From NCBI GenBank assembly GCA_947627985.1, contig CANQYD010000013.1, positions 1-54,344 on the forward strand: DNA of 54,344 bases, read 5' to 3'. Both the position numbers and the translations under genes were made by a program. This stretch comes from an uncultured Clostridia bacterium. Its GTDB lineage: Bacteria > Bacillota > Clostridia > Oscillospirales > Ruminococcaceae. Below, in pieces: positions 1 through 54,344 of the stretch (positions are counted from its first letter, which is position 1; each line of letters begins with the position of its first letter). The notes under the pieces are model-generated. The model was not told where the DNA came from. It was given only the letters and a program-made list of their open reading frames with translations, and made no database searches.

Positions 1-60
1 TAGGTAAGTGGATATCTGGTTTTAAAAGTGTATTGCAGCGTGGGCGGATTGTGGGTCTTT

Positions 61-400
61 AAGTGTGGGGAACACCCCTCTCCCAAGGGAGAGGGGGCTC
101 CGTGGGGCACCGTTGCACGGTTCCCGCAGACGCGGGGTTTTGTCCAAGAGCACGAGCAATCCCACGTTTTTGATTGCAAAGTGCGATTGGCTACAAAACC
201 AGCTTCTGCTCACGCCCCTCCGGCTTCGGGCGACTTCGTCGCCCTCTTTTGAACGATAAAGGCAAGACGACGGCTTACGCCGTCCTCTTGCAGGGATTTC
301 GCTCGTTGCGACGAGCGACTCGGGGGTTCTGCCCCCGAGACACCCGCAGCCTTGAAGGGCTGGCGAACTTTTTACCCTCTCCCCCACACACCTTTCCGCC
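61..400. repeat. mosaic of short hairpin modules, no gene
   Basis: This stretch before cotJA has no credible gene. It is built of hairpin modules that recur near 6117-6655 and 17150-17720. Examples are a perfect polypyrimidine/polypurine hairpin (arms 75-84 and 87-96), a hairpin with a TTC triloop (arms 228-234 and 238-244), an inverted repeat around 268-292, and a block ending in the words GCAGCCTTGAAGGGCTGGCG and a T-run that recurs near 17690-17720. ORFs crossing it are by-products of the palindromes. Confidence 0.6.
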
Positions 401-408
401 TCCACCGG

Positions 409-417
409 CATACAATA
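409..417 (+). promoter_or_regulatory. sporulation-type -10 element of cotJ operon
   Basis: CATACAATA at 409-417 fits the -10 consensus of mother-cell sigma factors (sigma-E CATACANT; it also fits sigma-K CATANNNTA). It lies about 45 bases before the cotJA start. cotJ operons are sigma-E dependent in Bacillus (established knowledge). The -35 region is not clear, so the assignment is an inference. Confidence 0.5.
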
Positions 418-460
418 TCCCGAGGGACAAAACCTCACACAAATCGGAAAGGATGATTTT

Positions 461-691
461 ATGAATCTCACGGATATGCTCGCGCCCGAGGCTGTCTTGG
501 GCGCCGCTGCCGGCGGAGCTTGCTGCCCGCTCGACAGCTCGATGAGCGCATTTCCTGCCGAGACGCCTCTCGGCATGGCTTATGTGCCCTATCAGAAGTG
601 GAAAAACGTGTACGAACCCGGGGTAGCCCTCGAGCGGGGCACCGTTTTCGAGGACCTCGACAAGCCGTTTTTGGGGGAGAAAGCAGTATGA
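461..691 (+). CDS. cotJA: spore coat associated protein CotJA
   Basis: A small protein of 76 residues. It carries the CotJA core: AYVPYQKW near residues 40-47, then VYEPGVAL, and a closing GTVFEDLDKPF. CotJA sits in the inner spore coat and is needed for assembly of CotJC (known for the family). The N-terminal 35 residues are Ala/Gly-rich and contain a Cys pair, as in many clostridial CotJA. The start at 461 is preceded by GGAAAGGA. Its stop overlaps the start of cotJB (ATGA at 688-691), so cotJABC is one operon. Confidence 0.9.
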   Translation: MNLTDMLAPEAVLGAAAGGACCPLDSSMSAFPAETPLGMAYVPYQKWKNVYEPGVALERGTVFEDLDKPFLGEKAV

Positions 692-945
692 GCGACAGAG
701 AGAAACTTCTTAAAAAGGTCCGCATGTATCACTTTGCCGTCACCGACGCGGCTCTTTTTCTCGATACCCACCCCGACTGCGCTCAGGCGCTGGCATTTTA
801 TAACAAATATAAAAAGCTCCTCAAAGAGGCTGAAGACGCTTATGAGCATGCTTACGGTCCCCTGCAAATTTGTTCTTCGGCAAACGATTCCCGTTGGGAA
901 TGGGTCGACGGTCCCTTCCCTTGGGAACTCGCAGCTAATTCATGA
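688..945 (+). CDS. cotJB: spore coat protein CotJB
   Basis: An 85-residue CotJB homologue. The family pattern is visible: an N-terminal helix (residues 1-22, LLKKVRMYHFAVTDAALFLD), then THPDCAQALAFYNKY, and the C-terminal PLQICSSANDSRWEWVDGPFPWE. The open frame extends far upstream of 688, but the ATG at 688 is the start. It has GGGGGAG eight or nine bases before it, overlaps the cotJA stop by four bases, and gives the usual family length. It is the middle gene of cotJABC. Confidence 0.92.
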   Translation: MSDREKLLKKVRMYHFAVTDAALFLDTHPDCAQALAFYNKYKKLLKEAEDAYEHAYGPLQICSSANDSRWEWVDGPFPWELAANS

Positions 946-963
946 TGAAAGGAGCCTTGCATC

Positions 964-1569
964 ATGTGGAAATATGAGAAAAAACTTGAATATCCTGTAA
1001 GGATCAAGAGACCCGACCCGGCTGCGGCGAAGATCATCATCACCCAATTCGGCGGACCCGACGGTGAATTGGGCGCCGCGATGAGGTATCTCAGCCAGCG
1101 CTACACCGCGCCGACGCCGGAGGTCAAAGCGCTTTTGAACGACATCGGCACCGAGGAGCTGTCGCATATGGAGATGATCTGCGCGATCGTCTACCAGCTG
1201 ACGAGAAACCTCACGCCGAAGGAGATCAAGGCGAGCGGCTTCGACGCGTATTTTGTCGACCACACGACCGGGCTCTACCCGGTGCAGGCGTCGGGATATC
1301 CCTTCTCAGCGGACATTTTCCAGTCCACCGGGGACCCGATCGCGGACCTGAGCGAGGATATGGGAGCCGAGCAAAAAGCCCGCGTGACCTATGACAATAT
1401 TCTGAGACTTGTCGACGATCCCGACGTCCGCGACGTCATCAAGTTCCTGCGCGAGCGCGAGATCGTTCACTTCCAGAGGTTCGGCGAAGCCCTGCGGCTC
1501 GTCACCGACCGGCTCGACGCGAAGAATTTCTATGCTTACAACCTGAGCTTTGATGTTAAAAAAGCTTAA
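964..1569 (+). CDS. cotJC: CotJC, manganese catalase-like spore coat protein
   Basis: A 201-residue ferritin-like four-helix protein of the manganese catalase family, which decomposes H2O2 with a dinuclear Mn centre. The metal ligands expected for the family are present: E35, E65 and H68 (EELSHMEM), E136 (GAEQKARVTY), E166 and H169 (REREIVHFQRF). As in other CotJC it lacks the long C-terminal extension of soluble Mn catalases. The start has AAAGGAG eleven bases upstream, 18 bases after the cotJB stop. A shared terminator follows at 1583-1614. Activity is inferred from the conserved ligands. Confidence 0.93.
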   Translation: MWKYEKKLEYPVRIKRPDPAAAKIIITQFGGPDGELGAAMRYLSQRYTAPTPEVKALLNDIGTEELSHMEMICAIVYQLTRNLTPKEIKASGFDAYFVDHTTGLYPVQASGYPFSADIFQSTGDPIADLSEDMGAEQKARVTYDNILRLVDDPDVRDVIKFLREREIVHFQRFGEALRLVTDRLDAKNFYAYNLSFDVKKA

Positions 1570-1582
1570 GCACATTAAAAAT

Positions 1583-1614
1583 CCCGCCTCATTTTCCGAG
1601 GCGGGAAATTTTTT
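1583..1614. terminator. bidirectional intrinsic terminator between cotJC and MATE gene
   Basis: Perfect 8-bp stem CCCGCCTC (1583-1590) / GAGGCGGG (1598-1605) with a 7-nt loop. It is followed on the plus strand by AAATTTTTT and preceded by an A-run that gives a T-tract on the minus strand. It serves the convergent cotJ operon and the MATE gene. Confidence 0.9.
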
Positions 1615-1650
1615 ATACAGATTGGGTCAAAACATTTTTAAATTTTTCCG

Positions 1651-2994
1651 TCATTCATCTATCCCTGCCGCTCTGTTTTCCTCACTTCCCATCTTCTTCC
1701 ACATCGGCACAAACAGCAGCAGACCTGCGAGCATGGCGCCGCAGTCGGCGATAGGGGTTGCCCAGGCGATGGCGTTTGCGCCGCCCAAATAATCCAAAAG
1801 AAACATAAACGGCACGTCGAGCCCCCCTTTTCTGAGCATCGAGAGCAGCAGCGGCTGACCCTTTTTGCCTACCGACTGGAAGATCGAGATGATGACCGTC
1901 GTGATCGCCGTGAAGGGACCCGTGACGCAGATGATCCGCTGGAACATACTTCCATATCTCACCGTCTCGGCGTCGTCAATAAACGCCCGGACCAGCGGTC
2001 CCGCGCAGGTGAACAGCAAAATCGCGCCGACCGTCGTCACCGAAAGGCTCAGGATCAGCGTCGTGCGGATCGCGCCCTTCATTCTCGCGATATTTTTCGA
2101 GGAGAAATTGTAGCCGATCAGCGGGATAACTCCCTGTGACAACCCGTTTGCGATCGCGAATGAGAGCATATCGATCTTTTTCGCGATGCCGATGCCTGCG
2201 ACCGCTGCGTTGGAATAATTCACCAAAAGTTTGTTGAGGGTGATGTTTGAAAAAATTCCCATCAGGTTCATGATGCTGCTCGGCAGACCTACGAGCAGGA
2301 CCTCTTTCGGGATACCGTCCGCGACCGAGTAAAATTTCGGGTTCAGCGTGAGGCAGAGGCTTCGGCGTTTTGAGATGATCATGATGATGAAATACGCCGT
2401 CGCGATGAGGTTTGAGAGCATCGTGGCTATCGCGGCTCCGGTGATCTTAAGGTCAAATCCGAAGATAAAGACGGGGTCTAAAACGATGTTGAGACCTCCG
2501 CCCAAAGTGACGCCGAAGCTCGCCTGACCGGAATACCCTTCGGCGCGCACAAGGTGGGCGAGTGCCGCATTGAGAACGGTCGGAACGGCTCCGATGGTAA
2601 GTGTCCAGAAGAGATAATCTGAGCAGAAATCATATGTAAAGTCGTCGGTACCGATCATCGGGAGAATTTTCCCGCGCAGTAAAAATATCAAAAGACCGTA
2701 AATAAAAGCCGCGGCGGCGGATGTCCAAATGCAAAACGCCGAGACCCGGCGGGCTTTATCGTTGTCGCCGAGACCGAGGCTACGGGAGATCAGGCTTGCT
2801 CCGCCGATCCCGAAGAGGTTCGCGAGCCCGGTCGTCAGAAGAAAGAGCGGCAGCGAGAGGGAGGCAGCCGCGACCTGATTCGGATCGCCCAGCTGACCGA
2901 TGAAAAAGGTGTCCGCCATGTTGTAGATGACGGTGATGATCTGGCTGATGACGGTCGGCACGACGAGGGTCAGCACCGCTTTCGCCACCGGCAC
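1651..2994 (-). CDS. MATE family efflux transporter (5' end disturbed)
   Basis: A 12-helix MATE exporter (cation-coupled drug/metabolite antiporter of the inner membrane). It opens with the family signature VAKAVLTLVVPTVISQIITV and NMADTFFIGQLG, and repeats the fold in the second half. The first usable start is the GTG at 2994-2992. However, the reading frame continues upstream through codons for SRDKTQLFES, the usual N-terminal segment of these proteins. It meets a TAA at 3027-3025, directly after ATG AAA (3033-3028). That ATG has a GAGG ribosome site and a consensus promoter. The protein is therefore either truncated by about 13 residues, made by reinitiation, or hit by a recent nonsense change. 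The substrate cannot be told. Confidence 0.88.
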   Translation of the reverse strand: MPVAKAVLTLVVPTVISQIITVIYNMADTFFIGQLGDPNQVAAASLSLPLFLLTTGLANLFGIGGASLISRSLGLGDNDKARRVSAFCIWTSAAAAFIYGLLIFLLRGKILPMIGTDDFTYDFCSDYLFWTLTIGAVPTVLNAALAHLVRAEGYSGQASFGVTLGGGLNIVLDPVFIFGFDLKITGAAIATMLSNLIATAYFIIMIISKRRSLCLTLNPKFYSVADGIPKEVLLVGLPSSIMNLMGIFSNITLNKLLVNYSNAAVAGIGIAKKIDMLSFAIANGLSQGVIPLIGYNFSSKNIARMKGAIRTTLILSLSVTTVGAILLFTCAGPLVRAFIDDAETVRYGSMFQRIICVTGPFTAITTVIISIFQSVGKKGQPLLLSMLRKGGLDVPFMFLLDYLGGANAIAWATPIADCGAMLAGLLLFVPMWKKMGSEENRAAGIDE

Positions 2995-3060
2995 GCTTTC
3001 AAAAAGTTGTGTTTTGTCACGGGATTATTTCATGCTTTCGCCTCGCTTTGGGATAGGGAT

Positions 3061-3089
3061 ATTATAGCATGGGGAGAGGGAGGTGTCAA
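3061..3089 (-). promoter_or_regulatory. consensus promoter of MATE gene
   Basis: Read on the minus strand: TTGACA (3089-3084), a 17-bp spacer, and TATAAT (3066-3061) with a TG extension. Transcription should start near 3054, 20 bases before the ATG at 3033. Confidence 0.85.
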
Positions 3090-3110
3090 GGTGAGGGTGG
3101 AAGATGAGAA

Positions 3111-3145
3111 TCTAACTTCTACCCTCTAACCTCTATCCTCTAAAG
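3111..3145 (+). repeat. heptad array TCTRAYN, five units
   Basis: Five head-to-tail 7-nt units: TCTAACT, TCTACCC, TCTAACC, TCTATCC, TCTAAAG. The same unit type occurs at 6038-6073, 7430-7465, 16024-16059, 17860-17902, 39570-39604 and, inverted, 46313-46395. Confidence 0.85.
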
Positions 3146-3166
3146 TGCAGCCGGAGGGTGCACGGG

Positions 3167-3251
3167 GGGCGAAGCCCCCGGCGCCGAAGGCGCCGGCTGC
3201 CACAGCGAAGCTGTGGCAGAAGCCGTGCGAAGCACGGCTTGGGCTTCGCCC
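3167..3251. repeat. cloverleaf palindrome, type I, copy 1
   Basis: The outer arms GGGCGAAGCCC (3167-3177) and GGGCTTCGCCC (3241-3251) are exact reverse complements. They enclose three perfect hairpins with GAA triloops: arms 3178-3185/3189-3196 (8 bp), 3197-3206/3210-3219 (10 bp) and 3220-3228/3232-3240 (9 bp). The arms abut with no unpaired bases. GCGAAGC-type minihairpins are known to be exceptionally stable in DNA. Confidence 0.9.
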
Positions 3252-3395
3252 ATACCCCCCTGCTTCTATCGGGGTTCGGTGGGTTGTGCAAGCCCGGCAG
3301 CAGGGCTAGGTGCCTCTACCAGGAAAAGGCAGGAGCAGAAGGCTGGGCACAGGGTTTGGTGCCCCTCCCGAACCTCGATAGTCGCTGAAGGCTCG
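3252..3395. repeat. spacer joining type I and type II cloverleafs
   Basis: This 144-base spacer has a counterpart of 143 bases at 15224-15366. Both start with TGCTTCTATCGGGGTT and both contain GGCAGGAGCAGAA, so the two cloverleafs and their spacer form one composite element of about 310 bp. No coding potential was recognised. Confidence 0.6.
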
Positions 3396-3476
3396 GGGCG
3401 AAGCCCCGTCGGCTCGAAGAGCCAACGCGCCGACGCTTCGCGTCGGCGGTGCGACTTCGTCGCACGGGCTTCGCCC
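3396..3476. repeat. cloverleaf palindrome, type II, copy 1
   Basis: Outer arms 3396-3406 and 3466-3476 are the same words as in type I. Inside are hairpins with arms 3411-3415/3419-3423 (GAA loop), 3428-3436/3440-3448 (TTC loop) and 3449-3455/3459-3465 (TTC loop). The loop sense suggests that it lies inverted relative to type I. Confidence 0.9.
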
Positions 3477-3614
3477 TCCACCCCCTCACCCCGCACACAC
3501 CCAACCCAACCCCCATAGTCCTTCCTTTATCCTTCCCCTCCCTCCTCCGCCAAGCCTCCCAAGACGCACCTTCCCCTCAAAACCGCTTTCAAGGCTCACC
3601 CCGCAGCCTTTGCC
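3477..3614. other. G-poor, C-rich intergenic tail
   Basis: No gene is seen. The plus strand is almost free of G over long stretches (runs of CCC, CTCC, CACACACCC). The last part contains CCGCCAAGCCT, a word also found downstream of the cloverleafs at 15787-15976, so this is probably the degenerate 3' part of the same composite repeat. Confidence 0.45.
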
Positions 3615-3971
3615 CTACTCCTTCCCCCTCGTCCTGAACATCGCCGCCATCACGATCCCGAACGTCATCGCCGCGGCAATTCCTCCGGCGCAGGCAGTCA
3701 GTCCGCCGGTAAAAATCCCCAAAAATCCCTTCTCATCGACGGCTTCGCGAATCCCCTTCGACAAGAGGTAACCGAACCCCGTCAGCGGAACGCTCGCGCC
3801 GGCACCCGCAAGGTCGATAAGCGGCTTATAGAGACCCATTCCGCCGAGGATCACCCCCGCCACGACGAAGCTCACAAGTATCCTCGCCGGGGTCAGCTTC
3901 GTGTAATCGATTAGGATCTGACCGATCGCGCAGATCAGCCCGCCTATTAAAAAAGCCCAAAGATAGCTCAT
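3615..3971 (-). CDS. spoVAE: stage V sporulation protein AE (SpoVAEb)
   Basis: A 118-residue membrane protein with about four hydrophobic segments (residues 3-20, 30-50, 60-70, 85-112). The SpoVAEb pattern is recognisable: AFLIGGLICAIGQILID, then VPLTGFGYLLSKG, then GGLTACAGGIAAAMTFG. SpoVA proteins form the inner-membrane channel for dipicolinic acid uptake during sporulation and its release at germination. The gene follows spoVAD by three bases with a GGAGGTG site placed in the end of spoVAD. No gene for SpoVAC is next to the pair. Confidence 0.92.
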   Translation of the reverse strand: MSYLWAFLIGGLICAIGQILIDYTKLTPARILVSFVVAGVILGGMGLYKPLIDLAGAGASVPLTGFGYLLSKGIREAVDEKGFLGIFTGGLTACAGGIAAAMTFGIVMAAMFRTRGKE

Positions 3972-3974
3972 TTT

Positions 3975-4997
3975 TCACACCTCCCCGTGATTTGCGGAAA
4001 TCCATACGAGATGGGAAATTCCGGGTATTGTCATGCCCTGCTGACTCGAAGTCGGGCTCAGAAGCGCGCCCGTCGCGGCGAAGAGAATGTCCTTGAGCCT
4101 GCCGTCGCGAATCTCACGAAGGAAGTGCCCGCAGAGCATCGAAGCCGCACACCCGCAGCCCGAGCCGCCGGAGTGGACGTCCTGAGCGGTTTGGTTGAAG
4201 ATCATTCTGCCGCAGTCGGCGTGATTTTTTTCGATATCGATCCCGTCCCTCCCGAAGAGTTCGCAGAGTATTCGGGACCCGGCGTTACCTAAATCGCCCG
4301 TCACAATATAATCAAAATCCCGAGGCATGAGTCCCGTGTCCTTCATGAAATTTGAGATGGTGGAATATGCCGCCGGAGCCATCGCGGCGCCCATGTTGTT
4401 TGCGTCTTTGATACCCATGTCCTCGATCTTTCCGACCGTAACGGCACGGATAAAAGGCGGTTTATCGCCCTTTTCGACGATAAGCGCCCCGGCTGCGGTT
4501 GCGGTCCATTGAGATGTCGGCGTGCGCTGTCCTCCGTATTCAAGGGGAAATCGGTACTGTCTCTCGGCTGTACAGAAATGGGAAGATGTCACAGCCGCGG
4601 CTTTATCAAATCCTCCGCCGTCAACAAGCAAAGAGGCGATCATCAGCCCCTCAGCCATCGTCGAGCAAGCCCCGTAAATCCCGAGGAACGGAATCCCGAA
4701 ATCCTTTGCAGAAAAGCTCGTCCCGACGCACTGATTGAGCAGGTCCCCACCTATCAGAAGAGGCAGCTCCGAGGGCTCAATCCCCCTCTTTTCGAGTGCG
4801 TTCTGAAGCGCAAGCCCCTGCATAGCGCTCTCGGCGCGCTCAAAGCTCTTTTGCCCGAAAAATCCGTCTTTATCGATATAATCAAAACAGTCTCCGTAGG
4901 GACCTTCGCCCTCTTTTTTGCCGCCTATCGCCGAGAAAGCCGAGACGGTTACGGGGTGCTCGGTGAAGACGGTCGAGCCGTTTAATCTGACTGACAT
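3975..4997 (-). CDS. spoVAD: stage V sporulation protein AD
   Basis: A 340-residue thiolase-fold protein of the SpoVAD family, which binds Ca-dipicolinate and works with the SpoVAC/SpoVAE channel. Recognised segments are the N-terminal NGSTVFTEHPVTVS, IGGDLLNQCVGTSFSAKDFGIPFLGIYGACSTMAEG, the TSSHFCTAERQYRFPLEYG stretch and the C-terminal GGSGCGCAASMLCGHFL. Length is normal for the family. The start has GGAGTG upstream. It is the first gene of a two-gene unit with spoVAE. A forespore promoter is expected, but I could not fix one with confidence. Confidence 0.95.
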   Translation of the reverse strand: MSVRLNGSTVFTEHPVTVSAFSAIGGKKEGEGPYGDCFDYIDKDGFFGQKSFERAESAMQGLALQNALEKRGIEPSELPLLIGGDLLNQCVGTSFSAKDFGIPFLGIYGACSTMAEGLMIASLLVDGGGFDKAAAVTSSHFCTAERQYRFPLEYGGQRTPTSQWTATAAGALIVEKGDKPPFIRAVTVGKIEDMGIKDANNMGAAMAPAAYSTISNFMKDTGLMPRDFDYIVTGDLGNAGSRILCELFGRDGIDIEKNHADCGRMIFNQTAQDVHSGGSGCGCAASMLCGHFLREIRDGRLKDILFAATGALLSPTSSQQGMTIPGISHLVWISANHGEV

Positions 4998-5061
4998 TTT
5001 ATCACTCCAATTACTTTTTTCTATATTTTTCGCCGATGATTATTAAATATTCGCATTATGC

Positions 5062-5090
5062 TTGAAATTGCGAAAGTTTTGGTGTATACT
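5062..5090 (+). promoter_or_regulatory. promoter of lipoprotein gene 5127
   Basis: TTGAAA (5062-5067), 17-bp spacer, TATACT (5085-5090). The following bases GTCGGTAG are the same as those after the -10 of the lipoprotein gene at 23862. Confidence 0.8.
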
Positions 5091-5126
5091 GTCGGTAGAT
5101 AGATATTTTTAAATTGGAGGAATATT

Positions 5127-5951
5127 ATGTCAAAAAATTTATATACCGTCGGAGCTGCGCTTATTGCGGTCTCGATGATGATCTGCTCCTGCGGGAAAAA
5201 GCCGAATGAGGAGCAGATAAACGTCGTCACCCGCGATCCGAATATCCCCGACAACATCATAACGCAGGAAGCCCCGGAGACCTTGCCGGAGCCGGGAACA
5301 TCTATATCCGAAACGCTTCCCGAAACCGAACCCGAGGCGACCACCGCGGAGGAGACGACCGCAGAAGAGACATCCATAAAAGAAACCGAACCCCCCGAAA
5401 CCGACGTCCCCGAGACCGAGGAAGAAGAGGAAGTCCCCGAGGCTCTTGACACCAAGGCGGGGCAATATCTCAGCCTCCTGCACTCCAAAAAGGTCCACGC
5501 GAAGTACATTGCCGCGTCGAGCTATGACGGCGAGCAGATCTACACAAATTCCGCCGAGTATTATATCGACGGCGACAACGCCATCTATCGGACCGACACG
5601 GTAAGAAGGTTAGTTCAGGGCAGGCAGGTCACCGTCATCGACGACGGGAACAAGTTCTACATGACCTTCGAGGCTGAACCGGAGCCGTATATCTACTTCG
5701 GCTGGCAGCTCTCGGACTACACGCTCGTCTCGGCGACGGAGGACGAGGAGGTCTACGACATCGAGTCGGGAGGCGTCCGCTCGACATGGAATTTTGAAGG
5801 CGGGCAGATTAAGGTCCGCGACGTTTACCCGGACGGGTCGTTTATGCTGTATGACTTCGAGACGCTTGACAGCGATACTTCGGAGATGCTGTTCGAGGTG
5901 CCGTCGGGGTATGCGGAGGTCGACGCGGATGATTATGAGATGTATCAGTAG
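5127..5951 (+). CDS. lipoprotein with Thr/Glu/Pro-rich stalk, unknown function
   Basis: 274 residues. A signal peptide ends in the lipobox ICSC, with Cys22 the likely lipidated residue. Residues 25-105 are an extended acidic linker rich in Thr, Glu and Pro with repeats such as TAEETTAEET, probably a disordered stalk. Residues 110-274 are a compact, Tyr-rich and acidic domain with alternating beta-like segments (AEYYIDGDNAIYRTD, NKFYMTFEAEPEPYIYFGW). I do not recognise the family; it resembles many surface lipoproteins of gut Clostridia. It is monocistronic with its own promoter, divergent from spoVAD. GGAGG lies seven bases before the ATG. Confidence 0.8.
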   Translation: MSKNLYTVGAALIAVSMMICSCGKKPNEEQINVVTRDPNIPDNIITQEAPETLPEPGTSISETLPETEPEATTAEETTAEETSIKETEPPETDVPETEEEEEVPEALDTKAGQYLSLLHSKKVHAKYIAASSYDGEQIYTNSAEYYIDGDNAIYRTDTVRRLVQGRQVTVIDDGNKFYMTFEAEPEPYIYFGWQLSDYTLVSATEDEEVYDIESGGVRSTWNFEGGQIKVRDVYPDGSFMLYDFETLDSDTSEMLFEVPSGYAEVDADDYEMYQ

Positions 5952-5970
5952 GGAATTGATGGGGGTTTGG

Positions 5971-6093
5971 GGAGTGTACAAATCGCCCTCGTTATTCTCA
6001 CTAATTAAATCTGTCACCAACGGTGACACCTTGAAATTCTGACAATCTGACTTCTGACTTCTGTCCTCTTGATGTGGTCGTTTTGACCACATC
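5971..6093 (+). repeat. 123-nt structured repeat, copy A
   Basis: It begins GGAGTGTACAAA and ends with the hairpin GATGTGGTC (6071-6079) / GACCACATC (6085-6093). A second hairpin has arms GTCACC/GGTGAC near 6014-6028. A copy of the same length with about 11 differences lies inverted at 19107-19229. The period-7 array 6038-6073 is part of the element. Confidence 0.8.
6038..6073 (+). repeat. heptad array inside the 123-nt repeat
   Basis: Units TCTGACA, (A), TCTGACT, TCTGACT, TCTGTCC, TCTTGAT in direct order. Confidence 0.7.
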
Positions 6094-6116
6094 TGGGGGG
6101 TTGCCCCTTCTTTGGA

Positions 6117-6265
6117 CCCCTCCCCCTTTTAGGGGGAGGGGCTTATCCTTACTATAAGTCGGTACAGACTTCGGCGGGGAGGGGGTCTGCTTAAAACAGC
6201 ATATCAAATTTCCGCTCCTGCGGGAATTTGATATACCTTTTGACCAAGGGCGCGGCGGGTAGGGA
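6117..6265 (+). repeat. hairpin-cassette repeat, copy A
   Basis: In order: the hairpin CCCCTCCCCC (6117-6126) / GGGGGAGGGG (6132-6141); a small AAGTC/GACTT hairpin; the constant word CTGCTTAAAACAGCA ending at 6201; a 14-bp hairpin (arms 6202-6215 and 6220-6233, one G-T type pair); and the constant word TACCTTTT. The copy at 17313-17460 has the same order but a largely different hairpin stem. Confidence 0.75.
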
Positions 6266-6299
6266 AAAGCAAAATCAACACTCACCAACACCTTCATAA

Positions 6300-6655
6300 G
6301 CGGATAGCGTTGGGAGCAATTCATATCTCCAAGGCTTTCCTAATTTCCCATGCCATGCGTAGCAAAGAGCTTTTCGTATCTGCGCTGCGATTTTGCCTCG
6401 CTTCGCTCGGCTCCGGGCGACTTCGTAGCCCTCTTTGAAGGCAATTAAAAGCAAAAAGGACAGCTCTCGCTGTCCTTTTTTCGGGGATTTCGCCCATTGC
6501 GACGGGCGACCAAGGACTCCGCCTTACATGCAGGGTGTCTGCAAGCACAAGCAATCTTACGTTTTCGATTGCAAAGTGCGAACAGCAACAAAACCGGCAT
6601 GTAATTTGGACTCCCGCGAGCCTTTTGAAAAAGGCTCAATTGAAAACTTTTGACT
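6300..6655. repeat. mosaic of hairpin modules, no gene
   Basis: It shares pieces with 61-400 and 17150-17720: ATTCATATCTCCA, GCCTCGCTTCGCTCGGC, a GGGCGACTTCGTAGCCC hairpin, a 9-bp hairpin AAGGACAGC/GCTGTCCTT (about 6456-6477), a GGGATTTCGC block, and ACAAAACCGGCATG. The order of pieces differs between the islands. Nothing coding was recognised. Confidence 0.55.
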
Positions 6656-6659
6656 TGTC

Positions 6660-7112
6660 TCAATTCAAAGTTTGGCGCTGAGCCTGCTCTCCGACCGTCT
6701 CTCTTCTCATCGCCCCCGCCGTCTCATCCCCGAACATCACCCTTCTCAGCCCCGCCGAGACTATCCCCGCGGGGATCGACAGCAGCAGCCATATACATGA
6801 AAACGGCAGGCAGATCTGCCCCCACAAATTGAACGGCATATCCGAATAATCCCACACATTGAGATTCAGCGCACGGTTGATAAATATCCCAGATATCAGT
6901 TCCGCAACCGTCACCAAAACCGCGCAAAACGGCGCCTGCAAAAGCATATTCCCGCCGAAAAGCTCAAGTTCGTTGACAAAGTTTATCATCAGAAAACACA
7001 GCCCGCCGACGAAAAACATCGATATATGCGTGCTCCCTCGCCACATGATCTCCAAAAGCCCGTAGCTCAGCCCGCCGAATGTGAAAATGCCGAATGCCCT
7101 GAGCGCCTTCAT
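6660..7112 (-). CDS. CmpB-type integral membrane protein (putative ABC permease family)
   Basis: A 150-residue protein with four predicted membrane helices (about residues 7-22, 30-48, 60-80, 98-122). It contains the pattern typical of the ABC_trans_CmpB family (Pfam PF06541): AELISGIFINRALNLNVWDYSDMPFNLWGQICLPFSCIW. The function of this family is poorly known despite its name, and no ATPase partner is next to it. A GGGTGA site precedes the start. The C-terminal 25 residues are polar and cytosolic. The family assignment is from memory of the motif. Confidence 0.75.
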   Translation of the reverse strand: MKALRAFGIFTFGGLSYGLLEIMWRGSTHISMFFVGGLCFLMINFVNELELFGGNMLLQAPFCAVLVTVAELISGIFINRALNLNVWDYSDMPFNLWGQICLPFSCIWLLLSIPAGIVSAGLRRVMFGDETAGAMRRETVGEQAQRQTLN

Positions 7113-7197
7113 ATCATCACCCTTTCATATTTTGCATACACAGGATATTATTTCCAGATTTTAAGGAAATAATACCGAAAAAATTATAAAATTTTTG

Positions 7198-7226
7198 TTG
7201 ACTTTTTCGGGCAAGTGTGCTATATT
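7198..7226 (+). promoter_or_regulatory. promoter of valS
   Basis: TTGACT (7198-7203), 17-bp spacer, TATATT (7221-7226). Start near 7233, which leaves a leader of about 325 bases that holds the T-box. Confidence 0.85.
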
Positions 7227-7232
7227 TACGCT

Positions 7233-7525
7233 ATAGGCGTTTTAAGAGGAGTGAATGCCGACGGAGCTTCTGAAAGAGAGGCGGGCAAGGTGAAAGCCGC
7301 CGAAGCGCTCAGGTATTCTGTCGCCCCCGAGCCGGGAGGAAGAAAGGGTTTTCCCGAGTAGACCCTTCCCGTGTAAGCACGTTACAGCTTATTAAAGTGA
7401 GAAGTTTGGGCTGATGTTTTTTGGATATTTCTGTATTCTGATCATCTGACCTCCGACTTCTAATTTGAGTGGTACCGCGGGAATATTCTCGTCTCAAAGC
7501 TATACTTTGGGGCGATTTTTTATCG
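7233..7525 (+). promoter_or_regulatory. T-box riboswitch leader of valS
   Basis: The leader contains the stem I apical signature AGAGAGGCGGGCAAGGTGAAAG (in 7274-7295), a candidate specifier GTC (Val) at 7320-7322, CACGTTACAGC, and the T-box core GAGTGGTACCGCGGG (7467-7481). TGGT at 7470-7473 can pair with a tRNA-Val ending in ACCA. The terminator follows: arms 7490-7499 and 7505-7514, then six T at 7516-7521. Uncharged tRNA-Val should favour the antiterminator and raise valS expression. A heptad array (7430-7465) sits in the linker before the core, which is unusual. Confidence 0.9.
7430..7465 (+). repeat. heptad array inside the valS T-box leader
   Basis: Units TCTGTAT, TCTGATC, (A), TCTGACC, TCCGACT, TCTAATT. 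The last unit runs directly into the T-box core. Confidence 0.7.
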
Positions 7526-7557
7526 CTCCGAAAATCTTTAAGAAAGAGGTACACAGC

Positions 7558-10173
7558 ATGAAAAAGGAACTCGAAAAGCTCTACGATCCCAAGTCGGTGG
7601 AGGACAGAATCTACCGCTACTGGATCGACGGAGGGTATTTCAAGGCGAAGGTGAATCCCGATAAAAAGCCTTACTGCATCGTCATGCCTCCGCCGAACAT
7701 CACCGGTCAGCTCCATATGGGTCACGCGCTCGACGAAACTCTTCAGGATATTCTGATCCGCTACAAGAGGATGTCCGGCTTCGAGACGCTCTGGCTCCCC
7801 GGAACCGATCACGCTTCCATCGCGACGGAGGCAAAGATCGTCTCGGAGATGAAAAAAGAAGGGCTCACGAAGGACGATCTCGGGCGCGAGGGATTTTTAA
7901 AGCGCGCTTGGGACTGGAAGGAAAAATACGGCACGAGGATAATCAGTCAGCTTAAAAAATTAGGCTCCTCCTGCGACTGGGACCGCGAGCGGTTCACGAT
8001 GGACGAGGGCTGCTCAAAGGCGGTCAAGGAAGTCTTTGTGAGATATTATGAAAAAGGGCTTATTTATCGCGGCGAGAGGATCATCAACTGGTGCCCCCAC
8101 TGCCTGACGTCGATCTCTAACGCGGAGGTTGAATATGAGGAGCAAGCCGGGCATTTCTGGCATTTAAGATACCCCCTGACCGACGGCTCGGGCTGGCTTG
8201 AACTCGCCACGACCCGTCCCGAAACTCTTTTGGGTGATACAGCCGTCGCCGTAAATCCCAAAGATGAGAGATATAAAAAATACGTCGGAAAGACCGTCAC
8301 CCTGCCTCTTGTCGGCAGAGAAATTCCGGTAGTTGCGGACTCTTATGTTGATATGGAATTCGGCACCGGCGTCGTCAAGATCACCCCGGCTCACGACCCG
8401 AACGACTTTGAAGTCGGAATGAGGCATAATCTTGCCGTCATCAACGTGATGACCGACGACGCGAAGATCACCGACGATTACCCGAAATACGCGGGTATGG
8501 ACCGCTTTGAGGCAAGAAAGGCGATCGTTGCCGACCTCGAAGCCGGGGGATATCTTGTTCGTATTGAGGATTATTCCCATAACGTCGGCACCTGTTACCG
8601 CTGCGGCACCACCATTGAGCCGAGGGTATCGCTTCAGTGGTTCGTCAGGATGGCAGACCTTGCAAAGCCCGCGATTGAAGCCGTGAGGTCGGGCAGGACA
8701 AAATTCATCCCCGAGAGATTTGAAAAGAATTACTTCAACTGGATGGAGGATATCAGGGACTGGTGCGTCTCCCGTCAGCTCTGGTGGGGGCACAGAATCC
8801 CCGCGTTTTACTGCGACGACTGCGGCGAGACGGTCGTCACCAAAGAAGACAGCGCAGTTTGCCCGAAGTGCGGCAAGCCGATGAGGCAGGACCCCGACAC
8901 CCTCGACACATGGTTCTCATCTGCATTATGGGCTTTTTCCACCCTCGGCTGGCCCGAAAAGACCCCGGAGCTTGAATATTTCTACCCGACGAGCACCCTC
9001 GTGACGGGCTGGGATATCATCACCTTCTGGGTCTCGAGAATGATCGTTGCCGGAATGGAATTCATGAATGACAGACCCTTCGACAACGTCCTTATTCACG
9101 GTCTCATGCGCGATCCGAACGGTTTAAAGATGTCTAAATCCTTGGGCAACGGCGTAGACCCGCTCGAAGTCATCGACAAATACGGCGCAGACGCCTTAAG
9201 ATTCATGGTCGCGTCGGGAACATCGCCCGGAAACGACATGAGATACTCGGAGGAAAAGGTCAAGGCGTGCCGAAACTTTGCAAATAAACTCTGGAACGCG
9301 ACGAGGTTCATCATGATGAACCTGCCGGACGATTTCACCGTCCCCGAAAAGCTCCCCGAGAGCCTTATGCTCGAGGACAAGTGGGTGGTCTCAAAGCTCA
9401 ATACGCTTGCCAAAGAGGTCAACGAAAACCTTGAAAAATTTGAGCTCGGAGTCGCCGCGCAGAAGGTCTACGACTTCATCTGGGACGTCTACTGCGACTG
9501 GTATATTGAACTCACCAAGCCGAGGATAAACGCGGGCGGAGAGACTGCCGAAACCGCTCAGCAGGTGCTTGTTTGGGTGATGGTGGGGATATTAAAACTC
9601 CTGCACCCCTTCATGCCCTTTATCACCGAGGAGATCTGGCAGGCTCTTGACGGCACCGGCAAGCCCCTTATGCTCGAAGCCTTCCCGGTCTATGACAGTG
9701 CTCTTGATTATCCTTCCGAGGAGGAAGATTTTGAGAAGATCATCGAAGCCATCAAGTCGGTAAGAAACCGCAGAGCGGAGATGAACGTGCCTCCCTCAAA
9801 GAAGGCTGAACTCTTCATCGAGACCGCAGAACCCGAAGTGTATGAAAAGGGGAAGATGTTCTTTGAACGCCTTGCTTCGGCTTCAGACGTTGTAATCGGC
9901 GGGAAAATGCCGGAGGGGTCTTTGGTCATCGTCACGACTTCGGCGAGGCTCTTTATCCCGATGAGCGAGCTTATCGACCGTGAAAAGGAGCTGGCAAGGC
10001 TCAATAAGGAAAAAGCTTCCGCCGAAAAAGATATCAATATGCTGACATCAAAACTGTCAAACGAGGGCTTCATCGCAAAAGCTCCCGCACAGGTCGTCGA
10101 AAATGAAAGGGCGAAGCTTGAAGCCGCTAAGGAAAGGCTTTCTAAGATCGAGCAGTCGATCTCAGCCCTATAA
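7558..10173 (+). CDS. valS: valyl-tRNA synthetase
   Basis: An 871-residue class Ia synthetase that charges tRNA-Val. It shows the HIGH motif as HMGH (53-56), the KMSKS motif (524-528, LKMSKSLGNGVDP), an editing domain between them (about 180-350, with GTGVVKITPAHDPNDFEVG), a zinc-ribbon-like CDDCGE...CPKCGK insert near residue 420-440, an anticodon-binding domain, and the C-terminal coiled coil (about 800-871) typical of ValRS. The ATG at 7558 is chosen over an upstream GTG because it has GAAAGAGG before it and lies after the T-box terminator; the earlier codons fall within the T-box core and terminator. Confidence 0.98.
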   Translation: MKKELEKLYDPKSVEDRIYRYWIDGGYFKAKVNPDKKPYCIVMPPPNITGQLHMGHALDETLQDILIRYKRMSGFETLWLPGTDHASIATEAKIVSEMKKEGLTKDDLGREGFLKRAWDWKEKYGTRIISQLKKLGSSCDWDRERFTMDEGCSKAVKEVFVRYYEKGLIYRGERIINWCPHCLTSISNAEVEYEEQAGHFWHLRYPLTDGSGWLELATTRPETLLGDTAVAVNPKDERYKKYVGKTVTLPLVGREIPVVADSYVDMEFGTGVVKITPAHDPNDFEVGMRHNLAVINVMTDDAKITDDYPKYAGMDRFEARKAIVADLEAGGYLVRIEDYSHNVGTCYRCGTTIEPRVSLQWFVRMADLAKPAIEAVRSGRTKFIPERFEKNYFNWMEDIRDWCVSRQLWWGHRIPAFYCDDCGETVVTKEDSAVCPKCGKPMRQDPDTLDTWFSSALWAFSTLGWPEKTPELEYFYPTSTLVTGWDIITFWVSRMIVAGMEFMNDRPFDNVLIHGLMRDPNGLKMSKSLGNGVDPLEVIDKYGADALRFMVASGTSPGNDMRYSEEKVKACRNFANKLWNATRFIMMNLPDDFTVPEKLPESLMLEDKWVVSKLNTLAKEVNENLEKFELGVAAQKVYDFIWDVYCDWYIELTKPRINAGGETAETAQQVLVWVMVGILKLLHPFMPFITEEIWQALDGTGKPLMLEAFPVYDSALDYPSEEEDFEKIIEAIKSVRNRRAEMNVPPSKKAELFIETAEPEVYEKGKMFFERLASASDVVIGGKMPEGSLVIVTTSARLFIPMSELIDREKELARLNKEKASAEKDINMLTSKLSNEGFIAKAPAQVVENERAKLEAAKERLSKIEQSISAL

Positions 10174-10191
10174 TCAAAAAGGAGGTAAATC

Positions 10192-11532
10192 ATGCGAAAA
10201 GCCGCCGTAAGACACCCTGTAGTCGCTTCGGTGTTCGTGATAGTTTTATTCATAATCTCGATGCTCTTAGGAAGCGTTCTTCTTTCGATCGCGCCGCCTT
10301 TCTTCCGCAATAACGGGGATATCCTCCTCAACTTCACCGCCGAGACGGTCGTCTGCCTGATGGGGATAATCCTGATGGCGGTATTCGGATATCTCCCGAC
10401 CTTCTACCGAACCGAAAAATTCGGCACGGGGCTTGCGTGTTCGGCGTATTTCATCATCATCTATGCCTTAAACGCCGTCGTGAGTATCGGCTATGAGATA
10501 ATGAACCGGGGCTCGACCTTCTTTGCGGACTTGCTTCCGTTTTGGAGGATTCTCATGCTGCCGCTCTACGTCCTTTCAATTGGTCTTGCGGAGGAAGCGT
10601 TTTTCCGCGGGATCATCGCAAACCTATTTTGGGACAAGCACGCCAAGGACCCCGCCGGAGTAAGGACAGCCGCAATATATTCGGGCATCATCTTCGGGAT
10701 CATGCACTTCATGAACGCCGTTGCGGCTGATTTGGTCGGGGTGCTGGTTCAGGTCATCAGCGCGATATTTATCGGCATCGCCATCACCGCAATCTATTAC
10801 AGGTGCCGGAATATCTGGGTGACGATACTCCTTCACGCATTTATCGACGGCTGCGCGCTCATCTCGGTCGGGCTCTTCGGGGGCACGGTTTTGGACGAGA
10901 TCAGCTCCTACAGCGCGACCAATATCATTCAGGTGATGATCGGCATAATCCCCTACATCATCGTCTCCGCGGTGCTTTTAAGAAAGAAAAAGGTCATTTC
11001 TGTCCTCGCGGGGGAAAATGCGGTCGGATTTATCCCTCAGCAGCCCGGAAGCATCGTCGTCGGCGTGGACATGAAATCCTCCCCCGAGAGCAAAAAATCC
11101 TTTACAAGAGCGGTCGTGATACTTGTTCTTATAACCCTCGTCTGCTTCTCGGCCGCGATGCTCAAGTCCCCCGAATTCTCGGGATTTTATGCCGAAATTA
11201 CGGGCAAAGTCGCCGCCGATTTCCATAATATCGAAGAGTGGGCTCCGGGGAGCGAACCTACAGTCGGAAAGGGACAGGAGTTTGACGTCGCCGAAGCGGG
11301 AGATTACAAAGTCACCCTTAGCACTCAGCCCTCCGATTCAAGGGTGGACATGGTTTTGCAGATAACCGAGGACGGCAAAGAGGTATATACCGGCAGCTAC
11401 GGCGGGATATGCAACGTCACATTCGAGGTGTATCTTAACGAAGGAAAACACGACGTCAACTTGGTCTACAGCTTTGCAAATCTTGACAAAGAGTGCACCG
11501 TGGACACAACGGTGAAGATCGTAAAAGTTTAA
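10192..11532 (+). CDS. CPBP (CAAX/Abi) intramembrane protease-like protein with C-terminal extracytoplasmic domain
   Basis: 446 residues. Residues 1-265 form a multi-helix membrane domain with the CPBP motifs: E134, E135 and R139 (EEAFFRG), H172 (FGIMHFMN) and H215-D219 (HAFID). These form the putative metal site of the Rce1/Abi family. Residues 305-325 are an extra helix, and 330-446 look like a beta-rich exported domain (EFDVAEAGDYKVTLSTQPSDSRVDMVLQ), which most CPBP proteins lack. GGAGG lies seven bases before the ATG and 19 bases after valS, so it may be read with valS. A terminator follows. Substrate unknown. Confidence 0.85.
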   Translation: MRKAAVRHPVVASVFVIVLFIISMLLGSVLLSIAPPFFRNNGDILLNFTAETVVCLMGIILMAVFGYLPTFYRTEKFGTGLACSAYFIIIYALNAVVSIGYEIMNRGSTFFADLLPFWRILMLPLYVLSIGLAEEAFFRGIIANLFWDKHAKDPAGVRTAAIYSGIIFGIMHFMNAVAADLVGVLVQVISAIFIGIAITAIYYRCRNIWVTILLHAFIDGCALISVGLFGGTVLDEISSYSATNIIQVMIGIIPYIIVSAVLLRKKKVISVLAGENAVGFIPQQPGSIVVGVDMKSSPESKKSFTRAVVILVLITLVCFSAAMLKSPEFSGFYAEITGKVAADFHNIEEWAPGSEPTVGKGQEFDVAEAGDYKVTLSTQPSDSRVDMVLQITEDGKEVYTGSYGGICNVTFEVYLNEGKHDVNLVYSFANLDKECTVDTTVKIVKV

Positions 11533-11554
11533 ATCCCGAAATATTTTAACACCA

Positions 11555-11585
11555 AAATCCCGCATATAAGCCGTGCGGGATTTTT
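11555..11585 (+). terminator. terminator after CPBP gene
   Basis: Stem AAATCCCGCA (11555-11564) / TGCGGGATTT (11574-11583), 9-nt loop, ending in a short T-run. Confidence 0.8.
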
Positions 11586-11628
11586 ACTTTATCTTAACCT
11601 TTTTCTTACCCACTTTTTTAAAATCCGT

Positions 11629-11636
11629 GGTATAAT
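11629..11636 (+). promoter_or_regulatory. extended -10 promoter of ABC exporter operon
   Basis: TATAAT at 11631-11636 is preceded by TGG, an extended -10. No good -35 was found. The start codon follows at 11660 with AAAGGAGGAAGG between. Confidence 0.6.
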
Positions 11637-11659
11637 GGTCTGAAAAGGAGGAAGGATCA

Positions 11660-12562
11660 ATGGAATACGTCCTGAAAACAAATAATCTCTATAAGGAATA
11701 CGGCAGGTTCAGAGCGCTTTGCGGGCTGACGATGAACGTCCCGAAAGGCTCCATCTACGGCTTCGTCGGAAAAAACGGCGCCGGAAAGACAACACTTATC
11801 CGCCTAATCTGCGGGCTCCAGAATCCCACTTTGGGGGACTACAGCATCTACGGCACCGACAACCGCTCCCGAAAAATCACAAAGGTCAGAAAGAGAATGG
11901 GAGCCGTCGTCGAGACGCCGTCGATATATCTCGACATGTCGGCTGAGGACAATTTAAAACAGCAGTATAAGATCCTCGGAATGCCCTCATACGACGGTAT
12001 CCCCGAGCTTTTGGATACCGTCGGGCTGTCGGGAGCGGGAAAGAAAAAGGCTAAGAATTTCTCCCTCGGAATGAAGCAGCGCCTCGGGATCGCGATAGCC
12101 CTCTGCGGCGAGCCGGATTTTTTGGTATTGGACGAGCCGGTCAACGGTCTTGACCCGCAGGGGATAGTCGAGATCAGAGAGCTTATTATCCGCCTGAATC
12201 GGGAGAAAAACATCACCGTGCTCATTTCGAGCCATATTTTAGATGAATTATCAAAACTTGCCACTCATTACGGCTTCATCGACAGCGGGAAGATGGTGAA
12301 GGAGATGTCGGCTGAGGAGCTTGAGGCGGCATGCAGAAAGTGCCAGCGGCTCGAAGTCACGAACATAAGAGCCCTTGCGAGGGTCTTGGACGGCATGGGT
12401 CTTGAATATAAAATCCTCTCCGACTCCACCGCTGACGTCTACGCGAAGCCGAATATCACGGCTCTTACAAACGCTCTTTCCGCAGAAGGGTGTGAGCTTT
12501 TGGATATCCATGAGCACGACGAGAGCCTTGAGAGCTACTTCATCAGTCTTGTGGGGGCTTGA
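11660..12562 (+). CDS. ABC transporter ATP-binding protein, bacitracin/lantibiotic-immunity type
   Basis: 300 residues. Walker A GKNGAGKTT (about 38-46), signature FSLGMKQRLGIA instead of LSGGQ (usual for this subfamily), Walker B FLVLDEPVNGLDPQG, and H-loop SSHILDEL. The C-terminal 80 residues are the accessory domain typical of BcrA-like exporters that protect against peptide antibiotics. It drives the three permeases encoded next. Residues 1-215 are the nucleotide-binding domain. Which compound is exported cannot be told. Confidence 0.93.
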   Translation: MEYVLKTNNLYKEYGRFRALCGLTMNVPKGSIYGFVGKNGAGKTTLIRLICGLQNPTLGDYSIYGTDNRSRKITKVRKRMGAVVETPSIYLDMSAEDNLKQQYKILGMPSYDGIPELLDTVGLSGAGKKKAKNFSLGMKQRLGIAIALCGEPDFLVLDEPVNGLDPQGIVEIRELIIRLNREKNITVLISSHILDELSKLATHYGFIDSGKMVKEMSAEELEAACRKCQRLEVTNIRALARVLDGMGLEYKILSDSTADVYAKPNITALTNALSAEGCELLDIHEHDESLESYFISLVGA

Positions 12563-12564
12563 AC

Positions 12565-13401
12565 ATGGGAAATCTTATGCGCGCAAATCTTGATCGCCTA
12601 TTCAAAAACAAATTTTACCTCGCGTTTCTGATTTTCGACCTTGTTTTCAGCTTCTGGTTTTTGTTATATAACTATGAGGCGCTCTCCTATTTTGAAAACG
12701 CCGCTTCGGACGAGCATTTCTTCGAGGCGCTGTCCTGCTCGCCCTACGTCTTTGCGGCTTTCGTTCCGCTCTTTTCGGGCAGGGACTTTTCGGACAACAC
12801 GATACGCAACAAAATTTTAGCGGGGCATACCCGGCTCGCGATATTTTCCGCCGCGGTGCTGACCTCAGCTGCCGGGTGCGTCATAATGCTCCTCGTATAC
12901 GTCCTCCCGCAGGTCACGCTCGGGTTCATTCTTTTAGGTCTGCCGACAATGCCGGCAAGGCTTGCGCTGTCCTTTTTAGGGCTTGCGATACTCTCGGTAT
13001 TTTGGTCGGTGATGATCACCGCCGCCGTCTTTATGATACAAAGCAAGTCGGTCTGCGTGGTGGCGTCCTTTGCTTTGTACACGGTCATGATATTTATAGG
13101 CGGGGCTATAAATGATAATCTCAGCCGACCGGAGACGGTATGGGTTCCCGCCGAGGACGACGGCTTCATAGTAAATACCGAGCCGTCGGAGCTTGTCGAA
13201 ACGGAAAATCCCTATTACGTCGGCGGCAGTGAGAGGGCGAAGCTTGAATTTCTGAGCCGAGTAGACCCCGCGGGGCAGTTTTTCCTGCTTTCAAGCCTTG
13301 AAAACGACAGACCGGAGCTAACCTGCCTTGCGGGAGCAGCAGAATGCGCGGCGGCTTATGCGGTCGGCGCGGCGTTATTCAAGAGGAGGAATATAAGGTA
13401 A
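12565..13401 (+). CDS. ABC-2 type permease 1
   Basis: 278 residues with six hydrophobic segments and the pattern GRDFSDNTIRNKILAGHTR (about residues 74-92), where the other two permeases have FSFGTVRNKLIAGMNK and YAGGAIRNKLIVGCSK. This marks all three as members of one family. A long exported loop (about 180-240) lies before the last helix. The ATG at 12565 is preferred to the TTG at 12559 because the GTGGGGG site fits it. It starts two bases after the ATPase stop. Confidence 0.88.
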   Translation: MGNLMRANLDRLFKNKFYLAFLIFDLVFSFWFLLYNYEALSYFENAASDEHFFEALSCSPYVFAAFVPLFSGRDFSDNTIRNKILAGHTRLAIFSAAVLTSAAGCVIMLLVYVLPQVTLGFILLGLPTMPARLALSFLGLAILSVFWSVMITAAVFMIQSKSVCVVASFALYTVMIFIGGAINDNLSRPETVWVPAEDDGFIVNTEPSELVETENPYYVGGSERAKLEFLSRVDPAGQFFLLSSLENDRPELTCLAGAAECAAAYAVGAALFKRRNIR

Positions 13402-14243
13402 TGGGAAATCTTCTGAGGGCGGGATTTTCCCGGCTCCTACGCTCGAAGGCGTTCTGGGCGATTTTTGCGATATTTTTCGCGCTCGGAGCCGGGATATACT
13501 GCCTCAACGGCATGAATCTTCGGCAGTTCGGCGAAGGATATTTTAACAGATTATATAATTATTACCTCTTCTTTCCGATTCTCTTCGAGGGAGGGGCAGG
13601 GGCTGTTTTCTCGGCGTTTTTTGTCGGCTCGGAGTTTTCCTTCGGCACGGTTCGGAACAAACTGATCGCAGGAATGAATAAATTAAAAATCTATCTTGCA
13701 AATTTTCTTATGATATATTTTGCGCTGACCGCTTTTTTCTTAGCGTACATTTTAGCCGCTGCTGTGATAGGCATTCCCTTTTTCGGGCTGAGGACGTTTA
13801 CGGGTACAAGTGAAGTTTTGGCTCGGGTGATATCGATAGTGTCCGTAAATCTCGCATATTCGGCAATTTTCACGCTTATTGTGATGCTGATTCAGGATAG
13901 AGCCGGGTCGCTTGTCATGGGGCTTGTGATCTTCGGGATCATGTTTATCCCCGGAATTTTAACATATGACAGATTATCGGCGCCCGAATATTACACGCAT
14001 TATGAAATACATCAGGACGGGGAAATGCAGGAAATCATAACTAAAAATTCAAATTACCCGACGCCCGGGCAAAGACGCATATACGAAGCGGTCGAGGCTT
14101 TTATACCGGTCGGGTCTGGGCTTGAGATCATCAGCCCCGAAATGAACATATCGGCGACCCGCACGGCTCTCTCGGAGACGGCTCTTGCGGTCGCGCTGAC
14201 AGCTTTGGGAGCGGCTGCATTCTCCCGAAAAAACGTAAAATAA
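13401..14243 (+). CDS. ABC-2 type permease 2
   Basis: 280 residues, starting MGNLLRAGFSRLLRSKAFW, very like permease 1 (MGNLMRANLDRLFKNKFY). It has six hydrophobic segments and the shared RNKLIAG motif. The start ATG shares one base with the stop of permease 1 (TAATG at 13399-13403), and AAGAGGAGG lies about 10-18 bases upstream. The reading frame is open further upstream, but that part overlaps permease 1 and is not used. It probably arose by duplication of its neighbour. Confidence 0.87.
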   Translation: MGNLLRAGFSRLLRSKAFWAIFAIFFALGAGIYCLNGMNLRQFGEGYFNRLYNYYLFFPILFEGGAGAVFSAFFVGSEFSFGTVRNKLIAGMNKLKIYLANFLMIYFALTAFFLAYILAAAVIGIPFFGLRTFTGTSEVLARVISIVSVNLAYSAIFTLIVMLIQDRAGSLVMGLVIFGIMFIPGILTYDRLSAPEYYTHYEIHQDGEMQEIITKNSNYPTPGQRRIYEAVEAFIPVGSGLEIISPEMNISATRTALSETALAVALTALGAAAFSRKNVK

Positions 14244-14254
14244 GGAGTGTAAAA

Positions 14255-15103
14255 ATGTTTAACCTACTTGAAGCAAATCTGATGAGGCTGAGGCGCTCGC
14301 TCATCTATAAACTCTGCCTGATTTTCACCTTCGGGCTGTCGGTCTACTCGGTCGTCTTCCTCGGCAACGTCGTGTCGCCCTACACCGGCGAGACCTTCCC
14401 GCTCGAACGGAGCTGCTACGACGTCGGACCCTTTCTGACGCTGATTATTCCGGTCTTTACCGGGCTTTTCATCGGCTCGGAGTATGCGGGCGGCGCTATC
14501 AGAAATAAGCTCATCGTCGGCTGCTCGAAGGCGAAGGTCTTTATGAGCGAATTTTTGTGCGTATCTATCGCCGACTTCGGATTGGTGGTCGTCTGGTTCA
14601 TCGGGAGCTTCGCAGGTATCCCGAGGTTCGGACTGTGGAGACAGGGCGTCGGCATGATGCTGATTTACTTCCTTATCAGCTCGCTTTCGGCGGTCGCGCT
14701 CTCGGCAATCTTTACGATAGTGGGAATGATGTGCTCAGGAAGGGCGTCGGGATCGGTCGCCGCGATAATCATCGGTCTCGGAATGTTGCTCAGCGGGTCG
14801 GCGCTCTATAATGTACTTCTTGAGCCCGAGACGGTTCAGAGCGCGACGGTCACAGTCGACGGACAGATTGTGATGGCTGAGCCGACCCCGAACCCGAGGT
14901 ACATCGCCGAGCCGTGGAGGACGGTCGGGAAGGTCACGCTGAATGCACTTCCCTGCGGGCAGGAGATACTGATTGCAAATTCATATGCGGCGGACGAGGA
15001 GGGGCTGATGGACATGCGTGTGATGGCGATCTCGCTGGCTGCGGAGATTTTGGTGATACCGGCTGCGGGGGTGGCGGTGTTTAGGAGGAAGGATGTGAGG
15101 TAG
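14255..15103 (+). CDS. ABC-2 type permease 3
   Basis: 282 residues, the third paralogue (MFNLLEANLMRLRRSLIYK). The motif YAGGAIRNKLIVGCSKAK lies near residues 73-90, followed by four further helices and an exported loop (about 185-245) before the last helix. All three permeases end in a similar way (FKRRNIR, FSRKNVK, FRRKDVR). AAGGAG precedes the ATG, 11 bases after permease 2. It closes the exporter operon; repeat DNA begins within 36 bases of its stop. Confidence 0.88.
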   Translation: MFNLLEANLMRLRRSLIYKLCLIFTFGLSVYSVVFLGNVVSPYTGETFPLERSCYDVGPFLTLIIPVFTGLFIGSEYAGGAIRNKLIVGCSKAKVFMSEFLCVSIADFGLVVVWFIGSFAGIPRFGLWRQGVGMMLIYFLISSLSAVALSAIFTIVGMMCSGRASGSVAAIIIGLGMLLSGSALYNVLLEPETVQSATVTVDGQIVMAEPTPNPRYIAEPWRTVGKVTLNALPCGQEILIANSYAADEEGLMDMRVMAISLAAEILVIPAAGVAVFRRKDVR

Positions 15104-15138
15104 CGGGCTGATGGGATTGGGGACGGGGGAGGAGAGGA

Positions 15139-15223
15139 GGGCGAAGCCCTCGGCGCCGAAGGCGCCGACTGCCACAGCGAAGCTGCGGCAGAAGCCGTGC
15201 GAAGCACGGCTTGGGCTTCGCCC
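15139..15223. repeat. cloverleaf palindrome, type I, copy 2
   Basis: Outer arms 15139-15149 and 15213-15223. Internal GAA-triloop hairpins have the same sequence as at 3167-3251 except for one base in the middle arm (GCTGCGGCAG) and small changes at the edges. Confidence 0.88.
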
Positions 15224-15366
15224 GTGCTTGCTGCTTCTATCGGGGTTTGGTGGGGTGCTGAAGGTTGGCGGCAGGGGTGGGTGCTTCTGACGGGGGAAGG
15301 CAGGAGCAGAAAGTTGGCGGTGAGGGTGGCTGCCCCTACCGCACCTCGGCAGGAGCAGAAGGCTTG

Positions 15367-15443
15367 GGGCGAAGCCCCGCTGCCGCAGGCAGCGCGCCGA
15401 CGCTGCGCGTCGGCGGTGCGACTTCGTCGCACGGGCTTCGCCC
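15367..15443. repeat. cloverleaf palindrome, type II, copy 2
   Basis: Outer arms 15367-15377 and 15433-15443. The first inner hairpin is CGCTGCC/GGCAGCG with loop GCA, where copy 1 has GGCTC/GAGCC with loop GAA, so both arms changed together. The other two inner hairpins match copy 1 in their arms. Confidence 0.88.
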
Positions 15444-15489
15444 GCAGTCCCCCCGCACCTTTCACCAAGCCATATGAGAAACCGTAACC

Positions 15490-15976
15490 CCCCGGCAAGC
15501 ACCAAGCTCGCCTTACCCTCTTGCCAAGTTTAGGAACACATTGGTAATAGCTATGACTTTGCGCCTACTTTCATGCTGTACAAAGCAAAAATACGGGGCT
15601 GTGTACAGGGCATAAAACCTACTTGCTGCTCCTATCAAGGCTCGGTGCTGCATGAAGGCTCAGGCTGGGCTTAGTGCCCCTACCGCACCTCGGCAGGAGC
15701 AGAAGGCTCGGGGCGAAGCCCCGCTGCCGCAGGCAGCGCGCCGACGCTTCGCGTCGGCGGTGCGACTTCGTCGCACGGGCTTCGCCCGCTGTCCCCCTCA
15801 CCTTCCGCCAAGCCTTTCTCACAAGCAGCAAACCCCGGCAAGCACCAAGCCCGCCTTACCCTCTTGCCAAGTTTAGGAACACATTGGTAATAGTTATGAC
15901 CTTGCGCCCGCTGTCCCCCACCTTCCGCCAAGCCTTTCTCACAAGCAGCAAACCCCGGCAAGCACCAAGCCCGCCT
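15490..15976 (+). repeat. direct duplications around cloverleaf copy 3
   Basis: A block starting CCCCGGCAAGCACCAAGC and running through AGGAACACATTGGTAATAG occurs at about 15490-15565 and 15833-15909. A second block starting CACCTTCCGCCAAGCC occurs at about 15797-15856 and 15916-15976. The two sets interleave, which points to successive tandem duplication. Confidence 0.7.
15711..15787. repeat. cloverleaf palindrome, type II, copy 3
   Basis: Outer arms 15711-15721 and 15777-15787. Inner hairpins as in copy 2, except that the second loop is TTC. About 85 bases of the composite spacer precede it, without a type I partner. Confidence 0.88.
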
Positions 15977-16023
15977 CCCCCACACGCCCCGCTCAGACCC
16001 ACATCGCCACCCCACATCCTCCA

Positions 16024-16059
16024 TCTACCTTCTATCCTCTAACACTCTAATCTCTAATT
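16024..16059 (+). repeat. heptad array abutting the kinase promoter
   Basis: TCTACCT, TCTATCC, TCTAACA, (C), TCTAATC, TCTAATT. The last unit shares its final T with the -35 hexamer. Confidence 0.75.
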
Positions 16060-16087
16060 TGACAACTCCCTCATCCCGCGCTATAAT
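16059..16087 (+). promoter_or_regulatory. promoter of histidine kinase gene
   Basis: TTGACA (16059-16064), 17-bp spacer, TATAAT (16082-16087). The start is just upstream of GAGGTG and the ATG at 16105, so the leader is very short. Confidence 0.88.
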
Positions 16088-16104
16088 ATCCCCGAGGTGA
16101 TACT

Positions 16105-17010
16105 ATGCTTCCATGGCTGCTCCTTGCCGCAGTTTTCGCGGTCGGCGTCGCCCTCGCGATCCGGCTGATCCTTTTACACCGCGGTATCGACGAAGCGCTT
16201 TCCGAGTTCGACCGGCTGATTTCCGAGGACACAAATTCGCTGATTACTCTCTCAGGCGGTGATCGGCACCTTCGGCGGCTCGCGTCTGGTCTGAACAAAT
16301 CCCTCGGGGACTTAAAGCGGTTGAGACGGCAATATCAGTCCGGCGACCGGGAGATCAGAGACGCGGTCACAAACATCTCCCACGATCTGAGAACCCCGCT
16401 GACGGCGATCTGCGGCTATCTTGAGCTGTTAAAAAAAGAGGAAAAATCTCCGGCAGCCGAGCGATACATCGGCTTCATCGAGAACCGAACCGAGGCGCTG
16501 AAATCGCTTACCGAGGAGCTTTTTAGGTATTCGGTGATCCTCTCGACTTCGGAGGATATGGCGATGTCCCGGGTGGACGCGTCTGCGGTGCTTGAGGAGT
16601 GCGTCGCCGGGTTTTATGCGGCTTTTACCGATAGGGGGATCGAGCCGAAGATCACGCTTCCCGAGAATCGGGTGACGCTGAATCTCAATCGGGACGCTCT
16701 TTCGCGTGTTTTCGGGAATATTTTGAGTAACGCGCTTAAATATTCCGACGGCGATCTTGAGATAGTTATGGAGGATTCCGGCGACGTGCGGTTTACGAAT
16801 TCGGCTGAAAATCTCGGCGAGATCGACGTCGGGCGGCTTTTTGACAGATTTTTCTCGGTGGAAGCCGGGAAGAATTCGACCGGTCTCGGTCTCGCGATAT
16901 CAAAAGCTCTGGTCGAGCACATGGGCGGCACCACCTCCGCAACCTACTCCGCGGGCAGGCTGACGATTGAGATCAGCTGGTGCGCCGGAAAAGGCGTCAG
17001 TGAGGATTGA
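16105..17010 (+). CDS. sensor histidine kinase, single transmembrane helix
   Basis: 301 residues. One membrane helix (about 3-25), a linker, the DHp domain with phospho-acceptor H93 (NISHDLRTPLTAICGYLELL), and a HATPase domain with N box NILSNALKYS, F-box DRFFSVEAG and G box STGLGLAISK. There is no exported sensor domain. Kinases of this shape usually sit beside a response regulator and a bacitracin/lantibiotic-type ABC exporter. Here the exporter lies upstream, but no regulator gene is present and about 1 kb of repeat DNA lies between. The gene has its own consensus promoter. Confidence 0.93.
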   Translation: MLPWLLLAAVFAVGVALAIRLILLHRGIDEALSEFDRLISEDTNSLITLSGGDRHLRRLASGLNKSLGDLKRLRRQYQSGDREIRDAVTNISHDLRTPLTAICGYLELLKKEEKSPAAERYIGFIENRTEALKSLTEELFRYSVILSTSEDMAMSRVDASAVLEECVAGFYAAFTDRGIEPKITLPENRVTLNLNRDALSRVFGNILSNALKYSDGDLEIVMEDSGDVRFTNSAENLGEIDVGRLFDRFFSVEAGKNSTGLGLAISKALVEHMGGTTSATYSAGRLTIEISWCAGKGVSED

Positions 17011-17150
17011 CCGGCAATTTTTAGCTGAATTATGGAAAATTCATGGGGTATGACGAGCGGAATATTTTATGTCTGTCTATATTTATTGATTTAAATCGAT
17101 GATATATCTAAATTTAAAAGCGATAAGTGGACATGGGTGACTATTCATAT
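17011..17150. other. AT-rich stretch after kinase gene
   Basis: No gene. Low-GC sequence (for example ATATTTATTGATTTAAATCG) unlike its surroundings. No clear terminator for the kinase gene was seen. Confidence 0.4.
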
Positions 17151-17312
17151 TTCCAGAGCTTGGCACTATTTCCCCTGCAATGTGAAACAACACATCTTTA
17201 CCGAAGCAGCAGCTATTTGCCTCGCTTCGCTCGGCAAACCTGAGGGGAGAACCCTTTTATAAAAAGGGTTCTCCCCTATAACCCCTCTCCTAAATTTCAC
17301 CCTCTCCCCGAA
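17150..17312. repeat. hairpin mosaic, no gene
   Basis: Contains ATTCATATTTCCAGAGCTT and TTGCCTCGCTTCGCTCGGC, pieces also found at 6318-6410, followed by an AGAACCCTTT/AAAGGGTTCT inverted repeat (about 17250-17273). Confidence 0.5.
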
Positions 17313-17460
17313 CCCCCTCCCCCTAAAAGGGGGAGGGGGTTTGCTCAACTATAAGTCTGTGCAGACTTTGACGGGGTGGGGGTCTGCTTAAAATAGCATT
17401 CGTTCATTTTCCGGCGGAAAATGAACGAATACCTTTTAACTATGGGTCGGGCAGGGAGGG
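17313..17460 (+). repeat. hairpin-cassette repeat, copy B
   Basis: Same order as 6117-6265: hairpin 17313-17323/17329-17339, AAGTC/GACTT hairpin, constant word CTGCTTAAAATAGCA ending at 17398, a 14-bp perfect hairpin (arms 17399-17412 and 17416-17429), then TACCTTTT. The outer half of the 14-bp stem differs from copy A in both arms. Confidence 0.75.
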
Positions 17461-17720
17461 AATTACTGTTCGGTGCTGCTACTATGTTGGGGACAACTCT
17501 TGCAGGGTTTTCCCGCAGACGAGGGGTTTTGTCTGCAAGACAACCAAGGCGAGCGTTCAACAACGCGATTAAAACTCTTTGAGCCGACCGAGGCGAGCAT
17601 TTCTGCCGAGGAAAGGCGAAAAGATAGTTTTAACGCTTTGTTTGCCGAGGAAAGTCGAGCAGGAACAAAACCGGCATGAAATGGGATTCAGCAGCCTTGA
17701 AAGGCTGGCGAACTTTTTGC
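17461..17720. repeat. hairpin mosaic related to 61-400
   Basis: Shares CCCGCAGACG.GGGGTTTTGTC, ACAAAACCGGCATG and GCAGCCTTGAAAGGCTGGCG plus the following T-run with the other islands. No coding region recognised up to the end of prfB at 17897. Confidence 0.5.
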
Positions 17721-17859
17721 CTTATCTCTCAAAACCTTACCGCACCTTTTGCCCCCGCCATCTGTTTTCAGCCATCAGCCGGGGCATTTGCAGGTAATGT
17801 TGCCTTACATTTTCACAACCCTCAGGTATCGCTTTGTCCCACAAAGCCCTATCGCATAT

Positions 17860-17902
17860 TCTATCATCTAATCTCTAACCATCTACCGTCTAACGTCTAT
17901 TT
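17860..17902 (+). repeat. heptad array running into the prfB stop codon
   Basis: TCTATCA, TCTAATC, TCTAACC, (A), TCTACCG, TCTAACG, TCTATTT. The last unit overlaps the prfB stop (17897-17899). Confidence 0.75.
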
Positions 17903-19015
17903 CGCAATCTCACCATTGGACAGCGCCTTGAGGTAGGCGTTGATGAAGCCGTCGAGGTCGCCGTCCATCACGGCGTGGACGTTGCCGTTCTCGAAGCCGG
18001 TCCGGTGGTCCTTGACGAGCGTGTACGGCATGAAAACGTAGGACCTGATCTGCGATCCCCATGCGATTTCCTTCTGCACGCCCTTGATGTCCTCGATTTT
18101 TGAGAGATGCTCGCGTTCCTTGATCTCGACGAGCTTTGCGATCAGCATTTTCATCGCGTAATCGCGGTTCTGGACCTGGCTCCTCTGGGTCTGGCAGGAG
18201 GTGACGATCCCCGTCGGGATATGCGTGAGCCGGACCGCGGACGATGTTTTGTTGATATGCTGACCTCCCGCGCCCGATGAGCGGAAGACGTCCATCTTGA
18301 TGTCCTCCGGTCTCACTTCGACGCTCATGTCTTCGTTGATTTCCGGCATCACCTCGACCGCCGAGAATGAGGTGTGCCGCGATCCCGAAGCGTCAAACGG
18401 GGATATCCTGACGAGGCGGTGGATACCCGATTCGCTTTTTAAATATCCGTATGCGTTCTCGCCCTCAACTATCACGGAAGCCGACTTTATGCCCGCGTCC
18501 CCGCCGTCTACGGAATCAAGAAGAGTGACCTTATAGCCATGTGCCTCGCCCCATCTTATATACATTCTCAAAAGCATCTCGGTCCAGTCCTGAGCCTCGG
18601 TGCCGCCGGCTCCGGCGTGGAAGTTAAGGATTGCGTTGGAGCTGTCGTATTCGCCGGTCAGAAGGGTGCTGAGGGTCAGCTCATCGATCTTTTTTTCCAT
18701 CTTGTCGAGCTCGTTTTTGATGTCCTCGATGATGGAGTCGTCCGGCTCCTCGCCGTACATCTCGATGAGCGTCGCGACGTCCTCGGCGGAGGCGTTCAGA
18801 CGTCGGTCGCTCTCGACTTTATTTTCGAGAGATTTTGTCTTTTGAAGGATTTTCTGGGATTTTTCCGCGTCATCCCAAAAACCCGGTTCTGCGGCTTTGA
18901 GGTGGAGCTGTTCGATTTCTTCCTTAGCCGTCTCGATGTTGAGGACGGAGTGCAGCTCCTTGAGTTTCGGCATAAGATCGTTCAGCCGCTGATTAAGTTC
19001 GTCGATCAGTATCAT
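17897..19015 (-). CDS. prfB: peptide chain release factor 2
   Basis: 372 residues. RF2 ends translation at UGA and UAA. It carries the RF2 stop-recognition tripeptide SPF in RISPFDASGSRHTS and the GGQ peptide-hydrolysis motif in RSSGAGGQHINKTSSAVRLTHIP. Of the possible starts, the ATG at 19015 has GGAGG five bases upstream; the ATG at 19045 has no ribosome site, although the frame is open. There is no in-frame UGA near the start, so the programmed frameshift known from many prfB genes is absent here. Transcribed from its own promoter. Confidence 0.96.
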   Translation of the reverse strand: MILIDELNQRLNDLMPKLKELHSVLNIETAKEEIEQLHLKAAEPGFWDDAEKSQKILQKTKSLENKVESDRRLNASAEDVATLIEMYGEEPDDSIIEDIKNELDKMEKKIDELTLSTLLTGEYDSSNAILNFHAGAGGTEAQDWTEMLLRMYIRWGEAHGYKVTLLDSVDGGDAGIKSASVIVEGENAYGYLKSESGIHRLVRISPFDASGSRHTSFSAVEVMPEINEDMSVEVRPEDIKMDVFRSSGAGGQHINKTSSAVRLTHIPTGIVTSCQTQRSQVQNRDYAMKMLIAKLVEIKEREHLSKIEDIKGVQKEIAWGSQIRSYVFMPYTLVKDHRTGFENGNVHAVMDGDLDGFINAYLKALSNGEIAK

Positions 19016-19060
19016 GTTTTCCTCCGATTTGATTGCCATAGGCATATTTATTCATTATGT

Positions 19061-19089
19061 ATTGTAGCATATGCGGGGTGGAAAGTCAA
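19061..19089 (-). promoter_or_regulatory. promoter of prfB
   Basis: On the minus strand: TTGACT (19089-19084), 17-bp spacer, TACAAT (19066-19061). Confidence 0.85.
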
Positions 19090-19106
19090 GCATAGGGGAC
19101 AGATGA

Positions 19107-19229
19107 GATGCGGTCGAAGCGACCGCATCAAGAGGACAGAAGTCAGATATCGGATTGTCAGAATTTCAAGGTGTCACCGTTGGTGACAGATTTAATAAGT
19201 GAGAATAATGAGGGCTGTTTGTACACTCC
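19107..19229 (-). repeat. 123-nt structured repeat, copy B (inverted)
   Basis: Read on the minus strand it begins GGAGTGTACAAA and ends in GATGCGGTC/GACCGCATC. Relative to copy A one base pair of this hairpin is changed on both sides. The element fills the space between the divergent promoters of prfB and the sugar ABC importer. Confidence 0.8.
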
Positions 19230-19245
19230 CATTTTCTCTTTTCTC

Positions 19246-19274
19246 TTTACTTTTCCCAATTATCATGCTATAAT
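19246..19274 (+). promoter_or_regulatory. promoter of ABC importer operon
   Basis: TTTACT (19246-19251), 17-bp spacer, TG-extended TATAAT (19269-19274). Confidence 0.75.
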
Positions 19275-19312
19275 ATCCCCAAATAACATCACCTCAGAAG
19301 GGCGTGAAGCAA

Positions 19313-20413
19313 ATGAAGGTAGTTTTAGAACACATTACAAAAATTTTTCCCGGGAGGGGAAGAGGCGCGAAGGCGACGGTTGCCGCAAACGATCTGACGT
19401 TTGAAATCCCCGACGGCGAGCTCATCGCGCTTTTGGGACCTTCCGGCTGCGGAAAAAGCACGGCTTTAAACCTCATCAGCGGTCTGCAAAAGCCCACCGA
19501 AGGTCGCATATTCTTCGGCTCCGACGACGTCACCGATCTTCCTCCCGAAAACAGGGGAGTGGGCTTGGTATTCCAAAATTATGCTCTTTACCCGCACTTA
19601 AGCGTGATGGACAACATCATCTTCCCCCTCGGAAACCTTCGCGGCAAGGAAAAAATGTCCAAAGAAGAGATGCACAAAAAAGCTCACGAGATCGCAAAAC
19701 TCGTTCAGATCGACGAGCTTATGGACCGCAAACCAGCCGAACTCTCGGGAGGTCAGCAGCAAAGAGTGGCGATCGCAAGGGCTTTGGTGAAGATGCCGAA
19801 GGTGCTTTTGCTCGATGAACCTCTCTCAAACCTTGACGCGAGACTCAGACTTCAGACCCGCGAGGAGATAAAGAGGATCCAGCGGGAGACCGGGATCACG
19901 ACGGTCTTTGTCACCCACGATCAGGACGAGGCGATGAGCATTTCCGACCGTATCATCGTCATGAAAGAGGGCACGATCCAGCAGATAGGCGGTCCGCAGG
20001 AGGTATATGACAGCCCGGCTAACCTGTTTGTCGCAAACTTTCTGGGCACGCCCCCGATAAACGTCTTTTCGGGTCATGTCAGAGCAGGGGAGCTCTATAT
20101 CGGCGAAAACGACGTCCTAAAAGTGAAGGGCGCGCCCGACGGAGAAGTCTTTGCCGCGATACGTCCCGAAGGGTTTATTCTTGATGAAAACGGACCCTTT
20201 GAGTGCGCGCTCGGAAGAGTGGAAGTCATGGGCAGGGATATCAGCGTCGTCTCGACACATCACGATTCTCAAAATGAAGTCATCCGCTCGATAATCAGCG
20301 CCGAGAACCGGGTCGATACGTCCAAAAAGACAGTCAGATTCTTCCTCAAACCGAAAAAGACCTTCCTCTTTGACAAAAAGACCGAGGCAAGGATAGATTT
20401 TGAGATCGCGTGA
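19313..20413 (+). CDS. sugar ABC importer ATPase, UgpC/MsmK type
   Basis: 366 residues. Walker A GPSGCGKST (about 43-51), Q-loop VFQNYALYPHLSVMDNI, signature [14 protein letters not shown], Walker [14 protein letters not shown]-loop FVTHDQDEA. The C-terminal 130 residues are the TOBE/MalK-type regulatory domain of carbohydrate importers (IRPEGFIL). It energises the permeases encoded next. The ATG at 19313 is preferred to the GTG at 19304 because of its distance from AGAAGGG. It is the first gene of a four-gene operon. Confidence 0.93.
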   Translation: MKVVLEHITKIFPGRGRGAKATVAANDLTFEIPDGELIALLGPSGCGKSTALNLISGLQKPTEGRIFFGSDDVTDLPPENRGVGLVFQNYALYPHLSVMDNIIFPLGNLRGKEKMSKEEMHKKAHEIAKLVQIDELMDRKPAELSGGQQQRVAIARALVKMPKVLLLDEPLSNLDARLRLQTREEIKRIQRETGITTVFVTHDQDEAMSISDRIIVMKEGTIQQIGGPQEVYDSPANLFVANFLGTPPINVFSGHVRAGELYIGENDVLKVKGAPDGEVFAAIRPEGFILDENGPFECALGRVEVMGRDISVVSTHHDSQNEVIRSIISAENRVDTSKKTVRFFLKPKKTFLFDKKTEARIDFEIA

Positions 20414-20422
20414 GGTGAAAAT

Positions 20423-21313
20423 ATGGAGAACAAAAGCGCTAAGGGCTGGCTCTATCTTCTGCCGGCGATGATTTTCTTGGGCGTGTTCATGGTCTATCCG
20501 CTGATCGACGTCTTTATCTACTCCTTCGAGGAGGGCTATAATTCAGCCTCCCAGACATTTTTCGGCACGGGTATATATAACTACTCCTACGTCCTCCACG
20601 ACCCCTATTTTTTACAGGCGGTCAAAAATACCTTTATCCTCGTCATCTGCACGGTGCCGCTTTCAACTCTTATCGCCCTCGGGATATCCTACGGGCTGTC
20701 GTCGATAAAGCCGCTAAGAGAGCTCTATCAGACGGTATTTTTCCTTCCCTACGTCACAAACACCCTTGCCGTGGGCTTGGTATTCATGATACTCTTTCAG
20801 AAAAACGCCTACACCGACGGCTTGGTGAACCTGTTTTTAGGGCTCTTCGGGATAAGTCCCGTCGATTTTATAGACGGACCCTACTGGGCGAAGATGTTTG
20901 TTTTATGCTTTTACACGATCTGGGTCGTCCTGCCGTTTAAGATACTGATCCTCACGAGCGCTCTTGCCTCCGTAGATGAAGAATATTACAGCGCCGCAAG
21001 GATCGACGGCACCCGTCCCTTCAGGATTTTTTACAAGATCACCCTGCCGATGATTTCCCCCATGCTCTTTTATCTAATAATCACCGGCTTTATCGGTGCT
21101 TTCAAAGCCTACAGCGACGCCGTCGCGCTCTTCGGCACGAATTTAAACGCCAGAGAGATGAACACCATCGTCGGCTATGTCTACGACATGCTCTACGGCA
21201 ACAGCGGAGGATATCCGTCATACGCATCAGCCGCCGCGATTATCCTCTTTGCGATAGTTCTGACCATCACCTGCATAAACCTTCTGGTCAGCAAAAAATA
21301 TGTCCACTACTGA
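20423..21313 (+). CDS. carbohydrate ABC importer permease, MalF/UgpA type
   Basis: 296 residues with six membrane helices and the EAA loop SVDEEYYSAARIDGTRPFRIFYKITLPMISP (about residues 187-218) that couples to the ATPase. It starts with a short cytosolic N-terminus and MIFLGVFMVYPLIDVFIYSF as helix 1, typical of the family. GAGGTG precedes the ATG, nine bases after the ATPase gene. Together with the next gene it forms the membrane pore. The sugar or glycerol-phosphate substrate cannot be read from the sequence. Confidence 0.93.
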   Translation: MENKSAKGWLYLLPAMIFLGVFMVYPLIDVFIYSFEEGYNSASQTFFGTGIYNYSYVLHDPYFLQAVKNTFILVICTVPLSTLIALGISYGLSSIKPLRELYQTVFFLPYVTNTLAVGLVFMILFQKNAYTDGLVNLFLGLFGISPVDFIDGPYWAKMFVLCFYTIWVVLPFKILILTSALASVDEEYYSAARIDGTRPFRIFYKITLPMISPMLFYLIITGFIGAFKAYSDAVALFGTNLNAREMNTIVGYVYDMLYGNSGGYPSYASAAAIILFAIVLTITCINLLVSKKYVHY

Positions 21314-21325
21314 CGAGGTGAGAAA

Positions 21326-22195
21326 ATGAACCGCGATATATTAAAAAAGGAAAGGGACTCAAAGCGCAGGGAGATAATAAGAAAGGTCTTTATCTATCTT
21401 ATACTGACCGTATGGGCAATAATCGTTCTCTTTCCGTTTTACTGGATGATTTTAACGTCGGTGAAGAATTACGCCTCCTACAACTCGGAGTATATCCCGA
21501 AATTTTTCACCCTCGCGCCTACCCTTGAAAACTACGTCTCGGCGTTTACGACCGTCCCGCTCGGCAGATATTTTTTAAACACCGTTATCTTCACTGTCGT
21601 GACGACGGCTTTGATGCTTGTAGTGACGGTGCCCGCCGCGTTTGCTTTCTCACGTCTTCAGTTTAAAGGCAGGGACGCCGTCTTTACGCTCTTTCTGTCG
21701 ATGATGATGATACCGTACGAGCTCGTCATCATAACAAACTACACTACCGTCACAAACTTAAACCTGAGAAACACCTTCACCGGTCTGATCCTGCCCTCGG
21801 TAACGAGCATATTCTATATCTATCTTTTAAAGGAGAATTTCTCGCAGATTCCCGACGAGCTCTACTACGCCGCAAAGGTAGACGGTACGAGGGATTTTAA
21901 GTACCTGATGAAGGTCATGCTCCCCATCTGCCGACCGACAGTCGTCACGATAACGATATTAAAAGTTATTGAATGCTGGAACAACTACGTCTGGGCAAGG
22001 CTTGTGACCGACGATCAGAACTACTTCCTCGTCTCAAACGGCATTCAGGAGATCAGGGAAAACGGCTTCGGGAGGGAGAATATCCCGGCGATGATGGCTG
22101 CGGTCGTCGTCATCTCGGCTCCGCTGATAATCCTGTTCCTGATTTTCAGAAAGAAGATCATGGAAGGCGTCGCGAGAGGGGGAACGAAGGGATGA
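21326..22195 (+). CDS. carbohydrate ABC importer permease, MalG/UgpE type
   Basis: 289 residues, six helices, EAA loop IPDELYYAAKVDGTRDFKYLMKVMLPICRP (about 174-203). The first helix VIVLFPFYWMILTSVKN and the region MMMIPYELVIITNYTTV are typical of MalG-like partners. GAGGTG precedes the ATG at 21326. The stop overlaps the start of the binding-protein gene by four bases (ATGA 22192-22195), so both are translationally coupled. Confidence 0.93.
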   Translation: MNRDILKKERDSKRREIIRKVFIYLILTVWAIIVLFPFYWMILTSVKNYASYNSEYIPKFFTLAPTLENYVSAFTTVPLGRYFLNTVIFTVVTTALMLVVTVPAAFAFSRLQFKGRDAVFTLFLSMMMIPYELVIITNYTTVTNLNLRNTFTGLILPSVTSIFYIYLLKENFSQIPDELYYAAKVDGTRDFKYLMKVMLPICRPTVVTITILKVIECWNNYVWARLVTDDQNYFLVSNGIQEIRENGFGRENIPAMMAAVVVISAPLIILFLIFRKKIMEGVARGGTKG

Positions 22196-23781
22196 AAAGG
22201 CTTTTTTCCGTACTTTTGGCGATATCGGCGATCATCTCCCTCACAGCCTGCCACGGCTCCCGAAAAACTGCCGCTTTTGAGGTGCCGGAGAATTTTGATA
22301 CCCAAAAGAATTACGAGATCACCTTCTGGGCGAAAAACGACACCAACGTCACCCAGACGAGGATCTATGAAAAGGCGATCTCGGATTTTGAGGATCTGTA
22401 TCCGAACATCACCGTAAATCTGCGGCTTTATACCGACTACGGCAGGATTTATAACGACGTCATCACAAACATCTCGACCGGCACCACCCCGAACGTCTGC
22501 ATAACATATCCCGACCACATCGCGACCTACAAGACGGGTCAGAACGTAGTCGTGCCTTTGGACGATCTCTTTGACGATGAAAAATACGGTCTCGGCGGGT
22601 CGGAATTAAAATTTGATTCTCCCACAAAAGATGAGATAATCCCGCAGTTTTTGGGGGAATGCTTCCTTGACGGGCAGCACTATGCGCTTCCCTTTATGCG
22701 CTCGACTGAGGCTTGCTACATCAACAAAACTTTAGTTGAAAAGCTGGGTTATGAAATTCCCGAAAAGCTGACATGGGACTTTGTCTGGGAGGTCTCGGAA
22801 GCCGCCATGAAAAAGAACCCCGACGGCACGTTTGCGGTGAACGGGCAGAAGGTCATGATCCCGTTTATCTACAAATCCACCGACAACATGATGATACAGA
22901 TGCTTAAACAAAAGGGCGCGGGGTATTCGACCGACGCGGGAAAGATCGAGATATTTAACGACACCGCAAAGGAGCTGCTTGAGACTATCGCTGTCCATGC
23001 CGGAACCGGAGCTTTCTCGACGTTTCAGATATCGAGCTACCCCGGCAATTTCCTGAACGCCGGGCAGTGCGTCTTCGCGATAGATTCGACAGCGGGTGCC
23101 ACATGGATGGGCTCCGACGCGCCGCTCTCGGATATCCACGAGGGGAATATCGTCGACTTTGAGACCGAGGTCACGGTGATACCTCAGTTTGACCCCGACC
23201 ACCCGCAGATGATATCGCAGGGTCCGTCGGTCTGCCTCTTTAACAAAGACGACCCGCAGGAGGTCCTCGCCTCCTGGCTCTTCCTGCAATTTCTTCTGAC
23301 AAACGACGTGCAGATAGCGTATTCCCAGACCGAGGGGTACGTACCCGTCACCTCAAAGGCTCAGGATTCCGATGTTTATCGGGATTATCTTTCGCGCTGC
23401 GGCGAGGACGACGATCTGCATTACGACATAAAGATCAAAGCCGCGAAGCTTCTTTTGGATCACACCGGAGATACCTTCGTCACCCCGGTATTCAACGGTT
23501 CGGCGTCGCTTCGCTCTGCTGCGGGGCAGATGATCGAGAACGTCGCAAAATCGGTAAGGCGCCACGAGACGGTGGACGATCAGTATTTCACAAAGTTAAA
23601 AGGTGATATAACATCACTCTATCGCCTCGACAGCGTGTCTGCGGACCTGTCGGGCAGGGAAAATTTAGGAGAACTTCCCGTCACCGCGAAGCTGCTTTTA
23701 GGTGCGCTTTGCTCAGCTTGGGTGTTGATTGGGGCATGCTTTATGTCACAAAGGCTGAAAAAAAGGCGAAAAGGCAAATAA
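22192..23781 (+). CDS. sugar-binding lipoprotein of ABC importer with extra C-terminal membrane helix
   Basis: 529 residues. Signal peptide with lipobox LTAC, Cys20 lipidated. Residues 35-470 are a family 1 extracellular solute-binding domain (NYEITFWAKNDTN, ISQGPSVCLFNKDDPQEVLASWLFLQFLL). Unusually, the protein ends with a hydrophobic helix (about 500-518, LLLGALCSAWVLIGACFM) and the basic tail KKRRKGK, a stop-transfer signal. It should thus be anchored at both ends. The frame is open far upstream, but the ATG at 22192 is the start: it overlaps the permease stop and begins the signal peptide. Confidence 0.93.
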   Translation: MKRLFSVLLAISAIISLTACHGSRKTAAFEVPENFDTQKNYEITFWAKNDTNVTQTRIYEKAISDFEDLYPNITVNLRLYTDYGRIYNDVITNISTGTTPNVCITYPDHIATYKTGQNVVVPLDDLFDDEKYGLGGSELKFDSPTKDEIIPQFLGECFLDGQHYALPFMRSTEACYINKTLVEKLGYEIPEKLTWDFVWEVSEAAMKKNPDGTFAVNGQKVMIPFIYKSTDNMMIQMLKQKGAGYSTDAGKIEIFNDTAKELLETIAVHAGTGAFSTFQISSYPGNFLNAGQCVFAIDSTAGATWMGSDAPLSDIHEGNIVDFETEVTVIPQFDPDHPQMISQGPSVCLFNKDDPQEVLASWLFLQFLLTNDVQIAYSQTEGYVPVTSKAQDSDVYRDYLSRCGEDDDLHYDIKIKAAKLLLDHTGDTFVTPVFNGSASLRSAAGQMIENVAKSVRRHETVDDQYFTKLKGDITSLYRLDSVSADLSGRENLGELPVTAKLLLGALCSAWVLIGACFMSQRLKKRRKGK

Positions 23782-23795
23782 TTTCGGTTTGGTAC

Positions 23796-23823
23796 TTGAC
23801 ATGATTAAAAAAATGAGTATAAT
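23796..23823 (+). promoter_or_regulatory. promoter of lipoprotein gene 23862
   Basis: TTGACA (23796-23801), 16-bp spacer, TATAAT (23818-23823). GTCGGTAG follows, as at the promoter of 5127. A small GTATC/GATAC hairpin lies at 23831-23843. Confidence 0.85.
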
Positions 23824-23861
23824 GTCGGTAGTATCATGGATACTGAAAGGAGACTTTTTAA

Positions 23862-24665
23862 ATGAAGAAATTTTTAGCTTTACTTCTTGCCGCCATGATG
23901 GTTCTTTCATTAGCAGCATGCGGCAATCCCGAATCTGCCGACGGCGATTCGGATAACAGCGACGATGCGGTTGTCGACAATGCCGGAGACAATGCCGAGA
24001 CCCCCGCGGACGGCGAGACCGCGGCAGTCATGACTCACGACGAATATGTCGCCGCGGCTGTCGATACCCCCGTCACCGTCGAGACCTATGTTCAGGCTAA
24101 GCAGTCCTGGTGGGAGGACAAGGCGACCGTTTACACTCAGGCTGAGGACGGCGCATACTTCCTCTACAACATGGCTTGCTCCGAAGAGGACTATGAAAAG
24201 CTCACCGTCGGCACCAAGATCAGAGTTTCGGGCTACAAGTCCGAGTGGTCGGGCGAGGTCGAGATCATCGACGCCACCTTTGAGATCATCGACGGCAATT
24301 ATGTCGCCGAGCCCCTTGATGTGACTTCCTTGCTCGGAAGCGACGATCTCATCAACCACCAGAACGAGCTTGTCGCCTTCAAGGGCATGACCGTCGAGGC
24401 TTCTCAGGACGCCGACGGCAACGACGTCGCCTTCCTCTACAATGACGACGGCTCGGGACAGGACGGCTCCGACCTTTACTTCAAGGTATCTCTCAACGGC
24501 ACCGCCTACACCTTCACCGTCGAGTCCTATCTCTGCGACAACACCACCGAGGTCTACAGCGCCGTAAAGAATCTTTCCATCGGCGACAAGATCGATCTGG
24601 AAGGCTTCCTCTACTGGTATAACGGCGTCAACCCGCATATCACCTCCGTCACCCCGGCAGCCTGA
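23862..24665 (+). CDS. lipoprotein with two OB-like domains, unknown function
   Basis: 267 residues. Signal peptide with lipobox LAAC (Cys20), an acidic linker rich in Asp, Asn and Gly (21-58), then two beta-rich halves. Residues 65-150 (VTVETYVQAKQSWWEDKATVY ... GTKIRVSGYKSEWSGEVEIID) and 155-267 (NELVAFKGMTVEAS ... GDKIDLEGFLYWYNGVNPHI) have the alternating pattern of OB folds; the pairing is an inference. Codons end in C far more than in the neighbours, which suggests high expression. Strong promoter, AAAGGAG site and terminator make it a single-gene unit. Confidence 0.82.
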   Translation: MKKFLALLLAAMMVLSLAACGNPESADGDSDNSDDAVVDNAGDNAETPADGETAAVMTHDEYVAAAVDTPVTVETYVQAKQSWWEDKATVYTQAEDGAYFLYNMACSEEDYEKLTVGTKIRVSGYKSEWSGEVEIIDATFEIIDGNYVAEPLDVTSLLGSDDLINHQNELVAFKGMTVEASQDADGNDVAFLYNDDGSGQDGSDLYFKVSLNGTAYTFTVESYLCDNTTEVYSAVKNLSIGDKIDLEGFLYWYNGVNPHITSVTPAA

Positions 24666-24685
24666 TAAGATCATTATGAATAAAA

Positions 24686-24716
24686 ACCGGAGCAACATTT
24701 ATGCCCCGGTTTTTTT
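24686..24716. terminator. bidirectional terminator
   Basis: Stem ACCGGAGC (24686-24693) / GCCCCGGT (24703-24710) with one mismatch, then six T. The A-run before it serves the minus-strand ATPase gene that ends at 24718. Confidence 0.8.
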
Positions 24717-24717
24717 A

Positions 24718-27315
24718 TTATTCTTTTTTCCCGAATATGACTTGCAGCAGCCCGCATACGGTCGGCACGGCTATTGAAAAAATCAGAGCCGGCAGCAGTT
24801 CATATAATCCCATCATGCTCGTGCTCATGACGTTTGAGAGCGCCGGGACGCTTATGCACGCCGCAAGCGCGAGGGCTGAGATCATCACCGAAACACACAG
24901 CGCCGGGTTTGAGAAGGGATTCATCGCAAACACGGATTTTTCCTCGCTTCGGCACTCAAAGACGTGGATAAGCTGGGAGACGATCAGCGTTAAAAGCGCC
25001 GCGGTCCTTGCGCATTCGAGGGTGAACCCGGTTCTGAGGTAGTACATGAAGCACCCGAGCGTGCACCCGCCGATTAAAATCCCCCTGATGATTATCCTCG
25101 CCGTCAGCCCGCCTCCCGCAAAGCTGCCGGAGAAGTCCTTCGGCTTCTTTTTCATGATCCCGTCCTCCGGCTTTTCAAGACCAAGCGCGACGGCGGGAAG
25201 CCCGTCGGTAACGAGGTTTACGAGCAAAATCTGTGCCGGCAGAAGCACCACCGGAAGCCCCATGACGATGGACAGAAACATCACCATGACCTCCCCGATG
25301 TTGCAGGATATGAGATACCTCACAAGCTTGCGGATATTTGAAAACACCGTCCTTCCCTGCTTTACGGCAAGGGTGAGGGTGGAGAAATCGTCGTCCAAAA
25401 GGATTATGTCAGCCGCCTGTTTTGCGACGTCGGTACCCGTCTTTCCCATCGCCACGCCGATGTCGGAAGCCTTGATCGCGGGTGCGTCGTTGACGCCGTC
25501 TCCCGTCATCGCGACGGTGTGACCCCGGGATTTGAGGGCGTTTACGATCCTCAGTTTATCCCCCGGCGTGACCCGAGCGTAGACGGCTATTCCGTCGGCT
25601 TCTTTGGAAAGCTGCCGATCGTCCATCATGTCGAGCTCTTCTTTTGATACCGCTCTCAGCCCGGGTCTTAAAATTCCCGCTTCTTTTGCTATCGCCGAGG
25701 CTGTGAGCAGGTGATCTCCCGTTATCATCACGACCTTGATACCGGCTCTGCGGCACTCCTTTACCGACCTAAGAGCCTCCTCCCTCGGGGCGTCCATCAT
25801 GCCGAAAAATCCGAGGAAAATTCTTCCTTCCGGCGATTCCTCAGCCGCCGCAAGAACCCTTAAAGCCCGCGCAGCCATGTCCTCATACCTATCCCTGAGC
25901 GCCTTTTTATCGGCATTTGAAAGCCGCCCGATACCGCTATCCGTCAGGATAAATCGGCACTCCCCGAGAACTATATCCGGCGCGCCTTTTGTGAATATTT
26001 TCACCCCCGCTCTTGTTCTGACCGTCGCGCTCATAAATTTTCTGTCGCTGTCAAAGGGATTTTCGGATATTTTCTCCGCGCCCGACCTATCCGCACCGCA
26101 CTTTTCGGCGGCAATCAAAAGAGCCGCTTCCGTCGGATCGCCGACGATATCAAAGCTCAGGCGGCTTTTTCGCTCGCGGTCGGAAGAGTCGGATTTTACC
26201 GGGATTATCTTTGCGTTCCCGCACAGAGCCCCGCACAGAAGCGTCTCGGACAGGGGATAGGGGAGGGAGGACAGATCCCTGCCGCCTTCGGTGATCTTCC
26301 CTTTAGCCGAGTACCCCGAGCCGCTGAGATTATAGATCCTGCCGCCCGAGAAAATCTCGGTGACGGTCATCTTGTTCTCGGTGAGGGTGCCGGTCTTGTC
26401 GGTGCAGATGACGGTGGTGCAGCCGAGCGTTTCGACCGAGTGGAGCCGATGGACGAGAGCGTTTTGCTTAAGCATTCGTCTGACTGCCAGCGCAAGCGAG
26501 ATGGTGACGGTCGCCGGCAGTCCCTCGGGGATAGCGGCTATTGCGATGGTTATGCCGGTCATCAGCATATCAAAAAGCGGCTCGCCCCGAAGAATTCCCG
26601 CAAGCGCAACGACGGCGCACACCGCGATGCATATCGCGCACAGCACCCCGCCGAGCCTTCCCAATTTGCGTTGCAGCGGAGTTTTTTGCTCCTCCTGATC
26701 TCCTATCATGCCGGACACGCTTCCCATCTGGGTCTTCATGCCGGTCTGCGTGACCTCGCACACCCCGCTACCCCGAACGCAGGAACAGCCCATGTAGAGC
26801 ATTCCGGGGTTGGGGGAGAGATCATCTTCGGAATATATTTCCTTTTTTACCGACCCCGACTCACCCGTCAGCGTCGCCTCGTCGCACATAAGCCCCGAAG
26901 CCTCTAAAATCTTCCCATCGGCAGGAATCCTGTCACCCGCCTCGACGGCAAATATATCCCCCGGCACGACTTCCTCGGCGTTTATCTCCCGCAAGACCCC
27001 GTCGCGGTAAACTTTAGCCGTCGGCGAAGTCAGCTTTTCGAGGGCTTCAAGAGTGCGCTCGGTCCGGTACTCCTGGATAAACCCCAAGACCGCGTCCATG
27101 ATCACGATGATGATGATCGTCACCGCGTCATAAATTTCCCCCATGAACGCCGAAACAGCCGTAGCGGCGAGGAGTATCATCACCATGACGTCCTTGAACT
27201 GTCCCGCAAAAATCTTCGCGGCTGACGCTTTTTTCTTGGATTTTAAGCGGTTGGGACCCGCTTCACGCATGATCTCGGCAGCTATATCGGAACTCAGTCC
27301 CGCGTATTTTGACAT
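24718..27315 (-). CDS. P-type cation ATPase, calcium-transporting (P2A) type
   Basis: 865 residues. N-terminal cation ATPase domain, actuator motif LTGES, phosphorylation site D306 in CTDKTGTLTENKM, and hinge TGDGVNDAPAIKASDIGVAMG. The membrane motif AIPEGLPATV in helix 4 and NLVTDGLPAVALGLE in helix 6 match Ca-ATPases of the SERCA/PMR1 group (yloB-like in Bacillus), so Ca2+ export is the best guess. About ten membrane helices. The ribosome site GGGGGAGA lies in the 3' arm of a hairpin at 27321-27364, five bases before the ATG. Confidence 0.93.
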   Translation of the reverse strand: MSKYAGLSSDIAAEIMREAGPNRLKSKKKASAAKIFAGQFKDVMVMILLAATAVSAFMGEIYDAVTIIIIVIMDAVLGFIQEYRTERTLEALEKLTSPTAKVYRDGVLREINAEEVVPGDIFAVEAGDRIPADGKILEASGLMCDEATLTGESGSVKKEIYSEDDLSPNPGMLYMGCSCVRGSGVCEVTQTGMKTQMGSVSGMIGDQEEQKTPLQRKLGRLGGVLCAICIAVCAVVALAGILRGEPLFDMLMTGITIAIAAIPEGLPATVTISLALAVRRMLKQNALVHRLHSVETLGCTTVICTDKTGTLTENKMTVTEIFSGGRIYNLSGSGYSAKGKITEGGRDLSSLPYPLSETLLCGALCGNAKIIPVKSDSSDRERKSRLSFDIVGDPTEAALLIAAEKCGADRSGAEKISENPFDSDRKFMSATVRTRAGVKIFTKGAPDIVLGECRFILTDSGIGRLSNADKKALRDRYEDMAARALRVLAAAEESPEGRIFLGFFGMMDAPREEALRSVKECRRAGIKVVMITGDHLLTASAIAKEAGILRPGLRAVSKEELDMMDDRQLSKEADGIAVYARVTPGDKLRIVNALKSRGHTVAMTGDGVNDAPAIKASDIGVAMGKTGTDVAKQAADIILLDDDFSTLTLAVKQGRTVFSNIRKLVRYLISCNIGEVMVMFLSIVMGLPVVLLPAQILLVNLVTDGLPAVALGLEKPEDGIMKKKPKDFSGSFAGGGLTARIIIRGILIGGCTLGCFMYYLRTGFTLECARTAALLTLIVSQLIHVFECRSEEKSVFAMNPFSNPALCVSVMISALALAACISVPALSNVMSTSMMGLYELLPALIFSIAVPTVCGLLQVIFGKKE

Positions 27316-27320
27316 AAAAA

Positions 27321-27364
27321 TCTCCCCCAGTCTGTCCTTTTAGGACAAGATATGCCGGGGGAGA
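27321..27364 (-). terminator. terminator of flavin reductase gene that also holds the ATPase ribosome site
   Basis: On the minus strand: arm TCTCCCCC (27364-27357), inner hairpin TGTCC/GGACA, arm GGGGGAGA (27328-27321), then five T and the ATPase ATG. It is a plausible intrinsic terminator for the upstream gene and at the same time masks the Shine-Dalgarno sequence of the ATPase gene. Confidence 0.65.
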
Positions 27365-27380
27365 AATTTTTATTACACTT

Positions 27381-27881
27381 TTAAGCTCTGTACGCCTTCA
27401 CGATCTCGCCGATGTAGATGGTGTGAAGGTCCTTTTGGGGATAATTTTTATTCAGCGTGCCGGGGTCGGTGAAGCACTTTTCAGCCATTTCCTGAGCGTA
27501 GAGTTTTTTGCATATGAGGACAAGATCAGCCTCTTCAAATGCCGCGGTGCCGTCGGTAAATAGGGGAGTGATCCCCGCTTCCTTCGGCTTGTCGTGATCC
27601 CTTCCCGAGACGGTCCCGCAGAGGTTTAACGCCTTTCTGTAACCCTTCGGGAAGAAGCTCAGGGTGAAATATTCCGCATTATCCACAAATTTTTTGGTAT
27701 ATCTCTGCGGTCGGATATAGCAGGTCGCGACAGGCTTGTTCCAGAGAATCCCCACGCCTCCCCAAGAAGCGGTCATGGTGTTGAATCCGCTCTCAGACCC
27801 GGCGGTTATGAGGCACCAGTCGCTGCCTATGCGCTCAAACGGGTTGAAACTGAGCCCCGAAATGTCAAATTCTTTTAGCAT
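27381..27881 (-). CDS. flavin reductase-like FMN-binding protein
   Basis: 166 residues of the flavin reductase-like domain family (Pfam PF01613), split-barrel FMN binding. Recognised parts: GSDWCLITAGSESGFNTMTASWGGVGILWNKPVATCYIRPQRYT (about 19-62) and FTLSFFPKGYRKALNLCGTVSGRDHDK. Clostridia carry many such small flavoproteins; the physiological substrate is not known. The ATG at 27881 is preceded by GAGGTGATATT. It lies between prs and the ATPase gene, 25 bases after prs, so it may be cotranscribed with it. Confidence 0.88.
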   Translation of the reverse strand: MLKEFDISGLSFNPFERIGSDWCLITAGSESGFNTMTASWGGVGILWNKPVATCYIRPQRYTKKFVDNAEYFTLSFFPKGYRKALNLCGTVSGRDHDKPKEAGITPLFTDGTAAFEEADLVLICKKLYAQEMAEKCFTDPGTLNKNYPQKDLHTIYIGEIVKAYRA

Positions 27882-27906
27882 AATATCACCTCGGAAAATT
27901 ATATGC

Positions 27907-29073
27907 TCACCTTCCGTCAGCGATGACGTGGCTGTGCTCCTCTAAAAGCTCCCTGATCTTCTCATGCGGGTCCAAAATATCGCTGACCGACATGTCGTGA
28001 TTTAACGCCGCGACGAAATACGACACATACTTCGAGCAATCGACGGGGTGGAACCACGGACGCGAAGAAAGCTCGGGGTTTAAGTAGCTTAAATTCGTGC
28101 CGTAAACTCCGGTGATCTTTCCCTGCGCGTATGCTTCGTCAAAGGGCTTGAGACCGTTTGTGAAGATGGGGTATGTCGCATATGCAAAAATCCTGCCCGC
28201 GTCTCTTGCCTTAAGTTCGTTTGCGATGTCAAGAACAGAATCCCCCGAGGAGATGATATCGTCGGCGATGAAGATATCCTTCCCCTTGACGTCGTTTCCC
28301 AGATATTCATGCGCTACTATCGGATTTCGACCGTTCACCACGACCGAATAATCCCGCCTCTTGTAAAACATTCCGAGATCGACCCCTAATACCGAGGCGT
28401 AGTACATATTCCTCGACATGGCGCCCTCATCGGGGGAGACGACCATGAAGCTGTCCTTAGATACGCTCAAAGAATCCACCGTGCGGATCAGAGCCTTTAA
28501 GACCTGATAGGAGGGGATTATGTTGTCAAAGCCCATCAGCGGCACGGCGTTCTGCACTCTCGGGTCGTGTGCGTCGAAGGTGAGGATATTTCCGACGCCC
28601 ATGGACTGAAGCTCCTGAAGCATCCATGCGCAGTCAAGTGATTCCCGGTAATTGCGCCTGTGCTGCCTCCCGCCGTAGAGTATCGGCATGATCACGTTTA
28701 TGCGGTGAGCCTTTCCTCCCGCAGCCTGAATGATCCTCTTTAAATCCTGATAGTGATCGTCGGGGGACATGTGGTTTTCGTGACCGAAGAGGGGATAGGT
28801 GCAGCTGTGGTTGCCGGTGTCGCAGATGATGAACAGATCCAGTCCTCTTACGGTGCTCTCGATCAGTGCCTTAGCGTCGCCCGACTGGAACCGGGGGCAC
28901 TTGCAGGGTATCAGGAAGGAATCGACGTCCTGACCCGACTGCCTTGCCCAAGTGACGAGATAGTCGTTGATCTTTGCGCCCAGCTCCTTAGCGCCGTCCA
29001 TTGCGATGATACCGAGCGGCGCCACGCTGAGATTAGGATTGAATACCTGCGCTGTCTTTCTTCTTTTTGTCAT
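27907..29073 (-). CDS. prs: ribose-phosphate pyrophosphokinase, long form
   Basis: 388 residues; makes PRPP from ribose 5-phosphate and ATP. The PRPP loop is DDIISSGDSVLDIA and the region TFDAHDPRVQNAVP corresponds to the usual DLHxxQIQGFF segment; the flexible-loop area reads YKRRDYSVVVNGRNP. Both key loops differ from the classical class I enzyme and the protein is about 70 residues longer. This variant occurs in other Clostridia, from memory. The ATG at 29073 is chosen because GGAGG lies five bases upstream; an in-frame ATG at 29085 overlaps that site. Confidence 0.88.
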   Translation of the reverse strand: MTKRRKTAQVFNPNLSVAPLGIIAMDGAKELGAKINDYLVTWARQSGQDVDSFLIPCKCPRFQSGDAKALIESTVRGLDLFIICDTGNHSCTYPLFGHENHMSPDDHYQDLKRIIQAAGGKAHRINVIMPILYGGRQHRRNYRESLDCAWMLQELQSMGVGNILTFDAHDPRVQNAVPLMGFDNIIPSYQVLKALIRTVDSLSVSKDSFMVVSPDEGAMSRNMYYASVLGVDLGMFYKRRDYSVVVNGRNPIVAHEYLGNDVKGKDIFIADDIISSGDSVLDIANELKARDAGRIFAYATYPIFTNGLKPFDEAYAQGKITGVYGTNLSYLNPELSSRPWFHPVDCSKYVSYFVAALNHDMSVSDILDPHEKIRELLEEHSHVIADGR

Positions 29074-29154
29074 AATAGCCTCCATTTTCCGGAAAATAAT
29101 ATATATTTTTCTATCCTCACCGTGAGGGATTATGAGCAGGAAAACAGTGGAAAG

Positions 29155-30411
29155 TCAGTAATTGTCACGTTTTTTCTTGAGCGCCCGCCGCACGTTGACA
29201 AACACCGTCGCCGCGACCAGTCCCACAAGGAAGAGCGGCACGAACCAGACGTTGGAGTTGTCGATCTTGAGCTGATTCCAGAGCGACTGCATATATGCTC
29301 CGGCTTCGTCCGAGAGGTTTATGAACACCTCGGTGTGCTCGGCTAAGAATTCGTCGGAGGGATATCTCTTCTCGTCGGCTTTTACGTCGTCGTCCAGAAG
29401 CTCATATGCCGCTGCGTTCGGCGTCGAATATCCGACGTAATCGCAGTTTGCAAGAGCCACCTCAGCCTCGCAGAGGAAGTTGATATACATCTCCGCGGCT
29501 TCCTTGTTCTCGGCGGTGGTGGGCACGCACATCGCGTCCACGAACCAGTTTGTGCCCTCTTTGGGGATCACATAGGTAAGGTCGGGATTGTCGTCGCACA
29601 TCGTCACCGCGTCGCCGACATAATAAGGACCGATGGCGGCGGAACCGCCCTCCAATTTATCAAAAATCTCGTCCATGACGTATCCCTGAACGATCTCCTT
29701 CTGATCCTTAAGAAGCGAAGCGCAGCGGTCGAGCTCTGCGGTGTTCTCGGTGTTCAAGCTGTAGCCGAGATACGCCTCCGCGATACCGAATGCGTCGCGC
29801 GGGTTGTTGAACATAAGGATATTTCCGGCGTATTTTTCGTCCCAGAGCGCACCCCAGGAGTCTATCTCGTCGTCGATCATCGTCGTGTTGTAGATGATGC
29901 AGACCATGCCCCACAAATAGGGCACCGAGTATTCATTTTCGGGATCGTACTGCGGATTTAAAAAGCTCGGCATGACGTTTGAAAGGTTCGGGATATTGTT
30001 ATAGTCGAGCTTTTGAAGCATTCCCTCCGAGATCATCTTCGAGATCATATAATCCGAGGGGATAACGATATCGTAAGCGGCGCCGCCGGAGAGAAGTTTT
30101 GAATACAGGGTCTCGTTTGAGGCGACGGTCTTATAGTTTACGGTGATCCCGGTGAGCGCCTCAAAGAGCTCGTTCACGTCCACCGATTCGTCGTCGTTTA
30201 TCGACATGTATTCGCCCCAGTTTGCGACGTTTAAGGTGATGTCCTGATCCGCAAGTTTTGAGTAATCATAATCTGAAAAGAGCTCGGGATCAAGTCCGAA
30301 TTCCTCCAAAACGGCGTCGCGATCGATAGGCTCCGATTCTGCGCCTTCACCGCAGGAGCAGAGAGAAAGGGTCATGACGAGCGCCAAAATTATCAAAATC
30401 AGCCTTTTCAT
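29155..30411 (-). CDS. potD: spermidine/putrescine-binding lipoprotein PotD with C-terminal membrane helix
   Basis: 418 residues. Lipobox LCSC with Cys20. The polyamine-binding domain (about 50-370) shows LNVANWGEYMS, DIVIPSDYMISKMISEGMLQKLD, YSVPYLWGMVCIIYN and GAAYDIVIPS-type elements of PotD. As in the sugar-binding protein at 22192, the chain ends in a hydrophobic helix (about 386-405, VWFVPLFLVGLVAATVFVNV) and a basic tail RRALKKKRDNY. Last gene of potABCD; its start overlaps potC by four bases. Confidence 0.95.
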   Translation of the reverse strand: MKRLILIILALVMTLSLCSCGEGAESEPIDRDAVLEEFGLDPELFSDYDYSKLADQDITLNVANWGEYMSINDDESVDVNELFEALTGITVNYKTVASNETLYSKLLSGGAAYDIVIPSDYMISKMISEGMLQKLDYNNIPNLSNVMPSFLNPQYDPENEYSVPYLWGMVCIIYNTTMIDDEIDSWGALWDEKYAGNILMFNNPRDAFGIAEAYLGYSLNTENTAELDRCASLLKDQKEIVQGYVMDEIFDKLEGGSAAIGPYYVGDAVTMCDDNPDLTYVIPKEGTNWFVDAMCVPTTAENKEAAEMYINFLCEAEVALANCDYVGYSTPNAAAYELLDDDVKADEKRYPSDEFLAEHTEVFINLSDEAGAYMQSLWNQLKIDNSNVWFVPLFLVGLVAATVFVNVRRALKKKRDNY

Positions 30412-31241
30412 CTTCTTGAGCCCGCCTCCTTTACCGCGGCTCTTGAAAGAGCCATCTCCCGGCGGAGTTTGCGGTTTTCAAGAATATTCTTGACGACCAA
30501 TATCGTCGCGATGACGACAAAGATTATCGCCGAGAGGGCGTTTATCTTCGGGGAGACTTTGACCCTCGTCATCGACTCAATCGTGACGGAAAGGGTCTCG
30601 ACGTTGGTGCCGGAGGTGAAATATGACACTACGAAGTCGTCCACGGAATATGTCAGAGCCATCAGGAAGCCGGAGAATATGCCGGGCATGATCTCGGGAA
30701 TGACGGCTTTGAAGAATGCCTGTCTCGGGTTGCAGCCGAGGTCCTGAGCGGCTTCGACGAGGTTCGGATTCATCGCCCGCAGCTTCGGCAGGACGTTGTA
30801 GATGACGTAGGGCACATCAAAACTTATGTGCGCCAAAATCAGCGTCGCAAAGCCGAACTGGAAGCCGGAATGCGTCACAAAGAAGCGGAACAAAATCATC
30901 AGCGAGATACCCATGATGATCTCGGGGTTGATGACCGGGATATATGTCGCGCCCATCAGAATGCTCTTTGAAAATTTTCCCATCGAGTGGATACCGAGAG
31001 CCGCCATCGTCCCTAAAACCGTCGCCAGAACCGAAGCCGCAAGCGCGACTATGACGGTATTCAAAAGCGACGTCAGAATTCTCTCGTCCCTGAAAAGATC
31101 GGCATACCAGTGCAGGGTAAAGCCGGTCCAGTTGGCTCTTGATTTAGATTGGTTGAAAGAGAATACAATAAGCACCAAAATCGGCAGATAGAGGAAAATG
31201 TACAGGATATACATGTAAATTTTTGAGGAGATACTTTTCAC
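30408..31241 (-). CDS. potC: spermidine/putrescine ABC permease PotC
   Basis: 277 residues, six membrane helices. The EAA loop is LVEAAQDLGCNPRQAFFKAVIPEIMPGIFSGFLMALTYSVDDFVVSYF, which includes the Asp-rich end typical of PotC. It forms the membrane channel with PotB and is driven by PotA. It overlaps potB by four bases at its start and potD by four bases at its end, so the operon is tightly coupled. Confidence 0.95.
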   Translation of the reverse strand: MKSISSKIYMYILYIFLYLPILVLIVFSFNQSKSRANWTGFTLHWYADLFRDERILTSLLNTVIVALAASVLATVLGTMAALGIHSMGKFSKSILMGATYIPVINPEIIMGISLMILFRFFVTHSGFQFGFATLILAHISFDVPYVIYNVLPKLRAMNPNLVEAAQDLGCNPRQAFFKAVIPEIMPGIFSGFLMALTYSVDDFVVSYFTSGTNVETLSVTIESMTRVKVSPKINALSAIIFVVIATILVVKNILENRKLRREMALSRAAVKEAGSRR

Positions 31242-32050
31242 AGCGCAACGTCCTCCTCTGATCCGAATTGGTTAAAGAGGCTCATCATGAAGAGCACGAT
31301 GATCATAAGTACGAGCGCCATCGCCGAGCCTAAGTGCGGGTTATAGGAGTTGCCCGAAAACTGCATTTCGATGATGTCGCCGATGAGGTCGTTTGTGCCT
31401 CCGCCGAGCATTCTTGAGATGATGAACGTCGATACCGACGGCACAAAGACCGCAATCACCCCGGTCGATATACCCGGCATGGAAAGCGGCAGAAGTACCT
31501 TTCTGACGAGCCTTATCTTGTTTGAGCCGAGGTCCTGAGCGGCTTCTATGACCGACTGATCTATCTTCACCATGACCGAGTAGAGCGGAAGTATCATGAA
31601 CGGCAGGTAGTTATAAACCATGCCCAGAATGACCGCCCCCGAGTTGTTGATGAGCTGATAGGGACCGAGACCGATCATTCCTAAAAGCCTGTTGATGACG
31701 CCGTTTTGCTCCAAAAGCGTCATCCAAGCGTAGGTTCTTAAGAGAAAGTTTATCCACATCGGAACCATCAGCAAAACCACGAGGGTAGACTGGTTGATTC
31801 TGTTAGCCCGGGAGATGATATATGCCGCCGGGAAGGCGATTATCAGGCAGATGACGGTAGCCGCGATAGCAAAGAGTATCGAGCGGAAGAGCACAGCCAT
31901 ATAGTCCGACATCGCGAAGATGTTTTCAAGGGTGATCTTTCCGTCCTGATTTGTGAAGGCAAAGCCTATCACAAGCGCGAGGGGGACGACGGTGAATATA
32001 AGCACCCATACGACATAGGGTATAGCAAGAGCACGGGAAGCCTTCATCAC
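31238..32050 (-). CDS. potB: spermidine/putrescine ABC permease PotB
   Basis: 270 residues, six membrane helices. Recognised parts: [27 protein letters not shown] at the N-terminus, [22 protein letters not shown], and the EAA loop [27 protein letters not shown]. PotB and PotC make the heterodimeric polyamine channel of the inner membrane. The ATG at 32050 overlaps the potA stop by four bases. Confidence 0.95.
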
Positions 32051-33093
32051 TCAGCCTCCGACTTGTGCATGATGTGGATATCCTCCGGAGTCAGCGTCAT
32101 GCCGATGATCGAACCGACAGCCTCGCTTCTTGTCGATTGGATTATCCACTTATAGCCGAGGGCGTCTACGGTTATCTCATAGTGCACGCCCTTGAATACG
32201 ACGTTTTCGACGACGCCGACGATGGCGCCCTCATTCTGCGGGACGACCTTTATATCCTCCGGTCTGATGACGACGTCAACGAGCTCATTAGAGCCGAAGC
32301 CCTTGTCGACGCAGACGAAGTCCTTGCCCGCAAATTCCACCAAGAAGTCCTTTTTCATAATGCCGTCGATGATGTTCGACTCGCCGATAAAGTCGGCTAC
32401 AAAGGCGTTCTTGGGTTCGTTGTAGATGTCCTGAGGAGTGCCTATCTGCTGGATCATTCCGTCCCGCATAACGACGACGGTGTCCGACATCGTCAGGGCT
32501 TCCTCCTGATCGTGCGTCACATAAATGAAAGTAATTTCCAGGTCCTGCTGCATTCTCTTCAGCTCTATCTGCATGTCCTTGCGCAGTTTAAGGTCCAAAG
32601 CTCCCAAAGGTTCATCAAGTAAAAGAACCTTCGGACGGTTGACCAAAGCCCTTGCGATCGCGATCCTCTGCTGCTGTCCGCCCGAGAGGGAATTTATCGA
32701 CCGCTTTTCATATCCGCGCATATTGACGAGCTCCAGCATTTCCTCCACCCTCGACTGTATCTCGCTCTCGGGGAGTTTTTGAATCCTTAACCCGAACGCG
32801 ATGTTTTCAAAGATGTTTAAATGCGGGAAAAGCGCGTACTTCTGGAATACGGTGTTGACCTGCCGCTTATGGGGAGGAAGATTTTTGATATTAACACCGT
32901 TAAAAAATAGCTCACCGCTTGCCATTTCGGCGAAGCCCCCGATGATTCGCAGAGTTGTGGTTTTCCCGCAACCCGACGGTCCCAGCAGAGTCACGAACTG
33001 CTTGTCGATGATGTCGAGGCTTATGGACTTGAGGATTTGTTCCCCGTCATACTCAACAACAGCGTTTCGTAAACTGATGATAGTATTTTCCAA
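32047..33093 (-). CDS. potA: spermidine/putrescine ABC ATPase PotA
   Basis: 348 residues. Walker [10 protein letters not shown] (about 38-46), Q-loop [17 protein letters not shown], signature [16 protein letters not shown], Walker [14 protein letters not shown]-loop YVTHDQEEA. The C-terminal TOBE domain (about 265-348) contains [11 protein letters not shown]. The start is TTG at 33093, directly after an in-frame TAA; no ATG fits. GGAG lies 13 bases upstream, rather far, so translation may be weak. First gene of the polyamine importer operon. Confidence 0.94.
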
Positions 33094-33157
33094 TTACTTT
33101 CTTTGTCTCCTTCTTTTCTGAAAATTTTTTTGAGATCGGCAACCCGACCCACCACTA

Positions 33158-33185
33158 ATTATAATATAAATTTCAAAAATTTCAA
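33158..33185 (-). promoter_or_regulatory. promoter of potABCD
   Basis: On the minus strand: TTGAAA (33185-33180), 16-bp spacer, TATAAT (33163-33158). Confidence 0.75.
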
Positions 33186-33278
33186 TAGAAAAAATCAAGT
33201 TTTTCATTTTCAACAAAAAACGACTTTTAAGGGGTCCCGCTTTATAAAAATTCATCAATTTTTTAGTGCTCAAAGTGG

Positions 33279-33307
33279 TTGAAATTTTCGGGGAGATAGT
33301 GTATAAT
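33279..33307 (+). promoter_or_regulatory. promoter of the murD-dnaE operon
   Basis: TTGAAA (33279-33284), 17-bp spacer, TATAAT (33302-33307). It leaves a leader of about 165 bases before murD. Confidence 0.8.
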
Positions 33308-33477
33308 ATATCTTGGGCGATTTCGGGAAGATAAATATTCCGAAAAAAGGAATTTGGGAAAATTTTGTCTTAATTAGGTGAAAAAACTACCGCAAACCCC
33401 CGAATCAAGCCGTTTTATCAACATTTCAACAGAGTTTTCAACATTTTTTACACTCATATACGGAAAGGACGCTTTTT
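33308..33477 (+). other. AT-rich leader of murD
   Basis: No gene and no recognisable riboswitch. It contains TTATCAACA (33415-33423) and TTTTCAACA (33435-33443), 20 bases apart, and the ribosome site GGAAAGGA just before murD. Otherwise I see nothing definite. Confidence 0.4.
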
Positions 33478-34866
33478 ATGAGCAAGACCACTCGCTTTTT
33501 TGAGGGACTGAAAGGGAAAAAAGTCGCATTCATCGGCACGGGAGTAAGCCATAACGAGCTTATCCGGCTCTTCCTGAAAAAGGGAATAGACGTGACGGTC
33601 TTGGACCGCAAACCCGTGGAGAACTACGACGAGGCGCTTTTAAAGAGTCTTGAGGGCGCAAAATTCATCACGGGGACCGGCTATCTCGACTGCCTCACCG
33701 ACTTCGACGTAGTTTACCGCACCCCGGGAATGTATTATTTTGACCAAAAGCTCTTTGAAGCCCGGGAGAAGGGCGTCGTCATCACGAGCGAGATGGAGAG
33801 CTTTTTCGAGCTATGTCCCTGCCGGATAATCGCGATCACCGGGTCAAACGGCAAGACCACCACCACCACCCTGATCTCGGAATACTTAAAAGCCGAGGGC
33901 TACACCGTCTGGCTCGGCGGGAACATCGGAAAAGCGCTGCTGCCGCGTATTGAAAGCATTTCGGAGGACGACTACGCCGTCGTAGAACTCTCAAGCTTCC
34001 AGCTCATCTCGATGCGCCAAAGCCCCGACGTCGCGGTCATCACAAACATCTCCCCGAACCACCTCGACGTCCATAAGGACATGGAGGAGTATGTCGCGGC
34101 GAAGTGCAATATTTTGGATCATCAGTCCGCCTTCTCAAAAGCGGTCCTGAACGCCGACAACCCCGGCACCGTAGCCTTAAAAGACCGCGTCAGGGGAAAT
34201 CTCAACCTGTTTTCACTTAAGACCAAGCCGACGGTCGGGGGATACGTAGATTCAAACGGCGTCATCTGCTACCGCGACGGCAGAAAGTCGGTGAAGCTCT
34301 TCCCGAAATCCGAGCTGAGAATACCGGGGGATCACAATGTCGAAAACGTCTTAGCCGCCATTTGCGCGGTCTGGGGCGACGTCACCGCCGAGACGATCGC
34401 GAAAGTCTCGAAGAGCTTCGGCGGGGTGGAGCACAGGATCGAATTCGTAAGAGAACTTAACGGAGTTAAATATTATAACGACTCGGAAGCGACCACCCCC
34501 GCAAGCACCGTCACCTGCCTGAAATCGTTCGGCAAAAAGATCATCGTGATCGCCGGAGGATATGATAAAATGATCCCCTTCGAGCCGCTTTCGGAGCCGA
34601 TGAATAAGCTTGCAAAGGTGCTGATACTTATAGGCGCGACCGCACCGAAGATCGAAAAAGCCGTCACCGATTACCCGGGATACCCGGATTCCGGGCTTAA
34701 AATCCTTCACGCGGGGTCGATGAGCGAGGCTGTTAGCATCGCAAAATCCGAGGCGGTCCCGGGGGATATAGTCGCGATGAGCCCGGCATGCGCAAGTTTT
34801 GACATGTACCCCAACTGCCTCGTCCGCGGCAAGGACTTCAAGGACTGCGTAAAGGCTCTGAAATGA
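33478..34866 (+). CDS. murD: UDP-N-acetylmuramoyl-alanine--D-glutamate ligase
   Basis: 462 residues; the ATP-dependent cytosolic ligase that adds D-Glu to UDP-MurNAc-L-Ala in peptidoglycan synthesis. N-terminal Rossmann part KKVAFIGTGVSHNELI, ATP loop GSNGKTTT (122-129), ELSSFQL, ITNISPNHLDVHKDMEEY, HRIEFVRELNGVKYYNDSEATTP and IVIAGGYDKMIPFEPL are all diagnostic of MurD. Start ATG with GGAAAGGA upstream. First gene of a long plus-strand run; its stop overlaps the next start by four bases. Confidence 0.97.
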   Translation: MSKTTRFFEGLKGKKVAFIGTGVSHNELIRLFLKKGIDVTVLDRKPVENYDEALLKSLEGAKFITGTGYLDCLTDFDVVYRTPGMYYFDQKLFEAREKGVVITSEMESFFELCPCRIIAITGSNGKTTTTTLISEYLKAEGYTVWLGGNIGKALLPRIESISEDDYAVVELSSFQLISMRQSPDVAVITNISPNHLDVHKDMEEYVAAKCNILDHQSAFSKAVLNADNPGTVALKDRVRGNLNLFSLKTKPTVGGYVDSNGVICYRDGRKSVKLFPKSELRIPGDHNVENVLAAICAVWGDVTAETIAKVSKSFGGVEHRIEFVRELNGVKYYNDSEATTPASTVTCLKSFGKKIIVIAGGYDKMIPFEPLSEPMNKLAKVLILIGATAPKIEKAVTDYPGYPDSGLKILHAGSMSEAVSIAKSEAVPGDIVAMSPACASFDMYPNCLVRGKDFKDCVKALK

Positions 34867-35588
34867 TACGTCTTTTGGAAGATTTTGACGGCTCCGGGCT
34901 TCGGGACAGCCACTACTCCCGGGTGATAAAATCCCACCTCGAAAGCTACGGCACGGGCTACGATTTCTGCCGATTTTACGAGATTTTCCACCGCAAGAGG
35001 GTGGGGATAATATCGATATTCAACGGCTCTGCGGCTGCCGAGCTTCTTGAAAACGCAAGACCGACCGGAATGTTAAAACGCGAGCTTTGGGAATTTTCGG
35101 ATTTTGTACGCCCCGCCTTTTTCGAGCTCCCTGCGGAACTTGTCCCGAAAGGCGGAATTCCCGGCTGCAAAGGTTTTGAGCGGACTTTTTTCGAGATAAA
35201 TCCCGCCGAGACCCCGGCTGATCTTACCGCCCCCGACCCCGAGCAGGCATTTAAAACCATCGGGCTTCCCGAGAGCTCATACCCCGTCTGGCTGACGGAC
35301 ACGCTGAGGCGGATAAATCAGGGAAAAGAGGAGCTTTTCGGGTATAAATCGTCGGTGCTTACGGTGCGGTTTAAAACCTCGGGGCTTGCGTTCATAACCG
35401 ACCTCGCGACCCCCTCTGAGGATCGCGGAAAAGGTCAGGCGGGGACGCTCTTAAGGTCGGCGGCAGCGATCCTTAAAGATCGCGGATATACCTGCTACAC
35501 AGCCTCAAAACCCGCATTGACGGGCTTTTATGGGAAGCTCGGGTGCAAGCTTGTGGGTAAAGACGAGGCTTTTGAAATCATCGAATAA
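34863..35588 (+). CDS. GNAT family N-acetyltransferase
   Basis: 241 residues. The C-terminal half (about 160-241) is a GNAT fold: FITDLATPSEDRGKGQAGTLLRSAAAIL is the acetyl-CoA loop (R/Q-x-x-G-x-G/A type), and ALTGFYGKLGCKLVG is the last strand-helix pair. The N-terminal half has no motif I recognise and may set substrate specificity. It is coupled to murD by an ATGA overlap, which hints at a role in the same conditions but does not show it. Substrate unknown. Confidence 0.85.
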   Translation: MIRLLEDFDGSGLRDSHYSRVIKSHLESYGTGYDFCRFYEIFHRKRVGIISIFNGSAAAELLENARPTGMLKRELWEFSDFVRPAFFELPAELVPKGGIPGCKGFERTFFEINPAETPADLTAPDPEQAFKTIGLPESSYPVWLTDTLRRINQGKEELFGYKSSVLTVRFKTSGLAFITDLATPSEDRGKGQAGTLLRSAAAILKDRGYTCYTASKPALTGFYGKLGCKLVGKDEAFEIIE

Positions 35589-35608
35589 AAAATATTGGAG
35601 AGAATAAA

Positions 35609-36874
35609 ATGGGATTTTTTGACATTGATCCGAAGCTTTTAAGCCTTGCCGAAAAGGCGGAAAAGGCTTGCGAGGAGGACTTTGCGCGCATCGATGACAT
35701 CGCGAAATATAACGGCGAGAAGGTCCTTCACGCGTTTATTTCAAACGGCGTGCCCGAGACGGCTCTTCACGGCACCACCGGCTACGGCTACGACGACCTC
35801 GGTCGGGATATGCTCGACAGGGTCTATGCGACCGCTTTCGGGACCGAGGACGCTCTTGTGCGCTTTAATATGGTAAACGGTACGCACACGATCTCCACGG
35901 CTCTTTTCGGGATTTTGCGACCGGGAGATCGGCTCCTTATGTGCACCGGCGCGCCCTACGACACCCTTGAAGAGATCGTCGGAAAGAGAGGAAAGCCGGG
36001 CGACGGAAGCCTTCTGGACTATAACGTAGAGTATGAGGAAGTAGGTCTTTTGCCAAACGGCATGCCGGATTTAGTTAATATCGCAAAGAGGGTCAAAGGC
36101 GCCAAAATAGCCTATATTCAGCGCTCGCGGGGATATTCCACAAGACCTTCCTACACCGTCTCCGAGATAGAAAAAATAATTAAAACCGTTAAAGAAAACG
36201 AGCCGAACGCCATCGTGATGGTCGACAACTGCTACGGCGAATTTGTGGAAAAGCAGGAACCTACGGACGTCGGAGCCGACATCATCATGGGCTCTCTTAT
36301 AAAAAACCCCGGCGGCGGGATAGCCTCGACGGGAGGCTACATCGCCGGCAGGAAGGACCTGATCGAGCTCTGCGCCTACCGCCTGACCTGCGTCGGAATG
36401 GGCAAAGAGATCGGCTGCACGCTTCATCAGAACCGTGAAATGTTTTTGGGATTTTTCCTTGCCCCGCAGACCGTCATGAGCGCCGTCAAAACGTCGGTAT
36501 TTGCCTGCCGCCTCTTTGAACTTTTGGGATATGAGAGCCTCCCGAAGCCGGGTGAGCCGCGCGCCGACATCATCGCCTCAATACTTTTAAAAGACGAAAA
36601 AACGCTCTGTTCCTTTATCAGGGGGATTCAGCACGGCGCGCCGATAGATTCATATCTCACCCCCGAGCCGATCGAGACCCCGGGGTATGAATCCAAGATA
36701 ATCATGGGCGCCGGAGCCTTCACGATGGGCGCTTCCATCGAGCTCTCAGCCGACGCGCCGATACGCGAGCCCTATGCGGCTTGGCTTCAGGGAGGGCTTA
36801 CATATCCCTCCGGCAGAATGGGGATAATCCTCGCCGCCCAGAACATGCTCAACGAAAAAACGATAACACTTTAA
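35609..36874 (+). CDS. PLP-dependent methionine gamma-lyase family protein (aluminium resistance type)
   Basis: 421 residues of the Met_gamma_lyase family (Pfam PF06838), a fold-type I PLP enzyme family often annotated as aluminium resistance protein. Schiff-base lysine K232 in MGSLIKNPGGGIASTGGYIAG, aspartate partner in VMVDNCYGEF, and the opening GTTGYGYDDLGRDMLDRVYATAFGTEDALVR. Length is normal. The true reaction of this branch is not settled; cystathionine or methionine lyase activity is inferred from the fold. GGAG precedes the ATG, 20 bases after the GNAT gene. Confidence 0.92.
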   Translation: MGFFDIDPKLLSLAEKAEKACEEDFARIDDIAKYNGEKVLHAFISNGVPETALHGTTGYGYDDLGRDMLDRVYATAFGTEDALVRFNMVNGTHTISTALFGILRPGDRLLMCTGAPYDTLEEIVGKRGKPGDGSLLDYNVEYEEVGLLPNGMPDLVNIAKRVKGAKIAYIQRSRGYSTRPSYTVSEIEKIIKTVKENEPNAIVMVDNCYGEFVEKQEPTDVGADIIMGSLIKNPGGGIASTGGYIAGRKDLIELCAYRLTCVGMGKEIGCTLHQNREMFLGFFLAPQTVMSAVKTSVFACRLFELLGYESLPKPGEPRADIIASILLKDEKTLCSFIRGIQHGAPIDSYLTPEPIETPGYESKIIMGAGAFTMGASIELSADAPIREPYAAWLQGGLTYPSGRMGIILAAQNMLNEKTITL

Positions 36875-36887
36875 AGGAGGATAAATC

Positions 36888-37847
36888 ATGGCTGAAGTAT
36901 ATAAGGTCGCGCTTACCGACCTTGCGAAGGAGATTGGTCTGAAACCGATTTTTGAACCGGAGGATATTTCCGGCAGGTATGTCGTCAACAACGATATCAA
37001 CCGTCCGGCGCTGCTGCTTGCGGGGTTCTATGAGTATTTCAACACCGAGAAGATTCAGGCTTGCGGCAACACGGAATACGCCTATTTAAACGGTCTTTCA
37101 CCCGAGATGAGGACCGAGAGGCTCGACAAGCTCTTTTCCTACCGCTTCCCGGCGATGATCATCTGCATGGACCGCGAGCCCTTCCCGGAGATGCTTGAAG
37201 CCGCGAAAAAATATTCGGTGCCGCTCTATAAGACCCCCTTCGGCTCGTCGGAGCTCTTGGCAAGGGGTATCGCGTTTCTGAATGTCCAGCTCGCCCAGAG
37301 GATCACCCGCCACGGCGTTCTGATCGAGATCTACGGCGAAGGCGTTCTCATCGTAGGCGAGAGCGGCGTAGGTAAATCGGAGACGGCGATTGAACTTGTA
37401 AAGCGCGGGCACAGGCTTGTCGCGGACGACGCCGTCGAGATAAAGAGGGTGTCGGCGATATCTTTGGTCGGCTCGTCTCCCGAAAATATCCGCCACTTTA
37501 TAGAGCTTCGGGGCATCGGCATCGTCAACGTCAGAAGGCTCTACGGCATGGGCGCCATCAAGAATTCCGAGAGGATCGATCTCGTCGTCAAGCTTGAGCA
37601 GTGGGACCCCGAGCGGTTCTACGACAGAATGGGCGTCGACAGCGAGTACACGAACATCTTGGGGGTCAACGTCCCGTCCATCACGATACCGGTCAAGCCG
37701 GGTCGGAATTTAGCCGTGATTTTGGAAGTCGCGGCGATGAACAACCGCGAGAAGAAGATGGGCTACAACGCCGCTCAGGAACTCCTCGGCAACTTGGGTC
37801 TTGAGATGGAAGGCACCGAGACCGTGCAGAACTGGACCGATTTATGA
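36888..37847 (+). CDS. hprK: HPr kinase/phosphorylase
   Basis: 319 residues. The bifunctional enzyme that phosphorylates HPr on Ser46 or reverses this, the central sensor of carbon catabolite control in Firmicutes. P-loop GESGVGKS (157-164) followed by ETAIELVKRGHRLVADDAVEIKR, then the HprK signature IELRGIGIVNVRRLYGMGAI and the C-terminal NLAVILEVAAMNNREKKMGYNAA. GGAGG lies seven bases before the ATG. Its stop overlaps the PHP gene start by four bases. Confidence 0.97.
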   Translation: MAEVYKVALTDLAKEIGLKPIFEPEDISGRYVVNNDINRPALLLAGFYEYFNTEKIQACGNTEYAYLNGLSPEMRTERLDKLFSYRFPAMIICMDREPFPEMLEAAKKYSVPLYKTPFGSSELLARGIAFLNVQLAQRITRHGVLIEIYGEGVLIVGESGVGKSETAIELVKRGHRLVADDAVEIKRVSAISLVGSSPENIRHFIELRGIGIVNVRRLYGMGAIKNSERIDLVVKLEQWDPERFYDRMGVDSEYTNILGVNVPSITIPVKPGRNLAVILEVAAMNNREKKMGYNAAQELLGNLGLEMEGTETVQNWTDL

Positions 37848-38590
37848 TGACTGATTTTAACATCGAAGCCGACCTGCACACACATACCCTTGCCTCCACC
37901 CACGCGTATTCGACCATCACCGAGAACGCAAAATATGCTTCCGAAATCGGTCTAAAAGCGATCGCGATGACCGATCACACCGGTTCCATGCCCGATTCTC
38001 CGCACATCTGGCACCTGCGAAACGCCAAAAGGGTGCTTCCCCGGGAGCTCTTCGGGGTGACGGTTTTAAGGGGCGCGGAGATAAATATCGCCGACTACTC
38101 CGGAAATTTGGATACTAAGGACTCCGACCTCGATTTTTTGGAGTGGGTCGTGATGTCATACCACCGCCACTACTTTGAAAATTACCGCACGGCAGACTGC
38201 AAAACCGTTACCGACGGCTATTTGCGGGCACTTGAGAATCCGCATATCGACATCATCGGGCACCCGACCGCCTCCACTTTCCCGGTGGATTGGGCTCGGC
38301 TCGTACCGGCAGCCAAGGAGGCGGGGGTGATTTTGGAGCTGAACGAAAGCTCCCTCAACACCGGAAAAAGCCCGGCTTCGGAGGTCGCCGAAATGCTGAA
38401 ACTTTGCAAGACCTACTCCTGCCCGATCTCGGTCGATACCGACGCCCACTTCTTCACGCTGATCGGCGGGATAAAGACCTGCCGCAAAGCCCTTTATGAA
38501 GCGGATTTTCCGAGGGAACTGATCTTCAACTCCGACTGGGACAGGGTGAGGGAGCATATCCTGAAAAAGCACCCCGACTGCGGAATATGA
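37844..38590 (+). CDS. PHP domain phosphoesterase, YcdX type
   Basis: 248 residues. A trinuclear-metal PHP phosphoesterase with DLHTHTLASTHAYSTI (N-terminal His cluster), AMTDHTG, EINIADYSG, MSYHRH, GHPTAS and VDTDAHF supplying the metal ligands. The E. coli homologue YcdX is a phosphatase. In Clostridia it often lies between hprK and murB, as here. The start overlaps hprK (37844-37847). Substrate unknown. Confidence 0.92.
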   Translation: MMTDFNIEADLHTHTLASTHAYSTITENAKYASEIGLKAIAMTDHTGSMPDSPHIWHLRNAKRVLPRELFGVTVLRGAEINIADYSGNLDTKDSDLDFLEWVVMSYHRHYFENYRTADCKTVTDGYLRALENPHIDIIGHPTASTFPVDWARLVPAAKEAGVILELNESSLNTGKSPASEVAEMLKLCKTYSCPISVDTDAHFFTLIGGIKTCRKALYEADFPRELIFNSDWDRVREHILKKHPDCGI

Positions 38591-38645
38591 AAGCCCGGGC
38601 GGGAATAAATTTAGATAAGAAACTTCACAAACCGGAGTGATTTTT

Positions 38646-39569
38646 TTGACATACAGGGAAAAAATTGAAAAAATTTCGGAGATATCTTTGGCTTCGGGCT
38701 GCGTTTTGAAGCCGAACGAGGCTCTTTCAAAGCACACGACCGTCCGGGTCGGCGGAAAGTGCGACCTGATGATCATGGCACCCGACCCCGAGACCGCAGC
38801 AAGGGTATATTTTGCCTGTAAAGATATCGGGCTTTACAGCATGATCCTCGGAAACGGCTCCAACTGCCTCTTTTCGGACGACGGATTTCGGGGCTGCGTG
38901 ATACTTCCGGGCGGGGATATGAGTATGATAAAAGTCTCCGGGAATACCGTCTACGCACCCGCCGGGGTGCAGCTCTGTGCGGTCTGCAAAGCGGCTCTGC
39001 AAGCCTCTTTGACGGGTCTTGAGTTTGCCTACGGAATCCCGGGAACGGTGGGCGGCGCGATATATATGAATGCCGGAGCCTACGGCGGAGAGATTAAAAA
39101 CGTCGTAAAATCGGTAACAGCCATGGAACCGGGCGGCAAGCTGACAAGCTTTACACCGGAGGACTTATCTTTCGGGTACCGAACATCTCGTTTCGAGCAT
39201 TCGGGAGAGGTGATTTTGGGAGCTGAGTTTGAACTTGAAGCCGGGGAGAAGGATAAAATATCCGAAAAAATGGAAGAACTCATGGCTCGCCGGAAATCCC
39301 GCCAGCCGCTTGAGTATCCCTCATTCGGCTCGGCGTTCAAACGTCCCGAGGGGACCTATGCCGGGCTCGTCATCGAGCAGAGCGGTCTTAAGGGTGAAAT
39401 TTTCGGCGGCGCGCAGATATCGCCAAAGCACGCAAACTTCATCATAAACCTCGGCGGAGCTTCATCGTCCGACATCACGGGGCTGATCGAGCTTGCCCAA
39501 AAGCGGGTCAAACAGGTCACGGGCTACGATCTTGAGCCCGAAGTCCGCTTGATCCCGGAAAATATATAA
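38646..39569 (+). CDS. murB: UDP-N-acetylenolpyruvoylglucosamine reductase
   Basis: 307 residues from TTG. The FAD/NADPH enzyme of the second step of UDP-MurNAc synthesis. FAD-binding part KHTTVRVGGKCDLMI and ILGNGSNCLFSDDGF; then YGIPGTVGGAIYMNAGAYGGEI; catalytic region SFGYRTSRF, PSFGSAFKRPEGTYAGLVIEQSGLKG and ISPKHANFIINLGGASS. The type II MurB architecture is seen. The TTG at 38646 is preferred to the GTG at 38637, because the latter overlaps the only ribosome site (GGAG at 38634-38637). Confidence 0.95.
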   Translation: MTYREKIEKISEISLASGCVLKPNEALSKHTTVRVGGKCDLMIMAPDPETAARVYFACKDIGLYSMILGNGSNCLFSDDGFRGCVILPGGDMSMIKVSGNTVYAPAGVQLCAVCKAALQASLTGLEFAYGIPGTVGGAIYMNAGAYGGEIKNVVKSVTAMEPGGKLTSFTPEDLSFGYRTSRFEHSGEVILGAEFELEAGEKDKISEKMEELMARRKSRQPLEYPSFGSAFKRPEGTYAGLVIEQSGLKGEIFGGAQISPKHANFIINLGGASSSDITGLIELAQKRVKQVTGYDLEPEVRLIPENI

Positions 39570-39604
39570 TCTGCATTCTGACATCTGATTTCTGATTTCT
39601 AATC
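39570..39604 (+). repeat. heptad array between murB and rapZ
   Basis: TCTGCAT, TCTGACA, TCTGATT, TCTGATT, TCTAATC: five exact-period units, followed by the GGGGGTG ribosome site of rapZ. Confidence 0.8.
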
Positions 39605-39616
39605 GGGGGTGTAAAT

Positions 39617-40468
39617 ATGAAAATCGTCGTAGTTACGGGCATGTCCGGAGCCGGCAAGTCGACCGCTCTGAACGTCTTTGAGGACCTCGACTACTACTGC
39701 ATCGACAACATGCCGCCGGAGCTTTTGGCGAGCTTTGCCGAGCTGATAAGAAACTCGGCTCCTAAGACCGAGAAGATCTGTTTTGCGGTGGATATTCGGT
39801 CCGGCGGGCTCTTTGCGAAGTTCAGCGAGAGCATTCTGGGGCTGCGTGAGTCCGGAATCGACGTGACGGTGGTCTTTGTGGATTGCGACGACGCCGTCCT
39901 CATCAACCGCTATAAGGAGACCCGTCGGCGGCACCCTCTTGAGGAGGAGGCTTCCGGCAACCTCATGCGCGCTATCGAGATGGAGCGCCGAGAGACCGAG
40001 AACGCCCGCACTATGGCGGATATCTATTTAGACTCCTCCCAGACCAATATGGCAAAATTCAGGGAAAGACTTCGGAGCATCTTCGCGGAAAACGGCGGCA
40101 AGCTGATGATCGACGTGATCTCGTTCGGGTACATGTACGGGCTCCCGAAAGACGCCGATCTTGTCTTTGATGTGAGATGTCTGCCGAACCCCTATTACAT
40201 ACCCGAGCTTCGGCTGAAAACGGGTCTTGACGACGAAGTTTACGACTATGTTTTCGGGCACGAAGAGGCTGACGGGACATATAAAAAGATTAAAGAGCTT
40301 ATCGAATATCTGATACCCTTATACTCGAAAGAAAAGCCGAGGCTTGTCATCGCATTCGGCTGCACCGGCGGGCGACACCGCTCGGTCAGCTTTGCAAGAA
40401 GGCTTGCAAAGGAGCTTTCAGCCGAGGGCTTGAGCGTTCGGGTGGAGCACAGGTGCGCCGAAAAATGA
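39617..40468 (+). CDS. rapZ: RNase adapter / nucleotide-binding protein RapZ (YvcJ)
   Basis: 283 residues. N-terminal P-loop GMSGAGKST (7-15) in VVTGMSGAGKSTALNVFEDLDYYCIDNMP, central VFVDCDDAVLINRYKETRRRHPL, and C-terminal GCTGGRHRSVSFARRLAKEL, which are the RapZ hallmarks. In E. coli RapZ controls glmS through small RNAs; in Bacillus YvcJ binds nucleotides and affects competence. Its position in an hprK/murB context fits amino-sugar and wall control. The start is preceded by GGGGGTG. The stop overlaps whiA by four bases. Confidence 0.96.
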   Translation: MKIVVVTGMSGAGKSTALNVFEDLDYYCIDNMPPELLASFAELIRNSAPKTEKICFAVDIRSGGLFAKFSESILGLRESGIDVTVVFVDCDDAVLINRYKETRRRHPLEEEASGNLMRAIEMERRETENARTMADIYLDSSQTNMAKFRERLRSIFAENGGKLMIDVISFGYMYGLPKDADLVFDVRCLPNPYYIPELRLKTGLDDEVYDYVFGHEEADGTYKKIKELIEYLIPLYSKEKPRLVIAFGCTGGRHRSVSFARRLAKELSAEGLSVRVEHRCAEK

Positions 40469-41376
40469 GCGAGCTGTTTTCACACCGGGTCAAAGCCGAG
40501 GCGGCAAAGGGGATCACAGGGCGAAAAAAATGCGACGCCGCGCTCTTGGGCATGCTGCTCTTCGCCCACAAACTTTCACATGATGAGATAATTTTCAGGA
40601 CCGAAAACCCCGACGTAGCCGAGCTCATCTGCCGGCTTTTAGGGCATGTCGAAGGCGCCGGGGAGGCAAATATCTCCAAAAAAGAACGCGACCCGAGACC
40701 AGCCATCTTCACGGTCGGGATCAGAGGCGAGCACAAAGTCTCTGCGGTTTTAAGTAGGGTCGGGCTTTCGGAATTTTCGGGGAACAGGAGTATTTATCTT
40801 GCGGGCGATATCCCGGAAAAGCTCTTCGGCAGCTTTGTCGCGGGCATTTTTTTGATATGCGGAAGCGTCGCCGACCCTAATAAGGGCTATCATCTTGAAT
40901 TCGTAACCCCAACCGAGCGGCTCTGTCAGGAATTGGAAACGGCATTAAGCGAGAGAATGGGTCTTGACGGCGGGATCATCAAACGCCGCTCAAGCCATGT
41001 TTTATATTTTAAGGAGAGCGAGCACATCGAGGATATCCTGACCCTGATCGGCTCTCCGCACTCAAGCATCGAGCTGATGAATGTCAAGATTTATAAGGAC
41101 CTGCGAAACCGCGCAAACCGAGCGACAAACTGCGACACCGCAAACCTCGGCAAGCAGTCGAGATCGGCAAGTAAGCAGATCGAGGCGATAGAAAAGATCG
41201 AGAAGTCGGGGAAGATGAAAAACCTCCCGGACGAGCTTAAAGAGGTCGCGGTCTTAAGAAAGGAAAATCCCGATCTGAGCCTTTCGGAGCTTTGTCTGCG
41301 GGCGTCGCCGCCGATGTCCCGCTCGGGAATGAATCACCGCCTTCAGAGGATCATAAAAACAGCGGAGGAGCTTTAA
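40465..41376 (+). CDS. whiA: WhiA sporulation/cell division regulator
   Basis: 303 residues. LAGLIDADG-like N-terminal fold (RKKCDAALLGMLLFAHKL ... YLAGDIPEKLFGSFVAGIFLICGSVADPNKGYHLEF) and a C-terminal helix-turn-helix (NRATNCDTANLGKQSRSASKQIEAIEKIE ... SLSELCLRASPPMSRSGMNHRLQRI). WhiA binds DNA and influences division and sporulation. The start at 40465 overlaps rapZ (ATGA). In Bacillus yvcK separates the two genes; it is missing here. The stop is directly followed by the dnaE ATG. Confidence 0.95.
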   Translation: MSELFSHRVKAEAAKGITGRKKCDAALLGMLLFAHKLSHDEIIFRTENPDVAELICRLLGHVEGAGEANISKKERDPRPAIFTVGIRGEHKVSAVLSRVGLSEFSGNRSIYLAGDIPEKLFGSFVAGIFLICGSVADPNKGYHLEFVTPTERLCQELETALSERMGLDGGIIKRRSSHVLYFKESEHIEDILTLIGSPHSSIELMNVKIYKDLRNRANRATNCDTANLGKQSRSASKQIEAIEKIEKSGKMKNLPDELKEVAVLRKENPDLSLSELCLRASPPMSRSGMNHRLQRIIKTAEEL

Positions 41377-44300
41377 ATGACAGATTTTGTCCACCTTCAC
41401 GTCCACACCGAATACTCCCTTCTTGACGGCGCATGCCGGATAAAACGGCTGGTATCGAGGGCTAAGGAGTTCGGCATGAAAGCCCTTGCGTGCACCGATC
41501 ACGGCAACGTCTACGCAGCCGTCGAATTTTACGACGAATGCAAGGCTCAGGGCATAAAACCCATAATCGGCAGCGAGGTCTACATCACCGACGGCTCAAG
41601 GTTTGAAAAGTCGGGCAAGCCCTATCACCTGATACTCCTCTGCAAAAATTCCGAGGGCTACAAAAACCTCTGCAAGCTGGTATCGAGGTCCTATACCGAG
41701 GGCTTTTACTCCAAGCCGAGGATAGATTTTGAGCTTTTAAAGGAGTATCACGGCGGGCTCATCTGCCTCTCTGCATGTCTTGCAGGAGAAGTCCCGAGGG
41801 CGCTGTCGGAGGGAAATTATCAGCTCGCCGAGCAGATCGCGATAAAATACAGGACCCTCTTCGGCGAGGATTACTACATCGAGGTTCAGGACCACGGGCT
41901 TTCGGAGCAGAGGCAGATTCTGCCGTATTTATACAGACTTTCCCGCGAGCTGAATATCCCTCTTGCCGCGACGAACGACTGCCACTACATCGACCGCCGT
42001 GATTCAAGGACGCAAAAGCTCCTCATGTGCATCGCCACCGCCTCCAAGGAAAACGACCCCGACGCGATGGATTTCGGCTCGACGGAGTTTTATTTTAAAT
42101 CTCAGAATGAGATGGCAAGGCTCTTTGCCTCCCACCCCGAGGCGATCGGGAACACCGTAAAAATCGCCGAAAAATGCAATTTTGATTTTGAATTCGGACA
42201 CACAAAGCTCCCCGGCTTTCATATCGAAGGCGTCGAGGATAACGAGGCATACTTAAGAAAACTCTGTGCCGACGGCTTGAAACGCAGGTACCCGGTCCTC
42301 CCCGAGGGCGCTGCGGAAAGGCTTGAATACGAGCTCTCCGTCATCTCGAAGATGGGCTTCGTAAACTATTATCTGATAGTCTGGGACTTCATAAGATACG
42401 CCAAATCTCAGGGCATTCCGGTGGGACCCGGAAGGGGTTCGGGAGCCGGTTCTCTTGCCGCGTACTGCATCGGGATCACCTCCATCGATCCGCTAAAATA
42501 TAATCTTTTGTTTGAGAGATTTCTGAACCCCGAGCGCGTCTCGATGCCTGATTTTGACATCGACTTCTGCGTGAACAGGCGGCAGGAGGTCATAGACTAT
42601 GTCAAACGCCGCTACGGCGAGGATCATGTCGCCCAGATAGTCACCTTCGGGACGATGGCTGCAAAGAATGCGATACGCGACATGGCTCGGGCGATGGATA
42701 TCCCTTTGAGCACCGCAGACGCTCTTGCAAAGGCTGTTCCCTACGGTTACACCCTCGCGCAGGCGATAGAAAAATCCTCCGAATTTCGCACTTTATATCA
42801 GCAGAGCGACCGCAACCGCGAACTTGTGGAGCTTGCGATGGAGGTCGAGGGAATGCCGAGGCACACCTCCACCCATGCCGCAGGCGTCGTCATCACCGAC
42901 GGACCGGTGTCGGATTATGTCCCGCTTCAGTCCTCGGACGGTCAGCTCGTCACGCAGTACACCATGACCGTTCTTGAGCGCTTGGGGCTTTTAAAGATCG
43001 ATTTTCTGGGACTGCGAAACTTAACGGTCATTCACGACGCCGAGATGAGCATACAAAAATCCGACCCCGATTTTTCGGTAGATAAGATACCATACGATGA
43101 TCCCGCGGTCTACAAAATGCTGTCAAGAGGGGAGACGGAGGGGGTCTTTCAGTTTGAGTCGGGGGGAATGACCGCAAACATCATGCGGCTCGTCCCCGAG
43201 AATTTGGAGGACCTCATCGCCATGATAGCGCTCTACCGACCGGGACCGATGGACTCCATCCCGACCTATATCCGAAACCGCCACAACCCCGGGCTGATAA
43301 AATACGACACGCCTCTCTTGGCGCCGATACTTGACGTCACCTACGGCTGCATCGTCTATCAGGAGCAGGTCATGCAGATTTTCAGAGAGCTTGCGGGATA
43401 TTCCTACGGCAGGGCTGACGTCGTCAGGCGGGCGATGTCCAAGAAGAAGCAAAAAGCCCTCGAAGCCGAGCGGAAGGCGTTTATCTACGGCGACGAAAAC
43501 ACCCCCGGGTGCCTAAAAAACGGCATTTCCGAGGAAATAGCGGACAAGCTCTTTGACGATATGTTGAGCTTTGCCTCCTATGCCTTCAACAAATCCCACG
43601 CCGCAGCATATGCCACCGTCGCCTATCAGACCGCGTATTTGAAGTGCCGATATTTTGATGAATATATGGCAGCGCTGCTTTCGAGCGTCATCGATTATGC
43701 GCCCAAGATAGTCGAGTACACCGAAGAATGCGAAAGGCACAGGACGAAGATTTTAGGACCCGACATAAATCTCTCCAACGAGGGCTTCACGGTGACGGAC
43801 GAAGGCATGCGCTACGGGCTTTTGGCGATAAAAAACCTCGGCATCGGCATGATCTCGGCGCTGATAAAAGAGCGCGAGAGCTTCGGACCCTACACATCGC
43901 TTTACGACTTTATCTCAAGAATGTACGGCAAAGAACTCAATTCAAAAGCCGTCGAGTCGCTGATAAAATCGGGCGCATTTGACTGCTTTAAGGGCACCAA
44001 CCGCCGCGAGATGATTTTGAATCTTGAGCGGCTGATGTCTGCCGTATCGAGCGAGAAGCGGGACAATCTTGAAGGGCAGTTGGATTTATTCGGCACGGTG
44101 GGGGAGGACCCTTCTCCCGAAATCTACAAGACCCATGAATTCGAGCTTTCCGAGCTTCTTGAATATGAAAAAGAGGTCCTCGGGATATATGTCTCGGGGC
44201 ACCCTCTGTCGGAATTTTCGCCTTGGGTGTTTGCCGGCGGCATGACCTCGGTGCGGGAAATTCAGGAAGGTGTGGAGGAGATGAATCCCGATTTCAAGGA

Positions 44301-44808
44301 AAAATCGACGGTCTCCATCATCGCGATAATAAGAAAAGTCACCCGCCACACCGACAGAAACGGCAAGGACATGTGTTTTCTCACGCTTGAAGACATCTCC
44401 GGCGAGACCGAAGCGGTGGTCTTTTCGTCGGTATATGAGCTTGCGAGGCGGTATATTTCGGTCGGCGGGAAGATATATATCCGCGGGAAAATCTCTCTTC
44501 GGGACGACGACAGGGTATCGATTCTGGCAGACGAGATCATGCCCGCGGGCGACAAAGTCTCGGAGCTAAAAAATATGGCTGTTTGTATCAGATACGATCC
44601 CGACAAGACCGAAGCCTTAAGAAAGCTCTGCCGGGAAAATCCGGGAAAAGGTCAGGTGCAGATGTTTATCCCCGGCACCGGGAAGGTAGCGAGCCTTAAA
44701 GACGCGGCGGCGGTCGATATAAACGGCAGGACGCTCGGAGAAGTGATCAGCATTTACGGCACGAAAAATGTCCGGCTTCGTCCGGAAATCAGGAGGTATA
44801 AATCATGA
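41377..44808 (+). CDS. dnaE: DNA polymerase III alpha subunit, DnaE type
   Basis: 1143 residues. N-terminal PHP domain (HLHVHTEYSLLDGACRIKRL, ACTDHGN), polymerase core with GPGRGSGAGSLAAYCIGIT and the catalytic PDFDIDF (391-397), YRPGPMDSIPTYIRNRH, KKQKALEAERKAF, FNKSHAAAYA, a helix-hairpin-helix region, and an OB fold near 980-1060 (VSIIAIIRKVTRHTDRNGKDMCFLTLEDISGETEAVVF). In low-GC Gram-positives DnaE works with PolC at the replication fork. No spacing to whiA; the stop overlaps the start of the mannanase gene by four bases. Confidence 0.97.
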   Translation: MTDFVHLHVHTEYSLLDGACRIKRLVSRAKEFGMKALACTDHGNVYAAVEFYDECKAQGIKPIIGSEVYITDGSRFEKSGKPYHLILLCKNSEGYKNLCKLVSRSYTEGFYSKPRIDFELLKEYHGGLICLSACLAGEVPRALSEGNYQLAEQIAIKYRTLFGEDYYIEVQDHGLSEQRQILPYLYRLSRELNIPLAATNDCHYIDRRDSRTQKLLMCIATASKENDPDAMDFGSTEFYFKSQNEMARLFASHPEAIGNTVKIAEKCNFDFEFGHTKLPGFHIEGVEDNEAYLRKLCADGLKRRYPVLPEGAAERLEYELSVISKMGFVNYYLIVWDFIRYAKSQGIPVGPGRGSGAGSLAAYCIGITSIDPLKYNLLFERFLNPERVSMPDFDIDFCVNRRQEVIDYVKRRYGEDHVAQIVTFGTMAAKNAIRDMARAMDIPLSTADALAKAVPYGYTLAQAIEKSSEFRTLYQQSDRNRELVELAMEVEGMPRHTSTHAAGVVITDGPVSDYVPLQSSDGQLVTQYTMTVLERLGLLKIDFLGLRNLTVIHDAEMSIQKSDPDFSVDKIPYDDPAVYKMLSRGETEGVFQFESGGMTANIMRLVPENLEDLIAMIALYRPGPMDSIPTYIRNRHNPGLIKYDTPLLAPILDVTYGCIVYQEQVMQIFRELAGYSYGRADVVRRAMSKKKQKALEAERKAFIYGDENTPGCLKNGISEEIADKLFDDMLSFASYAFNKSHAAAYATVAYQTAYLKCRYFDEYMAALLSSVIDYAPKIVEYTEECERHRTKILGPDINLSNEGFTVTDEGMRYGLLAIKNLGIGMISALIKERESFGPYTSLYDFISRMYGKELNSKAVESLIKSGAFDCFKGTNRREMILNLERLMSAVSSEKRDNLEGQLDLFGTVGEDPSPEIYKTHEFELSELLEYEKEVLGIYVSGHPLSEFSPWVFAGGMTSVREIQEGVEEMNPDFKEKSTVSIIAIIRKVTRHTDRNGKDMCFLTLEDISGETEAVVFSSVYELARRYISVGGKIYIRGKISLRDDDRVSILADEIMPAGDKVSELKNMAVCIRYDPDKTEALRKLCRENPGKGQVQMFIPGTGKVASLKDAAAVDINGRTLGEVISIYGTKNVRLRPEIRRYKS

Positions 44809-46307
44809 AAAGAATTTTAAAAATCGCAGCCGTTATGACTGCGGCGGTCCTAACGCTCATGACAGGCTGTGAAAAGACCACCATCGACGCAAAATACGGC
44901 GATAAAAAGACAAAATTTGCAGAGGTCCCGATTACCGAACTATCCCTGACCGATCCGGGGGAAGGAAATACGGTATCTCAGGAGATACCCGCGTCCGACG
45001 CTACGGTCACGGGAGGAGCGCGTCTTGCCGGCAGCATGATCACCGGAATGAACGCCGAGGGGGATTCGATCACCTACAGCCTCAGCATTCCCGCGGCGGG
45101 CTGGTATGATCTTACATTTGAACAGTCGGGGGACGCGACGCGCGTAAACAACGTCTCGGTTGACGGATATCGGCAGGCAGAGATCACCCCGGCAAATCCT
45201 ACGGCGCAGTTTATATATCTCGGTTCGGGGGATCATCAGATCACCCTCACGCCGTCATGGGGCTGGGTGGACTTCGGTAAACTCACCGCCACCCCGACCG
45301 ATTTCGATTTTGCGGACGCCTACAACGTCACCGCCGAGCTTTCAAATCCCAACGCGGACGAGCATACAAAAATGCTTTACAAATTTTTGAAGGATATCTA
45401 CGGTCGCTACACCCTCTCGGGTCAGTATGCCGACAGCGGCAGGGAATCTGACGAGTACAAGGCGATTTTGGACGCGACGGGGGACAGCTTTGCGGTGCTC
45501 GGTCTCGATATGGGAGAATATGTCCACGGCGCGCAGGCAAACGGCGCCGAGGTGCACTCTGTCGAGTATGCGCATGACTGGTACTATAACGCGGGCGGGA
45601 TCGTGCAGGTCTGCGTGCACTGGATTTCCCCGGTGGCTTACGTCACCGACGGCTGCCGCTGGTGGGAATCGTTCAGAGCCGAGGCTTCGGATATCGATCT
45701 CGATCTTGTGATGAACGGCGGCGACGACAGATGTCTTGAAAAATTGGACGATGATATCGAAGACCTTGCCGAGCAGCTTAATCTTTTGCAGGAGGACGGG
45801 GTGCCGATCCTCTTCAGACCGCTTCACGAGGCTTCCGGCGGGTGGTTCTGGTGGGGTGAATGCGAGCCGGAGAGCTACATCAAGTTCTGGCGGCACCTCT
45901 ATGACAAGCTGACGAACGAGTACGGGATCAACAACCTGATCTGGGTCTGGAACGGTCAGAGCGCCGACTGGTACCCGGGAGACGACGTTGTGGATATCGT
46001 CGCGTGGGACATCTACCCCGGCGAGAGGGAGTACGGCAGCGCGTCGCCGATCTTTGCGGAATGCGCGCAGTGCCCGGGTGAGAACAAGCTTACGGCGCTT
46101 GCCGAGACGGGCTGCGTGCCCGATCCCGATCTGACGTGGCGGGACAATGCAAGATGGCTTCTCTGGGGTACATGGAGCGGCGAATTCTGCGTGCAGAACG
46201 GTGTTCTGAGCGAGCAGTACACGGATAAGGAGATGCTAAAGAAGGCATACGCCAGCGAGCACACGCTGACGCTTTCCGAGCTGCCCAATTTAAGAAAGTA
46301 CGAATAG
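44805..46307 (+). CDS. GH26 beta-mannanase-like lipoprotein with N-terminal carbohydrate-binding module
   Basis: 500 residues. Lipobox LMTGC (Cys22) places it on the cell surface. Residues 65-165 resemble a family 35-type carbohydrate-binding module (SMITGMNAEGDSITYSLSIPAAGWYDLTF). Residues 185-490 are a glycoside hydrolase family 26 domain: acid/base E342 in RPLHEASGGWFWWG, nucleophile E434 in ALAETG. The likely reaction is endo-hydrolysis of beta-1,4-mannan. Surprisingly it is coupled to dnaE by an ATGA overlap, with GGAGG inside the end of dnaE. A terminator follows at 46427. Confidence 0.92.
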   Translation: MKRILKIAAVMTAAVLTLMTGCEKTTIDAKYGDKKTKFAEVPITELSLTDPGEGNTVSQEIPASDATVTGGARLAGSMITGMNAEGDSITYSLSIPAAGWYDLTFEQSGDATRVNNVSVDGYRQAEITPANPTAQFIYLGSGDHQITLTPSWGWVDFGKLTATPTDFDFADAYNVTAELSNPNADEHTKMLYKFLKDIYGRYTLSGQYADSGRESDEYKAILDATGDSFAVLGLDMGEYVHGAQANGAEVHSVEYAHDWYYNAGGIVQVCVHWISPVAYVTDGCRWWESFRAEASDIDLDLVMNGGDDRCLEKLDDDIEDLAEQLNLLQEDGVPILFRPLHEASGGWFWWGECEPESYIKFWRHLYDKLTNEYGINNLIWVWNGQSADWYPGDDVVDIVAWDIYPGEREYGSASPIFAECAQCPGENKLTALAETGCVPDPDLTWRDNARWLLWGTWSGEFCVQNGVLSEQYTDKEMLKKAYASEHTLTLSELPNLRKYE

Positions 46308-46312
46308 AGGGC

Positions 46313-46395
46313 AGAGATCAGAAGTCGGATATCAGAGGCAAAGATTTTACTCTGTGCGTTTCAGCGTATAGAAGTTAGATGAACAGAGGTTAGAA
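46313..46395 (-). repeat. inverted heptad arrays after mannanase gene
   Basis: Read on the minus strand: TCTAACC, TCTGTTC, (A), TCTAACT, TCTATAC near 46395-46366, and TCTGATA, TCCGACT, TCTGATC near 46336-46316. They lie between the mannanase stop and the terminator. Confidence 0.65.
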
Positions 46396-46426
46396 ATCCC
46401 GCGACTGGGTTTAGTTGTAACAAGAA

Positions 46427-46460
46427 AAAGTTCGCCGATCTTTTTGGATCGGCGAACTTT
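46427..46460. terminator. strong bidirectional terminator
   Basis: Perfect 14-bp stem AAAGTTCGCCGATC (46427-46440) / GATCGGCGAACTTT (46447-46460), 6-nt loop, T-rich on both sides. It ends the murD-mannanase operon and the convergent SPFH gene. Confidence 0.92.
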
Positions 46461-46506
46461 TTAATCTTTTCACTACGGCTCAGCAAGAAATCCGACTTTT
46501 TGTCTC

Positions 46507-47487
46507 TCACTTCTGCGCCTTATCATCATTATCCACAATCGCCTTGAGTCCTGCGGCGAGACCGGCAAAGTTTTGGATTTCGCTCGGGATGATGATCTTA
46601 GTCGCTTTGCCATCGGCGGCTTTCTGGAACGCCTCAAGCGACTTGAGCGCGATGACCTGCTGGGTCGGGTTGGCTTCGTTTAACTTCTTTAAGCTCTCAG
46701 CGACGGCTTCCTGTACCTTCGCGATGGCTTCCGCTTCGCCCTGAGCCTCCAAAATCTTCTGCTCCCTGACGGCGTTCGCCCTCAGCACCATGGCTTCCTT
46801 CTCAGCCTCGGCATGCAAAATCTCAGCCTGTTTATCAGCCTCGGCTTTTAAGATTTTGGATTCCTTTTCACCTTCTGCAACCAAAATCTGGGATTTCTTA
46901 TCGCCCTCTGCCTGTAAAATCTTTTCACGGCGCTCGCGCTCAGCCTTCATCTGCTTCTCCATCGCGTCCTGAATTTCGCGGGGAGGAAGAATATTCTTGA
47001 GCTCAACGCGGTTGACCTTGATGCCCCAGCGATCGGTAGCTTCGTCAAGGATCACGGTGATCTTGGTATTGATGGTGTCGCGTGACGTCAGGGTCGCGTC
47101 GAGCTCCATCTCGCCGATTATATTTCTCAAAGTCGTCGCGGTGAGGTTCTCGATAGCAGCGATTGGTCGCTCAACGCCGTAAGTATAGAGCTTTGCGTTG
47201 GTGATCTGGAAAAATACGACCGTGTCGATCTGCATCGTGACGTTATCTTTCGTGATGACCGGCTGCGGCTGGAAATCCGCCACTTGCTCCTTTATCGAGA
47301 CCTTTTTGACGATCCGGTCTATGAACGGGAAGAGAATATGCGGTCCGGTATGGAGTTCGCGATTGAATGCGCCCAGCCTTTCGACGACATATACCTGAGC
47401 CTGCGGAACGATCTTGAAGTTCGAGATCACGATGAAGAACAGGATCAGCACCACTGCAAAAATTACGATTGGAATTAGTCCGCCCAT
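46507..47487 (-). CDS. SPFH/band 7 membrane protein, QmcA/stomatin type
   Basis: 326 residues. One N-terminal membrane helix (about 4-26), the SPFH domain (30-185, VYVVERLGAFNRELHTGPHILFPFIDRI ... RNIIGEMELDATLTSRDTINTKI ... WGIKVNRVELKNILPP) and a long Ala/Glu/Lys coiled coil (185-275) with repeats such as AEGDKKSQILVAEGEKESKILKAEADKQAEIL. Such proteins oligomerise in membrane microdomains, and they are often encoded next to an NfeD protein, as here (17 bases after nfeD). A role as scaffold or protease partner is inferred. Confidence 0.95.
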   Translation of the reverse strand: MGGLIPIVIFAVVLILFFIVISNFKIVPQAQVYVVERLGAFNRELHTGPHILFPFIDRIVKKVSIKEQVADFQPQPVITKDNVTMQIDTVVFFQITNAKLYTYGVERPIAAIENLTATTLRNIIGEMELDATLTSRDTINTKITVILDEATDRWGIKVNRVELKNILPPREIQDAMEKQMKAERERREKILQAEGDKKSQILVAEGEKESKILKAEADKQAEILHAEAEKEAMVLRANAVREQKILEAQGEAEAIAKVQEAVAESLKKLNEANPTQQVIALKSLEAFQKAADGKATKIIIPSEIQNFAGLAAGLKAIVDNDDKAQK

Positions 47488-47503
47488 TTTTAAATACCTC
47501 CGT

Positions 47504-47935
47504 TTACTTTTTTGAGACGATGAGCTTCGCGCCCTCGACGTCTTTTACGACGACGCTGTCTCCGGCTCGGATCGGGCTTCCGTCCTCGCTGACCGCCTTC
47601 CATGAGACGCCGCTCAGGATCGCTCTGCCCTCTCCCCTGTCGTTTAGGATGTCCTCCGTCACCACCGCCGTCATGCCGATGTTCATGTCGTAATTCGTTC
47701 TGACGATGCTGCCGCGAAGTTTTCTTGCGAGGGGTCGGGTGATGATCAACAAAACCGTCGTGACAACGCAAAACGCGATCAGCTCAGCCCAGATCGGCAC
47801 GCCTAAGATCGCGAGGATCAAGCATACCAAAGCCGCGCAGGAGAACCATATCGACACAAACTGGACCGTCAGGATCTCGATCACGACCGTGAGGAGAATG
47901 ACGACCGCCCAAAGTATCGCTGCGGAAAGAATCAT
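47504..47935 (-). CDS. NfeD family membrane protein, short form
   Basis: 143 residues. Membrane helices at about 3-22, 28-46 and 49-68, then a soluble OB-fold domain (80-143, IGMTAVVTEDILNDRGEGRAILSGVSWKAVSEDGSPIRAGDSVVVKDVEGAKLIV), the typical C-terminal domain of NfeD. It lacks the ClpP-like protease part of long NfeD. The ATG at 47935 is chosen because GGAGG lies eight bases upstream; the frame is open to a GTG at 47950, but that codon precedes the ribosome site. It is cotranscribed with the SPFH gene. Confidence 0.93.
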   Translation of the reverse strand: MILSAAILWAVVILLTVVIEILTVQFVSIWFSCAALVCLILAILGVPIWAELIAFCVVTTVLLIITRPLARKLRGSIVRTNYDMNIGMTAVVTEDILNDRGEGRAILSGVSWKAVSEDGSPIRAGDSVVVKDVEGAKLIVSKK

Positions 47936-47956
47936 AGAAAACACCTCCACGATTAT

Positions 47957-47985
47957 ATTATACCATGCCGGGGGGATTTTGTAAA
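47957..47985 (-). promoter_or_regulatory. promoter of nfeD-SPFH operon
   Basis: On the minus strand: TTTACA (47985-47980), 17-bp spacer, TG-extended TATAAT (47962-47957). Confidence 0.82.
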
Positions 47986-48144
47986 GGAGATCAATTTATC
48001 CAAATTTTGATGGCGGGGGTTGTGGGAATTAGATAAAAAAGGGGGGATTTCTCCACCCGGTTCACTCTTGCTATGAAAAGGAAGTTAATGTATATAAAAT
48101 CCGCTTAAACCGTGGGTTCAAAGCTTCAAGCATAGAAAAATAAG

Positions 48145-48199
48145 TCCTCCCGCGATAATACAGAAGAGGTATGGCAGCCTCAACTATAAACCGGGAGGA
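48145..48199 (-). terminator. possible terminator of hslO operon
   Basis: The inverted repeat TCCTCCCG (48145-48152) / CGGGAGGA (48192-48199) has a 39-nt loop that itself contains GAGG/CCTC. On the minus strand it is followed by CTTATTTTT. The long loop makes it uncertain. The remainder of 47986-48227 shows nothing else definite. Confidence 0.4.
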
Positions 48200-48227
48200 A
48201 TATTTAAAAAACTGTAGCATGGAATTT

Positions 48228-49097
48228 CTATTTATTCTGAATCCCCAAAACCTCGTCCCTCGTAAACCGATAGACCTTATCGCAAAAGTGGCACCGCACC
48301 TCGGTGATCTCATCTTCCGCGAGGCTCATGATATCCTTCTTGGGCAGGCTCGCGAGGATCCTCTCCGTCCGCTCGCGCGAGCAGTCGCAGCGATAATTCA
48401 CCTCAAAACGGTCCAGAACATTCGGCTCAAGCCCCTTCAAGGCGTTCATCGCGATATCCTCCGCCGACAGCCCGAGCTCCATCATGGTCGTGACCGACGG
48501 CATTTCCGCGATATTTTTCTCGATGACGTCTACGCACTCATCGGGCGCAAACGGCAGCAGCTGTATGAGAAATCCCCCCGCGTTTTTGACCGTGAGATCG
48601 GGATTTACGAGCACCCCGAGGGCGCACACGGTCGGCACCTGTTCCGAGACAGCAAAGTAGCTCGTGATATCCTCGGCAATTTCGCCCGACACAAGCTCCA
48701 CCTGACCTACATACGGCTCTTTGAGCCCGATGTCTTTGATGACGGTCAGCGTGCCGTTTTTACCTACGGCACCCCCGACATTGAGCTTGCCGTCAGGTCT
48801 TAGCGGCAGCTCGACGATATTTTCATCGCAGTAAGCCTTCACATTCCCAAAGCTGTCCGCGACGGCGACCATGCCCCCGATGGGACCCGAGCCGTTGACC
48901 CTAACCGTCACGCTCCCGTCCTTTTCCTTCAAGCCGAACCCGATGAGCGACGCGCCCATGGCGAGCCTTCCGAGAGCTGCGGTCACGACGGCGCTGGTTT
49001 TGTGAATCCTTTCGATCTCGGCGGCGATGTCTTTTCCCTCGATCGCCGAGCAGACGACCGACGCGTCTGCGCTTATTGTTCTTACAATTCTTCCCAT
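48228..49097 (-). CDS. hslO: redox-regulated chaperone Hsp33
   Basis: 289 residues. A holdase chaperone activated by oxidation. The zinc-binding cysteines are C237 and C239 (RCDCS) and C269 and C272 (RCHFC), the usual CXC and CXXC pairs. N-terminal domain: GRLAMGASLIGFGLKEKDGSVTVRVNGSGPIGGMVAVAD. The start follows the stop of the methyltransferase gene without a gap (TAA ATG), with GGAG in the end of that gene. Last gene of a three-gene unit. Confidence 0.96.
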   Translation of the reverse strand: MGRIVRTISADASVVCSAIEGKDIAAEIERIHKTSAVVTAALGRLAMGASLIGFGLKEKDGSVTVRVNGSGPIGGMVAVADSFGNVKAYCDENIVELPLRPDGKLNVGGAVGKNGTLTVIKDIGLKEPYVGQVELVSGEIAEDITSYFAVSEQVPTVCALGVLVNPDLTVKNAGGFLIQLLPFAPDECVDVIEKNIAEMPSVTTMMELGLSAEDIAMNALKGLEPNVLDRFEVNYRCDCSRERTERILASLPKKDIMSLAEDEITEVRCHFCDKVYRFTRDEVLGIQNK

Positions 49098-49838
49098 TTA
49101 TATGCTCCTCGCAAGATATAAAATTCTCTCCGACCTCGGCACGGGCAGGCGCCCGGATATCCCGTCAAAATACCCCAAAACCTCAAACCCCGAAGCCCGC
49201 AAACCCCTTAATATAAGCCTTTTGGGATATGCATACTCCTTAAAACTCTCGTTATTATGGATAATTTTCTCCCCGGTATCTTCAAAGAAATCGAGGGTGA
49301 TCTTCACCGAGCAGTCCCGGGGATCATATTCATTCTCCCAACTGCAATAGAGCCCGGGGAGCCTGTAGATAAAGGAGTTGTCGCCTAAAATCCGCTCATG
49401 CTTGTAAGGCGTGTTCATATCAAAAATAAAAAGCCCGCCCGGCTTGATATTCCTCTTGATCGCCCGAAATGCCGTCATCACTTCCCCGAACCCTTCAAGG
49501 TGATTCAAGCTGTCAAGCGCGCAAACGGCGACGTCGGCAGGGCAGGGGAGTTTGAAATCCCTCACATCGCCCCTATAAACGGGCATGAAAATACCGCGCT
49601 CAAGCGTCTTTTGCTTTGCGCGTTGAAGCATTTCTTCACTTAGATCGACCCCGCTCACTCGGTACCCCAATTTATTAAGCTCAATCCCGAGACTTAAGGT
49701 GCCGCAGCAAAGCTCAACTATGCTCAGACTTTCGGAGCTGTAGGCTTTTATCAGCTTACTTAGTCTTCCGGCATAGCCGGCATAGTTGATATTGCTTGTG
49801 AGCCGGTCGTAGTAATCGGCGAATGCGCGATAACTCAC
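49098..49838 (-). CDS. class I SAM-dependent methyltransferase
   Basis: 246 residues. N-terminal FADYYDRLTSNINYAGYAGRL, SAM motif I VELCCGTLSLGIELNKLGYRVSGVDLSEEML (about 41-70), motif II-like RGDVRDFKLPCPADVAVCALDSLNHL and motif III GGLFIFDMNTPYKHE. Similar small methyltransferases are common next to yerC-like genes in Clostridia. It starts two bases after the end of the TrpR-like gene. Substrate unknown. Confidence 0.9.
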   Translation of the reverse strand: MSYRAFADYYDRLTSNINYAGYAGRLSKLIKAYSSESLSIVELCCGTLSLGIELNKLGYRVSGVDLSEEMLQRAKQKTLERGIFMPVYRGDVRDFKLPCPADVAVCALDSLNHLEGFGEVMTAFRAIKRNIKPGGLFIFDMNTPYKHERILGDNSFIYRLPGLYCSWENEYDPRDCSVKITLDFFEDTGEKIIHNNESFKEYAYPKRLILRGLRASGFEVLGYFDGISGRLPVPRSERILYLARSI

Positions 49839-49840
49839 TA

Positions 49841-50137
49841 TCAGTCGTTACCCTCGCCGAGGCGTTTGAAGATCATCGAATATCCTCCCGCGCCATAGTT
49901 GATGCTGCGGTTTACCCTTGAAATAGTAGCGGTGGAAGCACCGGTTTTGGCAACGATGTCGCTGTAGACATAGTGATTTGTGAGCATCTTCGCGACTTGG
50001 AAGCGCTGTGCCAGACTGTTGATCTCAAGGATCGTGCAGAGGTCCTCAAACAGGGCATAGCACTCCTCCTTGTTCTTGAGGCTTAGGATCGCGTCAAACA
50101 GCTGGTCAAACTGCTCATTTGGTACGAGATTAGGCAT
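49841..50137 (-). CDS. TrpR-like protein YerC/YecD
   Basis: 98 residues. A helix-turn-helix DNA-binding protein of the TrpR superfamily, YerC/YecD branch: LCTILEINSLAQRFQVAKMLTNHYVYSDIVAKTGASTATISRVNRSINYGAGGY is diagnostic. It binds no tryptophan as far as is known, and its targets are unknown. It is the first gene of the unit yerC-methyltransferase-hslO. AAAGGAG lies before the ATG. Confidence 0.93.
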   Translation of the reverse strand: MPNLVPNEQFDQLFDAILSLKNKEECYALFEDLCTILEINSLAQRFQVAKMLTNHYVYSDIVAKTGASTATISRVNRSINYGAGGYSMIFKRLGEGND

Positions 50138-50192
50138 AATTAACTCCTTTACCGTACATGATTATAGTTGTCCGGTTATTTATGGTATCTCC

Positions 50193-50221
50193 ATTATAAC
50201 ACATCATTTTGGAAATGTAAA
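50193..50221 (-). promoter_or_regulatory. promoter of yerC-hslO operon
   Basis: On the minus strand: TTTACA (50221-50216), 17-bp spacer, TATAAT (50198-50193). A second TATAAT lies at 50166-50161 without a clear -35. Confidence 0.75.
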
Positions 50222-50276
50222 GCCTTTTTTCCTAAAAAGGTACAAGAATTTCAATTTTTTTCAATCATGCATAAAT

Positions 50277-50882
50277 TTATTGTCTATTTTTGGCAAAATC
50301 TGACGAAATTTCTTCCACAATTTTCCTTAGCTGCTCTACTCCTTCCCCGCTTACCGCGGAAAAGGGAACAACAGTCAGCTGATCGAAGCAGGGAAGTTCA
50401 CCCGGCAAAGCCGCTTCACGAGCCGATCTTTCGGATTTATTGAGCTTATCAGCCTTCGTCAGAACGATTATAAAAGGCAGCTCGCAGTCGATAAGGTAGT
50501 CAATCATCACCAGATCGTCCTTGGTCGGGGGGTGACGAAAATCCACAAGCTGCATGATGAGCCCGATCTCGCGCCGATCATCACCCAAATACCCGCCGAT
50601 GAGGTCCCGCCAGCGCTCTTTTTCCGACTTTGACACTTTAGCATACCCATACCCCGGGAGATCGACAAAGCTGACATCTCCCAATTTATAGAAATTCACG
50701 GTCGCGGTCTTGCCGGGAGTGGCGCTCACCCGAGCGAGCGAACGCCTACCGAACAGGCTGTTGATGAGCGACGATTTCCCGACGTTTGAGTGCCCGGAAA
50801 ACGCGATCTCCAAGCCCTTTGACGGCGGCAGCTGCTTAAAAGTCCCGTATGCCGCCGAAAATTCTGCAAGGTTAAAATTCAT
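50277..50882 (-). CDS. engB: ribosome biogenesis GTPase EngB/YsxC
   Basis: 201 residues. G1 GHSNVGKSS (about 30-38), G2 region around ATPGKTATVNFY, G3 DLPGYGYAKVSKSEKERW, G4 LTKADKLNKSE, G5 SAVSGEGVEQL. YsxC is an essential GTPase needed for assembly of the 50S subunit. It lies directly behind lon, sharing one base (stop/start at 50882), as in many Firmicutes where lon-ysxC is an operon. Confidence 0.96.
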   Translation of the reverse strand: MNFNLAEFSAAYGTFKQLPPSKGLEIAFSGHSNVGKSSLINSLFGRRSLARVSATPGKTATVNFYKLGDVSFVDLPGYGYAKVSKSEKERWRDLIGGYLGDDRREIGLIMQLVDFRHPPTKDDLVMIDYLIDCELPFIIVLTKADKLNKSERSAREAALPGELPCFDQLTVVPFSAVSGEGVEQLRKIVEEISSDFAKNRQ

Positions 50883-53278
50883 CAGCTTCTTGCTCCGATC
50901 CTGTTGCCGGGCTTTTGGTAATTTTTAGGGATAACGTCCTGCCCGCTCTTCGGCATGATTAGAGCGGTGTTCAGAACGTCCTCCACCGTCTCGGCAAAGA
51001 CGAATTCCACGGCTGCTTTGACCTTTTCATCGACCTCTTCAAGGTCGGGTCTGTTGGCGGCGGGGATAATTACGGTGCGGATTCCGGCTTTATATGCAGC
51101 CATCGTCTTTTCTCTGAGACCCCCGATCGCAAGGACTTTTCCTCGAAGAGTGATCTCCCCGGTCATTGCGACGTCCGACCTCACGGGAATTCCCGAAAGT
51201 TCGGAGATTATCGCGGTCGCAAGGGTCACGCCGGCTGAGGGACCGTCTTTCGGAACAGCGCCTTCGGGAGCATGAATGTGAATATCCTTTTTCTTGTAAA
51301 ATTCGGGGTCGATGCCGTATTTATCGGCAACGCTTCTTGCGTAGCTGACGGCGATCTTGGCGCTTTCCTTCATGACGTCGCCGAGGGAACCGGTCAGCTC
51401 AAGGGTGCCTTTTCCGTCTACCGAGAGCACTTCAAGGGGCATGAGAGTGCCGCCTACCGACGTCCATGCAAGACCGTTGACCTCGCCAACCTGCGGCGTT
51501 TCGGATTTGAGATCGTTTGTGAATTTTCTGATACCGAGGTACTTCTCGACCGTCTCCTGAGTGACGGTGATCCTGTTAGCCTCTTTTGATACGATATCTT
51601 TTGCGGCTTTTCTGCAAATCGAGGCTATGCAGCGCTCAAGCGATCTGACCCCGGCTTCACGGGTATAAAAATCGATGAGTTCATAAAGACCGGAATCGGT
51701 GAAGCGGAGCATGTTGCCGTTGAGACCGTTAGCCTTGAGCTGCTTCGGGACAAGGTGCCTCTTTGCGATCTCGTACTTCTCTTCACGGGTATAGCTCGGC
51801 AGCTCGATGACGTCCATGCGGTCAAGAAGGGGAGGAGCGATGGTGTCGAGGGTGTTGGCGGTCGTGATGAACAAAACGTCTGAAAGATCGAAGGGTATCT
51901 CGATATAATGATCGCGGAATTCTTTATTCTGCTCGCTGTCCAAGACTTCCAGCATGGCGCTCGAGGGATCGCCTCGGAAATCGTTAGACATCTTATCTAT
52001 CTCATCGAGGAGGATCATCGGGTTTTTGGTGCCCGCCTGCTTTACCGCGGCGATGATCCGACCCGGCATCGAGCCTATGTAGGTCTTTCTGTGCCCTCTG
52101 ATGTCGGATTCGTCCCGGATTCCTCCGAGGGAGACTCTTGCATATTTTCTGCCCAAAGCCTTTGCGACGGACTTTCCGATTGAGGTCTTACCCACGCCGG
52201 GAGGTCCCACAAGGCAGATGATCTGACCTTTGACATCGGGAATAAGATTTCTCACGGCGATGAGTTCAAGTATTCTGTCCTTGACCTTTTTCATGCCGTA
52301 GTGATCGCGGTCGAGCTGAGCCGAGACCTTGTTTATGTCGGTCTTGTCGGTGGTCTTTTTGTTCCAGGGAAGCTCCAAGACGGTGTCGAGATAGCTCCTG
52401 ATGACCGACGCCTCCTGCGAACCGTAAGGCATTTTCCCGAGGCGGTTTGCCTCCTCGACGAGCTTCTCGACGCTCTTTTCGGGAAGCCCTAATTTTGCGA
52501 TCTTTTCAAGATATGCAAAACTCTCGTCGGCGGGGTCTTCCTCTTCGCCGAGTTCTTCCCTGATGACACGCATTTCTTCTCTAAGATAATAATCCCGCTG
52601 TTCTCTTGCGATCGCTTCCCCGACTTTTTCATGCAGGTCTCGTTCGATGACGATCATCTGCGTCTCATCGGATAACATCGCAAAGAGTTTGGCAAGCTTT
52701 TCTGAGGCGGTAGGAGTCTCTAAAAGCTCCTGTCTGCGGTCGGCTGAGAATACTATATTAAAAGCGATCGCTTCAAAGAGCTGCTCGCAGCTTGACGCGC
52801 CGTTTACGGAATTTCTGAGTTCGTCCGGCATCTTCGGAACGACCTGAGAATAGGAATTGAAAGCCGCCTTGACAAGCTTCATCAGGGACAAAATTTCGTC
52901 GTCGGAAGCGGGATCGGAGGCATAATTCGAGCACTGTCTGACCGTCGCGATTATGCCCTCCTCGGTCTTATTGAAATCTACAAGTTTAGCTTTTATGAGA
53001 CCTTCGACGCGGACCCTTGTGATCCCGTCCGGGCTCTTGACGGTCTGGATAATGCGGCAGATCGTGCCGACGGTGTAGACGTCGCGCATGTCGGGGTCCT
53101 GAACGGAATTATCCTTCTGAGCGGTCAAAAAGACGAGCTTCTGATCCGAAAGCGCCGCTCTTAAGGAGTCGAGTGAGCGTTTTCTGGTGACGTCGAAGCG
53201 AAGCTGCATACCCGGAAAGACGACAACGTCCCTCGTGGCGACGCAGGGAAGCGTCATAAATGTAAATTTTTCGGACAT
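50882..53278 (-). CDS. lon: ATP-dependent Lon protease
   Basis: 798 residues. N-terminal LonN domain (1-200, LPCVATRDVVVFPGMQLRFDVTRKRSL), coiled coil, AAA+ domain with Walker A GPPGVGKTS (near 355-363) and LLDEIDKM, and a C-terminal serine-lysine protease domain with catalytic S681 in PKDGPSAGVT and the lysine near 724 (GGLREKTMAA). It degrades misfolded and regulatory proteins in the cytosol. Good consensus promoter; no CIRCE element was seen upstream. It is the first gene of lon-engB. Confidence 0.97.
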   Translation of the reverse strand: MSEKFTFMTLPCVATRDVVVFPGMQLRFDVTRKRSLDSLRAALSDQKLVFLTAQKDNSVQDPDMRDVYTVGTICRIIQTVKSPDGITRVRVEGLIKAKLVDFNKTEEGIIATVRQCSNYASDPASDDEILSLMKLVKAAFNSYSQVVPKMPDELRNSVNGASSCEQLFEAIAFNIVFSADRRQELLETPTASEKLAKLFAMLSDETQMIVIERDLHEKVGEAIAREQRDYYLREEMRVIREELGEEEDPADESFAYLEKIAKLGLPEKSVEKLVEEANRLGKMPYGSQEASVIRSYLDTVLELPWNKKTTDKTDINKVSAQLDRDHYGMKKVKDRILELIAVRNLIPDVKGQIICLVGPPGVGKTSIGKSVAKALGRKYARVSLGGIRDESDIRGHRKTYIGSMPGRIIAAVKQAGTKNPMILLDEIDKMSNDFRGDPSSAMLEVLDSEQNKEFRDHYIEIPFDLSDVLFITTANTLDTIAPPLLDRMDVIELPSYTREEKYEIAKRHLVPKQLKANGLNGNMLRFTDSGLYELIDFYTREAGVRSLERCIASICRKAAKDIVSKEANRITVTQETVEKYLGIRKFTNDLKSETPQVGEVNGLAWTSVGGTLMPLEVLSVDGKGTLELTGSLGDVMKESAKIAVSYARSVADKYGIDPEFYKKKDIHIHAPEGAVPKDGPSAGVTLATAIISELSGIPVRSDVAMTGEITLRGKVLAIGGLREKTMAAYKAGIRTVIIPAANRPDLEEVDEKVKAAVEFVFAETVEDVLNTALIMPKSGQDVIPKNYQKPGNRIGARS

Positions 53279-53325
53279 AAAATAACCTCTCTATCACATT
53301 TTAACCGAAGTTTGGAACCTGCACA

Positions 53326-53340
53326 GCCGATATCATCGGC
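53326..53340. promoter_or_regulatory. palindrome at lon transcription start
   Basis: GCCGAT (53326-53331) ATC ATCGGC (53335-53340): 6-bp perfect inverted repeat with a 3-base centre, just downstream of the lon -10. A possible operator or 5' hairpin; no known factor assigned. Confidence 0.35.
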
Positions 53341-53348
53341 ATACAGCT

Positions 53349-53377
53349 ATTATAGCAAATATCCGCGCAATTTGCAA
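53349..53377 (-). promoter_or_regulatory. promoter of lon-engB
   Basis: On the minus strand: TTGCAA (53377-53372), 17-bp spacer, TG-extended TATAAT (53354-53349). Confidence 0.8.
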
Positions 53378-53530
53378 TAGATAAATTTATGGATATAATG
53401 CATTGAATCGGGAGAGGATTTGGTAAAAAGATAGAGGGTGGGGAGTAAGGGGTGATGGTGCCGATGTGCGATAAGGAGGGGTGGGTGGAGTGTGAGAGGA
53501 GAGGGGAGGGGGTCATTAGCGGCTTGGTGG

Positions 53531-53783
53531 AAGAGGAAGCTTACGGGCGGAGCCCCGCCGGTCCGAAGGACCGGCGCGCCTGCGCCTTCGGCGCAGGCGG
53601 TCCCGCTCCGCGGGACGGGCTCCGCCCGATCTATCCCACACAGCCATCCCCTGTAAGTACATCCCCGCAACACCTCATGCAAGCTCCCAGCCAATCTTCA
53701 ACGGAGTATAGCACTTTCTTTGCGTGCCGCATTTGGAGTTATATGAAATGTCAGATTTAAGCATATAGACCTACTGTCTGCTC
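53531..53783 (+). repeat. tandem repeat unit with cloverleaf, copy 1
   Basis: The unit starts AAGAGGAAGC, includes the cloverleaf 53545-53627, and continues through ATCTTCAACGGAGTATAGCA and ATGAAATGTCAGATT. The second copy starts 412 bases later. Confidence 0.75.
53545..53627. repeat. cloverleaf palindrome, type II variant, copy 1
   Basis: Outer arms GGGCGGAGCCC (53545-53555) and GGGCTCCGCCC (53617-53627). Inner hairpins: GCCGGTCC/GGACCGGC (GAA loop), CGCCTGCGCC/GGCGCAGGCG (TTC loop), GTCCCGC/GCGGGAC (TCC loop). Outer GAA:TTC of the other islands is replaced by GGA:TCC on both sides. Confidence 0.9.
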
Positions 53784-53941
53784 CTGAGCACAGTTTGTAC
53801 AAATCCTAAAATTAAGCAAAGTGCCACTTTCACAGCTTAAATGGGCACTATGCCTCTATGATACCCTCCTATCTACTCCTTTCCTTGCCTTGTGCAGAAT
53901 CCAACAATGCAGGGGTGACAGCCTCTTTACCATCTTAGTGA

Positions 53942-54195
53942 AAGAGGAAGCCTCCCGGGCGGAGCCCCGCCGGTCCGAAGGACCGGCGCGCCTGCGCCTC
54001 CGGCGCAGGCTGTCCCGCTTCGCGGGACGGGCTCCGCCCGAGGTCTCTCACACAGCCTTTCCCCGTAAGAACAGCCCTGCAGCACTATATGCAAGCAGCC
54101 AGCCTATCTTCAACGCAGTATAGCACTTTCTTAGCACGCCGCATTTGGAACCACATGAAATGTCAGATTCAAGCACATAAAGACCGTCTGTTCCG
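53942..54195 (+). repeat. tandem repeat unit with cloverleaf, copy 2
   Basis: Imperfect copy of 53531-53783. The stretch between the two copies (53784-53941) has no recognised gene. Confidence 0.75.
53957..54039. repeat. cloverleaf palindrome, type II variant, copy 2
   Basis: Outer arms 53957-53967 and 54029-54039, same as the preceding copy. The triloops of the second and third inner hairpins are exchanged (TCC and TTC instead of TTC and TCC), while the arms are kept except at the last base pairs. Confidence 0.9.
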
Positions 54196-54259
54196 GAACG
54201 CATACGATACCCATCTCTCAACCCTTACCAAAAATAAAATCTCCCCCACCAACACTTTT

Positions 54260-54337
54260 TTCAAAATATGTTATGTTAAAATAGATCTGTTACAAAAAGT
54301 AGCAGCCAAACGCTTCAAAAAATGTTATGATGAAATA
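54260..54337 (+). repeat. two AT-rich 24-bp direct repeats at right edge
   Basis: 54260-54283 and 54314-54337 agree in 21 of 24 positions and share CAAAA, ATGTTATG and AAATA. Centre distance 54 bp, about five helical turns. They could be operator sites or promoter parts of a gene beyond the window. Confidence 0.6.
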
Positions 54338-54344
54338 ACTGCAA

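What the first reader, a model, noticed from the sequence alone, without database searches (positions are those of the whole stretch)
3167..54039. Seven cloverleaf palindromes made of GAA/TTC triloop hairpins
Elements at 3167-3251, 3396-3476, 15139-15223, 15367-15443, 15711-15787, 53545-53627 and 53957-54039 each have an 11-bp outer stem that encloses three abutting hairpins, almost all with 3-nt loops closed by C-G. Seen directly. GCGAAGC minihairpins are unusually stable in single-stranded DNA (established), so the elements may act as ssDNA structures (replication, recombination, single-strand transposition) or as RNA. They resemble REP/BIME elements in design but not in sequence as I know it. 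No known family comes to mind.
Basis: partly seen in the sequence, partly recalled or inferred. Interest (0 to 1): 0.8.

Follow-up and report, generated by a model that had tools for sequence, protein, structure and literature searches.

The report
Dispersed DNA cloverleaves of mini-hairpins
This gut bacterium carries about 190 scattered copies of an 80-base DNA element whose three-hairpin cloverleaf shape is kept while its letters change freely, which points to an undescribed repeat that works through the folded shape of its DNA.

Summary
Confirmed. All seven elements lie at the stated coordinates and fold as described (z -6.9 to -10.1). All 21 inner loops are 3 nt, C-G closed and of type GNA or its complement TNC; 16 are exactly GAA/TTC.

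They belong to a large family: 190 exact-arm copies in the own 2.16 Mb genome (reversed pattern 0), present in 14 of 30 congeners and 0 of 29 genomes of other genera.

Outer arms and shape are constant; inner hairpins differ almost freely. Among elements chosen by exact arms alone, 37 of 37 own and 70 of 72 relatives' cores have exactly three hairpins; shuffled cores 6-10%, other organisms 2 of 16. Hairpins recur as modules and loops flip GAA/TTC. Fifty element pairs align over the element and stop at its edges.

No RAYT (0 of 31 over cut-off), no clear target duplication, no Rfam match; G-U pairs below 1%. Best reading: a non-autonomous dispersed palindromic repeat acting as folded single-stranded DNA. 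Mobility, single-strand action and any enzyme are inferred, not shown.

The parts
3167..3251 (.). cloverleaf element 1; outer arms 3167-3177 and 3241-3251; loops GAA, GAA, GAA
   Evidence: fold z -9.00; detector
3252..3395 (.). companion linker (144 bp) between elements 1 and 2, related to linkers of other arrays (for example 81.6% over 125 bp with C3:75256)
3396..3476 (.). cloverleaf element 2; loops GAA, TTC, TTC; one mismatch in first hairpin
   Evidence: fold z -6.90; detector
15139..15223 (.). cloverleaf element 3; loops GAA, GAA, GAA; one mismatch in middle hairpin
   Evidence: fold z -8.46; missed by detector
15224..15366 (.). companion linker (143 bp) between elements 3 and 4
   Evidence: 75.6% over 135 bp to the linker 3252-3395
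15367..15443 (.). cloverleaf element 4; loops GCA, TGC, TTC
   Evidence: fold z -7.50; detector
15444..15710 (.). companion linker (267 bp) between elements 4 and 5
15711..15787 (.). cloverleaf element 5; loops GCA, TTC, TTC; part of a 123-nt repeat 98% identical to 15331-15453
   Evidence: fold z -8.23; repeat
53545..53627 (.). cloverleaf element 6; arms GGGCGGAGCCC/GGGCTCCGCCC; loops GAA, TTC, TCC
   Evidence: fold z -10.07; detector
53957..54039 (.). cloverleaf element 7; loops GAA, TCC, TTC; with 6 lies in a 224-nt direct repeat, 87% identical
   Evidence: fold z -8.16; repeat

Best explanation
The seven elements are members of a dispersed, non-coding, non-autonomous palindromic repeat family of one group of related gut Clostridia. 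Shown: 11-base outer arms of nearly fixed sequence enclose exactly three mini-hairpins; the shape is kept while the hairpin sequences change; the loops stay GNA on one strand or the other; hairpins recur as modules in different combinations and loops flip; near-identical copies in unrelated contexts share only the element; units often stand in tandem with a related linker. Inferred: the working form is a folded single DNA strand (cloverleaf or five hairpins), exposed for instance on the lagging-strand template or by cruciform extrusion. Inferred: copies spread by a process that recognises the arms or the shape, while template switching inside hairpins and recombination between copies keep stems perfect, flip loops and swap hairpins. 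Unknown: the enzyme, if any.
For: 190 copies against 0 for the reversed pattern. Arms-only selection: 37 of 37 and 70 of 72 cores with exactly three hairpins, median z -5.7 and -6.1; shuffled 6% and 10%; other organisms 2 of 16, median z -0.9. Core similarity between elements near that of shuffled letters (medians 0.53 and 0.51 against 0.42 and 0.45). Loops: 91 of 97 and 147 of 172 triloops are GNA/TNC, against 11 of 261 other hairpins and 15 of 75 terminator-like hairpins in the same DNA. GNA DNA mini-hairpins are exceptionally stable (passages of PMC4686876 and PMC6479982). G-U pairs 0.5% and 0.9%. 50 of 376 end-to-end aligned own pairs stop within 3 bases of both edges, up to 98.7% identity. 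48 parsed own places show 30 stem combinations; one combination of 13 places has middle loops GAA 6, TTC 3, and GGC, TCC, TGC, AAA once each. Chimera at C3:75462 between its array neighbours.
Against: No clean empty site: only one species-level genome each is held, and the one candidate keeps part of an arm. Exact-edge copies could also come from gene conversion between existing copies. No target-site duplication: 1 of 47 has a 2-base repeat. No enzyme was found to track the family. In the own genome first and third loops are mostly antisymmetric (22 GNA/TNC, 0 the reverse, 6 same), so many own copies share ancestry and are not independent; in relatives they look random (11, 8, 33). Much of the own diversity outside one class of 13 rests on single copies (23 of 30 combinations). 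6 of 54 own places could not be parsed by the strict detector.
Confidence: 0.55

Rival explanations
1. The elements act as RNA: terminators, mRNA stabilisers or small RNAs made from intergenic cloverleaves.
For: Mostly intergenic, somewhat nearer to 3' than to 5' gene ends, and rare in divergent gaps (3 of 41, against 16 of 74 tandem and 4 of 32 convergent), with crude gene calls. One element of G018 begins in the stop codon of the upstream gene. The fold is also stable with RNA parameters.
Against: 2 of 47 have a TTTT run within 14 nt on either side. No Rfam match at gathering cut-offs in the window; at E up to 1 in a 6.2 kb stretch with own elements the only match is a T-box. G-U pairs 0.5-0.9%, low for a conserved RNA (recalled). 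Loops fit DNA GNA mini-hairpins, not the UNCG/GNRA tetraloops of stable RNA hairpins (recalled); but 13 of 75 terminator-like hairpins of this genome also have TTC loops.
Confidence: 0.2
2. A mutational by-product: palindromes made and kept perfect by replication template switching and spread by duplication and gene conversion, with no function and no dedicated transposition.
For: Loop flips with unchanged stems, near-perfect stems, chimeras and tandem arrays are what such processes give. No transposase found.
Against: It does not by itself explain exactly three inner hairpins, constant arms across species, or GNA loops kept while stems change, nor 190 copies in one genome against 1-68 in congeners.
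Confidence: 0.2
3. A REP/BIME family mobilised by a Y1 (RAYT or IS200) transposase.
For: Extragenic, high copy, palindromic, in a mosaic with companion motifs. The own genome has two Y1 genes.
Against: RAYT model: 0 of 31 over cut-off, 7 of 31 weak matches. Own Y1 proteins: IS200 model 144.7 and 141.1 bits (cut-off 55), RAYT model 32.7 and 33.9 (cut-off 80). No cloverleaf in any of the 12 fetched Y1 loci. Among the six element-bearing congeners searched for Y1, four (G003, G005, G007, G010) have none; G007 is 86% complete. No GTAG/CGTC tag apparent at element edges by eye.
Confidence: 0.05

Closest known systems
REP/BIME elements and REPINs of proteobacteria
   Same: Short extragenic palindromes, high copy, in mosaics with companion motifs; proposed to act as single-stranded DNA (passages of PMC3733652; abstracts)
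   Different: Three hairpins inside an outer stem instead of one 20-40 bp hairpin, no GTAG/CGTC tag seen, no RAYT over cut-off, interior sequence not conserved
Mobile GC clusters of yeast mitochondrial DNA
   Same: GC-rich hairpin elements, structure under constraint, rapid substitution, merger and shuffling of units (passages of PMC4478555)
   Different: Organelle DNA; GC clusters carry a putative target-site duplication, none here; no fixed three-hairpin cloverleaf reported in the passages seen
MITEs
   Same: Short, non-coding, inverted terminal repeats, high copy
   Different: No clear target-site duplication, interior not shared between copies, no parent transposon found
IS200/IS605 end hairpins
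   Same: Folded single-strand hairpins recognised by a transposase (general knowledge)
   Different: The own IS200 copies have their own end hairpins and no cloverleaf in the fetched flanks
GNA DNA mini-hairpins such as d(GCGAAGC)
   Same: The inner and arm hairpins have this loop type and closing pair
   Different: Known from synthetic DNA studies in the passages seen, not as a building block of a genomic repeat family

Membership tests
REP/RAYT (REPtron) system | RAYT transposase in the genome | tested here: not met
   NF047646: 0 of 31 genomes of the genus over cut-off; 7 of 31 weak matches; own Y1 proteins are IS200
REP/RAYT (REPtron) system | GTAG or CGTC tetranucleotide next to a single 20-40 bp hairpin | tested here: not met
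   Edges of 47 own elements show no such common tag by eye; three hairpins in an outer stem
REP/BIME | Extragenic, high copy, palindromic, mosaic arrays | tested here: met
   6 elements fell inside crudely called ORFs that I judge spurious or extended
MITE | Target-site duplication | tested here: not met
   Exact abutting repeats of 2-12 bases sought at 47 own elements: 1 with 2 bases
MITE | Parent transposon with the same ends | tested here: inconclusive
   Only Y1 loci were checked; other transposases not searched
Rfam RNA family | Match to a curated model | tested here: not met
   0 matches in the window at gathering cut-offs
Intrinsic terminator | Hairpin followed by a T run | tested here: not met
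   2 of 47 have TTTT within 14 nt on either side
Mobile GC-cluster type hairpin element | Hairpin structure conserved, units merged and shuffled | tested here: met
Mobile GC-cluster type hairpin element | Presence/absence between strains at one site | not testable with these tools
   One genome per species held; between species at the 3' end of the gene 3615-3971, G000 and G018 have elements, ten other element-bearing congeners none by detector

The most novel reading that the evidence does not exclude
A mobile DNA family defined and recognised by the folded shape of one DNA strand rather than by its sequence: fixed arms enclose three interchangeable GNA mini-hairpins, and selection keeps the cloverleaf while the letters drift freely. 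It would be spread by an unidentified activity of its host.
Probability: 0.3. Interest if true: 0.82.

Novelty: new variant of a known kind. Interest (0 to 1): 0.62.

Why it matters
It is a natural set of over a hundred sequence-divergent DNA cloverleaves (46 own and 79 from relatives by detector) with one architecture and a DNA-type loop signature. That makes it testable whether cells keep and move DNA elements by single-strand shape. It would be a bacterial counterpart to the hairpin elements of organelles, and it offers a natural record of hairpin inversion and module swapping.

Tried and rejected
RAYT or IS200 mobilisation: not supported. Reverse transcriptase as partner: RVT_1 matches in 10 of 31 genomes (7 over cut-off), not tracking the elements. 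Wider spread: the arm pair occurs in Roseomonas, Magnetococcales, Chloroflexaceae, Pirellulales and others; by eye none of these 17 loci is a cloverleaf with its arms, though 2 of their 16 distinct cores fold into three hairpins when folded alone. L089 (Ruminococcaceae MAG) was set apart from both sets and is a cloverleaf. Viral contigs: 4 stretches match the arms, none a cloverleaf by detector. Plasmids and phages: no match to the 305-bp island. Purine-rich left and pyrimidine-rich right flanks of own elements are absent in relatives, and own flank pairs do not pair better than mixed ones (7.7 against 8.7 pairs), so I do not count them as part of the conserved element. Longer inverted repeats around isolated elements: own left-right similarity no higher than mixed (17 elements). 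Empty sites in own DNA: 3 junction-spanning hits among 47, one a contig-end artefact, one a self-match, one candidate that keeps part of an arm. My first caller mis-set arms and took in unrelated palindromes; rebuilt (47 of 48 kept; one with two hairpins dropped). One search counted some places twice; recounted by place. The script failed to find the gene end in ten of eleven loci, and misplaced it in two truncated loci (G022, G016); for these only the detector result is used. A covariance model and a formal pair count were not made, because sequence alignment misaligns the free hairpins. The arm letters occur in 8 papers; I saw the listing only and opened none. One fetched stretch of another genus read as N and says nothing.
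Full report
OBSERVATION. Each folds as single-stranded DNA into an outer stem and three abutting hairpins, z -6.9 to -10.1, with 0 of 200 shuffles as stable. All 21 inner loops are 3 nt, closed by C-G, and are GNA or the complement TNC; 16 are exactly GAA/TTC. Each outer arm is itself a mini-hairpin. A structure-only detector finds six of the seven and none in ten shuffles of the window.

EXTENT. The arm GGGCTTCGCCC occurs 210 + 215 times on the two strands of the 2.16 Mb own genome, against 0 + 3 for the reversed pattern. The arm pair at cloverleaf spacing occurs 190 times, against 0. Of 60 genomes (own, 30 congeners, 29 of other genera), 15 have it: own and 14 congeners, the latter with 1-68 copies. 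By Lon identity to the own protein, the 13 bearers with a full-length match stand at 73-79% and the 14 non-bearers with one at 65-72%; G001, G011 and G013 have only partial matches. I infer one clade; no tree was built. Its cloverleaves lie in 'uncultured Clostridia bacterium ... Lapin' MAGs (72 distinct exact-arm elements under 13 accession prefixes) and in one 'Ruminococcaceae bacterium RUG14213' MAG (L089). Exact-arm counts are minima: window elements 6 and 7 and one G022 element with wholly different arms are missed. In random stretches the detector finds elements unevenly: 4 of 20 stretches hold one each (G004, G011, G018, G022), the other 16 none, nine of these from bearers; the stretches of eight non-bearers and seven genomes of other genera hold none, one of them unreadable.

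SHAPE WITHOUT SEQUENCE. To avoid circularity I chose elements by exact arms alone and then folded the cores. Exactly three hairpins: 37 of 37 distinct own cores and 70 of 72 from relatives; median z -5.7 and -6.1. Shuffled cores: 6% and 10%. Sixteen distinct cores with the same arms from other organisms: 2 with three hairpins, median z -0.9. In 391 kb of own stretches the detector, which allows 2, 3 or 4 inner hairpins, found 35 with three and 1 with two, against 1 hit in shuffled DNA. Similarity between cores is near that of shuffled letters.

LOOPS AND DNA. Of triloops, 91 of 97 (own) and 147 of 172 (relatives) are GNA or TNC; all loops number 111 and 214. Closing pairs are C-G in 128 of 138 and 201 of 237 hairpins. 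In the same own DNA outside elements, 11 of 261 hairpins with stems of 7 bp or more have such loops, and 15 of 75 terminator-like hairpins; 13 of these 15 are TTC, perhaps from a second repeat family (not checked one by one). DNA mini-hairpins with a GNA loop and G-C stem are exceptionally stable: Tm 78 C for GCGAAGC, with a sheared G-A pair (passages of PMC4686876; PMC6479982). A fixed G and A around a variable base is what that loop needs. G-U pairs are 0.5% and 0.9% of pairs over both strands. I take this as favouring DNA over RNA, not as proof.

DYNAMICS. Of 54 own places examined, 48 could be parsed: 30 stem combinations, 23 of them seen once; 17 of 50 stem modules occur in two or more combinations. 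Thirteen places share one combination, with middle loops GAA 6, TTC 3, GGC, TCC, TGC and AAA once each. GAA to TTC with unchanged stem is most simply a hairpin inversion. The middle member of the array C3:75170/75462/75744 looks like a chimera of its neighbours. Of 1081 own pairs, 376 align end to end (about 15 of them neighbours with overlapping flanks); 50 stop within 3 bases of both edges, up to 98.7% identity. Gene conversion could also give this. Exact abutting target duplication: 1 of 47, 2 bases. The best empty-site candidate keeps part of an arm. At the 3' end of the gene 3615-3971 (spoVAE by recall), the own genome has two elements, G018 a different one that begins in the stop codon, and ten other element-bearing congeners none by detector. 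A paralogue locus of G020 (38% identity) also holds a cloverleaf.

SURROUNDINGS. Seventeen neighbour spacings are under 700 bp, ten of them 275-300 bp (first caller). The 17 linkers resemble one another in part; the motif TTCTGCTCCTATCAAGG, picked by eye from them, lies within 400 bp of an element in 25 of 26 hits, 1.8 expected. This mosaic recalls BIMEs. With crude gene calls, intergenic gaps holding elements are 16 of 74 tandem, 4 of 32 convergent and 3 of 41 divergent.

ENZYME. Own Y1 proteins: two, both IS200 by NCBIfam, no cloverleaf in any of the 12 fetched Y1 loci. RAYT: 0 of 31 over cut-off. RVT_1 does not track the family. No other transposase or recombinase family was searched.

KNOWN KINDS. 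No Rfam match in the window; none in plasmids or phages for the 305-bp island. It works most like REP/BIME and like the mobile GC clusters of yeast mitochondria (passages), but fails the tested REP and MITE criteria. Searches of open-access PMC found no description.

VERDICT. The family is real and, within these searches, undescribed. That it is mobile and acts as folded single-stranded DNA is the best-supported reading (0.55), ahead of RNA function (0.2) and a mutational by-product (0.2).

Noticed in passing
own-genome stretches C3, C4, C6, C9, C10 and window: A second hairpin-rich repeat (CTCGCTTCGCTCGGC, 25 hits; GGGCGACTTCGTCGCC, 24 hits in 445 kb, one mismatch allowed), mostly away from the cloverleaves; some copies precede a T run.
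   Followed up: partly
flanks of the 47 own elements, 20 bases each side: About 20 purine-rich bases on the left (0.71) and 20 pyrimidine-rich bases on the right (0.68-0.73), ending sharply; not seen in relatives.
   Followed up: partly
own-genome stretches and relatives' flanks (L079, L100, L113): Heptad-like repeats (CAGAGGTCAGAAGTCAGAGG, 27 hits, 14 within 400 bp of an element), seen beside elements in another species too.
   Followed up: no
L068 1471-1920 and L076 665-1114: Two near-identical IS200 transposase genes with CCCCCGGC end hairpins in the own genome.
   Followed up: yes
L275 16654-16761 (G022): A three-hairpin cloverleaf with unrelated outer arms GCGGCGATTTCGCCG, so the architecture is not tied to the GGGCGAAGCCC arm.
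   Followed up: no
L089 4961-5042: A rumen Ruminococcaceae MAG has a cloverleaf with the same arms but AT-type loops.
   Followed up: no
G000 C4:66, C5:389, C9:436: Elements lie within 0.5 kb of contig starts, as if the repeats break the assembly.
   Followed up: no
L031 5696-5925: T-box leader (RF00230, 99.3 bits).
   Followed up: no
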